From positions 1 through 41,469 of IMG/VR virus record IMGVR_UViG_3300004457_000033: a DNA stretch of 41,469 bases, one strand, 5' to 3'. Both the position numbers and the translations under genes were made by a program. The DNA comes from a virus. The notes beneath the pieces are model-generated. The model was not told the origin of the DNA and ran no database searches. It saw only the letters and a program-made list of their open reading frames with translations. This document shows, piece by piece, positions 1 through 41,469 of this stretch (the stretch's first letter is position 1; every line of letters starts with the position of its first letter).

Positions 1-521
1 TCTTCAACTTCGGAAAAATCCCAAGTTTCTTTTCCTTTTACGTTTTTCTTTGAAGGCTGAGGAAGTCCATTAGGATTATCTCTTGTGTAATGCCAACCAA
101 CTCTCTCTCCTTCTTGCTCAATGATCATTACTGGCTTTCCTTCCTCACCCTTGCGTGTTGAGGGAAAGATAGTGACTTCTACAGTTTTTGAAACATCGAT
201 GTTAGGAGCTGACTTACAAAACGAATCTCTAAGAGAAGAATTCCAAGGAAGATTGAGATTAAAAATTTCATCACCGTCTTGAAACTTGATGACAATTGAT
301 TCAATGACTAGTCCTCCGATCTCTTTTCGTTTGACTTCTCCCCCAATAATGTATCCATCTACACTATTAAAGAAAACTTCATATACACTCTTGCCTTCGT
401 TTTTGCCTTGAGTAATCTTACGCTCTTTGGCTCCGTCTGTTCCTTCAGGAACGCGAAGAGAAATTCTGCCGTTTGTTACGCCAAGAAATTTCCCACTATT
501 TGTGTCTCTATTTAATCCCAT
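1..521 (-). CDS. Probable phage single-stranded DNA-binding protein (3' part cut off)
   Basis: The reading frame is open from an ATG at 521 down to the window edge, giving 173 residues without a stop; the C-terminus lies outside. The protein begins MGLNRDTNSGKFLGVTNGRI, continues with an RVPEGT turn and alternating beta-rich segments, and has a late NPNGLP...KGKETWD stretch. This general pattern resembles phage proteins annotated as ssDNA-binding (OB-fold-like), but that is from memory, so the function is tentative. It is transcribed alone: the upstream gap holds a TTGACA...TACAAA promoter (576-604) followed by a leader of about 50 nt ending in an A-rich run just before ATG, and no Shine-Dalgarno site. 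A strong separate promoter would suit an abundant replication protein. Confidence 0.55.
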   Translation of the reverse strand, partial: MGLNRDTNSGKFLGVTNGRISLRVPEGTDGAKERKITQGKNEGKSVYEVFFNSVDGYIIGGEVKRKEIGGLVIESIVIKFQDGDEIFNLNLPWNSSLRDSFCKSAPNIDVSKTVEVTIFPSTRKGEEGKPVMIIEQEGERVGWHYTRDNPNGLPQPSKKNVKGKETWDFSEVE

Positions 522-575
522 AATTTATGTTTTTTTTTGTGTTATATACCCCAGAATTGAAGTATGTTAAATTTA

Positions 576-604
576 TTTGTACTATATATATTACAGTTTG
601 TCAA
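576..604 (-). promoter_or_regulatory. Sigma70-like promoter for the SSB-like gene
   Basis: Read leftward, TTGACA (604-599) is followed by a 17-bp spacer and TACAAA (581-576). The leader to ATG at 521 is about 50 nt and ends in an A-rich run. The -35 and spacer start (TTGACAAA, then TGTAATATATA) closely match the leftward promoter at 4702-4730, which supports both. Confidence 0.6.
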
Positions 605-636
605 CTGTTTTGTGATAATATTTTAAGCTTTTTAGC

Positions 637-1032
637 TTAATTATCGGTCAGATCTTCAAATTTTATAAAATCATTTTCGACCTTATCAACCCTGTCTTTG
701 TGATGTTTATATCCTTTTTCTTTTTCAAAATTTTTAAAAAATTTCTTTTGTTCGGGATCATACCCCATTTTAGATTTTCTCTCTTCACTTAGTTCTTTAG
801 AGTAATCTAGGATATCTCCATAAGTTCCGTTCATCTTTCCTGTTTTATCGACGAACCTCTTTTTGTCAAACGCATCTATCTTAGAAGAACCTTGTCTATT
901 AAACTTAGGCTTTTCCCATACTCTGTCCCATTTTACACCATCTTTTGTATATTCGTGAGTTTCAGTCATTGATTGAATAATTTCAACAACATCGTCTTCA
1001 TCTGCTGGATTTATGTATGTATATAGGGGCAT
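637..1032 (-). CDS. FmdB-like small protein lacking the zinc-ribbon cysteines
   Basis: The protein has 131 residues. The N-terminus (MPLYTYINP, then VVEIIQSM, then WDRVWEKPKF near residue 40) follows the layout of FmdB-family zinc ribbons, which start MPxYxY and carry two CxxC pairs. Here no cysteine is present at all, so the fold is either kept without metal or the similarity is superficial. The C-terminal two thirds are lysine-rich and charged, of unknown function. FmdB-type proteins are described as putative regulators in bacteria and occur in many phages with unknown role. It sits downstream of an operon terminator and has its own promoter at 1060-1087. The start fits this family N-terminus. 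Confidence 0.6.
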   Translation of the reverse strand: MPLYTYINPADEDDVVEIIQSMTETHEYTKDGVKWDRVWEKPKFNRQGSSKIDAFDKKRFVDKTGKMNGTYGDILDYSKELSEERKSKMGYDPEQKKFFKNFEKEKGYKHHKDRVDKVENDFIKFEDLTDN

Positions 1033-1059
1033 ATTAAATATATTTGAACTTATCTTATT

Positions 1060-1087
1060 ATTATAAGAAGATGTTTGATCTTTTCAA
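1060..1087 (-). promoter_or_regulatory. Promoter for the FmdB-like gene
   Basis: On the minus strand TTGAAA (1087-1082), a 16-bp spacer and a perfect TATAAT (1065-1060) precede the ATG at 1032 by 27 nt. The -35 box overlaps the T-tract end of the upstream terminator, so termination and re-initiation are packed together. Confidence 0.55.
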
Positions 1088-1115
1088 CAAAAAACCCGCC
1101 CCATTATTAAGGGCG
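1088..1115 (-). terminator. Intrinsic terminator of the leftward operon
   Basis: Read on the minus strand, CGCCC and GGGCG form a 5-bp GC-only stem around an AT-rich loop, followed by GG and a run of six T. It lies just after the stop of the gene at 1146-1370. It is the only convincing hairpin terminator I see in the window. Confidence 0.75.
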
Positions 1116-1145
1116 AGCTGATGTAGAAATAATATTATTATTTTT

Positions 1146-1370
1146 CTAACTTTTAACCTCTTTTTCAGGCTCATTATTGAAGTATCTATCAATAGTTTCA
1201 ATTTGCGAATCTAGACTATCGATGTTTTGGATCTTTCTTTCAATCTCTACTCCAATATCGGCATGATCACCGATGGCTACACGGTTGTTAATGTAAACTT
1301 CAAGGTCACTAATTTCAATATCTCTTTGACCAGTTAATTTTGACTTTATTGCTTGTATATAATTTGCCAT
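1146..1370 (-). CDS. Small hypothetical protein, last gene of the leftward operon
   Basis: A 74-residue acidic protein beginning MANYIQAIKSKL, with a predicted helical C-terminal half (IERKIQNIDSLDSQIETIDR) that may form a short coiled coil. I do not recognise a family. It follows the gene at 1377 after only 6 nt and precedes the terminator at 1088-1115. The start is preceded by an AT-rich run and no Shine-Dalgarno site, as elsewhere in this window. Confidence 0.65.
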   Translation of the reverse strand: MANYIQAIKSKLTGQRDIEISDLEVYINNRVAIGDHADIGVEIERKIQNIDSLDSQIETIDRYFNNEPEKEVKS

Positions 1371-1376
1371 TTTTTT

Positions 1377-1628
1377 TTATATTATTTTAGCGTTTTGCAA
1401 CTGCTTTTTTCTATTATTGTAAGTTTGATTATCAATCTTATGTTTCATTTGCTTTAGTTTATAAAGCTTCTGTTCTATCAATAAATTTTCATCGATAGAA
1501 TAACTGTCGATGTCTGAAGTGTCTATTTGACTATCTTGACGAGCAATATTAGCCTTGAATAATCTCCAAAATTTAAACCGATATAAGAATATGTTAATTT
1601 TCTTAAGCACCTGAACTTCCAAATCCAT
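1377..1628 (-). CDS. Small hypothetical protein, basic and helical
   Basis: The frame extends up to an ATG at 1667, but that would overlap the dUTPase end by 65 nt. A start at ATG 1628 (MDLEVQVLKK) or at GTG 1610 (overlapping the dUTPase stop by 8 nt) is more likely; 83 or 77 residues result. The N-terminal part is hydrophobic and aromatic (INIFLYRFKFWRLF) and could be an amphipathic or membrane-surface helix. The remainder is charged with a KLYKLKQMKHKID helix. No family recognised. It is co-directional and overlapping with dUTPase, so translational coupling is likely. Confidence 0.5.
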   Translation of the reverse strand: MDLEVQVLKKINIFLYRFKFWRLFKANIARQDSQIDTSDIDSYSIDENLLIEQKLYKLKQMKHKIDNQTYNNRKKQLQNAKII

Positions 1629-2193
1629 TAGAACCACGATCACTATTGCCAAGATCGCTAACTTCAAGAACTTTAGATGAGTTTACGGGTAAAACCACTA
1701 ATTGAGCAATTTTATCTCCAGCTTCGAATGTAATCTTTGAATTACGCATGATTCTGCCGTCTTTTTTATTAAGAATAAAACCTTCTGGGTAAACCATAAT
1801 TACTTCTAGTTCACCAATATATCCTTCGTCTACAACTCCAGCCTTAATTTCAATTCCACGAGAAGCTAGACCACTTTTTTCTTTGATAAGACCTACATGT
1901 CCTTTTGGAATTTGAACGGCGATTCCAGTTGATACCAGTTTTCTTTGTTGTTTTTGGATTTCAAATTTTTCAAGAGTAAACAGATCTAAACCAGCATCGG
2001 TTTTATGTGCTCTAACTGGGATAGTCGCATTATCTTGAATCTTTTTTACTTTAATCGAACAAGTATCTGGTTGTACCTTTGAGGTCTTAACCTTTTCTTG
2101 TAAAGGTGATGCCTTTTTAGAGGGCGTTTTGTTACCAGAATCTTTATTTTCGACTTTGGGCGTTTTTTTAGTTACTGTTTTTTTAATTGCCAT
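1603..2193 (-). CDS. dut: dUTP diphosphatase (trimeric dUTPase)
   Basis: Hydrolyses dUTP to dUMP and pyrophosphate, keeping uracil out of DNA and feeding dTMP synthesis. All five motifs of the trimeric family appear in order: AHKTDAGLDL, EKSGLASRG, GVVDEGYIGELEV (uracil-binding hairpin with the catalytic Asp), GDKIAQLVVLPV, and the glycine-rich C-terminal arm RGSNGFGSSG. The 196 residues exceed the usual roughly 150 because of a Lys/Thr/Ser-rich N-terminal tail of about 45 residues (AIKKTVTKKTPK...), which may be disordered or DNA-binding; this is inference. The start ATG overlaps the stop of the upstream 46-residue gene by one base. It is in the same operon as the dATP/dGTP diphosphohydrolase at 4263, so two nucleotide-pool enzymes are co-transcribed. 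Confidence 0.95.
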   Translation of the reverse strand: MAIKKTVTKKTPKVENKDSGNKTPSKKASPLQEKVKTSKVQPDTCSIKVKKIQDNATIPVRAHKTDAGLDLFTLEKFEIQKQQRKLVSTGIAVQIPKGHVGLIKEKSGLASRGIEIKAGVVDEGYIGELEVIMVYPEGFILNKKDGRIMRNSKITFEAGDKIAQLVVLPVNSSKVLEVSDLGNSDRGSNGFGSSGA

Positions 2194-2333
2194 TAGATTT
2201 CCTTATATGTTTTTTTTAATAATTTATATCGATTTTTAGCGGATAGATATTCTTTGAGCTTTTTTGTGTTAGGATCATAACTAACTGAAAAGCCAGCAAT
2301 CTCTCTCAACGCTTTTGCTCTTTTACCTCTCAT
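2193..2333 (-). CDS. 46-residue basic hypothetical protein
   Basis: Short frame from ATG 2333 to a TAA overlapping the dUTPase ATG by one base (TAATG). The product begins MRGKRAKALREIAGFS and is strongly basic with a KKLKEYLSAKNRYKLLKKTYK helix. The segment AKALR..A resembles a small phage family with conserved RGKRAKxLR starts, which I cannot name. The exact one-base overlap downstream and one-nucleotide gap upstream (2335) make it very likely to be a real gene in the operon. Confidence 0.6.
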   Translation of the reverse strand: MRGKRAKALREIAGFSVSYDPNTKKLKEYLSAKNRYKLLKKTYKEI

Positions 2334-2334
2334 G

Positions 2335-2535
2335 TTATGATATTTTACTAACTGAATTTACGTGATATTTTACTTCTCCACGATCTCCAGAATATTTATC
2401 AAAAGTTACATATGATTTACCAACACTCTTGATTCGACCGACGAACTTCTCTTCGCCACTTTTATTTCCAATAGTAATAGTATTGAAACGACCCTTGCTT
2501 TTTGTTTTGATTCCTTTTATTGCTGTATTTTTCAT
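2335..2535 (-). CDS. Small basic hypothetical protein
   Basis: 66 residues, beginning MKNTAIKGIKTKSKGRFN, with beta-strand-like segments (FVGRIKSVGKSYVTF, GEVKYHVNSVSKI) that suggest a small SH3-like or OB-like barrel. No named family recognised. It lies between the glycosyltransferase and the 46-residue gene, separated by 32 and 1 nt, and is part of the leftward operon. Confidence 0.6.
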   Translation of the reverse strand: MKNTAIKGIKTKSKGRFNTITIGNKSGEEKFVGRIKSVGKSYVTFDKYSGDRGEVKYHVNSVSKIS

Positions 2536-2567
2536 ATTTTTTTATAATTTTAATTTTATCAATTTAC

Positions 2568-3662
2568 TTAAAGTATATTCTCAAGTAGTTTATTTGCCAT
2601 CTTCTCATAACTAAACTGTTTTGTCAAGTCATTTTTTTTATTTTTTGATTTCAAGGCATTGTTTATTTGTTTTACCATTTCTTCTTCTTCGAAATCATAG
2701 ATATTTCCAGAATTAAAAGGAGACCTCTTATCAAAAAACATACCATCGTCTGCAGAAATTTTACCAATAGAATTTACAATCCAAGAATTATTGTCGTTTG
2801 CCCATTCTTTTATGCCAGAATTAAGATGAACAACAGCCTTTTTACCAATTCCAGCCATATGAAAAGATGGCAGGGACCAGCTTTCTCCACCAGAACCATC
2901 AACCACAATATCTGCTATATTGTAACATCTATTTAGATCGACCAGTTTGTCAAAGTGACCCATTAAAACAAAATTATCTGGAATATTTCCGTCACAAGCC
3001 TGTTGAATTAGCTGAACGTTTATAGCTTTACATTTTTCAGGGTTTTGTTGATCATAAAACGGATTGAAAACATGTAGATGAATTTTAAACTTGGGATTAT
3101 TTCCCCAATTTTTTGCCAATAACCTAATCATCTTTTCTGTCCGCTTACGATGTTCAAATTTACCAGCTAATGCAATAACAGTAGGGTTATATTGATAAGG
3201 TTCTACTTCTATAGGTTTAAATGCCAGAGAGTTGTATCCAAGTGGAATAGTAGAAATATTTTTTACACCGTATTCTTTTCCAACGTTTTCAGTAAATTTA
3301 CACGGAGAAAAAACTTTTTCAAAATTGTTTAAAACATTCTTTTCGGTTGTTGTCATCTGATCAACCTCATGAAAAAAGTACAAAAAGCTGTTTTTACCTA
3401 CTGTTTCATGACTGCCATTAATGTGCCAAAGCCTCAAGGTGGGATCACTTGATTTAAATTCTGTTAAAGATTTACTACAACAGTGATGAAGCCATTTTGA
3501 AAAGTCTTCTGGTAGAAGACCGTCAAAAGAAGATACATTTCCATTTCCAATTACAAAAATATTTGGCTCTAACTTTTTTAGAAAAAGTTCATAAAGTATG
3601 TTTGTTGAAACCTGTCCGAGGCTCGTCGGATTGATTGGAAGCTGTAAATTGAATTGTGTCAT
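2568..3662 (-). CDS. GT-B glycosyltransferase (GT4-like)
   Basis: A 364-residue protein with the two-domain look of GT-B retaining glycosyltransferases. The C-terminal domain carries AGKFEHRKRTEKMI (start of the nucleotide-sugar domain, near residue 165), LMGHFDKLVDLNRCYNIADI and GGESWSLPSFHMAG (near 258), which corresponds to the donor-binding ESxGLPxxEA region of GT4 enzymes. The E-x7-E form is altered because the second Glu is replaced. Donor and acceptor cannot be predicted. It is the only glycosyltransferase in the leftward operon; the others lie at 7733-12852, so it may act at a different time or on a different target. A 38-nt AT-rich gap precedes the start. Confidence 0.8.
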   Translation of the reverse strand: MTQFNLQLPINPTSLGQVSTNILYELFLKKLEPNIFVIGNGNVSSFDGLLPEDFSKWLHHCCSKSLTEFKSSDPTLRLWHINGSHETVGKNSFLYFFHEVDQMTTTEKNVLNNFEKVFSPCKFTENVGKEYGVKNISTIPLGYNSLAFKPIEVEPYQYNPTVIALAGKFEHRKRTEKMIRLLAKNWGNNPKFKIHLHVFNPFYDQQNPEKCKAINVQLIQQACDGNIPDNFVLMGHFDKLVDLNRCYNIADIVVDGSGGESWSLPSFHMAGIGKKAVVHLNSGIKEWANDNNSWIVNSIGKISADDGMFFDKRSPFNSGNIYDFEEEEMVKQINNALKSKNKKNDLTKQFSYEKMANKLLENIL

Positions 3663-3689
3663 TTTTTTTTAAATAATTATTTTTTTTTG

Positions 3690-4229
3690 TTAATGGATCT
3701 CTTGTATTAAAATTTTCTTAAACCTATCAATTTGGCGGTTATATTTTTGCCTAACCCATTCATAGCTATATTTGCCATCAAAAAGTGTTTCGATTTCTTT
3801 TAGGGTGTGGCCTTCTAGCCTTTTGATTAAGATAAACCTGTCTTCTTTATTAGAAATGTTTTCTTTAACGTATTCATAAATTTCTTCTATATCAGAATTA
3901 AAATATTCATTTCCGTCCCAATCGTTAATTTCTGAAGTCTTCTTACTGCGAGACATGTAGTTGTGGCATGTCCAAAAAGTTTTATTACCTAACCAAGTAT
4001 TAAACTGACCTTTTTCCTCCTTGTATTCTTTGGCTACTTCGTAAAAAAATGTCATAGGGTTTTCTTCTAAGTCCCTAACCTCCATTATACTATGAAACTT
4101 CCTTGCCTTCTGGTGGAATATACCAGAATGTCTGTTTTGAAGTTCTTCTAGGCAACCAGAAACTTCTATATTTTCTTTAATGTTATATGTTAACTCTGTA
4201 TCTGAGAGCTTAGATATTTCTGAAATCAT
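3690..4229 (-). CDS. Phage sigma-70-family sigma factor
   Basis: 179 residues. The N-terminal half resembles sigma region 2: IFHQKARKFHSIMEVRDLEE followed by FFYEVAKEYKEEKGQFNTWL, the pattern of ECF and phage sigma factors. The C-terminal part, LIKRLEGHTLKEIETLF then YSYEWVRQKYNRQIDRFKK (residues about 138-175), looks like the region 4 helix-turn-helix. The linker is short and acidic. It would direct host RNA polymerase to phage promoters, comparable in role to T4 gp55; this is inference. It is second in the operon headed by the diphosphohydrolase. The window contains two promoter classes with different -35 boxes, and this protein could account for one. Confidence 0.65.
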   Translation of the reverse strand: MISEISKLSDTELTYNIKENIEVSGCLEELQNRHSGIFHQKARKFHSIMEVRDLEENPMTFFYEVAKEYKEEKGQFNTWLGNKTFWTCHNYMSRSKKTSEINDWDGNEYFNSDIEEIYEYVKENISNKEDRFILIKRLEGHTLKEIETLFDGKYSYEWVRQKYNRQIDRFKKILIQEIH

Positions 4230-4262
4230 GAACTAGTATCTGTTAAAATGAAAATAATTCAA

Positions 4263-4694
4263 TTATTTTTTTAACTCATCAACCTGAGTATGTGGATCTT
4301 TGCCGTTTGGATATCTTTCGATAATTTCGGCGGTCTTTTTATTTAACTCTTTAATCCAGCCATCCTTTATTTTTGGAGGTCTATCGTCTGTAAACTTCTC
4401 GTTAATCATCGAGTCTCTTAAAACTGCAAGACAAGAAAGAGCTTTAGTGATATGTGATATTCCGCTATCTGGGTCAATATCCTCTCCTTCCCACCAAGCC
4501 ATTAAATGTCTCATTGCGGCATCGTAGTAAACCGAAGCCCTAACTCCGATTACTCTGTAGTTGTGTCTGCCATACTTTCTATCTCCTTCTAGCATAGCGA
4601 GTCCCATTTCCATTAATACTGGCGCTGAAACTGTTGACATAGGGACCTTTTTAACTCCAACAGCGTCCTTAGGATTTGAATTCTTAATAATCAT
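4263..4694 (-). CDS. dATP/dGTP diphosphohydrolase-like protein (MazG-superfamily phage family)
   Basis: 143 residues beginning with NPKDAVG and then MEMGLAMLEGDRKYGRHNY, VYYDAAMRHLMAWWEGEDID and SHITKALSCLAVLRDS. These are the hallmark segments of the phage dATP/dGTP diphosphohydrolase N-terminal family (formerly DUF5664), related to all-alpha NTP pyrophosphatases; the E/D residues in GDRKYG, WWEGED and the downstream D bind magnesium. A related enzyme, MazZ, works in 2-aminoadenine phages, but no PurZ is visible here. Likely role: shaping purine dNTP pools. It is the first gene of the leftward operon, with a promoter whose -10 ends 7 nt before ATG, predicting a leaderless transcript. Confidence 0.75.
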   Translation of the reverse strand: MIIKNSNPKDAVGVKKVPMSTVSAPVLMEMGLAMLEGDRKYGRHNYRVIGVRASVYYDAAMRHLMAWWEGEDIDPDSGISHITKALSCLAVLRDSMINEKFTDDRPPKIKDGWIKELNKKTAEIIERYPNGKDPHTQVDELKK

Positions 4695-4701
4695 AAGTAA
4701 T

Positions 4702-4730
4702 AATGTAGACTATATATTACATTTTGTCAA
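4702..4730 (-). promoter_or_regulatory. Leaderless promoter of the leftward operon
   Basis: TTGACA (4730-4725), 17-bp spacer, TACATT (4707-4702), then 7 nt and ATG at 4694. Transcription starting about 7 nt after the -10 would begin on the start codon. It is divergent from the promoter at 4748-4776; the two -35 boxes are 17 bp apart, so a single regulator could control both. Confidence 0.75.
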
Positions 4731-4741
4731 GCATTTAAAAT

Positions 4742-4762
4742 GTTTACTTGACATTAAACCCC
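4742..4762 (+). repeat. 21-bp inverted repeat, left copy (operator candidate)
   Basis: GTTTACTTGACATTAAACCCC occurs here and, perfectly, as its reverse complement at 5344-5364. The repeat contains the -35 box of the promoter for the gene at 4784 and flanks the two-gene cassette 4784-5340. A protein bound here would block that promoter, so autoregulation by the HTH protein at 4975 is a reasonable inference. Confidence 0.8.
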
Positions 4763-4776
4763 CCTTGGTGTATATT
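4748..4776 (+). promoter_or_regulatory. Leaderless promoter of the HTH cassette
   Basis: TTGACA (4748-4753), 17-bp spacer, TATATT (4771-4776), then exactly 7 nt and ATG at 4784. It is a near-consensus sigma70 promoter embedded in the 21-bp repeat, and the transcript would start on or next to the start codon. Confidence 0.8.
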
Positions 4777-4783
4777 GTTGGCT

Positions 4784-4978
4784 ATGGAAATAAAAGGACA
4801 AGTAATTATTAACTTCAACATATTGGATTTAGACAATATTTCATCTTCAATTCTATTCGGGGAAGATTTGGAGCCCCATCAAATAGAAAAAATATCAAAA
4901 CATCTGAGTTCTCAAAAAAGGATCAAACAGCAATCCGAGGTTATATCAGATATGATGAGACAATATGGAACTAAATGA
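4784..4978 (+). CDS. Small hypothetical protein preceding the HTH protein
   Basis: 64 residues from ATG 4784 (MEIKGQVIINFNILDLDNIS). An upstream in-frame ATG at 4748 lies inside the -35 box and is excluded. The C-terminal half (EPHQIEKISKHLSSQKRIKQ) is helical and basic. No family recognised. The stop overlaps the start of the next gene by 4 nt (ATGA), so the two are translationally coupled; the pair may be a regulatory or replication-control module. Confidence 0.65.
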   Translation: MEIKGQVIINFNILDLDNISSSILFGEDLEPHQIEKISKHLSSQKRIKQQSEVISDMMRQYGTK

Positions 4979-5340
4979 AGAAAAATATTAAAAATATACC
5001 GAAAAAACCACTAAGAGATTCTTTTAAAGGAATCTGGATACCTAGGAGCATATGCCTGAATACGGAGCTTACAAACACTGAGCAAAAATTAATCGGTGTT
5101 GTTTATGCGCTTTCTCAGACAAAAGAAGCTAAAAAATATGGAGGATGTTTTGCGACAAACTCGTATCTTGCAACCATTATGTCAACTAGCAAAGGATCTA
5201 TAGCAAAAATGCTTTCAGATTTAAGAAATAAAAAGCAAATAAAGAGCATCGAAAGTCAGCATTCTATGAACGATAGGATGAGGGTTTTAAAGGTAATTAG
5301 TTCTGCAAAAGACTTCAAAAAGGGGTTTAACACAGATTAA
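4975..5340 (+). CDS. Winged-helix HTH protein (replication-initiator or repressor type)
   Basis: 121 residues. The core FKGIWIPRSICLNTELTNTEQKLIGVVYAL, followed by FATNSYLATIMSTSKGSIAKMLSDLRNKKQI (residues about 18-90), matches the HTH_36 type of winged helix found in plasmid and phage replication or partition regulators: 'x-Leu-T-x-x-E-K-L' entry helix and a recognition helix near TSKGSIAKML. It is flanked by an inverted repeat that includes its own promoter, and further TTAAACCCC half-sites lie at and just after its 3' end. This suggests autoregulation or initiator binding to iteron-like sites. A plain transcriptional repressor is an equally good reading. No nuclease or enzymatic motif is present. 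Confidence 0.7.
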   Translation: MKKNIKNIPKKPLRDSFKGIWIPRSICLNTELTNTEQKLIGVVYALSQTKEAKKYGGCFATNSYLATIMSTSKGSIAKMLSDLRNKKQIKSIESQHSMNDRMRVLKVISSAKDFKKGFNTD

Positions 5341-5352
5341 TAAGGGGTTTAA
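5322..5352 (+). repeat. Direct GGGGTTTAA repeats
   Basis: GGGGTTTAA occurs at 5322-5330 and 5344-5352, spaced 22 bp start to start (about two helical turns), and its reverse complement lies in the promoter at 4754-4762. The first copy is inside the end of the HTH gene. Regular spacing suggests repeated protein-binding sites. Confidence 0.6.
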
Positions 5353-5364
5353 TGTCAAGTAAAC
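5344..5364 (-). repeat. 21-bp inverted repeat, right copy
   Basis: Reverse complement of 4742-4762 without mismatch. It lies 3 nt after the stop of the HTH gene. It contains a reversed TTGACA but no good -10 follows it, so it is more likely a binding site than a second promoter. Confidence 0.8.
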
Positions 5365-5368
5365 CAGT

Positions 5369-5441
5369 GTTTAATAATATTAAACCATATAGTATAGATA
5401 TACTAAAGTAGATAGAAAAGTATTATATTTCATATAATACT
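5369..5441. other. Cluster of three perfect palindromes in the 209-bp intergenic gap
   Basis: Three dyads follow one another: GTTTAATAATATTAAAC at 5369-5385, AGTATAGATATACT at 5391-5404, and 10-bp arms AGTATTATAT / ATATAATACT around TTC at 5419-5441. All are AT-only or nearly so. Together with the GGGGTTTAA repeats just upstream and an HTH protein of replication-initiator type, they could be an operator region or a replication origin. None is followed by a T-run, which argues against a simple terminator. From 5442 to 5512 I see nothing further. Confidence 0.55.
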
Positions 5442-5512
5442 CGGAATCCTGTTTTAATGTATTTTTCGTAAACTCAAAATACTAATATTCTTCGTTCCTC
5501 AGAACATTAAGC

Positions 5513-5541
5513 TTGACATATATTTTAAAATGGTATATTAT
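5513..5541 (+). promoter_or_regulatory. Leaderless promoter for the gene at 5550
   Basis: TTGACA (5513-5518), 17-bp spacer, TATTAT (5536-5541), 8 nt, ATG at 5550. An overlapping TATATT with a 15-bp spacer is less favourable. Confidence 0.7.
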
Positions 5542-5549
5542 TGTAGATA

Positions 5550-5897
5550 ATGAAAGAAACAACACCTTTATTTTTCGAGGACGCATTCTACGAACAATTT
5601 TCCGTAGATTCTGGAATCATTGCTTTTTTTGTTTCTGTAAAGAACACAAAAGACCCCCTAAAATCATTTGATGATATGTTTGATTTTTGGATAGATCATA
5701 AAAAAAGAATAGTTAAGAATATTATTGAGATTTCTTTGGAAGTAAATAAGGAGCCAGAAAAATATTCAGAAGAATATAGAGAAATTTACGGAGGTATACA
5801 ATTGGAAGATTATGAAATAAACTCAAACAAAGCATTGTTAAGTTTAAAAACTAAAATGAAAAACGAATTTAAAGAATTCTTAGAAAAAACAAAGTAA
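5550..5897 (+). CDS. Hypothetical protein
   Basis: 115 residues, beginning MKETTPLFFEDAFYEQF, acidic and mainly helical, with a charged C-terminal helix (LSLKTKMKNEFKEFLEKTK). No motif or family recognised. It is first in a transcription unit with the gene at 5902 and the helicase at 6281, after its own promoter. Confidence 0.65.
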   Translation: MKETTPLFFEDAFYEQFSVDSGIIAFFVSVKNTKDPLKSFDDMFDFWIDHKKRIVKNIIEISLEVNKEPEKYSEEYREIYGGIQLEDYEINSNKALLSLKTKMKNEFKEFLEKTK

Positions 5898-5901
5898 AAA
5901 T

Positions 5902-6264
5902 ATGAATGTAATAGATATTGAAAAAATTAAAAAACTTAAGTCTCACAAAGATTTCTATCAGTCTATGATAAACGAGTTCTATAATGATGCTCTAGAAATA
6001 TACGGAGGCGACGAAGATGTGTTTATTGATTATTTTATGAATGATCTGAGTGATCTAGAAGAGATATTAGATTTTAAAAAAATTAATGAAGATGAGTTAG
6101 TCAGGCTAACGCCAGTTAAGGAACATAAGAACGGAGATGTTTCATATTTGCTTGAATATGCAGAAGAGTTTAAAAATAAATTAATTCAACATGGTATAGA
6201 AAATCCAACAGAAGAAGATGTTGGAAAATATGTATTAAAGTCACTTGAAAATTGGTTAGATTAA
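5902..6264 (+). CDS. Acidic hypothetical protein
   Basis: 120 residues, strongly acidic (ALEIYGGDEDVFIDYFMNDL, LEEILDF), all-alpha by appearance. The gap to the previous gene is 4 nt and to the helicase 16 nt. No family recognised; the high acid content could fit a DNA-mimic or a binding partner, but nothing specific supports that. Confidence 0.65.
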   Translation: MNVIDIEKIKKLKSHKDFYQSMINEFYNDALEIYGGDEDVFIDYFMNDLSDLEEILDFKKINEDELVRLTPVKEHKNGDVSYLLEYAEEFKNKLIQHGIENPTEEDVGKYVLKSLENWLD

Positions 6265-6280
6265 CTTTTAAAATAGTATC

Positions 6281-7732
6281 ATGGAGTTAACTAGAGAACA
6301 GAGTGAAATCTGCGAGTCAGAGGGTAATATTATTGTAGATGCTGTTAGCGGAAGTGGTAAGACCTCTACATTGGTAGAATATGCTAAGAAAAGACCAGAT
6401 AAAAAATTTCTTTATTTATGTTTTAATAGGTCTGTTAGAGACAGTGCCGAGTCTAAATTTCCAGAAAATGTAGAAATTAAAAATACACACTCGCTGGCTT
6501 ATCGCTGGACAAACGCTTATCAATGGGAATTGGCAAAATCTTTTGATGTCTTTGACGTTATTAATATATTAAAAATCAAAAAGAAAAAAGGGGTTGAAAA
6601 TTTCGATGCGAAAATAGCAGGACACATTTTAACTTGTTTAAATTCTTATACCAATTCAGGTGTTTTGAATATAGACGATTTTGACTATTTAAGTTATTCC
6701 CAGTCAAGTTTTTCTCATGAAAATTTAGAACAAATTCAAAATGGCTTTAAAAACATCTATGGCAAAATGGAGGATGGAGAAATCCCCATTATCCATAATT
6801 TTTATCTGAAAGAATTTCAGAAGATGGAGCCAAACCTAGATTACGATTATATTCTTCTAGACGAATCACAAGATACAAATCCCTGCGTAATTGATATATT
6901 CTCAAAACAGAGCACAAATAAAATAGTAGTTGGAGATGCGTTTCAGGCAATTTACTCTTGGATTGGTGCTGAAAATGCTCTACTAAGATTCAACGAAACA
7001 GATAATTATCAAAACCATAAACTTACAAATTCTTTCCGTTTTAGACAAGACTTAGCTAATCTTGCAATGCAAGTTATTCAGCTCAAGAAGCACATTGGAA
7101 TCGACGTTGATGACTTTAAAATAACTGGTATAGGAAATTGTAACAAGTTAGATAGTCATGCTTATATTGCCCGCTCGAATGTAAACCTGATAATAAAAGC
7201 CGCTGATGTAGTTTCTCAAACTAGGGATTCCATACACTTTGAGGGAAATATCAATAATTATATCTTTGCCGATGGAGTTGGTATATATGATGTCTTTAAT
7301 TTGTGGTCTGGAAACAAAGGTAAACTTCGTAATAAATTCCTTCAAAAGTTTGATTCTTATGAGGAATATAGAGACTTTCTTTCTGAAATTGGCAATAATG
7401 ATCAAGAAATTTTATGCTCTTTAGTAGAAAAATACAAAAGGAATGTTTTTAAAGTTATTGAAGAAATAAGAAAAAGAAATATTAATAAAGAAGAAGCCGA
7501 TATCGTGCTTTCTACAACTCATAAAGCCAAGGGGCTAGAATACAATACCGTCGAGCTTGCAAACGATTTTATAACGGAGAATACCATTATTGAATCAGAA
7601 ATCGATGATTACCCTCGATTATCTGAGGAAATCAACGCACTTTACGTTGCGACAACAAGAACTCAAAATAAAATTGATTTTCCCTTCCATTATCTAGAAG
7701 ATTATGCATCACTAAACAAGAGCAAATTATAA
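6281..7732 (+). CDS. UvrD/Rep-like superfamily 1 DNA helicase
   Basis: An ATP-dependent DNA-unwinding enzyme for recombination, repair or replication. SF1A motifs appear in order: Q-motif TREQSEI at residue 4, Walker A AVSGSGKTSTL (21-31), motif Ia YLCFNRSVRDSA, TxH at KNTHSLAYRW, Walker B LLDESQDTNP (about 192), motif III VVGDAFQAIYSWIGA, motif IV NSFRF, motif V STTHKAKGLEY and motif VI ALYVATTRTQNKI near the C-terminus. At 483 residues it is much shorter than bacterial UvrD (about 720), so the 1B/2B insertions are reduced, as in compact phage and F-box-type helicases. It ends immediately before the ATG of the glycosyltransferase gene, so both are likely co-transcribed. Confidence 0.92.
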   Translation: MELTREQSEICESEGNIIVDAVSGSGKTSTLVEYAKKRPDKKFLYLCFNRSVRDSAESKFPENVEIKNTHSLAYRWTNAYQWELAKSFDVFDVINILKIKKKKGVENFDAKIAGHILTCLNSYTNSGVLNIDDFDYLSYSQSSFSHENLEQIQNGFKNIYGKMEDGEIPIIHNFYLKEFQKMEPNLDYDYILLDESQDTNPCVIDIFSKQSTNKIVVGDAFQAIYSWIGAENALLRFNETDNYQNHKLTNSFRFRQDLANLAMQVIQLKKHIGIDVDDFKITGIGNCNKLDSHAYIARSNVNLIIKAADVVSQTRDSIHFEGNINNYIFADGVGIYDVFNLWSGNKGKLRNKFLQKFDSYEEYRDFLSEIGNNDQEILCSLVEKYKRNVFKVIEEIRKRNINKEEADIVLSTTHKAKGLEYNTVELANDFITENTIIESEIDDYPRLSEEINALYVATTRTQNKIDFPFHYLEDYASLNKSKL

Positions 7733-8530
7733 ATGAGTAAAATATCACTAGCTACATCCGCATTCAATATCGTCAAAAATGACTTCGACATTGAGGACGC
7801 AATTAAAAACTGGTCTCACTACGTTGACGAAATAGTTATTGCTACGATTCCGAGTGAAGATAATACGGAAGAAGTCTTGGATCAAATCAAAAATCAGTCT
7901 GAAGTTAAAATCAAAATTATTAAGCTTGATGATTCCACAGACGTTATTGGATGGGATGGAAGAATTAAAAATGCGGCACATCAAGGAGCAACTCATGACA
8001 TTGTTGTTCAAATTGATCTTGATGAAAGAATGGGTGGAAAAGTAGATGTATGGAAGGGTGCGGCTGAGACATTGATGAGATCAAAAGAAAACGTTAAGGC
8101 TTTAATGATTCCATCGGTCAACCTATTTGGGGGTTATTATACTTATTCTGATATCGGTAAAAAATGGTATATGTGCCTGAAGGAGGGAGTGCAAAGGGGT
8201 ATTGTTAATTTTGCTAAAACAGAAGAGGGATTCGACAGAACAAAATCTGACTCAACCGAAGCTATTGATAAAGACGGCAACCTCGTTCCTTCGGCTGACC
8301 TTGTTTTATCTACTGGAAAATGGACTGATTTAGAATATTGTAAAAAAAGAATGCCATTTGTCTGGCACTTGGGATATTTATCTCTATCTCGTCGTACAAA
8401 GCTTAATAAGGAATTTTGGAAAGAAAAGTGGGATAGTTACGGAGAAGGGGAGTCAGACGTAATAGTAGATATTGAAAGTTTTGAAAAAAAAGAAGTTTTT
8501 AAACATGGAATAGATATAGATTTTCTTTAA
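7733..8530 (+). CDS. GT-A glycosyltransferase-like protein
   Basis: 265 residues. The start SLATSAFNIVKNDFDIEDAI, the strand WSHYVDEIVIATI followed by DNTEEVLDQI, and the DxD-like IDLDER (residues about 92-97) fit a GT2-type nucleotide-diphospho-sugar transferase. The conserved FVWHLGYLSLSRR segment near the C-terminus is typical of this group of phage and LPS glycosyltransferases. Acceptor and sugar are unknown. It follows the helicase stop directly and opens a sugar-gene run. Confidence 0.75.
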   Translation: MSKISLATSAFNIVKNDFDIEDAIKNWSHYVDEIVIATIPSEDNTEEVLDQIKNQSEVKIKIIKLDDSTDVIGWDGRIKNAAHQGATHDIVVQIDLDERMGGKVDVWKGAAETLMRSKENVKALMIPSVNLFGGYYTYSDIGKKWYMCLKEGVQRGIVNFAKTEEGFDRTKSDSTEAIDKDGNLVPSADLVLSTGKWTDLEYCKKRMPFVWHLGYLSLSRRTKLNKEFWKEKWDSYGEGESDVIVDIESFEKKEVFKHGIDIDFL

Positions 8531-8531
8531 A

Positions 8532-9344
8532 ATGTTACCAGAAAAGAAAAAACTTTTAATAGTATTATGCTCTTGGAATTATCCCAAGATGCTTAAAGCT
8601 TCTATAGACTCTCTTTTAAAAGCTAAAAATTCAATAGACTATGACATTGCAGTTGTTCTCAACGAAGGAGACAAAGAGTCTGTAGATTTTCTAATAGAAA
8701 AAAATATTTATTTCTTTTACTCTCCTAAAAATCATGGGGTATTGGCGATAGATTTTTTGAGTCCTTTAATTTCATTTTATGAATATGTAATAAATACTAA
8801 TGACGATATGATTTTCTTTAAGGGTTTTGCAGAAAATGTAATCGAATTAATGGAAACAGATAATTATTGTTCTGTATCTATTCCTCTAGTTGAAAATTTT
8901 GGAAGCAACAGTACTTTTGTGATTGTAGATAAAACTTTAAAAAGTGTGCTTGACAAGGATTCTGTAGATTTATTTATAGAAAATCATAAAAATGGAAAAT
9001 ACTTTTTTGATCATTTAAAAATTAATTATAATCATCCTATTTGCGTAAGATCTGCTGATTGGTTTGAGGTTGGCGGATATTCACATAATTGGAATGAAAA
9101 TTTTTCTAGTGGATATGTTATGGACGATTTTTTCACGTATAAATTGTTAGTGAAGTATGAGTCCAAAAAGCCCCCAGTATCTTGCAACAAATCTTTTGTT
9201 TTTCATGAATCTTCTGCATCAATGCACAGACTTTCTGATAAAATTAGAAATAATAAAAACAATGTTAATGAATTCATAAAACAAACTGGACTCAGTATAT
9301 CTGATTTTATAGGTAAACTGGGATGTGGTAGAGAAGTAAAGTGA
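8532..9344 (+). CDS. GT2-family glycosyltransferase
   Basis: 270 residues with LLIVLCSWNYPKMLKASIDSL, the typical GT2 N-terminal strand and helix, then the acidic NTNDDMIFF (residues about 94-102) in place of the DxD site, and VRSADWFEVGGYSHNWNENF, the acceptor-side 'GGY/F' segment. It ends with HESSASMHRL. One nucleotide separates it from the previous gene and it overlaps the methyltransferase by 4 nt. The sugar transferred may be the one built by the three enzymes that follow. Confidence 0.8.
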   Translation: MLPEKKKLLIVLCSWNYPKMLKASIDSLLKAKNSIDYDIAVVLNEGDKESVDFLIEKNIYFFYSPKNHGVLAIDFLSPLISFYEYVINTNDDMIFFKGFAENVIELMETDNYCSVSIPLVENFGSNSTFVIVDKTLKSVLDKDSVDLFIENHKNGKYFFDHLKINYNHPICVRSADWFEVGGYSHNWNENFSSGYVMDDFFTYKLLVKYESKKPPVSCNKSFVFHESSASMHRLSDKIRNNKNNVNEFIKQTGLSISDFIGKLGCGREVK

Positions 9345-10501
9345 AAAATATTTTTTTAAAAACAGAGTTACCCTTGGCAGGAAACTTTTTGTCAAAAGAC
9401 AAAATTGGAACAGACACCTCTTACCCCTTTTCCTTGTCCTTTGATGATGAAACTCTTTTGGTAGAAGTGGTTGAGAAGATAGATCCAAATATAATATTTA
9501 AAAATTATTTCTACAAAACTGGATCTATCAAAACTCTATCAAATCACCTAAAAAATACTGCAAAAATTATAAAAAATAGAGATGTGTCTCTTAAAATTTG
9601 CGATATTGGTTGTAATGATTTTACATTTTTAAAAGAATTTGCAGACAGTTCAGAAATTGTTCTGGGAATCGATCCAAGTGATGTTTCAAAAAAATTTAAG
9701 CCAGATAATATAGATCTAGTTAATGATTTTTTCAACTACGATCAGTCTAAAAAAATTAAAGAAAAATATGGTGAGTTTGATATTATTTTCAGCAGTAATA
9801 ATTTCGCCCACATTAATGAGATCGATGATTACGCAAATGGAGTCGCTAACTTAATTAAGGATGACGGAAAAATTGTTATCGAAGTTCATTGGCTCAAAAC
9901 TTTGATTAAAAACTTTCAAATAGGATTCTTATATCATGAGCATGTTTATTATTATTCTCTAAAAGCTTTGAATAATCTTTTATCAAAGAGCGGTTTATAT
10001 GTTAATTCTGTTGATAAAATTGATATTCATGGCGGATCAATAAGGGTGTTCTGTAGTAAGCAAAATTACCAAGACGAGTCTGTTGAAAATATGTTTAAAG
10101 AAGAAGCGGATTTTGGATTGTACTCTTTGGATGTATTTAAAAAATTTTTCAAAAAAATAGAAAAGCTAAAAAAAGAAACTAGAAGCTTTTTTGAATCTAT
10201 TAAAAAAGGGGATAAAAAGGTTTATGGCTATGGTGCGTCTGGACAAGCCAATACCCTTATGACCCTAATGGGTATTAACAGTGAAGATTTGGAATATATA
10301 ATAGATGACTCACCTCTAAAATCAGAAAAGTTTACCCCCAATAATTATATCCAGATTCGTAATGGTAATTTTTTTATTGAAAACCCTCCAGATGTAGTAT
10401 ATATTATGGCCTACACTTTTCAAAAAGAAATAAAACAAAATAACAAATGGTTTAAGGGGGAGTGGGTTCATCCATTTAATTTACACAATGCTTCGAAATA
10501 A
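9341..10501 (+). CDS. SAM-dependent sugar C-methyltransferase
   Basis: 386 residues starting at GTG, overlapping the previous stop (GTGA). The order is that of nucleotide-sugar C-methyltransferases: an N-terminal region like the zinc-binding domain (PLAGNFL, YPFSLSF, IIFKNYFYKTGSIKTLSNH), a SAM-binding core (ICDIGCNDFTFLKEF, near 85), EVHWLKTLIKNFQIGFLYHEH, IHGGSIRVFC, and the C-terminal domain with YGYGASGQANTL (about 297), YIIDDSPLKSEKFTPN and a final WVHPF. Family members methylate 4-keto-6-deoxy sugars at C3. The N-terminal zinc-ligand cysteines are absent, which is unusual. With the two SDR enzymes downstream it suggests a branched deoxy sugar. Confidence 0.85.
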   Translation: MKNIFLKTELPLAGNFLSKDKIGTDTSYPFSLSFDDETLLVEVVEKIDPNIIFKNYFYKTGSIKTLSNHLKNTAKIIKNRDVSLKICDIGCNDFTFLKEFADSSEIVLGIDPSDVSKKFKPDNIDLVNDFFNYDQSKKIKEKYGEFDIIFSSNNFAHINEIDDYANGVANLIKDDGKIVIEVHWLKTLIKNFQIGFLYHEHVYYYSLKALNNLLSKSGLYVNSVDKIDIHGGSIRVFCSKQNYQDESVENMFKEEADFGLYSLDVFKKFFKKIEKLKKETRSFFESIKKGDKKVYGYGASGQANTLMTLMGINSEDLEYIIDDSPLKSEKFTPNNYIQIRNGNFFIENPPDVVYIMAYTFQKEIKQNNKWFKGEWVHPFNLHNASK

Positions 10502-11402
10502 AAATATTTTAATTACAGGTGGTGCCGGTTTTTTAGGAAGAAATATAATCAAGAGGTATTATTCGGACAATCATATAACATGCTACTCAAGAGATGAGTC
10601 AAAGCATTATCTATTGAAAAAGGAGTTTCCAAAAGTTAATTTCATTATAGGTGATATTTATGATTTTGATAGCCTAAACCAAGCGGCAAAGAACAATCAG
10701 ATAGGAATTTTTGCCGCGAGCATGAAGCAAATAGAGGCATGTGAAGAAAACCCACAGCAAGCAGTTAGGACTATCTGTATGGGGGCAATAAATTCAAAAA
10801 AAGTTTGTTTGGATAATCATTTCGAAGCAGGAGCCTTCATATCCTCAGACAAGGCGTGTGCGGCTACAACTATTTATGGTGCTTGCAAGTATGTTGCAGA
10901 ACAATCTTTTTTGAATGACTCAGAAATAAAATTAAACTCTTGCAGATATGGCAACGTTACAAATTCTACTGGATCAATCATACCAATCATAAAGCAATCT
11001 TTAGTAAATAAAAAAGAGATTGAACTGTTCTCAGAAGAAATGACAAGATTTTTAATTTCTCCTAGTCACGCCATAGGCCTTATTGAAGAGTCGTTGACTG
11101 GAGACTTGAATGGGGTTTTTATTCCAAAATTAAAATCAATTAGGATAAAAGATCTTTTAGAAATTTACAAAGAAGAGTTCAATTTAAAATATAGAGTATC
11201 AAATCCTAGGGCAAACGAAAAGATTCATGAATTAATGTTTTCTTCCGAAGAGGCTCCTAGAATAACCGAGAGAGAATCTTTTTTTGTGATATCAAAAGAC
11301 TCAACTGAGTCAGGAATAAGAAAACAGTATTCTAGCGAAGATAGTGTAATGGAAAAAGAAGAGTTGTATAGAGAATTAAAATCAAATGGATTTTTCTTAT
11401 AA
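10488..11402 (+). CDS. NAD-dependent nucleotide-sugar dehydratase/epimerase (PseB/CapD-like SDR)
   Basis: 304 residues. GGAGFLGRN near the N-terminus binds NAD(P) (GxxGxxG). The segment IFAASMKQIEACEENPQQAV, then FISSDKACAATTIYGACKYVAE, has the SDKA...YxxxK arrangement of UDP-GlcNAc 4,6-dehydratases and CapD/FlaA1-type enzymes. RYGNVTNSTGSIIPIIKQ and TRFLISPSHAIGLIEES complete the pattern. It probably makes a 4-keto-6-deoxy sugar nucleotide that is methylated by the preceding enzyme and reduced by the next. The ATG overlaps the previous gene by 14 nt. Substrate is not predictable from sequence alone. Confidence 0.85.
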   Translation: MLRNKNILITGGAGFLGRNIIKRYYSDNHITCYSRDESKHYLLKKEFPKVNFIIGDIYDFDSLNQAAKNNQIGIFAASMKQIEACEENPQQAVRTICMGAINSKKVCLDNHFEAGAFISSDKACAATTIYGACKYVAEQSFLNDSEIKLNSCRYGNVTNSTGSIIPIIKQSLVNKKEIELFSEEMTRFLISPSHAIGLIEESLTGDLNGVFIPKLKSIRIKDLLEIYKEEFNLKYRVSNPRANEKIHELMFSSEEAPRITERESFFVISKDSTESGIRKQYSSEDSVMEKEELYRELKSNGFFL

Positions 11403-12081
11403 AATTTTAATTTATGGGCATAAGGGCTATTTGGGTAGTAAACTTTTTCAAAAAATGAAAAAAACTGGCTTCAATGTTTTTAAAACTAATATAAGATATC
11501 CAGATGAAAATCTTTCTACTTTTCTGGATGCAGAAAAGTTTGATATTATTATAAACTGTGCCTGTAAAAAAGATAAAGAACTAAAATTATCTAATATAGA
11601 TTTGCCCATATTTCTGGTTAAAAAGTGTAAGCAGTTTATTCATTTTTGTACAGATGACGTTTATAGTGGCGAGATCGGTAATTATAATAAGAAATCCGAA
11701 CATGACCCAGTCTCTAGTTATGGAACTTCAAAATCGATTATCGCCAAAGCTCTTTCAGACTATAATAATTCTCATATAATAAGAACCTCTTTTGTAGGAA
11801 AACATCCAGAGTGCTCTATGTGGAAAGGAATATCTCAAGGAAATTTTAGCGGATGGGATAATTATTACTGGAGCGGTGTATTGATTGAAGACCTCATAGC
11901 AGAAATATGTAGTAATCTTGCATATATACTGTCTTGTGGTTTGATTTTAATAGGTGGCAATCGCCAAAGCAAATACGAAGTAGCCCTAAAACTTTCTGAA
12001 AACAAATTTCCAATTAAAAGAAAAATTCTTCCAAAAACCATAGATAAGAGTTACTCTAGCGACATCTATCTTCCGTTTTAA
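11386..12081 (+). CDS. RmlD-like sugar-nucleotide 4-ketoreductase
   Basis: 231 residues. It has ILIYGHKGYLGSKLF (GxxGxxG), INCACKKDKELK, FIHFCTDDVYSG and YGTSKSIIAKAL (YxxxK), then IIRTSFVG: the layout of dTDP-4-dehydrorhamnose reductases. It is shorter than RmlD (about 290-300), missing part of the C-terminal substrate domain. It overlaps the preceding dehydratase by 17 nt, so it likely reduces that pathway's 4-keto intermediate. Other 4-reductases or epimerases of the same SDR group are possible. Confidence 0.78.
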   Translation: MDFSYKILIYGHKGYLGSKLFQKMKKTGFNVFKTNIRYPDENLSTFLDAEKFDIIINCACKKDKELKLSNIDLPIFLVKKCKQFIHFCTDDVYSGEIGNYNKKSEHDPVSSYGTSKSIIAKALSDYNNSHIIRTSFVGKHPECSMWKGISQGNFSGWDNYYWSGVLIEDLIAEICSNLAYILSCGLILIGGNRQSKYEVALKLSENKFPIKRKILPKTIDKSYSSDIYLPF

Positions 12082-12096
12082 AATTTAAATAAAAAT

Positions 12097-12852
12097 ATGA
12101 GTAATATAAAAATAGGATTTTTACTTTGTGCATACAATCAAGAAGAGTTTGTTGATGACTGCTTGGAAAATCTTGTCAAATTTTCTAAAAATGGTGGACA
12201 TCTAATAAGCGCTGTATCCGTTCCTTTTGCCGAATACAAGGGCGTTGAGGTTGATGTAGACTCTACCACTGATATCCTTCGCAAACGCCTTTTATCTGGG
12301 GATATAGACTCTTTAACAGACTCCCCAGCTTACATATCAGAAGCCGATGCTAGAACGAAAGCGCTAAAGCCATTATTAGATTGCGATTTTATTTGGCTAA
12401 TTGATTCAGACGAAATTTATTCTTGTCAACAACTGAATGATATAATGAATTTTGTAAAAAACTCAGAATTTATAGATTGGTTCAGACTGTCTTTTAAAAA
12501 CTATGTAGGAGAAGGCTATCTAAAGGAGCCATTTACTCCTCCCAGGATATTCAATACGAAAACAAAAAACGGCAAACTTTCTCGCTTTTATTACGATAAT
12601 GATGTTATTTATCAGACAAATAATAGCGAAATTAATTATCAGACCATGTCTAGCAAGTTAGTTCCTGCTTCTGTAGCATGGATTGATCACTTTAGTTGGA
12701 CTAGTACCAATAAAAATAAGTTAAAATGTGGTTATCAAAATAAGCACTTTGGACATTGTTCTTACAAATGGGAGGACGGCAAAGGAATTGTTTTTGATGA
12801 CGATTATTACAAAAAAACAGGAGAAATAAAACCAGAAATTATATATGAATAA
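12097..12852 (+). CDS. Glycosyltransferase-like protein (GT-A type)
   Basis: 251 residues. The N-terminus IGFLLCAYNQEEFVDDCLENL is the classic GT2 start, and FIWLIDSDEIYSCQQLNDIM (residues about 98-118) carries a DSDE metal site. The middle has RLSFKNYVGEGYLKEPFTPPR and the end IDHFSWTSTNKNKLKCGYQNK. It closes the sugar operon after a 15-nt gap and overlaps the small gene at 12845 by 8 nt. It may attach the modified sugar to a phage or host target. Confidence 0.75.
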   Translation: MSNIKIGFLLCAYNQEEFVDDCLENLVKFSKNGGHLISAVSVPFAEYKGVEVDVDSTTDILRKRLLSGDIDSLTDSPAYISEADARTKALKPLLDCDFIWLIDSDEIYSCQQLNDIMNFVKNSEFIDWFRLSFKNYVGEGYLKEPFTPPRIFNTKTKNGKLSRFYYDNDVIYQTNNSEINYQTMSSKLVPASVAWIDHFSWTSTNKNKLKCGYQNKHFGHCSYKWEDGKGIVFDDDYYKKTGEIKPEIIYE

Positions 12853-13033
12853 AAAAATGATAGAAGTGCAGGTAAACGAAAAAATTGAAGAAAGACCGAT
12901 TGATTATTCGGTATATCGAGGTAAAGACGAGGATGGTCATGCAAAATTCGTTGATTATCCAGTTTTGGGGTCGAAAGAGCATCTTTATGAAAACGAGCAC
13001 GGCATTAAGGTTTTTACTTCTAGTGTCGGATAA
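12845..13033 (+). CDS. Small hypothetical protein
   Basis: 62 residues, starting MNKKMIEVQVNEKIEERPID, with DYSVYRGKDEDGHAKFVDYP: beta-rich and charged. The ATG overlaps the glycosyltransferase stop region by 8 nt (translational coupling). No family recognised; it ends the sugar operon. Confidence 0.6.
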   Translation: MNKKMIEVQVNEKIEERPIDYSVYRGKDEDGHAKFVDYPVLGSKEHLYENEHGIKVFTSSVG

Positions 13034-13074
13034 TATAAGATAAAATATTTTTTACAGATCTCCTTCTCTAAGTG

Positions 13075-13080
13075 TAATAC
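13075..13080 (+). promoter_or_regulatory. Putative -10 box, five bases before ATG
   Basis: TAATAC followed by 5 nt and ATG at 13086. The sequence CTTCTCTA-AGTGTAATAC is the same as at 23101-23130 except that 12 bp between CTTCTCTA and AGTGTAATAC are missing here. The spacing therefore does not fit a TTCTCT -35; TTACAG at 13052-13057 is a weak alternative at 17 bp. Confidence 0.4.
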
Positions 13081-13085
13081 TTAGT

Positions 13086-13493
13086 ATGAAGATTCATTCA
13101 AAAGTTTTATTAATGGCGATATTACTGCTGTTAATATATTGGTTGCTATCGTATCATAATAATGATCACGATAATGACTTGAATTACTATACCACTACTG
13201 GAGAAAGTAATGGAAACTTTTTTGGCGAAAAGGTTTTCGTAAAAGAGGTTGACGTAAAAAGCCTCGTTGTGGGCGATTTTATTGTTTTTGAAAAAGACGG
13301 GGACAGGATTTTACATCCAATTACCAATATTATTAGAATACAAAATAAAATCGTAGCTTTTGAAACAAAGGGTCTAAAAAATGAAATAAAAGACTCAATA
13401 GTCATGCCTAATCAGATCATTGGAAGGGCCTATAGGGTCTTGGATAATGGTCTAATAGAAAAAGACACAAAATCTCCAAAATCTCTACACTAA
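13086..13493 (+). CDS. Membrane protein with degenerate signal-peptidase-I-like domain
   Basis: 135 residues with one N-terminal membrane segment (VLLMAILLLLIYWLLS, residues 7-22), then a periplasmic or external domain. The parts VFVKEVDVKSLVVGDFIVF (50-68), ILHPITNII (75-83), FETKGLKNEIKDS and IIGRAYRVL follow the layout of type I signal peptidases (GDIVVF, LHRI, TKGDNN..D, GK). The catalytic SMxP is replaced by GESNGN (Ser41 without the Met), KGDNN by KGLKN, and LHRI by LHPI, so activity is doubtful. A better-preserved relative is encoded at 28878. Role unknown; possibilities include regulation of the host peptidase. Confidence 0.6.
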   Translation: MKIHSKVLLMAILLLLIYWLLSYHNNDHDNDLNYYTTTGESNGNFFGEKVFVKEVDVKSLVVGDFIVFEKDGDRILHPITNIIRIQNKIVAFETKGLKNEIKDSIVMPNQIIGRAYRVLDNGLIEKDTKSPKSLH

Positions 13494-13497
13494 AATA

Positions 13498-13525
13498 TTG
13501 ACTTTGTCATTAGTTGTGTTATACT
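13498..13525 (+). promoter_or_regulatory. Promoter for the ribonucleotide reductase genes
   Basis: TTGACT (13498-13503), 16-bp spacer, TATACT (13520-13525). The leader to ATG at 13566 is about 33 nt, A-rich with AACAAAAAAATG and no Shine-Dalgarno site. This is the long-leader type rather than the leaderless type. Confidence 0.65.
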
Positions 13526-13565
13526 TTTTTAAGGCTTAACAAAAAAATGTAATATTAGCTTACCT

Positions 13566-14546
13566 ATGAATAATAAAACAATTTTCGAAGAACAAATTAG
13601 CAGAAAACCAAATCAGTACCCTTGGACTGATAAGTTTATTGATGTCATGCACGATGGACACTGGACTCACAGAGAATTCAATTTCTCGTCAGACATTCAA
13701 GATTTCAAAACTAAATTAACTGATCAAGAAAAACAGATCATAATCAGAGCTTTATCAGCTATTGGTCAGATAGAAATAGCGGTCAAAACTTTTTGGGCCA
13801 AATTAGGAGACAATCTTCCTCATCCATCAATTCAAGATATGGGCTATGTTATGGCTAATATTGAGGTTATCCACAACGACGGTTATGAAAGGCTTTTAGA
13901 TGTTCTAGATATGCAAGAAGTTTTTGAAGAAAACTTAAAGCTAGAATGGATACAAGGGAGGGTAAAATATCTTAAAAAATATACTCACAGATATTACAAA
14001 GATAGCAAGAAGCAGTTTGTTTACGCTCTAATTCTTTTTACACTGTTTGTTGAAAATGTCAGTCTTTTCAGTCAATTTTACATCATCAACTGGTTTGGTC
14101 GAAAAAATTATCTAAAAGATACCAGACAGATGACGGCATATACAGTATTGGAAGAAGATATTCATTCAAAAGTTGGGATCAAGTTGGTAAATACTATTCG
14201 TGATGAGATGCCAGAACTCTTTGATGATGAGCTTGAAGAAAGAATATTACAGGAAGCTGAAGAAGCATTCAAATGTGAATCAAAAATTGTAGACTGGATG
14301 GTAAACGGGATTGACGAAGAGAGCTTATCTGCACCACTCTTAAAAGAGTTTATCAAAGCAAGGATTAATGATTCCCTAGAGCAAATTGGATATAAAAAGA
14401 AATTTGAAGTTGACGAAGAATTACTTGAAAAAACCACTTGGTTTGATGAAGAAGTATTAGGAAACGCAATGACCGACTTTTTTAATTCTAGACCAGTTGA
14501 ATACGCCAAGAACAATAAAAGTTTCGACGAAGGAGATTTGTTTTAA
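13566..14546 (+). CDS. nrdB: Class I ribonucleotide reductase beta subunit
   Basis: Radical-generating subunit that activates the alpha subunit for reduction of ribonucleotides. In 326 residues (normal is 320-375) the di-metal ligands can be placed: Glu70 in GQIEIAVKTFW, Glu100 and His103 in NIEVIHNDGYERL, Glu in LFVENVSLFSQFY, and Glu/His in LEEDIHSKVG. Tyr107, four residues after His103, is the tyrosyl-radical position, so this should be a tyrosyl-radical enzyme. The C-terminus ends NNKSFDEGDLF, a tail of the sort that docks on the alpha subunit. The gene precedes nrdA, the reverse of the common A-B order, with a 93-nt gap and no other gene between. Confidence 0.95.
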   Translation: MNNKTIFEEQISRKPNQYPWTDKFIDVMHDGHWTHREFNFSSDIQDFKTKLTDQEKQIIIRALSAIGQIEIAVKTFWAKLGDNLPHPSIQDMGYVMANIEVIHNDGYERLLDVLDMQEVFEENLKLEWIQGRVKYLKKYTHRYYKDSKKQFVYALILFTLFVENVSLFSQFYIINWFGRKNYLKDTRQMTAYTVLEEDIHSKVGIKLVNTIRDEMPELFDDELEERILQEAEEAFKCESKIVDWMVNGIDEESLSAPLLKEFIKARINDSLEQIGYKKKFEVDEELLEKTTWFDEEVLGNAMTDFFNSRPVEYAKNNKSFDEGDLF

Positions 14547-14639
14547 AAAAAACAAGCTATGGAAATACATTTATGAGGATTTAATAAGGAAATTCTCGAA
14601 AATTAAAATACAAAAAAAAGATAAAAAGATAATCAAACT

Positions 14640-16292
14640 ATGAAGAAATATTACTGGCTGAACGAAGATTCTAAAACATTCCTTAAAAGAGGTTATTTAA
14701 AAAAGGGGCAAGAACCAGAAGAGAGATATAAAGAGATTGCGGAAAATGCAGAAAAAATACTTAAAATTAAAGGATTCGCTGAGAAATTTGAAGATTATTT
14801 GGCTAGAGGCTTTTATTCGCTAGCTTCCCCCATCGTTTCTAACTTTGGAAATGAAAAGGGGTTCTCTGTTAGTTGTTTTAATTCATACATACCTGATGAA
14901 ACTGCTGGCATCTTTGATAAGATCGGAGAAGTGGGCATTATGTCTAAAATGGGAGGCGGTACATCTGGATACTTCGGAGACCTAAGACCTAGAGGATCTT
15001 TAATCCAAAACGGAGAAGGAGGTCAGTCTGATGGCGCTGTAAGGTTCATGGAGCTTTTTGACAAAACCGCAGATGTTATTAGTCAAGGTAGTCAAAGAAG
15101 GGGTTCTTTCGCGGCTTATCTGCCTGTAGAACATAAAGATATTGAAGAATTCCTTTTGATCAGAGAAGACGGCAACCCTATTCAAAATATGAGTATTGGA
15201 GTTACAATAACCGACGATTGGATGGATTCAATGAAGAGTGGGGATAAGAACAAGAGAAAAATTTGGGGAAAAATTATTAAAAAGAGATTCGAAAGTGGAT
15301 ACCCATATTTGTTTTTTACCGATACAGTAAACAACTCAAATCCAGAATGCTACAAGGACAAGAATATAAAGGTTAATGCTTCCAACCTGTGCTCTGAGAT
15401 AACTGGTGTCAGCGACAGTGATAATTCTTTTGTATGCGTATTATCTTCTTTAAATTTACTTCACTGGGACGAAATAGTTGAAACTGACGCGATTGAAACT
15501 TTAATTTATTTTTTAGACGCTGTAAACGAAGAATTCGTTCAGAAGAGCAAGGGCGTTCGATATATGGAAACCGCACATAATTTTGCTAAAAAATATAGGA
15601 TGCTTGGATCAGGCGTACTGGGTTGGCACTCCTATCTTCAGCATAAGAACATTCCGTTTGAGAGTCTAGAAGCAAAGCTTAAAAATAGTCAAATTTTCGA
15701 AGAAATTCAAAAAAAGAGTCACAAGGCCTCTAGGGATTTGGCTAAAAAATATGGCGAGCCAGAGGGCTTAAAGGGCTTCGGTATGCGTAACAGTCATACC
15801 AATGCAGTTGCACCAACAACTTCCTCAAGCTTTATTTTGGGGCAGGTATCTCCGTCGATAGAGCCTTTAAACAGTAATTATTTTGTAAAAAAATTAGCCA
15901 AAGGGAACTTTACATATAAAAACCCATTTTTGCTGAAACTTCTTGAAGATAAGGGCGAAAATACCGCGAAGGTTTGGAGATCTATATTAACACACGGCGG
16001 ATCAGTCCAGCATCTAGACATTTTGAGCGAAAAAGAAAAAAGCGTCTATAAAACTTTTGGAGAGATATCACAGAAAGACATTATTATTCAGGCGGCCAAT
16101 CGTCAAAAATTTATTGATCAAGCTCAATCTCTAAACGTTATGGTTCCATCATCAGCCAAACCAAAGGAAGTAAGTGATCTCATGATTTTGGCTCACGAGA
16201 TGGGTGTCAAAACTTTATATTATCAAAGAAGTTCCAATCCGTCACAAGAATTATCTCGAAATATTATGAACTGTACTTCTTGCGAAGGCTAA
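14640..16292 (+). CDS. nrdA: Class I ribonucleotide reductase alpha subunit
   Basis: Catalytic subunit that reduces ribonucleoside diphosphates. Key residues are visible: Cys79 in SVSCFNSY, Asn249/Cys251/Glu253 in NLCSEI (thiyl radical site), Cys266 in CVLSSLNL, a tandem Tyr in KTLYYQRSS near 525 (radical transfer), and a C-terminal CTSC redox pair. The N-terminal ATP-cone is missing and the protein (550 residues) is shorter than E. coli NrdA (761), so overall allosteric activity control is probably absent; this is common in phage enzymes. It works with NrdB encoded upstream to make dNTPs for phage replication. Confidence 0.95.
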   Translation: MKKYYWLNEDSKTFLKRGYLKKGQEPEERYKEIAENAEKILKIKGFAEKFEDYLARGFYSLASPIVSNFGNEKGFSVSCFNSYIPDETAGIFDKIGEVGIMSKMGGGTSGYFGDLRPRGSLIQNGEGGQSDGAVRFMELFDKTADVISQGSQRRGSFAAYLPVEHKDIEEFLLIREDGNPIQNMSIGVTITDDWMDSMKSGDKNKRKIWGKIIKKRFESGYPYLFFTDTVNNSNPECYKDKNIKVNASNLCSEITGVSDSDNSFVCVLSSLNLLHWDEIVETDAIETLIYFLDAVNEEFVQKSKGVRYMETAHNFAKKYRMLGSGVLGWHSYLQHKNIPFESLEAKLKNSQIFEEIQKKSHKASRDLAKKYGEPEGLKGFGMRNSHTNAVAPTTSSSFILGQVSPSIEPLNSNYFVKKLAKGNFTYKNPFLLKLLEDKGENTAKVWRSILTHGGSVQHLDILSEKEKSVYKTFGEISQKDIIIQAANRQKFIDQAQSLNVMVPSSAKPKEVSDLMILAHEMGVKTLYYQRSSNPSQELSRNIMNCTSCEG

Positions 16293-16354
16293 TTCACTTT
16301 TTTTAAAATTTAATGTAAATAAGTATTATGACAGAAAAGCTTTTTTTTATGTAA

Positions 16355-16765
16355 ATGAATGTTATGTTAGAAAAATTATTTCACACAAATTTTGGCAGAG
16401 TGGTTGGTGTTTTTACCATAGCTGTTTCAACTTGGCTTGGTACTGTCTTGGTTGGACACTGGCATATAAAAGTGGCATCACCACAGTATGTTGATCAGCA
16501 AGTCAAAGAGGCTGTTGACAGCGTCCAAGCTAAAATTATTCTTGAGGACAAGAAGATCAAACAAGAACTTCTTGAAATTAAAATAGAAAGTAATAACTAT
16601 CAAGAAAAGCTGTTCAATGAATTTCAAAAAATGAGAGAGTCTGCAATGGTTTTTCAAACTCAGATTTCATCTGATATGACCTATTTAAAGAAAACAGTAG
16701 GAGACATAGAGCAAGATATAAAAGAAAACGAAAAGAGACTGAGAGAAGTTGAATCAAGAAATTAA
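16355..16765 (+). CDS. Membrane-anchored coiled-coil protein
   Basis: 136 residues (or 133 from the second ATG at 16364). One N-terminal membrane segment, FGRVVGVFTIAVSTWLGTVLVG (about 13-34), is followed by a long charged helix rich in heptads (VQAKIILEDKKIKQELLEI ... KKTVGDIEQDIKENEKRLREVE). This is the architecture of inner-membrane spanins (Rz) and of other phage tethers, but no partner outer-membrane lipoprotein is visible nearby, so spanin is only one option. It overlaps the next gene by 17 nt. Confidence 0.65.
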   Translation: MNVMLEKLFHTNFGRVVGVFTIAVSTWLGTVLVGHWHIKVASPQYVDQQVKEAVDSVQAKIILEDKKIKQELLEIKIESNNYQEKLFNEFQKMRESAMVFQTQISSDMTYLKKTVGDIEQDIKENEKRLREVESRN

Positions 16766-17063
16766 AGATATTAAGTCTAAGCTATTCAAGGACATACAGA
16801 ATAACTTCGACTTAGTAGAAGAATCTGCCACTTCTGCCTTAAAAAATCATAGATGGAGATCTAGCAAAAGATTTGAAAATGATAAAGTTCTGGATGCATA
16901 CTCTCTATATTTAAAGGAAAAAAAGGCAACAAAGTTTTATTTTAAAAAACTCAAAGCATCTAGAAGCCCAGAAACGTTATTTAATTGGCTTCAGGAATAC
17001 TCTAATTCTTTTGAAAAAACAGAAGAAAATATAAGAAATTTAGGGACCTTGATAAAAAAATAA
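16749..17063 (+). CDS. Hypothetical helical protein
   Basis: 104 residues from a TTG start inside the end of the preceding gene (MNQEIKDIKSKLFKDIQNNF). Basic and all-helical (LKNHRWRSSKRFENDKVLDAY, YLKEKKATKFYFKKLK). No family recognised. The overlap suggests coupled expression with the membrane coiled-coil protein. Confidence 0.55.
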   Translation: MNQEIKDIKSKLFKDIQNNFDLVEESATSALKNHRWRSSKRFENDKVLDAYSLYLKEKKATKFYFKKLKASRSPETLFNWLQEYSNSFEKTEENIRNLGTLIKK

Positions 17064-17081
17064 CTAATATGGGGTTTATTT

Positions 17082-17110
17082 TTCTCATTTCTATATTGTT
17101 ATTGTAATAT
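17082..17110 (+). promoter_or_regulatory. Class-2 promoter: TTCTCA, 17 bp, TAATAT
   Basis: TTCTCA (17082-17087) and TAATAT (17105-17110) are 17 bp apart, and 5 nt separate TAATAT from ATG at 17116. The same geometry recurs at 23102, 28844 and 38569. Confidence 0.6.
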
Positions 17111-17115
17111 AAACT

Positions 17116-17466
17116 ATGAAATGGCAAAAAACAGGTACAAATAAAAAAGGAAAAGGAGAATATTCGGCTTCTTGCGACGGCGAAAAAACTACTTTTAACC
17201 TTGGTGGAATGATAGTAGTTCAAGATTTTACATCTCAAGAGGATGCTGTTAAATTTTTAATTGCCAATAGCTATATGCCTTTTGATATAGATGGATCATC
17301 CAAATCTAGTGAGGAAGTTGAAATATCAGAAGAAGAGCCAAAAGAAAAGGTGGCAAAATCTGTATATGAACTTAAAGAAGAAGTGATAAACCAGCTAGAA
17401 GAAGACGAGGATCTAGAAGACGAAGACGAAGACGAGTGGGAATACGATCTAGAAGACGACTCCTAA
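17116..17466 (+). CDS. Hypothetical protein with acidic tail
   Basis: 116 residues. The N-terminal 55 residues look like a small beta-rich domain (WQKTGTNKKGKGEYSASCDG, TTFNLGGMIVVQDFTSQEDA). The C-terminal half is extremely acidic (EEVEISEEEPKEK, LEEDEDLEDEDEDEWEYDLE). Such tails occur in ssDNA-binding and DNA-mimic proteins but also elsewhere, so no function is assigned. It has its own predicted leaderless promoter. Confidence 0.65.
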   Translation: MKWQKTGTNKKGKGEYSASCDGEKTTFNLGGMIVVQDFTSQEDAVKFLIANSYMPFDIDGSSKSSEEVEISEEEPKEKVAKSVYELKEEVINQLEEDEDLEDEDEDEWEYDLEDDS

Positions 17467-17484
17467 TCTTTTTTAAAACAATAG

Positions 17485-17512
17485 TTGAAAAATACTTCTT
17501 TATGCCTAGAAT
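17485..17512 (+). promoter_or_regulatory. Leaderless promoter for gmd
   Basis: TTGAAA (17485-17490), 16-bp spacer, TAGAAT (17507-17512), then 5 nt and ATG at 17518. It matches the layout of the other leaderless promoters, though with a weaker -35. Confidence 0.5.
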
Positions 17513-17517
17513 AGGGC

Positions 17518-18567
17518 ATGAAAAAGATTTTAATTACAGGTGTAAGCGGTCAAGACGGATCGTTAATGGCAGACTATCTTTTAGGATTGGGTCACGAGGT
17601 ATATGGGCTGGTCAGGCACTCTGCTTCAACAAATGATCGAAATTATGCCCATAATCTAGATAATAAGAATTTTCATTTAGTTGCTGGTGATATTACAGAT
17701 TTCTCTTGTATGTGTCACATAGTCCAGAGTATACAGCCAGACTATTTTATCAATTTAGCCGCAATGTCTTTTGTTGCTGAAAGTTGGAATTCTCCAGTAT
17801 CAACATTTGAAATAGATGCCAACGGAGTTTTATACTGCTTGGAAGCCATTAGGCTTCATCAGCCAAAGTGCCGTTTTTATTCGGCAGGAACAAGCGAACA
17901 GTTATCCGAAGTAGATTATGTTCCTCAAGACGAGAATCACAAAAGAACTGCTAAGTCACCATATGGAGCAGCGAAAATAGCTGCAGAGCAGTTGGTTAGA
18001 GTTTATAGAAATTCTTATGACTTGTACGCCATTCATGGTATTTTGTTTAATCATGAAGGTATTCGAAGAAACGAATGTTTTGTGTCTCGCAAGATTACAA
18101 CTAATGTAGCTAGAATAAAAAAAGAATTAGACGAAGGAGAGATTCCTAAACCGCTAGAAATAGGTTTTTTAGATAGCGAAAGAGACTGGTCTGATGCTGA
18201 AGATTTTGTTCGTGGAATTTGGATGATGTTAAACCAAGATGGTTCTCCAAAAGAGTACGTATTATCTAGTGGTGAGTGCCACAGCGTTAGAGAATTTGTC
18301 GAAAAAGCATTTGAAGTGGCTGGAATCAAGGGACTTTGGGAAGGCGAGAAAGAGCTAGAAAAATATACTATGTCTTCCTCTCGTTATCACGCGAAACAAG
18401 TCGATCTGGTTACTATAAATCCAAAATTTTATCGCCCCTTCGAAGTTACCAAGCTACATGGTAGTTATGCAAAAATTAAAAAGGATCTAGGATGGGAACC
18501 AAAGATTAATTTCGAAGAGTTAGTAAAGAAAATGGTAGATAACGATATTAAACTGATTAACAGTTAA
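17518..18567 (+). CDS. gmd: GDP-mannose 4,6-dehydratase
   Basis: Converts GDP-mannose to GDP-4-keto-6-deoxymannose, the precursor of GDP-fucose, GDP-rhamnose and perosamine. 349 residues, the normal length. Motifs: ITGVSGQDGSLMADYLLGLG at the N-terminus (NADP-binding GxxGxxG with the family-specific GQDG), HLVAGDITD, NLAAMSFVAESW, the catalytic AGTSEQLSE (Thr/Glu), SPYGAAKIAAEQL (YxxxK), ILFNHEGIRR, KITTNVARIKK, LGFLDSERDWSDAEDFV and DLGWEPK. The match to the family is strong over the whole length, except that the usual SELYG is replaced by SEQLS. No GDP-fucose synthase follows; the reductase at 11386 might serve, or host enzymes finish the sugar. Confidence 0.93.
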   Translation: MKKILITGVSGQDGSLMADYLLGLGHEVYGLVRHSASTNDRNYAHNLDNKNFHLVAGDITDFSCMCHIVQSIQPDYFINLAAMSFVAESWNSPVSTFEIDANGVLYCLEAIRLHQPKCRFYSAGTSEQLSEVDYVPQDENHKRTAKSPYGAAKIAAEQLVRVYRNSYDLYAIHGILFNHEGIRRNECFVSRKITTNVARIKKELDEGEIPKPLEIGFLDSERDWSDAEDFVRGIWMMLNQDGSPKEYVLSSGECHSVREFVEKAFEVAGIKGLWEGEKELEKYTMSSSRYHAKQVDLVTINPKFYRPFEVTKLHGSYAKIKKDLGWEPKINFEELVKKMVDNDIKLINS

Positions 18568-18568
18568 T

Positions 18569-19210
18569 ATGTCTTATTTGACTCATAATTTGCCAACCTT
18601 TACTTGTTTTATAAGAAACGAGTATCTTTTTAATCATGAAAAGGGTCATAAAGAATATACATCATGCGATGTACATTCTGTTACTTCATTGGAAAAAAGA
18701 GTCCCCTTGTTTGAGTGTTATTTAGATAACGGTGTAAACTGGACAAGAAGGCCAATAACGGCTTTATGTTGGAAAGAGTGCGATCCTGTACCGCTTGAAG
18801 AAACAATGTACTGGGACTGTTTCTCTCCGTATGTAGACGTAGGCATAAGAAGTAGATTGAAAGGCCTTAGGGCCATACTTATAACCCCCTCTAACAAAAG
18901 AGAATGGGGGGAATATATGTTCACAATAGATTGGGGATGGGAAAACAAAGCAATATTAGATACAAACTTCTCAGAGCACCCTGAACATAAGTGCGCTCAT
19001 TTATTTAAGATGGAGAATGGCAATTTCTATGCTTATCCTAACAACAGAATTATTTGGCACGATGATGCTTGGGTCGAGAAGCCATTAACATCTAATCCTG
19101 GATATCAAATAGATCAGAACTTCTATAGCGTAGAAAATAAAAGGGTGAAGTACACCGACAATTCTTTTATGACGGAGTTCACCGACTTGCACTACACAGA
19201 TTCAAAATAA
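18569..19210 (+). CDS. Conserved-looking hypothetical protein
   Basis: 213 residues, rich in Trp, Tyr and His (WTRRPITALCWKECDPVPLE, FTIDWGWENKAILDTNFSEH, NNRIIWHDDAWVEK), so it looks like a compact beta-rich globular protein. I do not recognise its family. It starts one nucleotide after the gmd stop and its stop overlaps the ATG of the transferase-like gene by one base, so the three form one unit. A role connected with gmd or with the transferase is possible but not shown. Confidence 0.65.
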   Translation: MSYLTHNLPTFTCFIRNEYLFNHEKGHKEYTSCDVHSVTSLEKRVPLFECYLDNGVNWTRRPITALCWKECDPVPLEETMYWDCFSPYVDVGIRSRLKGLRAILITPSNKREWGEYMFTIDWGWENKAILDTNFSEHPEHKCAHLFKMENGNFYAYPNNRIIWHDDAWVEKPLTSNPGYQIDQNFYSVENKRVKYTDNSFMTEFTDLHYTDSK

Positions 19211-19974
19211 TGGAGTTGTATTTTGATCACATTTGTGGCAAGCAAGCGGATCATGATTTTTTACACTGTTTAGTTAGCGCAATAGTTGAAAAGGACGAGG
19301 AACAAGAAGCTTTAGACAAGGGCTGGTGTCCTTCAAATATATGGTATAACCAAGAGACGGATTTCCTAAAAGACAATAAAATAATTTGGTATCAGAGCCG
19401 TCAGGCTAGATTAGATATAAGCAAGCATAAAAGAGTAAATAAAGAGACTAAATGCTGGAAAAGAGTAGAAAAAAAGAATATTAAAATAGAGGTCACAAAA
19501 ACCCCTGATTTTAAAAAATTATACAAAATTTATTTAAAATATGTAAAATACAAAAAATTTACTCATATTTTATCAGAAGAAGATTTTTATAATGTTTATG
19601 ATACTAACAGCGACATCTATATACTGTATGGAGATGTGGCTTTTACCACTACAGAAATAGTTGGTAGCAGTCTTATAGCTCACCAATTTTGCTGGGATTA
19701 TGCTGACCCAACTTTGGGTTTAGGCAGATTCTCTACATACAGAGAAATCTCGTTAGCTAAAGACTTGAATCTAAAATATCTTTATATGGGTCCAAGTTAC
19801 GAAAGTCACGCTAAATATAAAAGCTCATTCCCCGGTTTTGAGTTTTGGACTGGTAGAAAATGGTGTGATGATAAAGAAATATTTGATAATTTATTAGAAA
19901 ACGACGAGAAAAGAGATAATATAGAAAATATTACAGAATATTATGATTATTATTTTAAATTATTAAATATTTAA
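19210..19974 (+). CDS. Arginyl/leucyl-tRNA-protein transferase-like protein (ATE/Bpt, GNAT fold)
   Basis: 254 residues. The C-terminal part, LGLGRFSTYREISLAKDLNLKYLYMG (split here: residues 169-194) followed by YESHAKYKSSFPGFEFWTGRKW (197-218), closely follows the ATE/Bpt C-terminal domain, where 'SLGxYxVLxQIxxAxxxGLxYLYLGYWI..S.KMxYKxxFxPxE' is the pattern. FKKLYKIYLKYV...SEEDFYNV corresponds to the middle of the GNAT domain. In the N-terminal half, IIWYQSRQARLDISKHKRVNK and CWKRV parallel the 'C..C.P.RV...F..S.S.RR' part, but the Cys cluster is reduced. Family members attach Arg or Leu from tRNA to protein N-termini, creating degrons. Amino acid and targets here are unknown; a peptide or glycan acceptor is also possible. 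Confidence 0.7.
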   Translation: MELYFDHICGKQADHDFLHCLVSAIVEKDEEQEALDKGWCPSNIWYNQETDFLKDNKIIWYQSRQARLDISKHKRVNKETKCWKRVEKKNIKIEVTKTPDFKKLYKIYLKYVKYKKFTHILSEEDFYNVYDTNSDIYILYGDVAFTTTEIVGSSLIAHQFCWDYADPTLGLGRFSTYREISLAKDLNLKYLYMGPSYESHAKYKSSFPGFEFWTGRKWCDDKEIFDNLLENDEKRDNIENITEYYDYYFKLLNI

Positions 19975-19976
19975 TA

Positions 19977-20005
19977 TTGACAATCAATACATCTTATGGT
20001 ATATT
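19977..20005 (+). promoter_or_regulatory. Leaderless promoter for the RecA operon
   Basis: TTGACA (19977-19982), 17-bp spacer, TATATT (20000-20005), 7 nt, ATG at 20013. Near-consensus on all points and the cleanest example of the class, located directly after the stop at 19974. Confidence 0.8.
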
Positions 20006-20012
20006 GGTTTGA

Positions 20013-20300
20013 ATGGAAGATAAAGTATTAAAAAATAACGAAGACTCTTCAATGATAGAGATCAATAGTGCGGTTGATTTATCCAAGTATAGATCAAACT
20101 CTCTGATTGTAGCTAAAATCGACAAGTCTGTTTTAGAAAACGAAGAAATGTATAACGCTATGCGAAAGCTTTTCGACGATCTCAGATTAAAAGTTGACAT
20201 TGATGATAGTACCCATTTTATTATTACCGCAGAAGAGGTTGATATTCATTCTTGGACTGAACAAGAGCTCTCTGAAATCGGTTGGTGCAAGAACAAATAG
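20013..20300 (+). CDS. Hypothetical protein
   Basis: 95 residues, acidic (MEDKVLKNNEDSSMIEINSA). The middle, LIVAKIDKSVLENEEMYNAM, then DLRLKVDIDDSTHFIITAEEV, looks like a small alpha/beta unit. No family recognised. First gene of the unit that contains recA, with a predicted leaderless start. Confidence 0.65.
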   Translation: MEDKVLKNNEDSSMIEINSAVDLSKYRSNSLIVAKIDKSVLENEEMYNAMRKLFDDLRLKVDIDDSTHFIITAEEVDIHSWTEQELSEIGWCKNK

Positions 20301-20308
20301 GTCTATTA

Positions 20309-20902
20309 ATGATTAAAGCAATCTTCCAGTCTACAGGATTTGAATCTGGCGAATTTGGTAAAAAGGGTAATTATATTTTTTCTGATATATCAGAAGATAA
20401 TGAGCCGTTGGCTGATAAATATGTTTTTTCACAGCTAAAATGCATTAAAAATTTAAAGCCCAAAAAGGGAGATGTATTCCAATTTAATGCGGAACTCGAC
20501 TATGAGGATGGTTTAAAGATTAAGAGACCCAAAAACGTAGTTAAACTTGATCTATCGCACTTAAAAGAGGGGTACGAGTATTGTCTAACAAAATTTTTAA
20601 AAGAGAGCAGGGTTGTAACAAAAGAAGATTCTAGAAACGAGAAGGTCGCATATATCAGAATGACTACCCTTTTTGGAGAGAAGCTGTTTAGATACATAAC
20701 TTTATCTTTTAAGTTAAATTCTTTACACTGGTTTACTACCGAGGATGGTCTAAAATTTTGTAAAGAAGAGAAATTTAAAATGGATAATTCCGAGAAGGAC
20801 ATTATTATTTATAAGGAAGAAGTTAAGCTTGAAAAAAACAAGATTGGCGATGATATACATACAAACAATAAAAAGAAAAATTTAATCGGATTTTTAAAAT
20901 AG
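20309..20902 (+). CDS. Hypothetical protein upstream of recA
   Basis: 197 residues from ATG 20309 (MIKAIFQSTGFESGEFGKKG). A TTG at 20282 in the same frame would overlap the previous gene and is less likely. It is beta-rich (YIFSDISEDNEPLADKYVF, YIRMTTLFGEKLFRYITLSF) and ends with a basic tail (NNKKKNLIGFLK). No family recognised. Its place between a small gene and recA suggests a DNA-metabolism role, which is inference only. Confidence 0.65.
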   Translation: MIKAIFQSTGFESGEFGKKGNYIFSDISEDNEPLADKYVFSQLKCIKNLKPKKGDVFQFNAELDYEDGLKIKRPKNVVKLDLSHLKEGYEYCLTKFLKESRVVTKEDSRNEKVAYIRMTTLFGEKLFRYITLSFKLNSLHWFTTEDGLKFCKEEKFKMDNSEKDIIIYKEEVKLEKNKIGDDIHTNNKKKNLIGFLK

Positions 20903-20912
20903 AAATATAATT

Positions 20913-22025
20913 ATGACAGCAAAAAAAACAAAAAAGAAAGCAGAAGGTTTAACGCCAGAAGAGCTATTGACTCAGACTCTTAAAGACAATAAGACAGATC
21001 ATTATAACTTTGAGAAAACAACTTATTATGAAATAAGCCAAGGAAGCTTACTTTTAGATTTGCATGTTGGAAAAATCACCCCTGGAGTTGTTCGACATGT
21101 TGGCGTTTCAAGAGGTGGAAAGACCTCTCAAATGCTTGAAGATTTAAAACAATTTCTAAAAGCCATGCCAGATGGAAGAGGGTTCTGGGTTCTTGCCGAA
21201 GGACGCTTGAGCGAGAAAATTAAAAAGCGTTCTGGCTTAAAATTTGTTTATAATCCAGAAGATTGGGTTGATGGTTCAGTATTCGTATTAGAGTCTAATG
21301 TTTACGAACTGGTCTTTGATACTATTAGAAAATTGCTAGCTAATAATCCGCTCAATAAAAAGTATTTTTTCGTTATTGATTCTACCAACGGTCTTAAAAG
21401 CAAGGCAGATCTTGAAAAGGGAAGTAGCGAAGCAACTAAGGTAGCTGGAGGTGCGGTAATGACGTCTGATTTCCTTAGCAGGGTAACACTCGCAATGACT
21501 AAGTTTGGACACATTCTTGGCGTAATCGGACAGGTCAGAGCCAAACCTAAAATCAACCAATACGAAAAACAAGATCCATCTTTATCTAATGCAACTGGAG
21601 GTAATGCATTAGATCACTATCCAAATATTTTCCTCCAATATGAGCCCAAATATAAGTCAGATATTATTGGCGATGCTAGCGATCCACTAGGTCACTGGGC
21701 TAAAGTAATTGTCGTTAAAACCGACAACGAAAAAACCACCATCGTTAAATATCCCATTAAATACGATCAAGATGGCAAGGGCGGTTCCGTTTGGAGAGAG
21801 TACGAAATTGCAGACTTAATGCTTCAATGGGGAATGCTAACGAAAGCGGGCGCTTGGCTTAAGATGTGCAGTAATTTAACAAAAGAACTTATTGCAGAGG
21901 GCTTTATCGACAAAGAGGACGAAGAGTTTTCTATTCAAGGTATGGACAAGCTTCGCGAATGGTTAGAGCAAAACTCGGATCTCACGGATTACATGTTCAA
22001 TAAGTTTGAGAAACTTCTTTCTTGA
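20913..22025 (+). CDS. RecA/UvsX-like recombinase
   Basis: ATP-dependent DNA strand-exchange protein for recombination-dependent replication and repair. In 370 residues: Walker A GVSRGGKT (64-71), a Walker B strand KKYFFVIDSTN (about 145-155), followed by KVAGGAVMTSDFLSRVTLAM and ILGVIGQVRAKP, which resembles the RecA 'N Q' segment, then NATGGNALDHYPNIFLQY. It ends with a C-terminal domain containing IAEGFIDKEDEEF. Closer to phage recombinases than to bacterial RecA in the segments I can recall. It starts after an A-rich tail of the previous gene without a Shine-Dalgarno site and overlaps the next gene (TTGA). The basic N-terminus (TAKKTKKKAEG) is typical of phage DNA-binding proteins. Confidence 0.85.
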   Translation: MTAKKTKKKAEGLTPEELLTQTLKDNKTDHYNFEKTTYYEISQGSLLLDLHVGKITPGVVRHVGVSRGGKTSQMLEDLKQFLKAMPDGRGFWVLAEGRLSEKIKKRSGLKFVYNPEDWVDGSVFVLESNVYELVFDTIRKLLANNPLNKKYFFVIDSTNGLKSKADLEKGSSEATKVAGGAVMTSDFLSRVTLAMTKFGHILGVIGQVRAKPKINQYEKQDPSLSNATGGNALDHYPNIFLQYEPKYKSDIIGDASDPLGHWAKVIVVKTDNEKTTIVKYPIKYDQDGKGGSVWREYEIADLMLQWGMLTKAGAWLKMCSNLTKELIAEGFIDKEDEEFSIQGMDKLREWLEQNSDLTDYMFNKFEKLLS

Positions 22026-22423
22026 AGATTAAAAATATATTCGGCAAGGAAGTTAGCAAGTCTTTTAAAAAATATAAGATAGATTGGGATAGAAAGGTAT
22101 CAAATCCTCAAAAAAGGGTAAAAGATATTGTTAAAAATTATTGGCTTGCATCAGATTGTTATGAAGAGCTTTACATTCCAAATAGCAAACTGAGGGTAGA
22201 TTTATTTAATGCTTCCGAAAAAACCGTCATTGAAGTTTCTCCCCTACAGCATCAACAATATAATGCTTTTCTACACGGATCTAGATTAAACTATCTTGAA
22301 GCTCAAAAAAGAGACCTACAAAAAATAGAGTGGTGCGATATTAATAATTTTAAATATATTGAGATTGATGAGCAAGATCTAAAAGGCACGGATGAAGATA
22401 TATTGAGCAAAATACTAGGCTAA
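22022..22423 (+). CDS. PD-(D/E)XK-type nuclease-like protein, copy 1
   Basis: 133 residues from a TTG that overlaps the recA stop. YIPNSKLRVDLFNASEKTVIEVS (about 56-78) reads as D-x9-E-x-S: the acidic pair of a PD-(D/E)XK site with the usual Lys replaced by Ser. NYLEAQKRDLQKIEWCDINN and IEIDEQDLKG resemble the downstream helix-strand of VSR/DUF559-like endonucleases. It aligns with the next gene at several points (IDW near 20, the EVS/EVD core, the K-x-EW helix). A resolvase or recombination-linked endonuclease is plausible next to recA, but the altered lysine makes activity uncertain. Confidence 0.6.
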   Translation: MKIKNIFGKEVSKSFKKYKIDWDRKVSNPQKRVKDIVKNYWLASDCYEELYIPNSKLRVDLFNASEKTVIEVSPLQHQQYNAFLHGSRLNYLEAQKRDLQKIEWCDINNFKYIEIDEQDLKGTDEDILSKILG

Positions 22424-22437
22424 TAATTAAATTTATT

Positions 22438-22875
22438 ATGTTATTCAAAATTATAGGCTCTAAAAGAAGAGTAAAGCGTGACCTAAGAGAACATATAATA
22501 GACTGGGATGCCAAAATAAAAAGGGGCGGTAAAAAAAACTTTGGAAAGCTTCAATATAATGTAAAACAACTTTTAAGACCTCACTGGGAATTACATGTAG
22601 TAAACGAAGAGTTTGTTATTCCTGCGACAAGAAGCGAAAGGGGAAGAAGTATTGACTTTGTTAATTTTACAACAAGAACTTGCGTTGAGGTAGATGGGAT
22701 ACAGCATAATAAAAAAAGTTGGTGTCATAAAAACAAATATCAATTTTTCAAACAACTTCGTAACGACAGTTGGAAAGAGCAGTGGGCAGAACTTAATGGC
22801 TTTAATATGTTTAGAATTTATGAAACTGACGAACTAAATGACGAATTATTATATAAACTTGGAATTATTTCTTGA
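22438..22875 (+). CDS. PD-(D/E)XK-type endonuclease-like protein, copy 2
   Basis: 145 residues. RGRSIDFVNFTTRTCVEVDG (63-82) gives D-x9-E-x-D, followed by IQHNKKSW, LRNDSWKEQWAELNGF and MFRIYETDE, which is the VSR/DUF559-like order (core strand, DxxR/K..W helix, final RxxxxE strand). The first half, IIDWDAKIKRGGKKNFGKLQ, matches the IDWDRKV segment of the upstream gene, so the two are diverged tandem duplicates. Probable DNA endonuclease acting with the recombinase. Its last codons contain the -35 box of the promoter for 22905. Confidence 0.62.
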   Translation: MLFKIIGSKRRVKRDLREHIIDWDAKIKRGGKKNFGKLQYNVKQLLRPHWELHVVNEEFVIPATRSERGRSIDFVNFTTRTCVEVDGIQHNKKSWCHKNKYQFFKQLRNDSWKEQWAELNGFNMFRIYETDELNDELLYKLGIIS

Positions 22876-22899
22876 CTTTCCCAAAAAACATGTTAAATT
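22872..22899 (+). promoter_or_regulatory. Leaderless promoter for the gene at 22905
   Basis: TTGACT (22872-22877), 16-bp spacer, TAAATT (22894-22899), 5 nt, ATG at 22905. The -35 overlaps the stop codon of the endonuclease gene. Confidence 0.65.
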
Positions 22900-22904
22900 A
22901 ACTT

Positions 22905-23099
22905 ATGAAAAATAAAGAAAAGCTCAAAAAGGTTAGTCTTCTTTTAAACGAAATGAAGGTTTTCGTTGCTTATTTAGAAGATATTCACAAAGATTTAGAT
23001 ACCAGAAAATCGGAATCAGAATCTTGTGATAGACCTTGGGGAGCTATAAAAAATCGTGCTAAATCTTTTAGAAATAGTCTTTTAGAATTCTATCGATAA
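22905..23099 (+). CDS. Small helical hypothetical protein
   Basis: 64 residues (MKNKEKLKKVSLLLNEMKVF), helical and charged, with SCDRPWGAIKNRAKSFRNSL at the end. No family recognised. It has its own predicted promoter and is followed by a second promoter before the phosphoesterase gene, so it may be a single-gene transcript. Confidence 0.6.
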   Translation: MKNKEKLKKVSLLLNEMKVFVAYLEDIHKDLDTRKSESESCDRPWGAIKNRAKSFRNSLLEFYR

Positions 23100-23101
23100 G
23101 C

Positions 23102-23130
23102 TTCTCTAGAACCCCCTCAAAGTGTAATAC
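23102..23130 (+). promoter_or_regulatory. Class-2 promoter: TTCTCT, 17 bp, TAATAC
   Basis: TTCTCT (23102-23107), exactly 17 bp, TAATAC (23125-23130), 5 nt, ATG at 23136. No TTGACA is present at the -35 position. Confidence 0.6.
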
Positions 23131-23135
23131 TAATT

Positions 23136-24431
23136 ATGGAAAAAAAATTAATCGAAAAATGCGTTTCTATGTTCCGAGATGGAGCAGGAAAAATGGAAGT
23201 AGTTAGGCTAATCATGGAATGGACTGGCTTAAAAGAAACTGCCGCAAGAAGTAGGGCAACAAATATCTGGAACAACGAGTTTGAAGAGGAATATGTTCCA
23301 GTCTCAAATCGAGGACAAGAAGGTTTTAAATCTGAAGATAATGGTTTTAAATCTGGCGGGACAAGGTTTGACCAGAATGACGAAAACAACGCAACAGCTG
23401 AATCTAAAAATGAGAACATAAGAACTTTAGAAGACTTACTTGAAGTTTGTAATGTTGATTTAGAATACTGGGAGGTTGAGAGACATATAATTAATAAATG
23501 GGAGGTTGCCGCTAAAGATAATATAGGCGAGCTTCGACATTCTCCACTTTATCAAGTCAAGGCTTGGCTAAAGAAGCGTGAAGTAAAAAATGCAGAGGAG
23601 GTCGTAAATTACTTCAACGAATCCCTTAAGGGTATTTCTCCTAAAGTTCAAAAAAGAAATGCTGGCGGAAAATATATGTATGAAATTTCCATACCCGATC
23701 TTCATTTGGCTAAGCTAGGATGGGAACCAGAATCTGGACAGGATTATGATGTTAATATCGCCGCTAATTTATTTAGATCGGCAGTAAAAGACCTCTTAAG
23801 TAAAGTAAATTTAGATGAGGTATGCAAGGTTCTTCTTCCAGTCGGCAATGACTTTTTCAATTCAGAGGGTCTTTCTGGAGCCACTACTGCAGGCACTCGA
23901 CAAGATGATGATTCTAGATGGCAGAAGTCTTTTAGTATTGGTTGCAATTTGATCTCAGAAGTTGTTGATGAATTATCTAAAAAGGTTAATGTAGATATCG
24001 TTATTGTTCAAGGAAATCATGATTTCGAGAGAGACTATTATCTTGGAGAATTCTTAAGAGCTTGGTATAGAGGCAATGAAGCAGTAAATATAAATAATAG
24101 CCCCAAGTCTAGAAAGTATGTTGAATTTGGAGAAAACCTTATTTTGTTTACTCACGGAAATGAAGAAAAGCAAAGCGAACTTCCATTATTGATGGCTACC
24201 GAGCATCCCAGCTTTTCACAATGCAAATTTAGAACAGCACATTTGGGACATCTTCATCAAACAAGGGTGGTAGAAAACAAAGGTGTTACAGTAAAAATCC
24301 TTCCGTCTCTTTGTGCTAGTGATGCATGGCACAAGATTAAAGGATTTTGTGGAAATAGAAGATCCGCTATGGGCTTTTTATATGATCCAGTTTATGGAGA
24401 AGTAGCAAACTATTACTACAACGTAGTTTAG
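23136..24431 (+). CDS. Calcineurin-like metallophosphoesterase with N-terminal helical extension
   Basis: 431 residues. The N-terminal 170 residues are helical (AARSRATNIWNNEF; SPLYQVKAWLKKREV) and of unknown fold, with a Gly/Asn-rich linker near 58-90. The C-terminal phosphoesterase domain has the metal motifs in order: DLHL (188-191), GND (237-239), QGNHDFERD (about 287-295), LFTHGNEE and HLGHLHQ (about 370). This is a nuclease or phosphodiesterase family; SbcD is a relative, but no SbcC ATPase is adjacent. Location between recombination endonucleases and the DnaB-like helicase points to a role in DNA processing. TRQDDDSRWQKSF after GND is typical for large-phage members as far as I recall. 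Confidence 0.85.
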   Translation: MEKKLIEKCVSMFRDGAGKMEVVRLIMEWTGLKETAARSRATNIWNNEFEEEYVPVSNRGQEGFKSEDNGFKSGGTRFDQNDENNATAESKNENIRTLEDLLEVCNVDLEYWEVERHIINKWEVAAKDNIGELRHSPLYQVKAWLKKREVKNAEEVVNYFNESLKGISPKVQKRNAGGKYMYEISIPDLHLAKLGWEPESGQDYDVNIAANLFRSAVKDLLSKVNLDEVCKVLLPVGNDFFNSEGLSGATTAGTRQDDDSRWQKSFSIGCNLISEVVDELSKKVNVDIVIVQGNHDFERDYYLGEFLRAWYRGNEAVNINNSPKSRKYVEFGENLILFTHGNEEKQSELPLLMATEHPSFSQCKFRTAHLGHLHQTRVVENKGVTVKILPSLCASDAWHKIKGFCGNRRSAMGFLYDPVYGEVANYYYNVV

Positions 24432-24503
24432 CCATCAAAATAAACTTATCATTTAGGCTGTGCGTCCGATCCGCATAGTCTATTTGTTAACTTACGTATG
24501 ATA

Positions 24504-24519
24504 CCGAAATATATTTCGG
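24504..24519. repeat. 16-bp perfect palindrome upstream of the helicase promoter
   Basis: CCGAAATATATTTCGG is fully self-complementary, followed by the smaller ACATATATGT. It lies 24 bp before the -35 of the helicase promoter, a position suited to an activator or repressor site. There is no T-run, so it is not a typical terminator. The rest of the 147-bp gap holds a weak TGCG/CGCA dyad near 24461-24476. Confidence 0.6.
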
Positions 24520-24542
24520 GAACATATATGTATTAATTGTAC

Positions 24543-24571
24543 TTGACTAGTAACAAAAACTACTATAAAAT
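24543..24571 (+). promoter_or_regulatory. Leaderless promoter for the helicase-primase operon
   Basis: TTGACT (24543-24548), 17-bp spacer, TAAAAT (24566-24571), 7 nt, ATG at 24579. Confidence 0.75.
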
Positions 24572-24578
24572 ATAGCGT

Positions 24579-26057
24579 ATGCCAAAAATTATAAGCGGTC
24601 CGAATGACCAAAGTTTAGAGCGAAAATTCTTAGGAGGACTAATCCACAATGGAGTTGATGTCTGGATTGATATTTGCGACTTTATAAAGGAAGAAGATTT
24701 CACAAATAGTGGAGCTAGGATGCTATTTAAAGTGTGTAGGCTTCTTTTAGAAGAGAATAAGACATTAGATTCTGCCATCATATCTTCACGTTGCAAATCC
24801 CAAGGGATTACAATTAGCGAAGGGAATGTAGGAGACTTTATAGAAAATCTTTTGATTTCTCCTTTAAATGTTAAGTCTAGCGTTGAAGCGGCGCAGGAGT
24901 TGATAATGCTCCGAATTCGCAGAAATAAAATAGGCAATGCTAGAGACATTGCTAAATTTTCTCAAGACTTCGAAGGAACAAATTTATCAGATTTTGCAAA
25001 TGGAGCGGAAGAAATCTTCGCAAATGGTAACGATATTATCCTCGACAAGCACGAGCCAGTCAATATTGCTCAAAGTGCCTATGAAATCGTAGAAGAGCTT
25101 GGCAATAACGATGGTGAATACGCCATTAAGACGCCTTGGCCTACCTTTAACGCCGCTTTCTCTGGCTTTCGACCCAAGGACTCATATTGTATAGCAGGAA
25201 GACCCTCACACGGCAAATCTGGCGTTTTACTTTCCCTTGCTCAATTTTGTGCCAACGAAATCGAAGACAACTTTATTGATGGAAAAAGATTGCCAGTTCT
25301 ATATTTAGATACCGAAATGGATGCGAAAGAGCAAACACTTCGTTGGGCGGCGATGGTAGCTGATGTTGACCCATTTTTAGTCGAAAGTGGAGACTGGAGG
25401 AAAAACAAAGATTGCGTAGAAAAGATTAGAACCGTCCTTAAAGACAAATCTTCTACCGATAACTTCCACCACGTTTATGTTCCTGGTCTTTCGGCTATGG
25501 AAATTCGTTCGATTTTTCGTCGATGGGTTAGAAAAACCTGTGGTCGAGATAACGTAGGAATTGTAGTTTTTGATTATCTGAAAATCACTGGAGAAGAACT
25601 TAAGGGAGCATCAAATCCAAGACTTGAAATGGGCTATAAGCTCGATATGCTCAAGGATGAAATTAAAGATAACTCTAATTGCACCTTTCTGTTTGGAGCT
25701 CAAAGAAATAGATATGGGGAAGATGATGATAGTTCTATCGCAGAGTCAGATTATATTCAGCAACTTTCCACTTGGACTGGTCTGATTAAAAAGAAATCTA
25801 TGGCTGAGCTCGCAGAACAGCCAGCAGATGAATTCGGCACTCACATGTTGATACCTACAAAATTCAGAAAGCTTGGTAGGGATGGTCAAAACTTTGAAAA
25901 TCCAGTCAAGATTGAGGGGAAGTATTTAAGAAACTGGATTAACCTTGATTTCTCTAACTTTAGATTTAATGACAAGGACGATGGTAGAGCAGTTCAAGAT
26001 TATCTAAGTCTAGTTGCCTCTAATAACGGTAACAACAATAGACGGCAAATACCATAA
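24579..26057 (+). CDS. dnaB: DnaB-like replicative helicase
   Basis: Hexameric helicase that unwinds the phage replication fork. 492 residues. The N-terminal domain begins QSLERKFLGGLIHNG and includes EEDFTNSGARMLFKVCRLLL, the DnaB N-terminal helical fold. The C-terminal RecA-like motor has TPWPTFNAAFSGFRPKDSYC, Walker A AGRPSHGKSG (206-215), LYLDTEMDAKEQTLRWAAM (H1a region), IVVFDYLKIT (Walker B) and FLFGAQRNR (the Q/R motif). A linker helix region lies between. It opens a unit with the primase 12 nt downstream. Confidence 0.93.
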   Translation: MPKIISGPNDQSLERKFLGGLIHNGVDVWIDICDFIKEEDFTNSGARMLFKVCRLLLEENKTLDSAIISSRCKSQGITISEGNVGDFIENLLISPLNVKSSVEAAQELIMLRIRRNKIGNARDIAKFSQDFEGTNLSDFANGAEEIFANGNDIILDKHEPVNIAQSAYEIVEELGNNDGEYAIKTPWPTFNAAFSGFRPKDSYCIAGRPSHGKSGVLLSLAQFCANEIEDNFIDGKRLPVLYLDTEMDAKEQTLRWAAMVADVDPFLVESGDWRKNKDCVEKIRTVLKDKSSTDNFHHVYVPGLSAMEIRSIFRRWVRKTCGRDNVGIVVFDYLKITGEELKGASNPRLEMGYKLDMLKDEIKDNSNCTFLFGAQRNRYGEDDDSSIAESDYIQQLSTWTGLIKKKSMAELAEQPADEFGTHMLIPTKFRKLGRDGQNFENPVKIEGKYLRNWINLDFSNFRFNDKDDGRAVQDYLSLVASNNGNNNRRQIP

Positions 26058-26069
26058 TTAAAAATCTTC

Positions 26070-27059
26070 ATGTCAAGCGTTAAGCAAATTCTCAGAGATA
26101 ATGGAGTAAAAATAACTAGTGAAAACGATTCTGGGTTTGCTCAGTTTTGTCCTTCTTATCGAAACTCTAAAAATCCAATGGGAGCTTCGATCAATCTTAA
26201 AACTGGCTGGGTTATTGATTGGAGTCAGGATGAAAAATTCCCTTTAGATGTTTTAATTAAAAAACTTGGAGGCAAAGAACTTTCAAAGAAAGACCTTGAA
26301 AACTTACAGCCAATTTTTGAGCAGACTGATGAGAAAGAAAAAACTTTCTGGAAAAAAGATTCTCTTTTGCATTTTTTGCCAAATCATACTTACTGGCTAG
26401 ACAGAGGGGTTTCCAAAGAAACTCTAGACTTTTTCCAAGGTGGAGTATCTCATAGTGGTAAATTATATCAGCGTTACGTATGGCCAGTTTTCGACCGTCA
26501 TCAAAGAATTGTTGGATTTACAGGAAGAGATCTAAGTGGCGAGGCTAAAATCAAATACAAACATGAGGGAAAAAGCTCTTATTTTCTTTTTGGTTTATTT
26601 AATAAGCTTGGCAACTCTATGCCCATACTATCTAGCATTTTAGAATCTAACGAAGTTATTCTCGTCGAAGGCCCATCTGATTCGGTCGCTTGTTATGATG
26701 AGGGAGTTAAATTCGTATTGCCGACAATTGGCTTGAACATTTCTAAAACACTGATGAGTTTTCTTATAGGAGTAAATCCAGATAAAATTACTATATCTTA
26801 TAATAGGGATGATAATTTTGCGGGTCAAAATGCCGCCGTTAAAAACTTTGCAAAATTGGCACAACACTTTGATATTGAAAAGCTACGTATTAAGTATCCA
26901 ACAGGTAATGATTTGGCAGACAATAAAAAAGATATCCAAAGTTGGGTTGACAAAAGTGAAGATTCTGCTATACTTGAGTTTAGAGAAAAATTTAAAAGAC
27001 TGAGAAGCAACAATAAAAAAATGACACAACAGGAGATTAAGATAGGAAAAACCTTTTAA
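26070..27059 (+). CDS. DnaG-like primase (TOPRIM), zinc finger cysteines absent
   Basis: 329 residues. The N-terminal part (FAQFCPSYRNSKNPMGASIN, GWVIDWSQDEKFPLDVLIKK) has the layout of a DnaG zinc-binding domain, but the metal ligands are not kept. Next come FLPNHTYWLDRGVSKETLDFFQ and YVWPVFDRHQRIVGFTGRDL, the primase core segment before TOPRIM, then VILVEGPSDSVACYDEGVKF (TOPRIM EGxxD). The DxD motif appears as SYNRDDNFAGQNAA, so the first Asp is Asn. It would synthesise RNA primers with the adjacent helicase. The short length (DnaG is about 580) means the C-terminal helicase-interaction domain is missing. Confidence 0.82.
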   Translation: MSSVKQILRDNGVKITSENDSGFAQFCPSYRNSKNPMGASINLKTGWVIDWSQDEKFPLDVLIKKLGGKELSKKDLENLQPIFEQTDEKEKTFWKKDSLLHFLPNHTYWLDRGVSKETLDFFQGGVSHSGKLYQRYVWPVFDRHQRIVGFTGRDLSGEAKIKYKHEGKSSYFLFGLFNKLGNSMPILSSILESNEVILVEGPSDSVACYDEGVKFVLPTIGLNISKTLMSFLIGVNPDKITISYNRDDNFAGQNAAVKNFAKLAQHFDIEKLRIKYPTGNDLADNKKDIQSWVDKSEDSAILEFREKFKRLRSNNKKMTQQEIKIGKTF

Positions 27060-27071
27060 TCAAAACTAAAA

Positions 27072-27329
27072 ATGGCTATAGTAATCAACATCATAGTAAC
27101 CTATATAGGAATCGGCATTCTTTTTTGTATATCGGAAAAAAGATATCGAAATTATATATTATTAAGGATCTCTTGTTCCAGTTTAAGGGGTATAGAGCGT
27201 GATTATATGTTAGACATAGCTGAGTCATATTTGCAAAGAATTCCTTATCGACAGCTGAGAGCGTTTGCCTCTTTGTTTTTTATTCCAGTTTTGGTGCCTT
27301 ATATATTTATCTATCATGGAAAAAAATAA
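27072..27329 (+). CDS. Small two-segment membrane protein
   Basis: 85 residues. Hydrophobic segment 1 is at about 3-20 (IVINIIVTYIGIGILFCI) and segment 2 at about 64-80 (FASLFFIPVLVPYIFIY), separated by a basic, soluble linker with ERDYMLDIAESYLQRI. No family recognised. The stop overlaps the ATG of the SLOG-like gene by 14 nt, so the two are coupled. Confidence 0.65.
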   Translation: MAIVINIIVTYIGIGILFCISEKRYRNYILLRISCSSLRGIERDYMLDIAESYLQRIPYRQLRAFASLFFIPVLVPYIFIYHGKK

Positions 27330-27807
27330 AATTAAACTAGGAATCTTCTGCTCTTCTTCTTTTAAAAATTATCCCTTCATTGAAGGAATCTTAAATAAAA
27401 AGGTTGAGGAAATAGGATTAATCATTTCTAATAACTCTGGTCAAAAATTGCCAGAGAAATATTCTCATGAAAAGAATATTCCAATGCTGTCCTATCCGAT
27501 TGGTAAAAATTTAAATGCTTTAAAAGCTAACGACCTAATCATTAAAGCTTCTGACTGTGTTTTAATTATTGACGATGGAAATTCTAAGAATAATCATACT
27601 GTTCAAAAGAAGTGTGGTATTGTAAATAAAAAATTTACATTCATTAACGCTCCAAGCGAAGATACAATTTTAGATGCAGTTACAGAATTTTTTGATACTT
27701 TTGAAAAATCCAAGGAAGACGATCTAAAAGATTGGGTTTGCGGATCAAAAAGAGGTTTTGATAAATTAATTAAACTTCAGGAAAAATACCATAGATTAGC
27801 TAAATAA
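27316..27807 (+). CDS. SLOG-fold (YpsA/DUF2493-like) nucleotide-binding protein
   Basis: 163 residues from ATG 27316; an earlier frame-compatible start at 27265 lies deep in the upstream gene. GIFCSSSFKNYPFIEGILN, LIISNNSGQKLPEKYSHEKN, PIGKNLNALKANDLIIKASD and CVLIIDDGNSKNNHTVQKK follow the Rossmann-like SLOG pattern of DUF2493 proteins ('SGGARGVDxxAxxYAxxxxIP ... NxxMxxxAD ... W DGxSKGTxHTI'). SLOG proteins bind nucleotides or nucleotide-derived signals and appear in defence and counter-defence contexts. Here the companion is a membrane protein and the next gene a nuclease. Function unknown. Confidence 0.65.
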   Translation: MEKNKIKLGIFCSSSFKNYPFIEGILNKKVEEIGLIISNNSGQKLPEKYSHEKNIPMLSYPIGKNLNALKANDLIIKASDCVLIIDDGNSKNNHTVQKKCGIVNKKFTFINAPSEDTILDAVTEFFDTFEKSKEDDLKDWVCGSKRGFDKLIKLQEKYHRLAK

Positions 27808-27809
27808 TC

Positions 27810-28841
27810 ATGAGTAATAAAAAAGAATTCGCTCTTTCTCCTAGCCGTATAATGAGCTATGTGAAGTGTTCATATGTATATTATATGGAGAACACTCTCA
27901 TGTTAGACAGTGGAAAGAACTTTGGCAATATGAGGGGAAGTGTTCTTCATGAGGCGTGTGAGCTATTAATTAAGGAAAAATACAAAAAAAGAGTTCAGAA
28001 AATTATTGATAGTGGCAGTATATCAAGCGATCCTGCTTTGATTAAGTATTTAAAAATTAAAGGATACCAAGAGGGCTTAAGGGACGAGTTTGATCACAAG
28101 GGGAATAATAATTTTGAAATGATTTGCGACATGTTGTATGTCGTTCTGTCGAATGACTTTTATTGCGAAGGTTGGGACATAGACTATGATAATCTTGAGG
28201 TTAAGTTTACGCTTAGGAGCGAGGAGCCAGAATACGTAATTAGGGGCTTGATTGATAAGCCAACGAGTAAAGATGGGGTCTACAAGATTTTAGATTACAA
28301 GTCTAGTCAGTCTAAAAAATCTAAAAAAGATTTGGAAATGGAAATCCAAGCTTTGTGTTATATTTTATACTGCATCAGAGGTTTAAAGGCGAAAGATGCT
28401 ACCGTAGATTTTGTTTTTGCTCGCTTCCCAGACGATCCGATAGACCGTATTGAGAATATTTCTAAAAAAGAGTTAGAGGGATTTGAGCATTACCTATCAG
28501 ATTTGTATTCTCATTTAAAAGACTTTGACAAAAATAAAGCGTCAGAAAATCTCGCGGCAGACAAGGGATATATTAAAGATGGCGGATTCGAAGGGAAGGT
28601 TATGTGCGGATATGCTCAGCATGAAGGACATTGCTACCCAGAAACGCACAAAGATAAAGACAAAAGGGGTAAGCCATATTACTGTTGTCCGTATAAATTT
28701 CCATTTACCTATTATTCTCAAAGAGATATCGATGGAAATGTTGTAAAGTCTAGTAAAGATCTAGAAAATTTAGAAGAAGTCGGAAAATATTATATTACAG
28801 AAGAGCACCATGATGGGTGTCCTGCATTTAAATCTATTTAA
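27810..28841 (+). CDS. RecB/Cas4-like PD-(D/E)XK exonuclease
   Basis: 343 residues. It starts ALSPSRIMSYVKCSYVYYME, the typical entry of RecB-family nucleases, then MRGSVLHEACELLI (GxxxH..E, about 40-53), VIRGLIDKPTS...YKILDYKSSQ (D, then DxK catalytic site, about 147-168), and the QxxxY motif in EIQALCYILYCIRG. Cysteines in the N-terminal YVKCSY and near the C-terminus (KVMCGY, GHCYP, YYCCPY, DGCPAF) are arranged as one N-terminal plus several C-terminal, the way AddB/Cas4 bind an iron-sulphur cluster; whether it binds one here is inference. It probably degrades or resects DNA, working in recombination with the genes upstream. Confidence 0.85.
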   Translation: MSNKKEFALSPSRIMSYVKCSYVYYMENTLMLDSGKNFGNMRGSVLHEACELLIKEKYKKRVQKIIDSGSISSDPALIKYLKIKGYQEGLRDEFDHKGNNNFEMICDMLYVVLSNDFYCEGWDIDYDNLEVKFTLRSEEPEYVIRGLIDKPTSKDGVYKILDYKSSQSKKSKKDLEMEIQALCYILYCIRGLKAKDATVDFVFARFPDDPIDRIENISKKELEGFEHYLSDLYSHLKDFDKNKASENLAADKGYIKDGGFEGKVMCGYAQHEGHCYPETHKDKDKRGKPYYCCPYKFPFTYYSQRDIDGNVVKSSKDLENLEEVGKYYITEEHHDGCPAFKSI

Positions 28842-28843
28842 TA

Positions 28844-28872
28844 TTCCCCTTTTGAGGTAAAATCTGTAATAT
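28844..28872 (+). promoter_or_regulatory. Class-2-like promoter: TTCCCC, 17 bp, TAATAT
   Basis: TTCCCC (28844-28849), exactly 17 bp, TAATAT (28867-28872), 5 nt, ATG at 28878. The -35 is less similar to TTCTCT than the others, but the spacing is the same. Confidence 0.5.
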
Positions 28873-28877
28873 TATGT

Positions 28878-29231
28878 ATGAGGATTTTATTTATAATGTT
28901 GCTCTTAACTGGATGTGCTACAAAAGAAAAATCTACTAAAAATATATTTTTCTATGAGCTTCCAGACACTGGAAGTATGGAACCAGCACTTTCTGGGGGC
29001 GACATTATTTACTTAGACCGTTCATTTAAATATAAAGACCTTAAAACTGGAGATGTAGTAGCTTACTATGACGATAAATATGGAGTTAGTAACGGAATTC
29101 TTCATAGAATCATAAGAAGCGCTCCACTTAAAGAGTGGGTGGTTAAAGGGGATAATAATAAAAGCATCGACAGATATAATCTTAATGAAGAAAATTATTA
29201 TGGAAAGCTAATTAGGGTTGATTTTAAATAA
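28878..29231 (+). CDS. Lipoprotein-anchored signal-peptidase-I-like protease (S24/S26)
   Basis: 117 residues. A short lipoprotein signal with lipobox LTGC (Cys13) is followed by the S26-type order: TGSMEPALSGGDIIYLD (31-47, catalytic Ser33), LKTGDVVAYYDD (55-66), ILHRIIRSA (74-82, His76), VVKGDNNKSIDRY (88-100) and YYGKLIRVD. The Ser plus His in LHRI, with no obvious catalytic Lys, suggests the Ser-His type of signal peptidase rather than the Ser-Lys LepB type. Normal signal peptidases are anchored by a membrane helix; anchoring by a lipid would put this on the outer face of the inner membrane or at the outer membrane. A degenerate relative is encoded at 13086. Confidence 0.72.
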   Translation: MRILFIMLLLTGCATKEKSTKNIFFYELPDTGSMEPALSGGDIIYLDRSFKYKDLKTGDVVAYYDDKYGVSNGILHRIIRSAPLKEWVVKGDNNKSIDRYNLNEENYYGKLIRVDFK

Positions 29232-29251
29232 TTATATTTGATCATTGTTTT

Positions 29252-30019
29252 ATGATTTTGGTCATAGGAGAAAATATTACGGATATATTTATTTATTGTA
29301 ACTCAAAAAGGTTATCTCCAGAAGCCTGCTGTCCAGTGTTGACACCTGAGAATAAAGTTTTAAATTCCGGGGGCGCTGGAAATGTTGTTCAGAATTTAAA
29401 ATCCCTAAAAAATAAGGGTATTATCGGAATCCATCAAAAAAAAGAAATAAAGAAAACTCGATATATTGTTGGCAATCAACATATTATGCGGTATGACGAG
29501 AATGATAAATGTGAAAATTTAAGCATTAAAGATCTTGAAAAAGCTCTTTCTAAAAGAGGAGTAAGATTGCCTAGATTTGAAGCGGTAGTAATTTCTAGCT
29601 ATTCAAAAGGTTTCGTAACTCCCAGTTTAATAAAGGATATCAGAAAAAAATACGAAGGACTGATTTTCATTGATACCAAAGACAAAAAAGGGGATTGGTG
29701 TGAATTTGTAGACTTCATAAAAATAAATGACAAAGAATGGCTTGAGAATTTTAATTCAGAATACAAAGGAAGTAGCAACGTCTTCGTTACAAAAGGCTCT
29801 GCAGGGGTTGACTGGATAAACAAGAATAAAAACTTTAAGGTTGATCCCGTTGAGGTTGCTGACTTCGTGGGCGCTGGAGATTCTTTTTTCTCTGGATTTA
29901 TTACAAAATACCTAAATTCTAAAAATGTAGAAAAAAGTCTTGACTTTGCCAACAAGTGTGCTAGAGTATCAGTAAGTAAAAAAGGTGTAGTCTCTGTTAA
30001 AAAAGAAGAGGTTACTTAA
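29252..30019 (+). CDS. PfkB-family kinase, HldE domain-1-like heptose-7-phosphate kinase
   Basis: 255 residues. ILVIGENITDIFIY, RLSPEACCPVL, NSGGAGNVVQNL, KKTRYIVGNQHIMRYDEND, ISSYSKGFVTPSLI and FVGAGDSFFSGFI match HldE kinase segments (ERISPEAPVPV; PGGAANVA; KTR.......RxD; and the GAGD anion hole) better than ribokinases. HldE phosphorylates D-glycero-D-manno-heptose 7-phosphate at C1. In bacteria it is usually fused to the nucleotidyltransferase; here that domain is a separate gene 32 nt downstream. Shorter than the usual roughly 310-residue kinase domain. Confidence 0.82.
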   Translation: MILVIGENITDIFIYCNSKRLSPEACCPVLTPENKVLNSGGAGNVVQNLKSLKNKGIIGIHQKKEIKKTRYIVGNQHIMRYDENDKCENLSIKDLEKALSKRGVRLPRFEAVVISSYSKGFVTPSLIKDIRKKYEGLIFIDTKDKKGDWCEFVDFIKINDKEWLENFNSEYKGSSNVFVTKGSAGVDWINKNKNFKVDPVEVADFVGAGDSFFSGFITKYLNSKNVEKSLDFANKCARVSVSKKGVVSVKKEEVT

Positions 30020-30051
30020 CGCCAAACAATTTCAACTCTAGTAAAGACAAA

Positions 30052-30486
30052 ATGAAATCGAGCAAATTTGATATCAGAAAGATTAACATATCTTTTTGTG
30101 CTGGCTGTTTTGATGGCGAATACTTGCATGACGGCCATAAATATTTAATAAATAAAATGGTAGAAGCTTCTAATTATCAAGTTATCGCCTTAAACTCTGA
30201 CGACTATATAAGAAGACACAAGAGAGATCCAATCTGCCAACAAGACGAAAGAAAGAATCGTCTATTAAAATTAGGACTCGACGAGGTAGTAATTTTTGAT
30301 GAAGACTCTCCAATACAAATAATTAAAACAATTGAGCCCCACAATATTTTCGTAGGAGATGATTATACTTTAGATCGTGTAGTTGGATATCCCGAATGCA
30401 AAGAGTGGGGAGGCGAAGTTCAAATTATAAATCGTATAAACGATATATCAACAACAAATATAATTAATGAAACTAATTTACCTTGA
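30052..30486 (+). CDS. Cytidylyltransferase-fold enzyme, HldE domain-2-like
   Basis: 144 residues. FCAGCFDGEYLHDGHKYLIN (15-34) has GxFD and HxGH (His26, His29), then VIALNSDDYIRRHKRDP, QDERKNRLLKLGLDEVVIFDED and IEPHNIFVGDDYTLDRVVG, and ends with STTNII, which is the HldE/RfaE domain II pattern. It would transfer AMP from ATP to heptose 1-phosphate, giving ADP-D-glycero-D-manno-heptose. A three-residue expansion lies between GCFD and HDGH. It overlaps the HAD gene by 20 nt. A glycerol-3-phosphate cytidylyltransferase is the main alternative, but the context favours HldE. Confidence 0.83.
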   Translation: MKSSKFDIRKINISFCAGCFDGEYLHDGHKYLINKMVEASNYQVIALNSDDYIRRHKRDPICQQDERKNRLLKLGLDEVVIFDEDSPIQIIKTIEPHNIFVGDDYTLDRVVGYPECKEWGGEVQIINRINDISTTNIINETNLP

Positions 30487-31000
30487 TTTAGATGGAGTTT
30501 GTGCAGATTTTACTAAGGACGTTTCCAAAATATTTAATTTTAAAGACACTCCAGTAAATTTACCAGAAAGTGGTGCTCCTTGGACTTACGAGGGCAAAAA
30601 TCGTGATCGATTAAATACCGTCATGGAGTCGTATGATTTTTGGACAAATCTAGGTACTTACTCTTGGTCTAAAACTTTAGTTGAATTGTGTCAAAAATAT
30701 GGAGATACTAGATTTTTATCCAAAGCTCGTCCTAATTCTGGTTGTATGGGAGGTAAAATGGATTGGATTCTAAAATATTTTCCAGAAATGGAATACAAAA
30801 CTATCTTGACAACTCAAGATAAGTGGGTATGCTCTAATTTTGATAGCATTCTCATAGACGATGATCTCCGACACAAAGAAGAATGGGTTAAACGCGGTGG
30901 ACATTATTATCATTGGCAAGAATTAAAAGGATGTGAAGACGGTGACGCAATAGCAAAAAAAAGAATAATTCAACTGGAGAAATTTTTGATTCAAATATGA
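30467..31000 (+). CDS. HAD-superfamily phosphatase, 5'(3')-deoxyribonucleotidase-like
   Basis: 177 residues. YLDLDGVCADF (4-14) is HAD motif I (DxDGV), RFLSKARPNSGC is motif II (Ser in place of Thr; Ala at the usual next position), and LIDDDLRHKEEWVKRGGHYYHW is motif III/IV in the style of NT5C nucleotidases. The family removes phosphate from nucleoside monophosphates. It lies between the HldE-like transferase and the epimerase, where the ADP-heptose pathway needs a heptose-bisphosphate phosphatase (GmhB). Substitution for GmhB is inference from position; nucleotide salvage is the family-based reading. The ATG overlaps the previous gene by 20 nt. Confidence 0.75.
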   Translation: MKLIYLDLDGVCADFTKDVSKIFNFKDTPVNLPESGAPWTYEGKNRDRLNTVMESYDFWTNLGTYSWSKTLVELCQKYGDTRFLSKARPNSGCMGGKMDWILKYFPEMEYKTILTTQDKWVCSNFDSILIDDDLRHKEEWVKRGGHYYHWQELKGCEDGDAIAKKRIIQLEKFLIQI

Positions 31001-31170
31001 GCAAAGTAATATCATTAAAACCGAATATAATGTATTATATTCCCGAAAAGACATTAAAAGATTATGAAGAAGGCAAAGTAATCTTCAAACATAAAGACGA
31101 AGACAGAGAATTAAAAGTTGAAGTTTGTGGTAAATTTTGGCTCGGATACAACATTAAATTACATGATTAA
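30997..31170 (+). CDS. 57-residue hypothetical protein
   Basis: ATG at 30997 overlaps the previous stop (ATGA); the stop at 31168-31170 overlaps the epimerase ATG at 31163 by 8 nt. The product starts MSKVISLKPNIMYYIPEKTL and ends GKFWLGYNIKLHD, a likely small beta-rich domain. No family recognised. Tight overlap at both ends makes it a probable real gene. Confidence 0.55.
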   Translation: MSKVISLKPNIMYYIPEKTLKDYEEGKVIFKHKDEDRELKVEVCGKFWLGYNIKLHD

Positions 31171-32428
31171 AAAACCAAAAATAGTAAATAAAAATTGGGG
31201 TGGCGAAATCCATTGGACTAACAATATTAATTATTGTGGAAAGACTTTAATTTTAAAAAAGGGTTGCCATTGTAGCCTTCATTCTCATTGGAAGCGTGAA
31301 CACTTTTTAATTCAAAGTGGCAATGTAAGACTAGCCTTGGAAAAGCGCCTACTGGGACAACAAGGGATTGGCGAGATAGTTTTCTTTGACTTGGTTAAGG
31401 GCGATTGCATTGAAATACCACGCGAATCTTGGCATACATTCTATGGACTTGCCGATAGTGAAATTATTGAGTTTTCAACTCCAGATGAAGAGTCAAAAAG
31501 ACTTTTCCCAAGCGGGCCTAATGACATTAAAACTTGGGAGAAATTAATTTCAGAAACTCAAAAAAATGAGAATATGAAAACAATATTAGTAACTGGGTCG
31601 GAAGGCTTTATCGGTTCTAGGTTTGTAGATCTCAACAAAGACAAATATAGAATCTTTAATCTAAGCAAATCAGACACAGAAAGTTTATTAGAAAAATCTG
31701 CCAATTTTGAATCTTTGTCTTGGGACGATGCTGATAGTCAAAAAACTTACAAGTTTTCAGATATCGATGCAGTTTTTCATTTTGGAGCTGAAACAGATAC
31801 TACCTCAAGTAACACTCAAGAGTATTTTAAATATAACTGTTTATTCACCAATCTTCTCATTGATGATTGTTATAAAAATAATATACCTTTGATATTTTCT
31901 TCTTCAGCGTCTCTTTATGGATCTGGGGACGATATTCCCCTTAATCTTTACGCTTGGAGCAAGTGGACAAGCGAACAATATGGGATCGAGAAAGCTAGTA
32001 GCAGTCATTCGCTTAATAAGTGGCAGTTCACTGCCTTGCGTTATTTTAATGTCTATGGCATTGGAGAGCATAATAAAAACATTAAAATGACTTCTCTTGC
32101 ATATCAGAATCTTAACAATGACAATATCAAGCTATTTACTGGCAAGCCTGTTAGAGATTTTATATTTGTAGATGACATAGTATCTGCTAACATTCATGCT
32201 TTTGAAACTAAACAATGTGGAGTATTTGATGTGGGCTCTTGCTCTCCAAGAAGCTTCGAAGATATTGCGAACTGTCTTGGTGCTAAAACGGAATATATAG
32301 ATAATCCCATAAAAGATCAGTATCAGTTTTATACGTGTGCCGATAAAACAAAAACGCTTGACAACTGGTCTGCCGAGTATAACTTAGAAAATGGAATTAC
32401 TAAAATGAAGGAGTATTATAATAAATGA
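31163..32428 (+). CDS. Cupin-HldD fusion: probable ADP-heptose 6-epimerase
   Basis: 421 residues from ATG 31163; an earlier TTG (31118) is less likely. Residues 1 to about 125 form a cupin like mannose-6-phosphate-isomerase-type cupins (GGEIHWTNNINYCGKTLILKK, HSHWKREHFLIQSGNV, His40/His42/His91). Residues 138-421 are an SDR: TGSEGFIGS (144-152), FHFGAETDTTSSNTQEYFKYN, IFSSSASLYG, YAWSKWTSEQYG (YxxxK), RYFNVYG, and FIFVDDIVSANI. HldD proteins have the 'GA.S.TTE.....N...' and 'YASSAATYG' equivalents, so ADP-L-glycero-D-manno-heptose 6-epimerase is the best call. Fusion to a cupin is unusual. An internal ATG at 31574 is exactly at the domain boundary and could give a separate epimerase. The cupin could act as an isomerase in the same pathway. 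Confidence 0.78.
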   Translation: MIKKPKIVNKNWGGEIHWTNNINYCGKTLILKKGCHCSLHSHWKREHFLIQSGNVRLALEKRLLGQQGIGEIVFFDLVKGDCIEIPRESWHTFYGLADSEIIEFSTPDEESKRLFPSGPNDIKTWEKLISETQKNENMKTILVTGSEGFIGSRFVDLNKDKYRIFNLSKSDTESLLEKSANFESLSWDDADSQKTYKFSDIDAVFHFGAETDTTSSNTQEYFKYNCLFTNLLIDDCYKNNIPLIFSSSASLYGSGDDIPLNLYAWSKWTSEQYGIEKASSSHSLNKWQFTALRYFNVYGIGEHNKNIKMTSLAYQNLNNDNIKLFTGKPVRDFIFVDDIVSANIHAFETKQCGVFDVGSCSPRSFEDIANCLGAKTEYIDNPIKDQYQFYTCADKTKTLDNWSAEYNLENGITKMKEYYNK

Positions 32429-32799
32429 GCTTAAACTTTTATCAAACCTGCCCAACAATTGATCAAGGGATTGCGGAGTGCAAAGATATTATTGAAAACT
32501 ATCTGGATGATATGATCAATGACATAAATCCAGAACTTTATTCTGCCGAAAAAGGCAAGCAGAAAAACAACATAGTCGAATCTTTTAAAGACATGATATA
32601 TAACGATATAGAACATATTTTTGAGAGTGTTAGAGAGACAAATGTTCAAATGAGAGAGGTAGCCGACGAACAAATTCGTAATTTAGAATACGAGGTTGAG
32701 GAAATGAGTAGTGAATTAGATGATTTAAAAATAGAACATGAACAAGCTGAAAAGCAGATCTTAAATTTAGAAATTGAAAGAGACAGTTCTTTTGGTTAA
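32425..32799 (+). CDS. Coiled-coil hypothetical protein
   Basis: 124 residues. The N-terminal 70 residues are acidic and helical (ECKDIIENYLDDMINDINPE), and about 75-118 form a heptad coiled coil (EEMSSELDDLKIEHEQAEKQ). No enzymatic motif. The ATG overlaps the epimerase stop (ATGA) by 4 nt. Function unknown. Confidence 0.6.
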   Translation: MSLNFYQTCPTIDQGIAECKDIIENYLDDMINDINPELYSAEKGKQKNNIVESFKDMIYNDIEHIFESVRETNVQMREVADEQIRNLEYEVEEMSSELDDLKIEHEQAEKQILNLEIERDSSFG

Positions 32800-32815
32800 A
32801 TTTTATTAAATCTAT

Positions 32816-33532
32816 ATGATCAAAAAAGATACAGGGCAAAATTTACTTAGGTATAATTTTAATAATTATAAATTCTTGTGTTATGATTATGAGACTGAGT
32901 CACTATGCCTTGCTGGTAACAATAAGCCTTGGGAAGTAGGCTACATAACTGTAGAGGGTGGCAGAATTACTTCTGAACATAATCGAAATATTTGGTGGGA
33001 AGATTTAAATATTTCTGATGATGCTTCTAGAATTACTCGTTTTAATTATGAAAATTACAAGAAATCCGCAGAAAATCCCGATTTAGTTCTTAGTGATTTT
33101 GAGAATGAGCTTTATGATCCGAAGACTATCAATATCACTTATAATGGTTTGAATTTCGATATGTATTTGCATCAGTTATGGAGAAAGAAACTTGGCAAAG
33201 AGATCGACTGGACTTTCTTGCCTCGCTCTATTGATATTCTCGCTTTGTCTAGGGCTTATCGTATGGAGATGGAGCCTCCAGATAATTGGGAAGACTTTTT
33301 CTGTTGGCAATTAAAGTTAGCTAACTATTTTAGTGACAATAGAACAAGGGCTTCTCGTAAATTACCAAGTTGCACTCTAAAAAAGATGTGTGTAGAACTT
33401 GACATTGAATTTGATGATGGTCAGGCACATGGAGGACTTTACGATGTTCATAAAACTTGGGAAGTATTTAAGCACCTTGTTAGAAAGATGGAAATAACGA
33501 CCAAACATTTACATATCAAAAGCGAGCAATAA
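32816..33532 (+). CDS. DEDDh 3'-5' exonuclease (DnaQ-like proofreading subunit)
   Basis: 238 residues with all ExoN motifs: Exo I YDYETES (Asp24/Glu26), Exo II ITYNGLNFDMYLH (Asp115), Exo III AHGGLYDVHKTWEVF (His205/Asp210), so DEDDh type. Segments are typical of sbcB/epsilon-like phage exonucleases (DILALSRAYR; LDIEFDDGQAHGG). With no exonuclease domain in the polymerase downstream, this protein is the likely proofreading partner, as epsilon is for DnaE. Encoded before the polymerase genes, so one replication unit. Confidence 0.88.
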   Translation: MIKKDTGQNLLRYNFNNYKFLCYDYETESLCLAGNNKPWEVGYITVEGGRITSEHNRNIWWEDLNISDDASRITRFNYENYKKSAENPDLVLSDFENELYDPKTINITYNGLNFDMYLHQLWRKKLGKEIDWTFLPRSIDILALSRAYRMEMEPPDNWEDFFCWQLKLANYFSDNRTRASRKLPSCTLKKMCVELDIEFDDGQAHGGLYDVHKTWEVFKHLVRKMEITTKHLHIKSEQ

Positions 33533-33553
33533 TCTAATAAAGTAAAAAACTAG

Positions 33554-33582
33554 TTGACAATATGATATAGCGATGCTAATAT
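33554..33582 (+). promoter_or_regulatory. Promoter with A-rich leader for the gene at 33629
   Basis: TTGACA (33554-33559), 17-bp spacer, TAATAT (33577-33582). The leader of about 40 nt contains AACAAAAAACAAAATATAAA and ends CATAATTATG. No Shine-Dalgarno site; compare the leaders at 522-570 (minus) and 37735-37782. Confidence 0.7.
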
Positions 33583-33628
33583 TATCTGTGCAACTTAAAA
33601 CAAAAAACAAAATATAAAAAACATAATT

Positions 33629-34081
33629 ATGGCAAAGAAATCATTTAAACTAGAAGACGTAGAATTTGTATGCGACAAAAATCAGCTTGAGTCAGACAAG
33701 AGACAGGCTGTTCTCAACGATCTTAAAGCTATGCTTGAGGAAGAACAGGAGCAAGAAGAAACTGACAAGGTAGAGTATAAGATTGTTGGTTTATTCCCCG
33801 ATGGTGAGGGTTACGACAAAATTCCTGTCCAAGATAGGGTAATAATCCCCATTAAATTGCCAGTAGAATCTGATACTGCGACATTGCAAGACCACATGGT
33901 ACTTGCCGCAACAAAACATAATGAAAGTCGTAGAGCTAAAAAGCAGGGCAAAGTTTTTACGCTTAATGACCTACTAACGAAGGCAACGAAAAAGAATTTG
34001 ACAGAAGAGGGCATCAAGGTTCAGTGCGAAGGTCGTTTTGAAATTGTGCCTTGCAATCCTCAGCTTATTGAGGAAAAATAG
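33629..34081 (+). CDS. Hypothetical protein before the polymerase genes
   Basis: 150 residues, acidic in the middle (LEEEQEQEETDKVEYK), with two beta-rich parts (YKIVGLFPDGEGYDKIPVQD; VIIPIKLPVESDTATLQDHM) and a basic helical part (HNESRRAKKQGKVFTLNDL). No family recognised. It is under a strong promoter with the long-leader pattern. Twelve nt later the polymerase PHP gene starts. Confidence 0.65.
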   Translation: MAKKSFKLEDVEFVCDKNQLESDKRQAVLNDLKAMLEEEQEQEETDKVEYKIVGLFPDGEGYDKIPVQDRVIIPIKLPVESDTATLQDHMVLAATKHNESRRAKKQGKVFTLNDLLTKATKKNLTEEGIKVQCEGRFEIVPCNPQLIEEK

Positions 34082-34093
34082 ATTCTGATTTAA

Positions 34094-34828
34094 ATGATTT
34101 ATTTATTCTCTAGCGCCAACTCCCTTAATTCAATTCTTACCATTGATAAAAAATCAAAGGAGGGCGGTAGCGACTCTATTTTTCAGATTGCAAAAGAAAA
34201 TAATATAGATCAGGTATTTCTAATCGAAAAAAACCCATCCTCCTTCCCCCAAGCACTCAGTAACGCTACAGAATTAGGGCTACAGCTCGTTTACGGATTG
34301 TCTTTGACAGTCTGTGATAACTCAGATGATAAAGAGCTAGAATCGATTTCTACAGAGCATAAAATAGTTTTTATTGCCAAGACTGGCGAGGCATATAAGA
34401 ATGTTTTAATGAAGCTATATAGCGATGCCGCAACAAGGGGAAGTTACAACGGATTACCAAGAACAGATTTTGATCGAATCAAAGAATTTTGGGGAGACGA
34501 TATGCTAATGATGATTCCATTTTATGATAACTTTTTACATAAAAACTTATTTTCTTTTGGTAATTGTTTGGTAAAATTTCAAGAATATAATCCTACGTTT
34601 TGCGTTGAATATCACGAGCTACCATTAGATCGGATGATGGCTATTAAAATAAAAGAATATTGCAAGGAAAATAACTACGACTATATCAAAAGTCATAGCG
34701 TAAGATATAAGAGCGAGGAAGATATCGATGCATACTTGACTTATAGGTGTATTCAGAATAAAAGTAGTATTCAATGTCCAAATCTTGAGGGCTTTTGTTC
34801 AAATAAATTTGCACTAGTAAATGATTGA
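34094..34828 (+). CDS. Stand-alone degenerate PHP domain of the DNA polymerase
   Basis: 244 residues that occupy the place of the N-terminal PHP domain of DnaE. SIFQIAKENNIDQVFLIEKN and ELGLQLVYGLSLTVCDN follow the DnaE pattern 'xxxxxAxxxGxxAxALTDH...AKKxGIKPIIGxExYV', and KIVFIAKTGEAYKNVLMKLY followed by ATRGSYNGLPRTDFD matches 'HLxLLAKNxxGYxNLxxLxSxAY'. The metal-binding HxH and TDH motifs are absent, so it is catalytically inactive and probably structural. It overlaps the polymerase-core gene by 8 nt. In bacteria PHP and palm are one polypeptide; here they are two proteins. Confidence 0.75.
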   Translation: MIYLFSSANSLNSILTIDKKSKEGGSDSIFQIAKENNIDQVFLIEKNPSSFPQALSNATELGLQLVYGLSLTVCDNSDDKELESISTEHKIVFIAKTGEAYKNVLMKLYSDAATRGSYNGLPRTDFDRIKEFWGDDMLMMIPFYDNFLHKNLFSFGNCLVKFQEYNPTFCVEYHELPLDRMMAIKIKEYCKENNYDYIKSHSVRYKSEEDIDAYLTYRCIQNKSSIQCPNLEGFCSNKFALVND

Positions 34829-37445
34829 AGATAAAGAATTTTTAACTCAATTTAAAAATTACTCCGATACTTATAATATCCTTGGAGTTAGAATTCCGCA
34901 GGTAAATATAGGCGGTTCGTATGCTAAGAAATTTGGTTTAGATTTGTCAAAAGACGAACATGAAATTCTTAGACAGCTTTGTCTGCATGGATATAAAAAG
35001 CTAGACATTGATTCTCTACCAAATAAAGACGTCTATAGGGAACGTGTAAAATTTGAGCTAGAGACTCTTAAAAAGCTTGGATTCACTCGCTATATTCTTA
35101 TGGTGTGGGATCTGATTCAATGGTGTGACGAAAATAAAATCGCCAGAGGTTGGGGTCGTGGTTCTGTTGCAGGAAGTCTGGTATCTTATCTAATAGGTTT
35201 AACTGCGGTCGATCCAATTAAGTATGATCTAATTTTTGAACGTTTTATTAATGAATCTCGTGCTCAATCAAAAATTGTTGATGGAGAACAGTATTCGGAC
35301 GGAAGCACTGTCCCAGATATTGACTTTGATGTTTGTTACCTAAATCGTAGTCGAGTTGTTTACGAATATTTAGGCTCCAAGTATCCCAAAAAAACTGGAC
35401 ACATCTCTACTTTAAACACCCTTTCAACGAAACTAGTTCTTAAAGAGGTTTGCAAGAAGTATGGAGGTTATGACGAAACCCAAGCCAATCGCCTTTCTAA
35501 TATGATTGAGAGCGATGCAGGAAAGCTTGATTCACTTAAAGATACTCTAGAAAAGAATGATCAGTTTAAAGAATGGGTAGAGGAAAATCCTAAAATATAT
35601 AATATATGCTTAAAGCTTTCTGACCTTCCAAAAAACTTCGGTCTTCATGCCGCAGGTATTATTGTATCATATGATGAAATTTTTAATTCTTTGCCACTTG
35701 AAGATAGGGACGGCATTATAACTTCATCATATACAAAAGACGATGTTGCTGAACAGGAAATAAAGCTTGATGCTTTGGGTCTAAAGACCTGTACAATCAT
35801 TTATGAAACAGCAAAAGAGGCAGGATATGATTTAAATAGTTTTGATCCTAATGATCCAGAGATATATAAACTATTTGAAAAGTTTGATTATAGCTATGGG
35901 GTCTTCCAGTTAGATGGAGATACTGCTTGCAAAGTAACTAAACAGGTTCAGCCGAAGAATATATCAGATATTTCTGCTATCTCCGCTATCGCCAGACCGG
36001 GGGCATTGGCTTTTTTGGAAGACTTTTTAGAATCCAGAAAAACTGGTGAAATAAAATCCATTTATCCGCCTATCGATGAAATCCTAGCCAACACTTCTGG
36101 TGTTATTTTATATCAAGAGCAAACAATGAAAATTGCTCACGAGGTTTATAAATTCTCTCTTGTAGAAGCTGATATATTAAGAAAAATTATCGGCAAAAAA
36201 CAACTCGAAAAAGTGAAAGAGTGGGAAGAAAAAATTAAAAAGGCAGGTATAGAGCAAGGAATCCCAGAAAGCGCAACTCAGATTTTTTGGGAGACGGTTC
36301 AAGCATCTGCTAAATATCAGTTCAATGCGAGTCACTCATACTCATATGGATACATTAGCTGTCTCTGCGCTTACCTAAAGATTAAATATCCAGCGATCTT
36401 TTTCAAAAACTGTCTTATGCTTGCTCGCTCATTCCAAGATAGCGAAGCCCGTATTATGAAAATATGTAAAGAGCTTCCATATTTTGGTATTGAACTCAGA
36501 CCACCAGACCTTGTTAAATCTGAAGAAGACTTCTCTGTTGAAGGCAATACAATCCGCTATGGAATTAAGTCAATAAAATCCGTCTCGGAGAAGACCCTTG
36601 TAAAGCTTAAAGAGTTTAACTCAGTTCAGACAAATAAATTTCAACTATTTGAAGCGGCAAATAAGTCTGGTATTAATATTAGGATTTTGTCTAACCTTAT
36701 TAAGGCAGGATGCTTGAGCTCTTTTGGAGACAATAGAGGACTGCTTACTCTTGAGGCCGCGAGTTGGAATGCTTTAACTGACTCTCAGAAAACTAAAATA
36801 TTTAAATTCGGCGAAAAATATAATTACGATCTATTAAATATTTTACTCGATATTAAAGATGGCAAGCTTCTCAGCGATGGCAAAGAAATTATCTCAACAA
36901 AAAAACGTAAAACCAAATCAGGAGAAAAATCTTCTTGGGATACATTTTATAGTAAATATCTGCCACATAAGTTAGAGTGGAGTAGCTACGCTAAGTATGT
37001 AGATTTCTACAATTATTACTATGAGCAAGATATTCTTGGCTTTGCATATAGTAAAAAATTATTTGAAATACTAGAGTCAGAATATAAGGGCATTATCCAT
37101 CTTGGAGATTTAGAGGATGCCGTAGAAGATTCTATTGTAACTTCTTGCGGAATAGTACAAGAAGCGAATGTTGGCAAAACTCAAAAAGGAAATAAAAAGC
37201 TAACTCTCACAATAGGCGATGAATATGGTCAAAGCAGGGTGCAGGTTTTTAATTTTAATAGATTTGATAGAGCAACCAGAACAACAGAATTTCTTAGCAA
37301 TGTTGATGATTTGAAAGATCAATATGGCAGGCTCCCAGAAAAAAAAGACGTTATTGTTTTTAGGGGCACGAAAAAAACTAATACTGTATTCGCTGATAAA
37401 ATTCGTATTTTAAATTTAGATTTCAAAGAAAGTTCTGACAAATAA
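34821..37445 (+). CDS. dnaE: C-family DNA polymerase core (DnaE/Pol III alpha)
   Basis: 874 residues starting after the PHP domain. Palm: ARGWGRGSVAGSLVSYLIGL (108-127) and PDIDFDVCYLNR (165-176), with Asp166 and Asp168 catalytic and Asp317 in IKLDALGLK the third carboxylate. Next come GVFQLDGDTA, RPG, YQEQTMKIA, EADILRKIIGKK, FNASHSYSYGYI and AYLKIKYPAIFFKN, in the order known for DnaE. HhH-type segments are near 595-650 and an OB domain near 800 (TLTIGDEYGQSRVQVFNF). No tau-binding C-terminal domain. It is the replicative polymerase of the phage, working with the exonuclease at 32816 and the PHP protein at 34094. Confidence 0.93.
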   Translation: MIEDKEFLTQFKNYSDTYNILGVRIPQVNIGGSYAKKFGLDLSKDEHEILRQLCLHGYKKLDIDSLPNKDVYRERVKFELETLKKLGFTRYILMVWDLIQWCDENKIARGWGRGSVAGSLVSYLIGLTAVDPIKYDLIFERFINESRAQSKIVDGEQYSDGSTVPDIDFDVCYLNRSRVVYEYLGSKYPKKTGHISTLNTLSTKLVLKEVCKKYGGYDETQANRLSNMIESDAGKLDSLKDTLEKNDQFKEWVEENPKIYNICLKLSDLPKNFGLHAAGIIVSYDEIFNSLPLEDRDGIITSSYTKDDVAEQEIKLDALGLKTCTIIYETAKEAGYDLNSFDPNDPEIYKLFEKFDYSYGVFQLDGDTACKVTKQVQPKNISDISAISAIARPGALAFLEDFLESRKTGEIKSIYPPIDEILANTSGVILYQEQTMKIAHEVYKFSLVEADILRKIIGKKQLEKVKEWEEKIKKAGIEQGIPESATQIFWETVQASAKYQFNASHSYSYGYISCLCAYLKIKYPAIFFKNCLMLARSFQDSEARIMKICKELPYFGIELRPPDLVKSEEDFSVEGNTIRYGIKSIKSVSEKTLVKLKEFNSVQTNKFQLFEAANKSGINIRILSNLIKAGCLSSFGDNRGLLTLEAASWNALTDSQKTKIFKFGEKYNYDLLNILLDIKDGKLLSDGKEIISTKKRKTKSGEKSSWDTFYSKYLPHKLEWSSYAKYVDFYNYYYEQDILGFAYSKKLFEILESEYKGIIHLGDLEDAVEDSIVTSCGIVQEANVGKTQKGNKKLTLTIGDEYGQSRVQVFNFNRFDRATRTTEFLSNVDDLKDQYGRLPEKKDVIVFRGTKKTNTVFADKIRILNLDFKESSDK

Positions 37446-37470
37446 AATATAAACCTTTACTATCTCGACC

Positions 37471-37662
37471 ATGAAAGAAACAAAAAGTATCCAAAAAGAT
37501 AAAATAATTATCCAAATGAAATTAGAAGGAGGGGTATATTGGCCTCAAAATCATAAAGCTGTTTTTCGGCATTGTACAAACGGAGCCAACGCGCTTAGTG
37601 AATGTGAACTGTCAAAGTTGCATACAGTTTTCGCTTTGCATGGGGTTCAATTATACTTTTAA
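37471..37662 (+). CDS. Small hypothetical protein
   Basis: 63 residues (MKETKSIQKDKIIIQMKLEG), ending HTVFALHGVQLYF. It looks like a compact alpha/beta unit with conserved-looking His and Cys residues (FRHCTNGANALSECE). No family recognised. Last gene before the promoter at 37707. Confidence 0.55.
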   Translation: MKETKSIQKDKIIIQMKLEGGVYWPQNHKAVFRHCTNGANALSECELSKLHTVFALHGVQLYF

Positions 37663-37706
37663 TTAAAAATAAAAGATATTTCGACTCAAATAAATATAAA
37701 AAGCCC

Positions 37707-37734
37707 TTGACAAGATTCATTATTTTTATATAAC
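37707..37734 (+). promoter_or_regulatory. Promoter with A-rich leader for the gene at 37783
   Basis: TTGACA (37707-37712), 16-bp spacer, TATAAC (37729-37734). The leader of about 42 nt contains AACAAAAAACATTTAAAAAT and no Shine-Dalgarno site. The region 37663-37782 holds only this promoter. Confidence 0.65.
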
Positions 37735-37782
37735 TATAAAAGCAGTAAATAAATCTTAACAAAAAACATTTAAAAATAAAAT

Positions 37783-38079
37783 ATGATTGATCGCAAAAGA
37801 ATTCTAGAATCTTTTTTCCAAGTTAAAAAAACTTCTAAATATATCTGGCATGGCTTGCCATCTTCTAGCCAAGAAAAAAAACAAAGGAAAAATAGAAAAG
37901 TTGAATTGTCTCCATATGACATTTTAATTCCATCTGTAAATAATAAGTTCTGGAATAAGATTAACAAAAGGGGGGCAGTTAATATAGAAATACCAAGTAA
38001 AGACCTAGTTAGGGTTGATGACTCTATTATTTTTGACAATACTTACTATGTAAACGGATTTGATCTCCAAAACCCATAA
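37783..38079 (+). CDS. Hypothetical basic protein
   Basis: 98 residues with a Lys-rich first half (QEKKQRKNRKVELSPYDILI) and beta-strand-like second half (GAVNIEIPSKDLVRVDDSII). No family recognised. First gene of a set of small unknown genes under a strong-looking promoter. Confidence 0.6.
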   Translation: MIDRKRILESFFQVKKTSKYIWHGLPSSSQEKKQRKNRKVELSPYDILIPSVNNKFWNKINKRGAVNIEIPSKDLVRVDDSIIFDNTYYVNGFDLQNP

Positions 38080-38090
38080 TTTGTGTAATA

Positions 38091-38321
38091 ATGACTGTGG
38101 CGATTAAAAAAATAAAATCTATACACAAAAGTATGTTCTATAGGTACAAGATGATAGCTGAAGAGTGCTGTTATACGAGGATAAAACTAAGTGATGGTGC
38201 TAAAATTGATGTTCAAGGAGGATATCTTAAAGAAACTGAGTTTCATTTTGCAAATAAAGAAAATGCAGATTTTTTCTCAAATATGTTAAAAAGTCTTGTA
38301 GTTTTTAAAAATACAATTTAA
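38091..38321 (+). CDS. Small hypothetical protein
   Basis: 76 residues. The N-terminus (MTVAIKKIKSIHKSMFYRYK) is basic; the rest has ECCYTRIKLSDGAKIDVQGG and FANKENADFFSNMLKSL. The segment GTGTAATAATG directly before the start resembles the -10 of class-2 promoters, but no matching -35 is present. No family recognised. Confidence 0.55.
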   Translation: MTVAIKKIKSIHKSMFYRYKMIAEECCYTRIKLSDGAKIDVQGGYLKETEFHFANKENADFFSNMLKSLVVFKNTI

Positions 38322-38329
38322 TTACAATT

Positions 38330-38563
38330 ATGGAAAAATACGAAACTAAAAAATTTGACTCTTTTTCGGGGTTAAAAGCTCTCTGGGACAAACTTTCAGA
38401 CACCTTTAATGAACTGAGGCTTTCGCCATCTTATTCGTTCAAAGGGTACAATAAAGGGTCTTTTAAGAGCTATTCTATATGTTTTACGGCGAAAAATAAA
38501 AGTGAAAGCGAAAAAATAAACAAACTTCGCGAAAAGGTTGATTTATTTAAAATTAACATATAA
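38330..38563 (+). CDS. Small hypothetical protein
   Basis: 77 residues (MEKYETKKFDSFSGLKALWD), ending KSESEKINKLREKVDLFKIN. The last part, ICFTAKNKSESEKINKLREK, is loosely similar to the end of the preceding protein (FHFANKENADFFSNMLKS), so a weak duplication is possible. No family recognised. Confidence 0.5.
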   Translation: MEKYETKKFDSFSGLKALWDKLSDTFNELRLSPSYSFKGYNKGSFKSYSICFTAKNKSESEKINKLREKVDLFKINI

Positions 38564-38568
38564 AGACC

Positions 38569-38597
38569 TTCTCTAAATTACATGTACAATGTAATAA
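38569..38597 (+). promoter_or_regulatory. Class-2 promoter: TTCTCT, 17 bp, TAATAA
   Basis: TTCTCT (38569-38574), exactly 17 bp, TAATAA (38592-38597), 5 nt, GTG at 38603. The 5-nt distance to GTG is the same as that to ATG in the other class-2 promoters and supports this start. Confidence 0.55.
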
Positions 38598-38602
38598 TAT
38601 GA

Positions 38603-39037
38603 GTGGGAATAGACGACAAAGTTTACAGGGCGGAAAATGAGGTTTTCAAAAATGAGAGAACATATACTGAAACTCAAATTAAAAAGTTTTTCTTCTTGAT
38701 TACTGGAGATAATTGGTTTATAAACAAATATGGTACTGGATATAAAATGTACAGTATCGGCCCAAATTTCTTTGATGCTTCTTACGGATGCTATAAAGAA
38801 ATATATTTACTTGAAAATGAACACTTTACAGAAAGCACAGTTTGTCACGAATTAATGCACGCCTGCAAACACATAAGGAGAAATCCTCATGGCAAAGCTT
38901 GGCAAAAAAGATACGTAGATATGGTCAAAATATACATTTCTAATCAAATGGGAGAAGAATTAGAGCAAAGATTTTCTAAAATATATGAAGATAATAAAAA
39001 AAATTATTTGGCGTTGGAAAATAGAAAAAAAGTTTAA
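38603..39037 (+). CDS. SprT-like zinc metalloprotease
   Basis: 144 residues from a GTG. The zinc site CHELMHACKHIRRNPHGKAW carries HExxH (His82, Glu83, His86) and a later His96, the arrangement of SprT/SPRTN proteins; SPRTN digests DNA-protein crosslinks. SIGPNFFDASYGCYKEIYLL before the site is the usual beta-hairpin. No C-terminal zinc ribbon is present. A plausible role is removing proteins from phage DNA, but an anti-host role cannot be excluded. An ATG at 38599 in another frame gives only a 13-codon peptide. The next gene overlaps by 53 nt. Confidence 0.75.
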   Translation: MGIDDKVYRAENEVFKNERTYTETQIKKFFFLITGDNWFINKYGTGYKMYSIGPNFFDASYGCYKEIYLLENEHFTESTVCHELMHACKHIRRNPHGKAWQKRYVDMVKIYISNQMGEELEQRFSKIYEDNKKNYLALENRKKV

Positions 39038-39227
39038 TAAAATATACTCAGTTTATATAAATAATTTAGATATTTTTCATCCTCAAGAACAAGAATCTAT
39101 ACGTTCTATAAAAAATTCATTTTACTTTTTCCTAAATAGAAATAGTTGGGAAAGAAATAAAGATAAGATTGAAAAACAAGTCGAAAGGCTTAATACTAAG
39201 ATAAACCACAGAATAAAAAATAAATAA
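38985..39227 (+). CDS. Hypothetical basic helical protein
   Basis: 80 residues (MKIIKKIIWRWKIEKKFNKI), very basic, all-helical by appearance (NSWERNKDKIEKQVERLNTK). The start lies 53 nt inside the end of the SprT-like gene, an unusually long overlap; a later start is possible, but there is no in-frame ATG soon after. No family recognised. Confidence 0.5.
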   Translation: MKIIKKIIWRWKIEKKFNKIYSVYINNLDIFHPQEQESIRSIKNSFYFFLNRNSWERNKDKIEKQVERLNTKINHRIKNK

Positions 39228-39280
39228 TGGAAATACTAATACTCACATTCGTTCTTCTAATTCTATTTGGGGATATTTAA
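39227..39280 (+). CDS. 17-residue hydrophobic peptide (possible)
   Basis: ATG overlaps the preceding stop by one base (TAATG). The peptide MEILILTFVLLILFGDI is almost entirely hydrophobic and could be a tiny membrane peptide. Supported only by the overlap and composition. Confidence 0.25.
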   Translation: MEILILTFVLLILFGDI

Positions 39281-39283
39281 AGC

Positions 39284-39311
39284 TTGACTTTAAAATTCCC
39301 TCATTTAGTAT
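39284..39311 (+). promoter_or_regulatory. Promoter for the WYL_2-like gene
   Basis: TTGACT (39284-39289), 16-bp spacer, TAGTAT (39306-39311). The leader of about 47 nt is A-rich and contains CACAAATATAAA, a string also found at the right end of the window (41451 on) after another TTGACT promoter. Confidence 0.6.
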
Positions 39312-39364
39312 GAGAGACAGTAAACCACAAATAATAATATAAATAATAGCACAAATATAAAAAT

Positions 39365-39619
39365 ATGAAACTTAAAAAAATAATTGAAGATACAAAGGGT
39401 AAATTTTTTACAGTTAATTTTATTAAAAAAGATGGAAGCAAACGACATATGCTTGCTCGGATTGGAGTAAAAAAACATCTTAAGGGCGGAGAAAGCCCTG
39501 CTAAAAACCGAGACAATTTGATTGTAGTTTTTGATGTTCATAAAAGGGCGTATAGAATGATAAATTTAGATACTTTGCTTAGTTTTAAGTGCGGTAATAA
39601 AGAATATTACTATTACTAA
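39365..39619 (+). CDS. WYL_2/DUF2693-like small SH3-fold protein
   Basis: 84 residues. GKFFTVNFIKKDGSKRHMLA, RIGVKKHLKGGE and LIVVFDVHKRAYRMINLDTL follow the pattern of small Sm-like/SH3 barrel proteins (WYL_2) common in phages, where 'FFxVxFxKKDGSxRxMxxRxGV..' and 'VYDxxxxxYRxINxxxI' are conserved. Function not known; nucleic-acid binding is suspected. Preceded by a promoter and an A-rich leader. Confidence 0.65.
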   Translation: MKLKKIIEDTKGKFFTVNFIKKDGSKRHMLARIGVKKHLKGGESPAKNRDNLIVVFDVHKRAYRMINLDTLLSFKCGNKEYYYY

Positions 39620-39663
39620 AAATAAGTATTGACTTTCTCTAATCTATATGAATCATCGCAAAT

Positions 39664-40305
39664 ATGAAAATACTAATTGCTTGCGAATCCTCTGGAGTTA
39701 TTCGTGATGCCTTTCGAGCGAAGGGTCACGAAGCTTATTCCTGCGACATTATCGAAACAGGTCACGAATATCATATTTGTGACGATGTTTTAAATGTTTT
39801 AGATCAAAACTGGGATATGATGATTGCCCATCCACCTTGCACTTATCTTTCAGTCAGCGGTATGCATTGGACTGTTCGTGGTTTGCGTGATCCTCAACTG
39901 ACTGAAGATGCTCTTGAGTTCGTTAGAAAGCTCATGGATGCTCCAATCGAAAAAATAGTGATTGAAAATCCAGTTAGCGTCATTTCAACTCGTATCAAAA
40001 AGGCAAGTCAATATATACAGCCTTATCAGTTTGGAAAAGATAGGAGTAAAAAAACTGGGCTATGGTTGAAAAATCTGCCGATTTTAGAACCATCCAAGTA
40101 TGTGGAGCCAACAAGATGGGCTTGTTGCGGAAAATGGATAGAAAAAGATTCTACTTGTAATAAATGTAATAAAAAGGCTAAACCTAGATGGTCTAATCAA
40201 ACTCAAGATGGTGCAGATAAAACTCCACCATCTAAAGATCGTTGGCAGACTCGATCTCAAACCGATCAAGGTATCGCAGAAGCAATGGCGAATCAATGGG
40301 GTTAG
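39664..40305 (+). CDS. DNA cytosine methyltransferase-like protein (PPCT type)
   Basis: 213 residues. MKILIACESSGVIRDAFRAK is the SAM-binding start of cytosine C5 methyltransferases, ICDDVLNVL follows, and MMIAHPPCTYLSVSGMHW (53-70) carries a PPC (Cys59) in place of the usual PCQ. IVIENPVS corresponds to the ENV motif. A small Cys cluster (CC...C..C, about 153-170) may bind zinc. It lacks the long target-recognition domain, like other short phage members. It probably modifies cytosines, or is a base-modifying relative. TTGACT at 39629-39634 lies 30 nt before the start, but a good -10 is hard to see. Confidence 0.7.
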   Translation: MKILIACESSGVIRDAFRAKGHEAYSCDIIETGHEYHICDDVLNVLDQNWDMMIAHPPCTYLSVSGMHWTVRGLRDPQLTEDALEFVRKLMDAPIEKIVIENPVSVISTRIKKASQYIQPYQFGKDRSKKTGLWLKNLPILEPSKYVEPTRWACCGKWIEKDSTCNKCNKKAKPRWSNQTQDGADKTPPSKDRWQTRSQTDQGIAEAMANQWG

Positions 40306-40360
40306 AAAATAGCTCATAAAAAGACTTGACTTTTAATAAATTACCACCAAAGTAGTGAAC

Positions 40361-41248
40361 ATGAAAATCTTATCTCTCTTCGACGGAATCTCTTGTGCCC
40401 AAATTGCGCTTAACAAACTTGGCGTTAAATACGATAATTATTTCGCTAGTGAAATTTGCGAAAAAGCAATTAAAGTAACACAAGACAATTATCCAGACAC
40501 AATCCAATTGGGCGATGTGACAAACTGGAAAGACTGGAAGTTGCCTAAGATTGATATAATTTGTGCGGGTTTCCCTTGCCAATCTTGGTCTAAAGCAGGA
40601 TTACAAGGCGGATTCCAAGATGAGCGTGGAAAACTAGCTTATGTTCTTGCAGATATTTTCCGTCACCTAAAAGAGCAAAATCCTAATTTAATTTTCTTAT
40701 TTGAAAATGTAGAGATGGGAAAAGAAAAATTAAATGATTTAAATGAATTGTTTGGCTGTGAGGGAGTTAAAATCAATTCTTCGCTATTAACTGCTCAGAA
40801 GCGTGGGCGAGTCTACTGGACAAATTTAAAAATTGATCCAGTAAGAGATCAGAGAATTCAGTTTCAAGACGTTCTTGATGATGGATTGGCTGAAAAAGAA
40901 AAGGCATATTGCGTTAAACTTTGTCGTGGAAATGCAAGAGACTATTTTAAGAAAAAACAAACCAATATTGTTTTTTGCCCAAATAAATATGGTAAATATG
41001 AAGTAAAAAATAAATTCATCTCTATGACTTTTCCGAAAGGGAAAGACCCAAATGAGTTATTTACCTTTAAATGTTCTTTGCCAGATGGCAATTATGACGT
41101 AAGACCTCTTAATAGAAATGAGGTCGAGAGGTTGCAAACAATCCCTAAAAACTATACCAATGCGGTAACTGTAGCTTCTGCCCATAATTTAATGGGTAAT
41201 AGTTGGACTGTTGATGTAATTTGCCATATTTTAAAAAATGTTAAATAA
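40361..41248 (+). CDS. DNA (cytosine-5)-methyltransferase
   Basis: 295 residues from ATG 40361; a GTG at 40355 in frame is less likely. Motifs: LSLFDGISCAQIAL (I, SAM), FASEICEKA (II), IICAGFPCQSWSKAG (IV, catalytic Cys73), FLFENVEMGKE (VI, ENV), AQKRGRVYWTNL (VIII), RPLNRNEVERLQTIP (IX) and LMGNSWTVDVICHIL (X). The set and the short recognition region resemble DNMT3-like phage methylases. It would methylate phage DNA to evade restriction, together with the gene at 39664. No restriction endonuclease partner is visible. TTGACT at 40326-40331 is a -35 candidate with a poor -10. Confidence 0.93.
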   Translation: MKILSLFDGISCAQIALNKLGVKYDNYFASEICEKAIKVTQDNYPDTIQLGDVTNWKDWKLPKIDIICAGFPCQSWSKAGLQGGFQDERGKLAYVLADIFRHLKEQNPNLIFLFENVEMGKEKLNDLNELFGCEGVKINSSLLTAQKRGRVYWTNLKIDPVRDQRIQFQDVLDDGLAEKEKAYCVKLCRGNARDYFKKKQTNIVFCPNKYGKYEVKNKFISMTFPKGKDPNELFTFKCSLPDGNYDVRPLNRNEVERLQTIPKNYTNAVTVASAHNLMGNSWTVDVICHILKNVK

Positions 41249-41399
41249 AATTTGGAGAATATGGGCTAAATCTATAGGAGAAAAGGCAACTTCTAAAGAT
41301 AGGGAGGCAGACATTGTCGCAATAATTAGGACTGTTATCTTTTTAACCTATTTAATTACTAATTTTTTTATCATATCTGGCGTAATGAGGCATTGGTAA
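41238..41399 (+). CDS. Small membrane protein
   Basis: 53 residues, MLNKIWRIWAKSIGEKATSK, followed by DREADIVAIIRTVIFLTYLI and one hydrophobic segment ending ISGVMRHW. It overlaps the methyltransferase by 11 nt. The W-x-I/LWAKxxGEKA...EADxVAIIRT layout recalls small conserved membrane proteins seen in T4-like and other large phages, whose role is unknown. The overlap and the recognisable layout support a real gene. Confidence 0.65.
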   Translation: MLNKIWRIWAKSIGEKATSKDREADIVAIIRTVIFLTYLITNFFIISGVMRHW

Positions 41400-41411
41400 T
41401 AAAGATTTTTC

Positions 41412-41440
41412 TTGACTTTTATAAATATGTGGTCAATATA
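41412..41440 (+). promoter_or_regulatory. Promoter at the right window edge
   Basis: TTGACT (41412-41417), then AATATA or ATATAC at 17-18 bp. The following A-rich leader, with ACACAAATATAAACACAAA up to the edge, resembles leaders of the long-leader class, so a gene probably starts just outside the window. Confidence 0.5.
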
Positions 41441-41469
41441 CAGATTGTAAACACAAATATAAACACAAA

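Follow-up and report, generated by a model that had tools for sequence, protein, structure and literature searches.

The window, by which we mean the whole stretch of DNA that was analysed, is the 41,469-base IMG/VR virus record IMGVR_UViG_3300004457_000033, with a GC content of 33%. Its genes include a dATP/dGTP diphosphohydrolase-like gene, a GDP-mannose dehydratase-like gene (start 17518), a RecA/UvsX-like gene (20913; UvsX-like phrog_97, E=2.8e-24) and a DnaB-like helicase gene (24579). Gene starts were called from codon statistics alone, without promoter information. No tRNAs or RNA families were found in the window. In one ORF (31118-32428, with the start called at 31163), a cupin-like stretch at the N-terminus is fused to an NAD-dependent epimerase domain.

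The window belongs to a family of aquatic phages, from which we used a near relative, G001 (IMGVR_UViG_3300020469_005214, 141,669 bases, 93-98% amino-acid identity to the window), a second near relative, G002, and a distant relative, G003, whose RecA is 40% identical. A wider sample pooled 41 non-redundant contigs, all carrying the phage NrdB, with 798 genes. The phage collection held no nucleotide match to the window and no protein match to the capsid, sigma and PEP-CTERM proteins of G001; therefore, the host could not be read from a named relative.

Host-type promoters adjoining start codons

The initial annotation had reported seven TTGACA-like/-10 promoters whose -10 box ends 5-8 nt before a start codon, four of them at exactly 7 nt. 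This claim held in full: all seven are present in the sequence, with spacers of 16-17 nt, a TANNNT -10, and -10-to-start distances of 5, 5, 7, 7, 7, 7 and 8 nt. The -35 is TTGACA or TTGACT (TTGAC) in six of them and TTGAAA in one, that of 17518, which is the weakest of the set.

4263..4694, minus strand: dATP/dGTP diphosphohydrolase-like gene (PF18909, dGTP_diPhyd_N, E=4e-26)
4695..4730, minus strand: promoter of this gene (start 4694); TTGACA 4730-4725, N17, TACATT 4707-4702, 7 nt, ATG
4748..4783, plus strand: promoter of 4784; TTGACA 4748-4753, N17, TATATT 4771-4776, 7 nt, ATG
5513..5549, plus strand: promoter of 5550; TTGACA 5513-5518, N17, TATTAT 5536-5541, 8 nt, ATG
17485..17517, plus strand: promoter of the GDP-mannose dehydratase-like gene (17518); TTGAAA 17485-17490, N16, TAGAAT 17507-17512, 5 nt, ATG
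19977..20012, plus strand: promoter of 20013; TTGACA, N17, TATATT 20000-20005, 7 nt, ATG
22872..22904, plus strand: promoter of 22905; TTGACT, N16, TAAATT 22894-22899, 5 nt, ATG
24543..24578, plus strand: promoter of the DnaB-like helicase gene (24579); TTGACT, N17, TAAAAT 24566-24571, 7 nt, ATG

The gene at 20013 is a small one that heads a run with the RecA/UvsX-like gene, two genes upstream of the latter. The promoters of 4694 and 4784 stand back to back in an 89-nt divergent gap, and this arrangement is retained in G001. Their divergent -35 elements (4725-4753) form a near-palindrome, TGTCAAG...CTTGACA, which could double as an operator.

Alignment with G001 shows that the placement outlasts many substitutions, and G002 has this geometry too. 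The geometry of the 4694 promoter is retained at 62152 (minus strand) of G001 despite many such changes, and at 24579 the G001 spacer is 1 nt shorter while the placement before the start is unchanged.

The start codons themselves could be checked in three cases. Pfam matches begin at residue 6 (4694), residue 5 (17518) and residue 8 (24579) of the products, and at 17518 a Rossmann nucleotide-binding motif runs from residue 3, so that a later start codon is not credible there. The annotated start is the true start for these three genes, and support of this kind is limited to them.

Several cases had been missed by the initial annotation, namely 37471, probably 39664 and 40361, and five starts behind a second class of promoter described below (13086, 17116, 23136, 28878 and 38603). 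The counterpart of the 37471 promoter in G002 reads TTGACA, and the arrangement at 39664 is conserved in G001.

37435..37470, plus strand: added leaderless-type promoter of 37471; CTGACA 37435-37440, N17, TACTAT 37458-37463, 7 nt, ATG
39629..39663, plus strand: probable promoter of 39664; TTGACT 29 nt before ATG, weak -10
40326..40360, plus strand: probable promoter of the C5-cytosine methyltransferase gene (ATG 40361); TTGACT 29 nt before ATG, weak -10

Promoter spacing and Shine-Dalgarno sites against controls

When TANNNT was searched alone it gave no clear peak, and the -35 was added to the search pattern because the hexamer by itself is too common in AT-rich DNA. We scored TTGAC-N17..19-[TC]ANNNT ending 4-9 nt before a called start, with 500 mononucleotide shuffles as the control; these keep base content but not dinucleotide content, which is a limit of the test. 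The pattern precedes 6 of the 57 called genes of the window (shuffle mean 0.04, maximum 1), 17 of 180 genes in G001 (0.13 in shuffles) and 6 of 48 in G003 (0.03 in shuffles). No gene of T4 or lambda carries it in the same test, and in crAss001 TTGAC is not enriched at the diagnostic distance from starts.

A genome-wide count of the 5-8 nt spacing, which the initial annotation had proposed as a check, was run in the 141.7-kb G001 and found enrichment. There, nine promoter matches end exactly 7 nt before a start and others fall elsewhere in the 5-9 nt range, giving 19 in this range; none lie at 3-4 or 10-12 nt, and the count stays at 0-5 in each of the remaining 5-nt bins out to 100 nt. A scan of G001 gave 11 matches with the pattern forwards versus 1 with the pattern reversed. 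The arrangement is found at only 3 of 1257 ATGs not called as starts in the window and 8 of 4279 in G001, and one of the three in the window is 4784, a true start missed by the gene caller. Across the 41 NrdB contigs, 43 TTGAC matches fall 27-33 nt before a start and 71 at the 87 remaining positions, so that the density is 7.5-fold in the former; 19 of these 41 contigs have no TTGAC match in the diagnostic interval. We conclude that the placement of host-type promoters is real, conserved, family-wide and far above chance.

Shine-Dalgarno (SD) motifs, defined as GGAG, GAGG or AGGA at -20 to -5, precede 3 of the 57 genes in the window (5%), matching the shuffled expectation of 4.5%. The corresponding values of 7% in G001 and 8% in G003 also equal the shuffled expectation, and the pooled NrdB contigs have the motif in 53 of 798 genes versus 46.9 expected. 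The controls T4 and lambda reach 51% (16% expected) and 47% (23% expected), respectively.

If transcription initiates on the A of ATG, it should follow the Y-R start rule, and a pyrimidine is therefore expected at position -1. Among ATG genes of G001 a pyrimidine is found there in 18 of 20 first-class (host-type) and 8 of 8 second-class cases, versus 66% of other genes. For the first class the preference is significant in G001 (Fisher p=0.037) and G003 agrees (p=0.031); in the pooled 41 relatives it is not significant (p=0.73). The G001 bias is consistent with transcription starting at the start codon, which remains an inference in the absence of transcript data.

A second promoter class and a candidate sigma factor

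A second class of promoter reads TTTCWY-N16-TGTAAT. In G001, TGTAAT lies 7-8 nt before nine starts and is seldom found elsewhere upstream. The -35 TTTC[TA][CT] occurs at a fixed 16-nt spacer from TGTAAT in 21 matches, versus 3 and 4 with two permuted -35s, and an overlapping TTCT variant of this -35 gives 14 matches. In this class the distance to the start is 7-8 nt for roughly half of the promoters and 12 nt or more for roughly half, some of them at 12-21 nt; the farther ones would be expected to leave leaders, mostly short and without an SD site. The window contains the following members.

13073..13085, plus strand: -10 TGTAAT with a weaker -35, 7 nt before ATG 13086; TGTAAT, 7 nt and ATG are also found in G001
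13548..13565, plus strand: -10-like TGTAAT, 12 nt before nrdB (13566); a short leader is expected, an exception to strict leaderlessness
17081..17115, plus strand: TTTCTC-N16-TGTAAT, 7 nt before ATG 17116
23101..23135, plus strand: CTTCTC-N16-TGTAAT, 7 nt before ATG 23136 (exonuclease-like gene); upstream sequence identical in G001
28865..28877, plus strand: -10 TGTAAT with a weaker -35, 7 nt before ATG 28878
38568..38602, plus strand: CTTCTC-N16-TGTAAT, 7 nt before GTG 38603

The two classes occupy mostly separate regions of G001. Most second-class genes fall at 3.5-36 kb or 128-134 kb and a few at 72-103 kb; those of the TTGAC class fall at 62-111 kb and close to 133 kb.

A candidate sigma gene is located at 121936-122631 of G001, between phoH and the terminase gene. 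Its product matches Sigma70_r2 (E=3.7e-5), its best NCBIfam match is TIGR02989 (E=9e-7), a Rhodopirellula/Verrucomicrobium sigma family, and it is conserved in terminase relatives down to 32-34% identity. The structural model, of modest confidence (mean pLDDT 63), folds into a pair of helical domains. ECF sigmas are its closest PDB matches, at a probability of 0.99 but with E values of 1.2e-3 or higher and low TM-scores. The protein thus shows both features of an ECF-type sigma, namely sigma region 2 and a helical domain at the C-terminus, though the sigma-fold matches are modest. It is a likely reader of TTTCWY-N16-TGTAAT; its recognition of this promoter, and so the pairing of sigma with class, is inferred. 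The linker between the helical domains is cysteine-rich, with Cys 84, 87, 96, 105 and 108 invariant in nine sequences.

Host, interpretation and known systems

In the cultured Verrucomicrobia phage P8625 (NC_029047) the strict TANNNT pattern misses the relevant cases, and the TTGAC-to-start distance was used instead. TTGAC lies exactly 30 nt before four starts (5448, 10772, 15594 and 17541), and the SD motif occurs in 7 of 52 genes versus 5.7 expected, which is the chance level. P8625 is thus a single phage with a known verrucomicrobial host that matches in promoter geometry and SD usage. Its four promoter regions also share a repeated GTATCC, arranged as GTATCC...GGATAC at 10772, which suggests a shared operator.

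Possible host-type cargo is seen in G001 only, where some proteins end in a PEP-CTERM-like tail, VPEPSxYALLLG...RRR, with domain scores that fall below curated cut-offs. In the literature, Verrucomicrobia are described as partly SD-scarce with an intact anti-SD (PMC10783764), and leaderless starts make up 10% of the mapped starts in Akkermansia muciniphila versus 0.4% in E. coli (PMC4782308). On the P8625 match, the PEP-CTERM-like proteins and this literature, we infer that the host is likely a member of Verrucomicrobiota.

The only family contig in the genome collection, PCCK01000047.1, sits inside a Porticoccaceae MAG and not in a Verrucomicrobiota bin. This MAG shows no promoter enrichment (20 matches versus 20 in the control), which makes misbinning plausible; we consider it the likely explanation, but it is unproven.

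Other features of G001 were observed alongside. Two adjacent genes (135450-136079 and 136072-136632) have signal peptide-like starts and PEP-CTERM-like C-termini and are followed by a putative beta-barrel porin gene; the product of the first has homologues in at least 13 other viral contigs, and no match to the beta-barrel protein turned up in a search of plasmids. Tail-region proteins at 812-3023 and 140121-141668 consist of repeats resembling leucine-rich (BspA-like) ones.

Taken together, we consider it likely that two promoter classes in this family give rise to leaderless or nearly leaderless messages in a verrucomicrobial, SD-independent host. RNA polymerase would start on the start codon or only a few nucleotides away from it, and the resulting messages would be read without an SD site by a host with largely SD-independent ribosomes. 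The host-type class, TTGAC[AT]-N17-TANNNT, would drive replication, nucleotide-metabolism and small early-region genes, and the phage-specific class, TTTCWY-N16-TGTAAT, would drive structural and some replication genes, probably via the phage ECF-type sigma; any early/late timing of the classes is likewise inferred. Since two unrelated -10/-35 pairs share the spacing, selection by the host translation apparatus, and not by one sigma, is suggested.

Measured against this reading, the earlier claim that SD sites are missing held, the motif being present only at chance level. The claim that the mRNAs begin at or within two bases of the ATG is supported by the spacing, with the start sites themselves inferred, and the claim that the placement says something about the host ribosome is supported indirectly by P8625 and by PMC10783764 and PMC4782308. 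Systematic leaderless expression is supported with the qualification that not every gene fits: leaderlessness is ruled out for genes inside operons, and roughly half of the promoters of the second class would leave leaders, mostly short ones. A bolder version would make leaderless placement the default for promoter-bearing genes of both classes because the verrucomicrobial ribosome loads on a 5'-terminal AUG, with the 7-nt spacing evolved independently in the phage-specific class. Direct initiation on a 5'-terminal AUG is an inference, and we could as readily argue against this version as for it.

It remains possible that the messages are only nearly leaderless, with initiation a few nucleotides upstream of the ATG and leaders of 1-8 nt, very short and unstructured, that the host ribosome tolerates. 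The variation of the -10-to-ATG distance from 5 to 9 nt and the second-class promoters 12-21 nt away speak for this; the mode at exactly 7 nt, the empty positions on either side of the peak and the -1 pyrimidine in G001, which fits a start on the A, speak against it. It is unlikely that the promoters are real but minor and that transcripts with ordinary leaders, reading through from promoters farther upstream, account for most expression of the genes. Such an account draws on 20013, 22905 and 17518, which lie in same-strand gene runs with gaps of 29-51 nt, but it does not suit the back-to-back promoters of the 4694/4784 gap, retained in G001, or the conservation of seven promoters at fixed spacing, and SD motifs are absent either way.

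A host in Bacteroidota, or another SD-poor bacterium, also seems improbable. SD sites are absent in Bacteroidota too (PMC10783764), but their promoter type differs, crAss001 lacks TTGAC enrichment at the diagnostic distance, and the PEP-CTERM-like proteins and the P8625 match favour Verrucomicrobiota. Chance or an annotation artefact in an AT-rich genome can be all but dismissed: -10-like hexamers are indeed many in such DNA and TANNNT alone is not clearly enriched, but the full -35/-10/start arrangement exceeds all 500 shuffles, is nearly absent at other ATGs and is conserved. We therefore retain leaderless or nearly leaderless transcription in a verrucomicrobial host as the preferred reading.

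Leaderless genes in bacteria and a few single phage genes are already known. If the preferred reading is true, leaderless messages from two promoter types in one phage family would mean that the constraint lies in the host translation machinery. Phages could then also be assigned to SD-independent hosts by this sequence signature, and leaderless initiation, little studied so far in Verrucomicrobiota, could be examined there with compact, strong promoter-start modules.

Among phages, lambda cI likewise has a message starting at its own AUG, and the lambda origin of this leaderless example is noted in PMC3160421; the lambda genome as a whole shows no enrichment in our test. Leaderless phage genes such as cI are isolated cases in SD-using hosts. 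The late promoters of T4 (TATAAATA, read by the gp55 sigma) resemble the second class in that they are phage-specific, have an AT-rich -10 and go with a sigma factor of the phage. They differ in that the TATAAATA -10 has no -35, whereas here a TTTCWY -35 stands 16 nt from a TGTAAT -10, and similarity of the phage sigma to gp55 was looked for and not found; this structure and the lack of gp55 similarity rule out T4-type late promoters for the second class. P8625, whose host is known (Puniceicoccales IMCC8625), shares the TTGAC-to-start distance and the chance-level SD usage but differs in its size of 33 kb, its GC content of 51% and its -10 boxes, TATTGG/TATCTG by eye; its relatedness to the window is not established.

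Among bacteria, the leaderless transcripts of Akkermansia muciniphila (Cappable-seq, PMC4782308) also come from host-type -10/-35 promoters; those are bacterial and measured, whereas ours are of a phage and predicted. A similar pattern is that of TA-led, predicted leaderless bacterial genes, which have a -10-like TANNNT about 10-12 bp upstream of the start and no SD site (Zheng et al. 2011, PMC3160421). These genes and the phage family are alike in -10 placement, in SD absence and in the inferred coincidence of start site and start codon, but the TA-led survey covered cellular genomes, whereas the arrangement here belongs to a phage family and to two classes of promoter, of which one is phage-specific.
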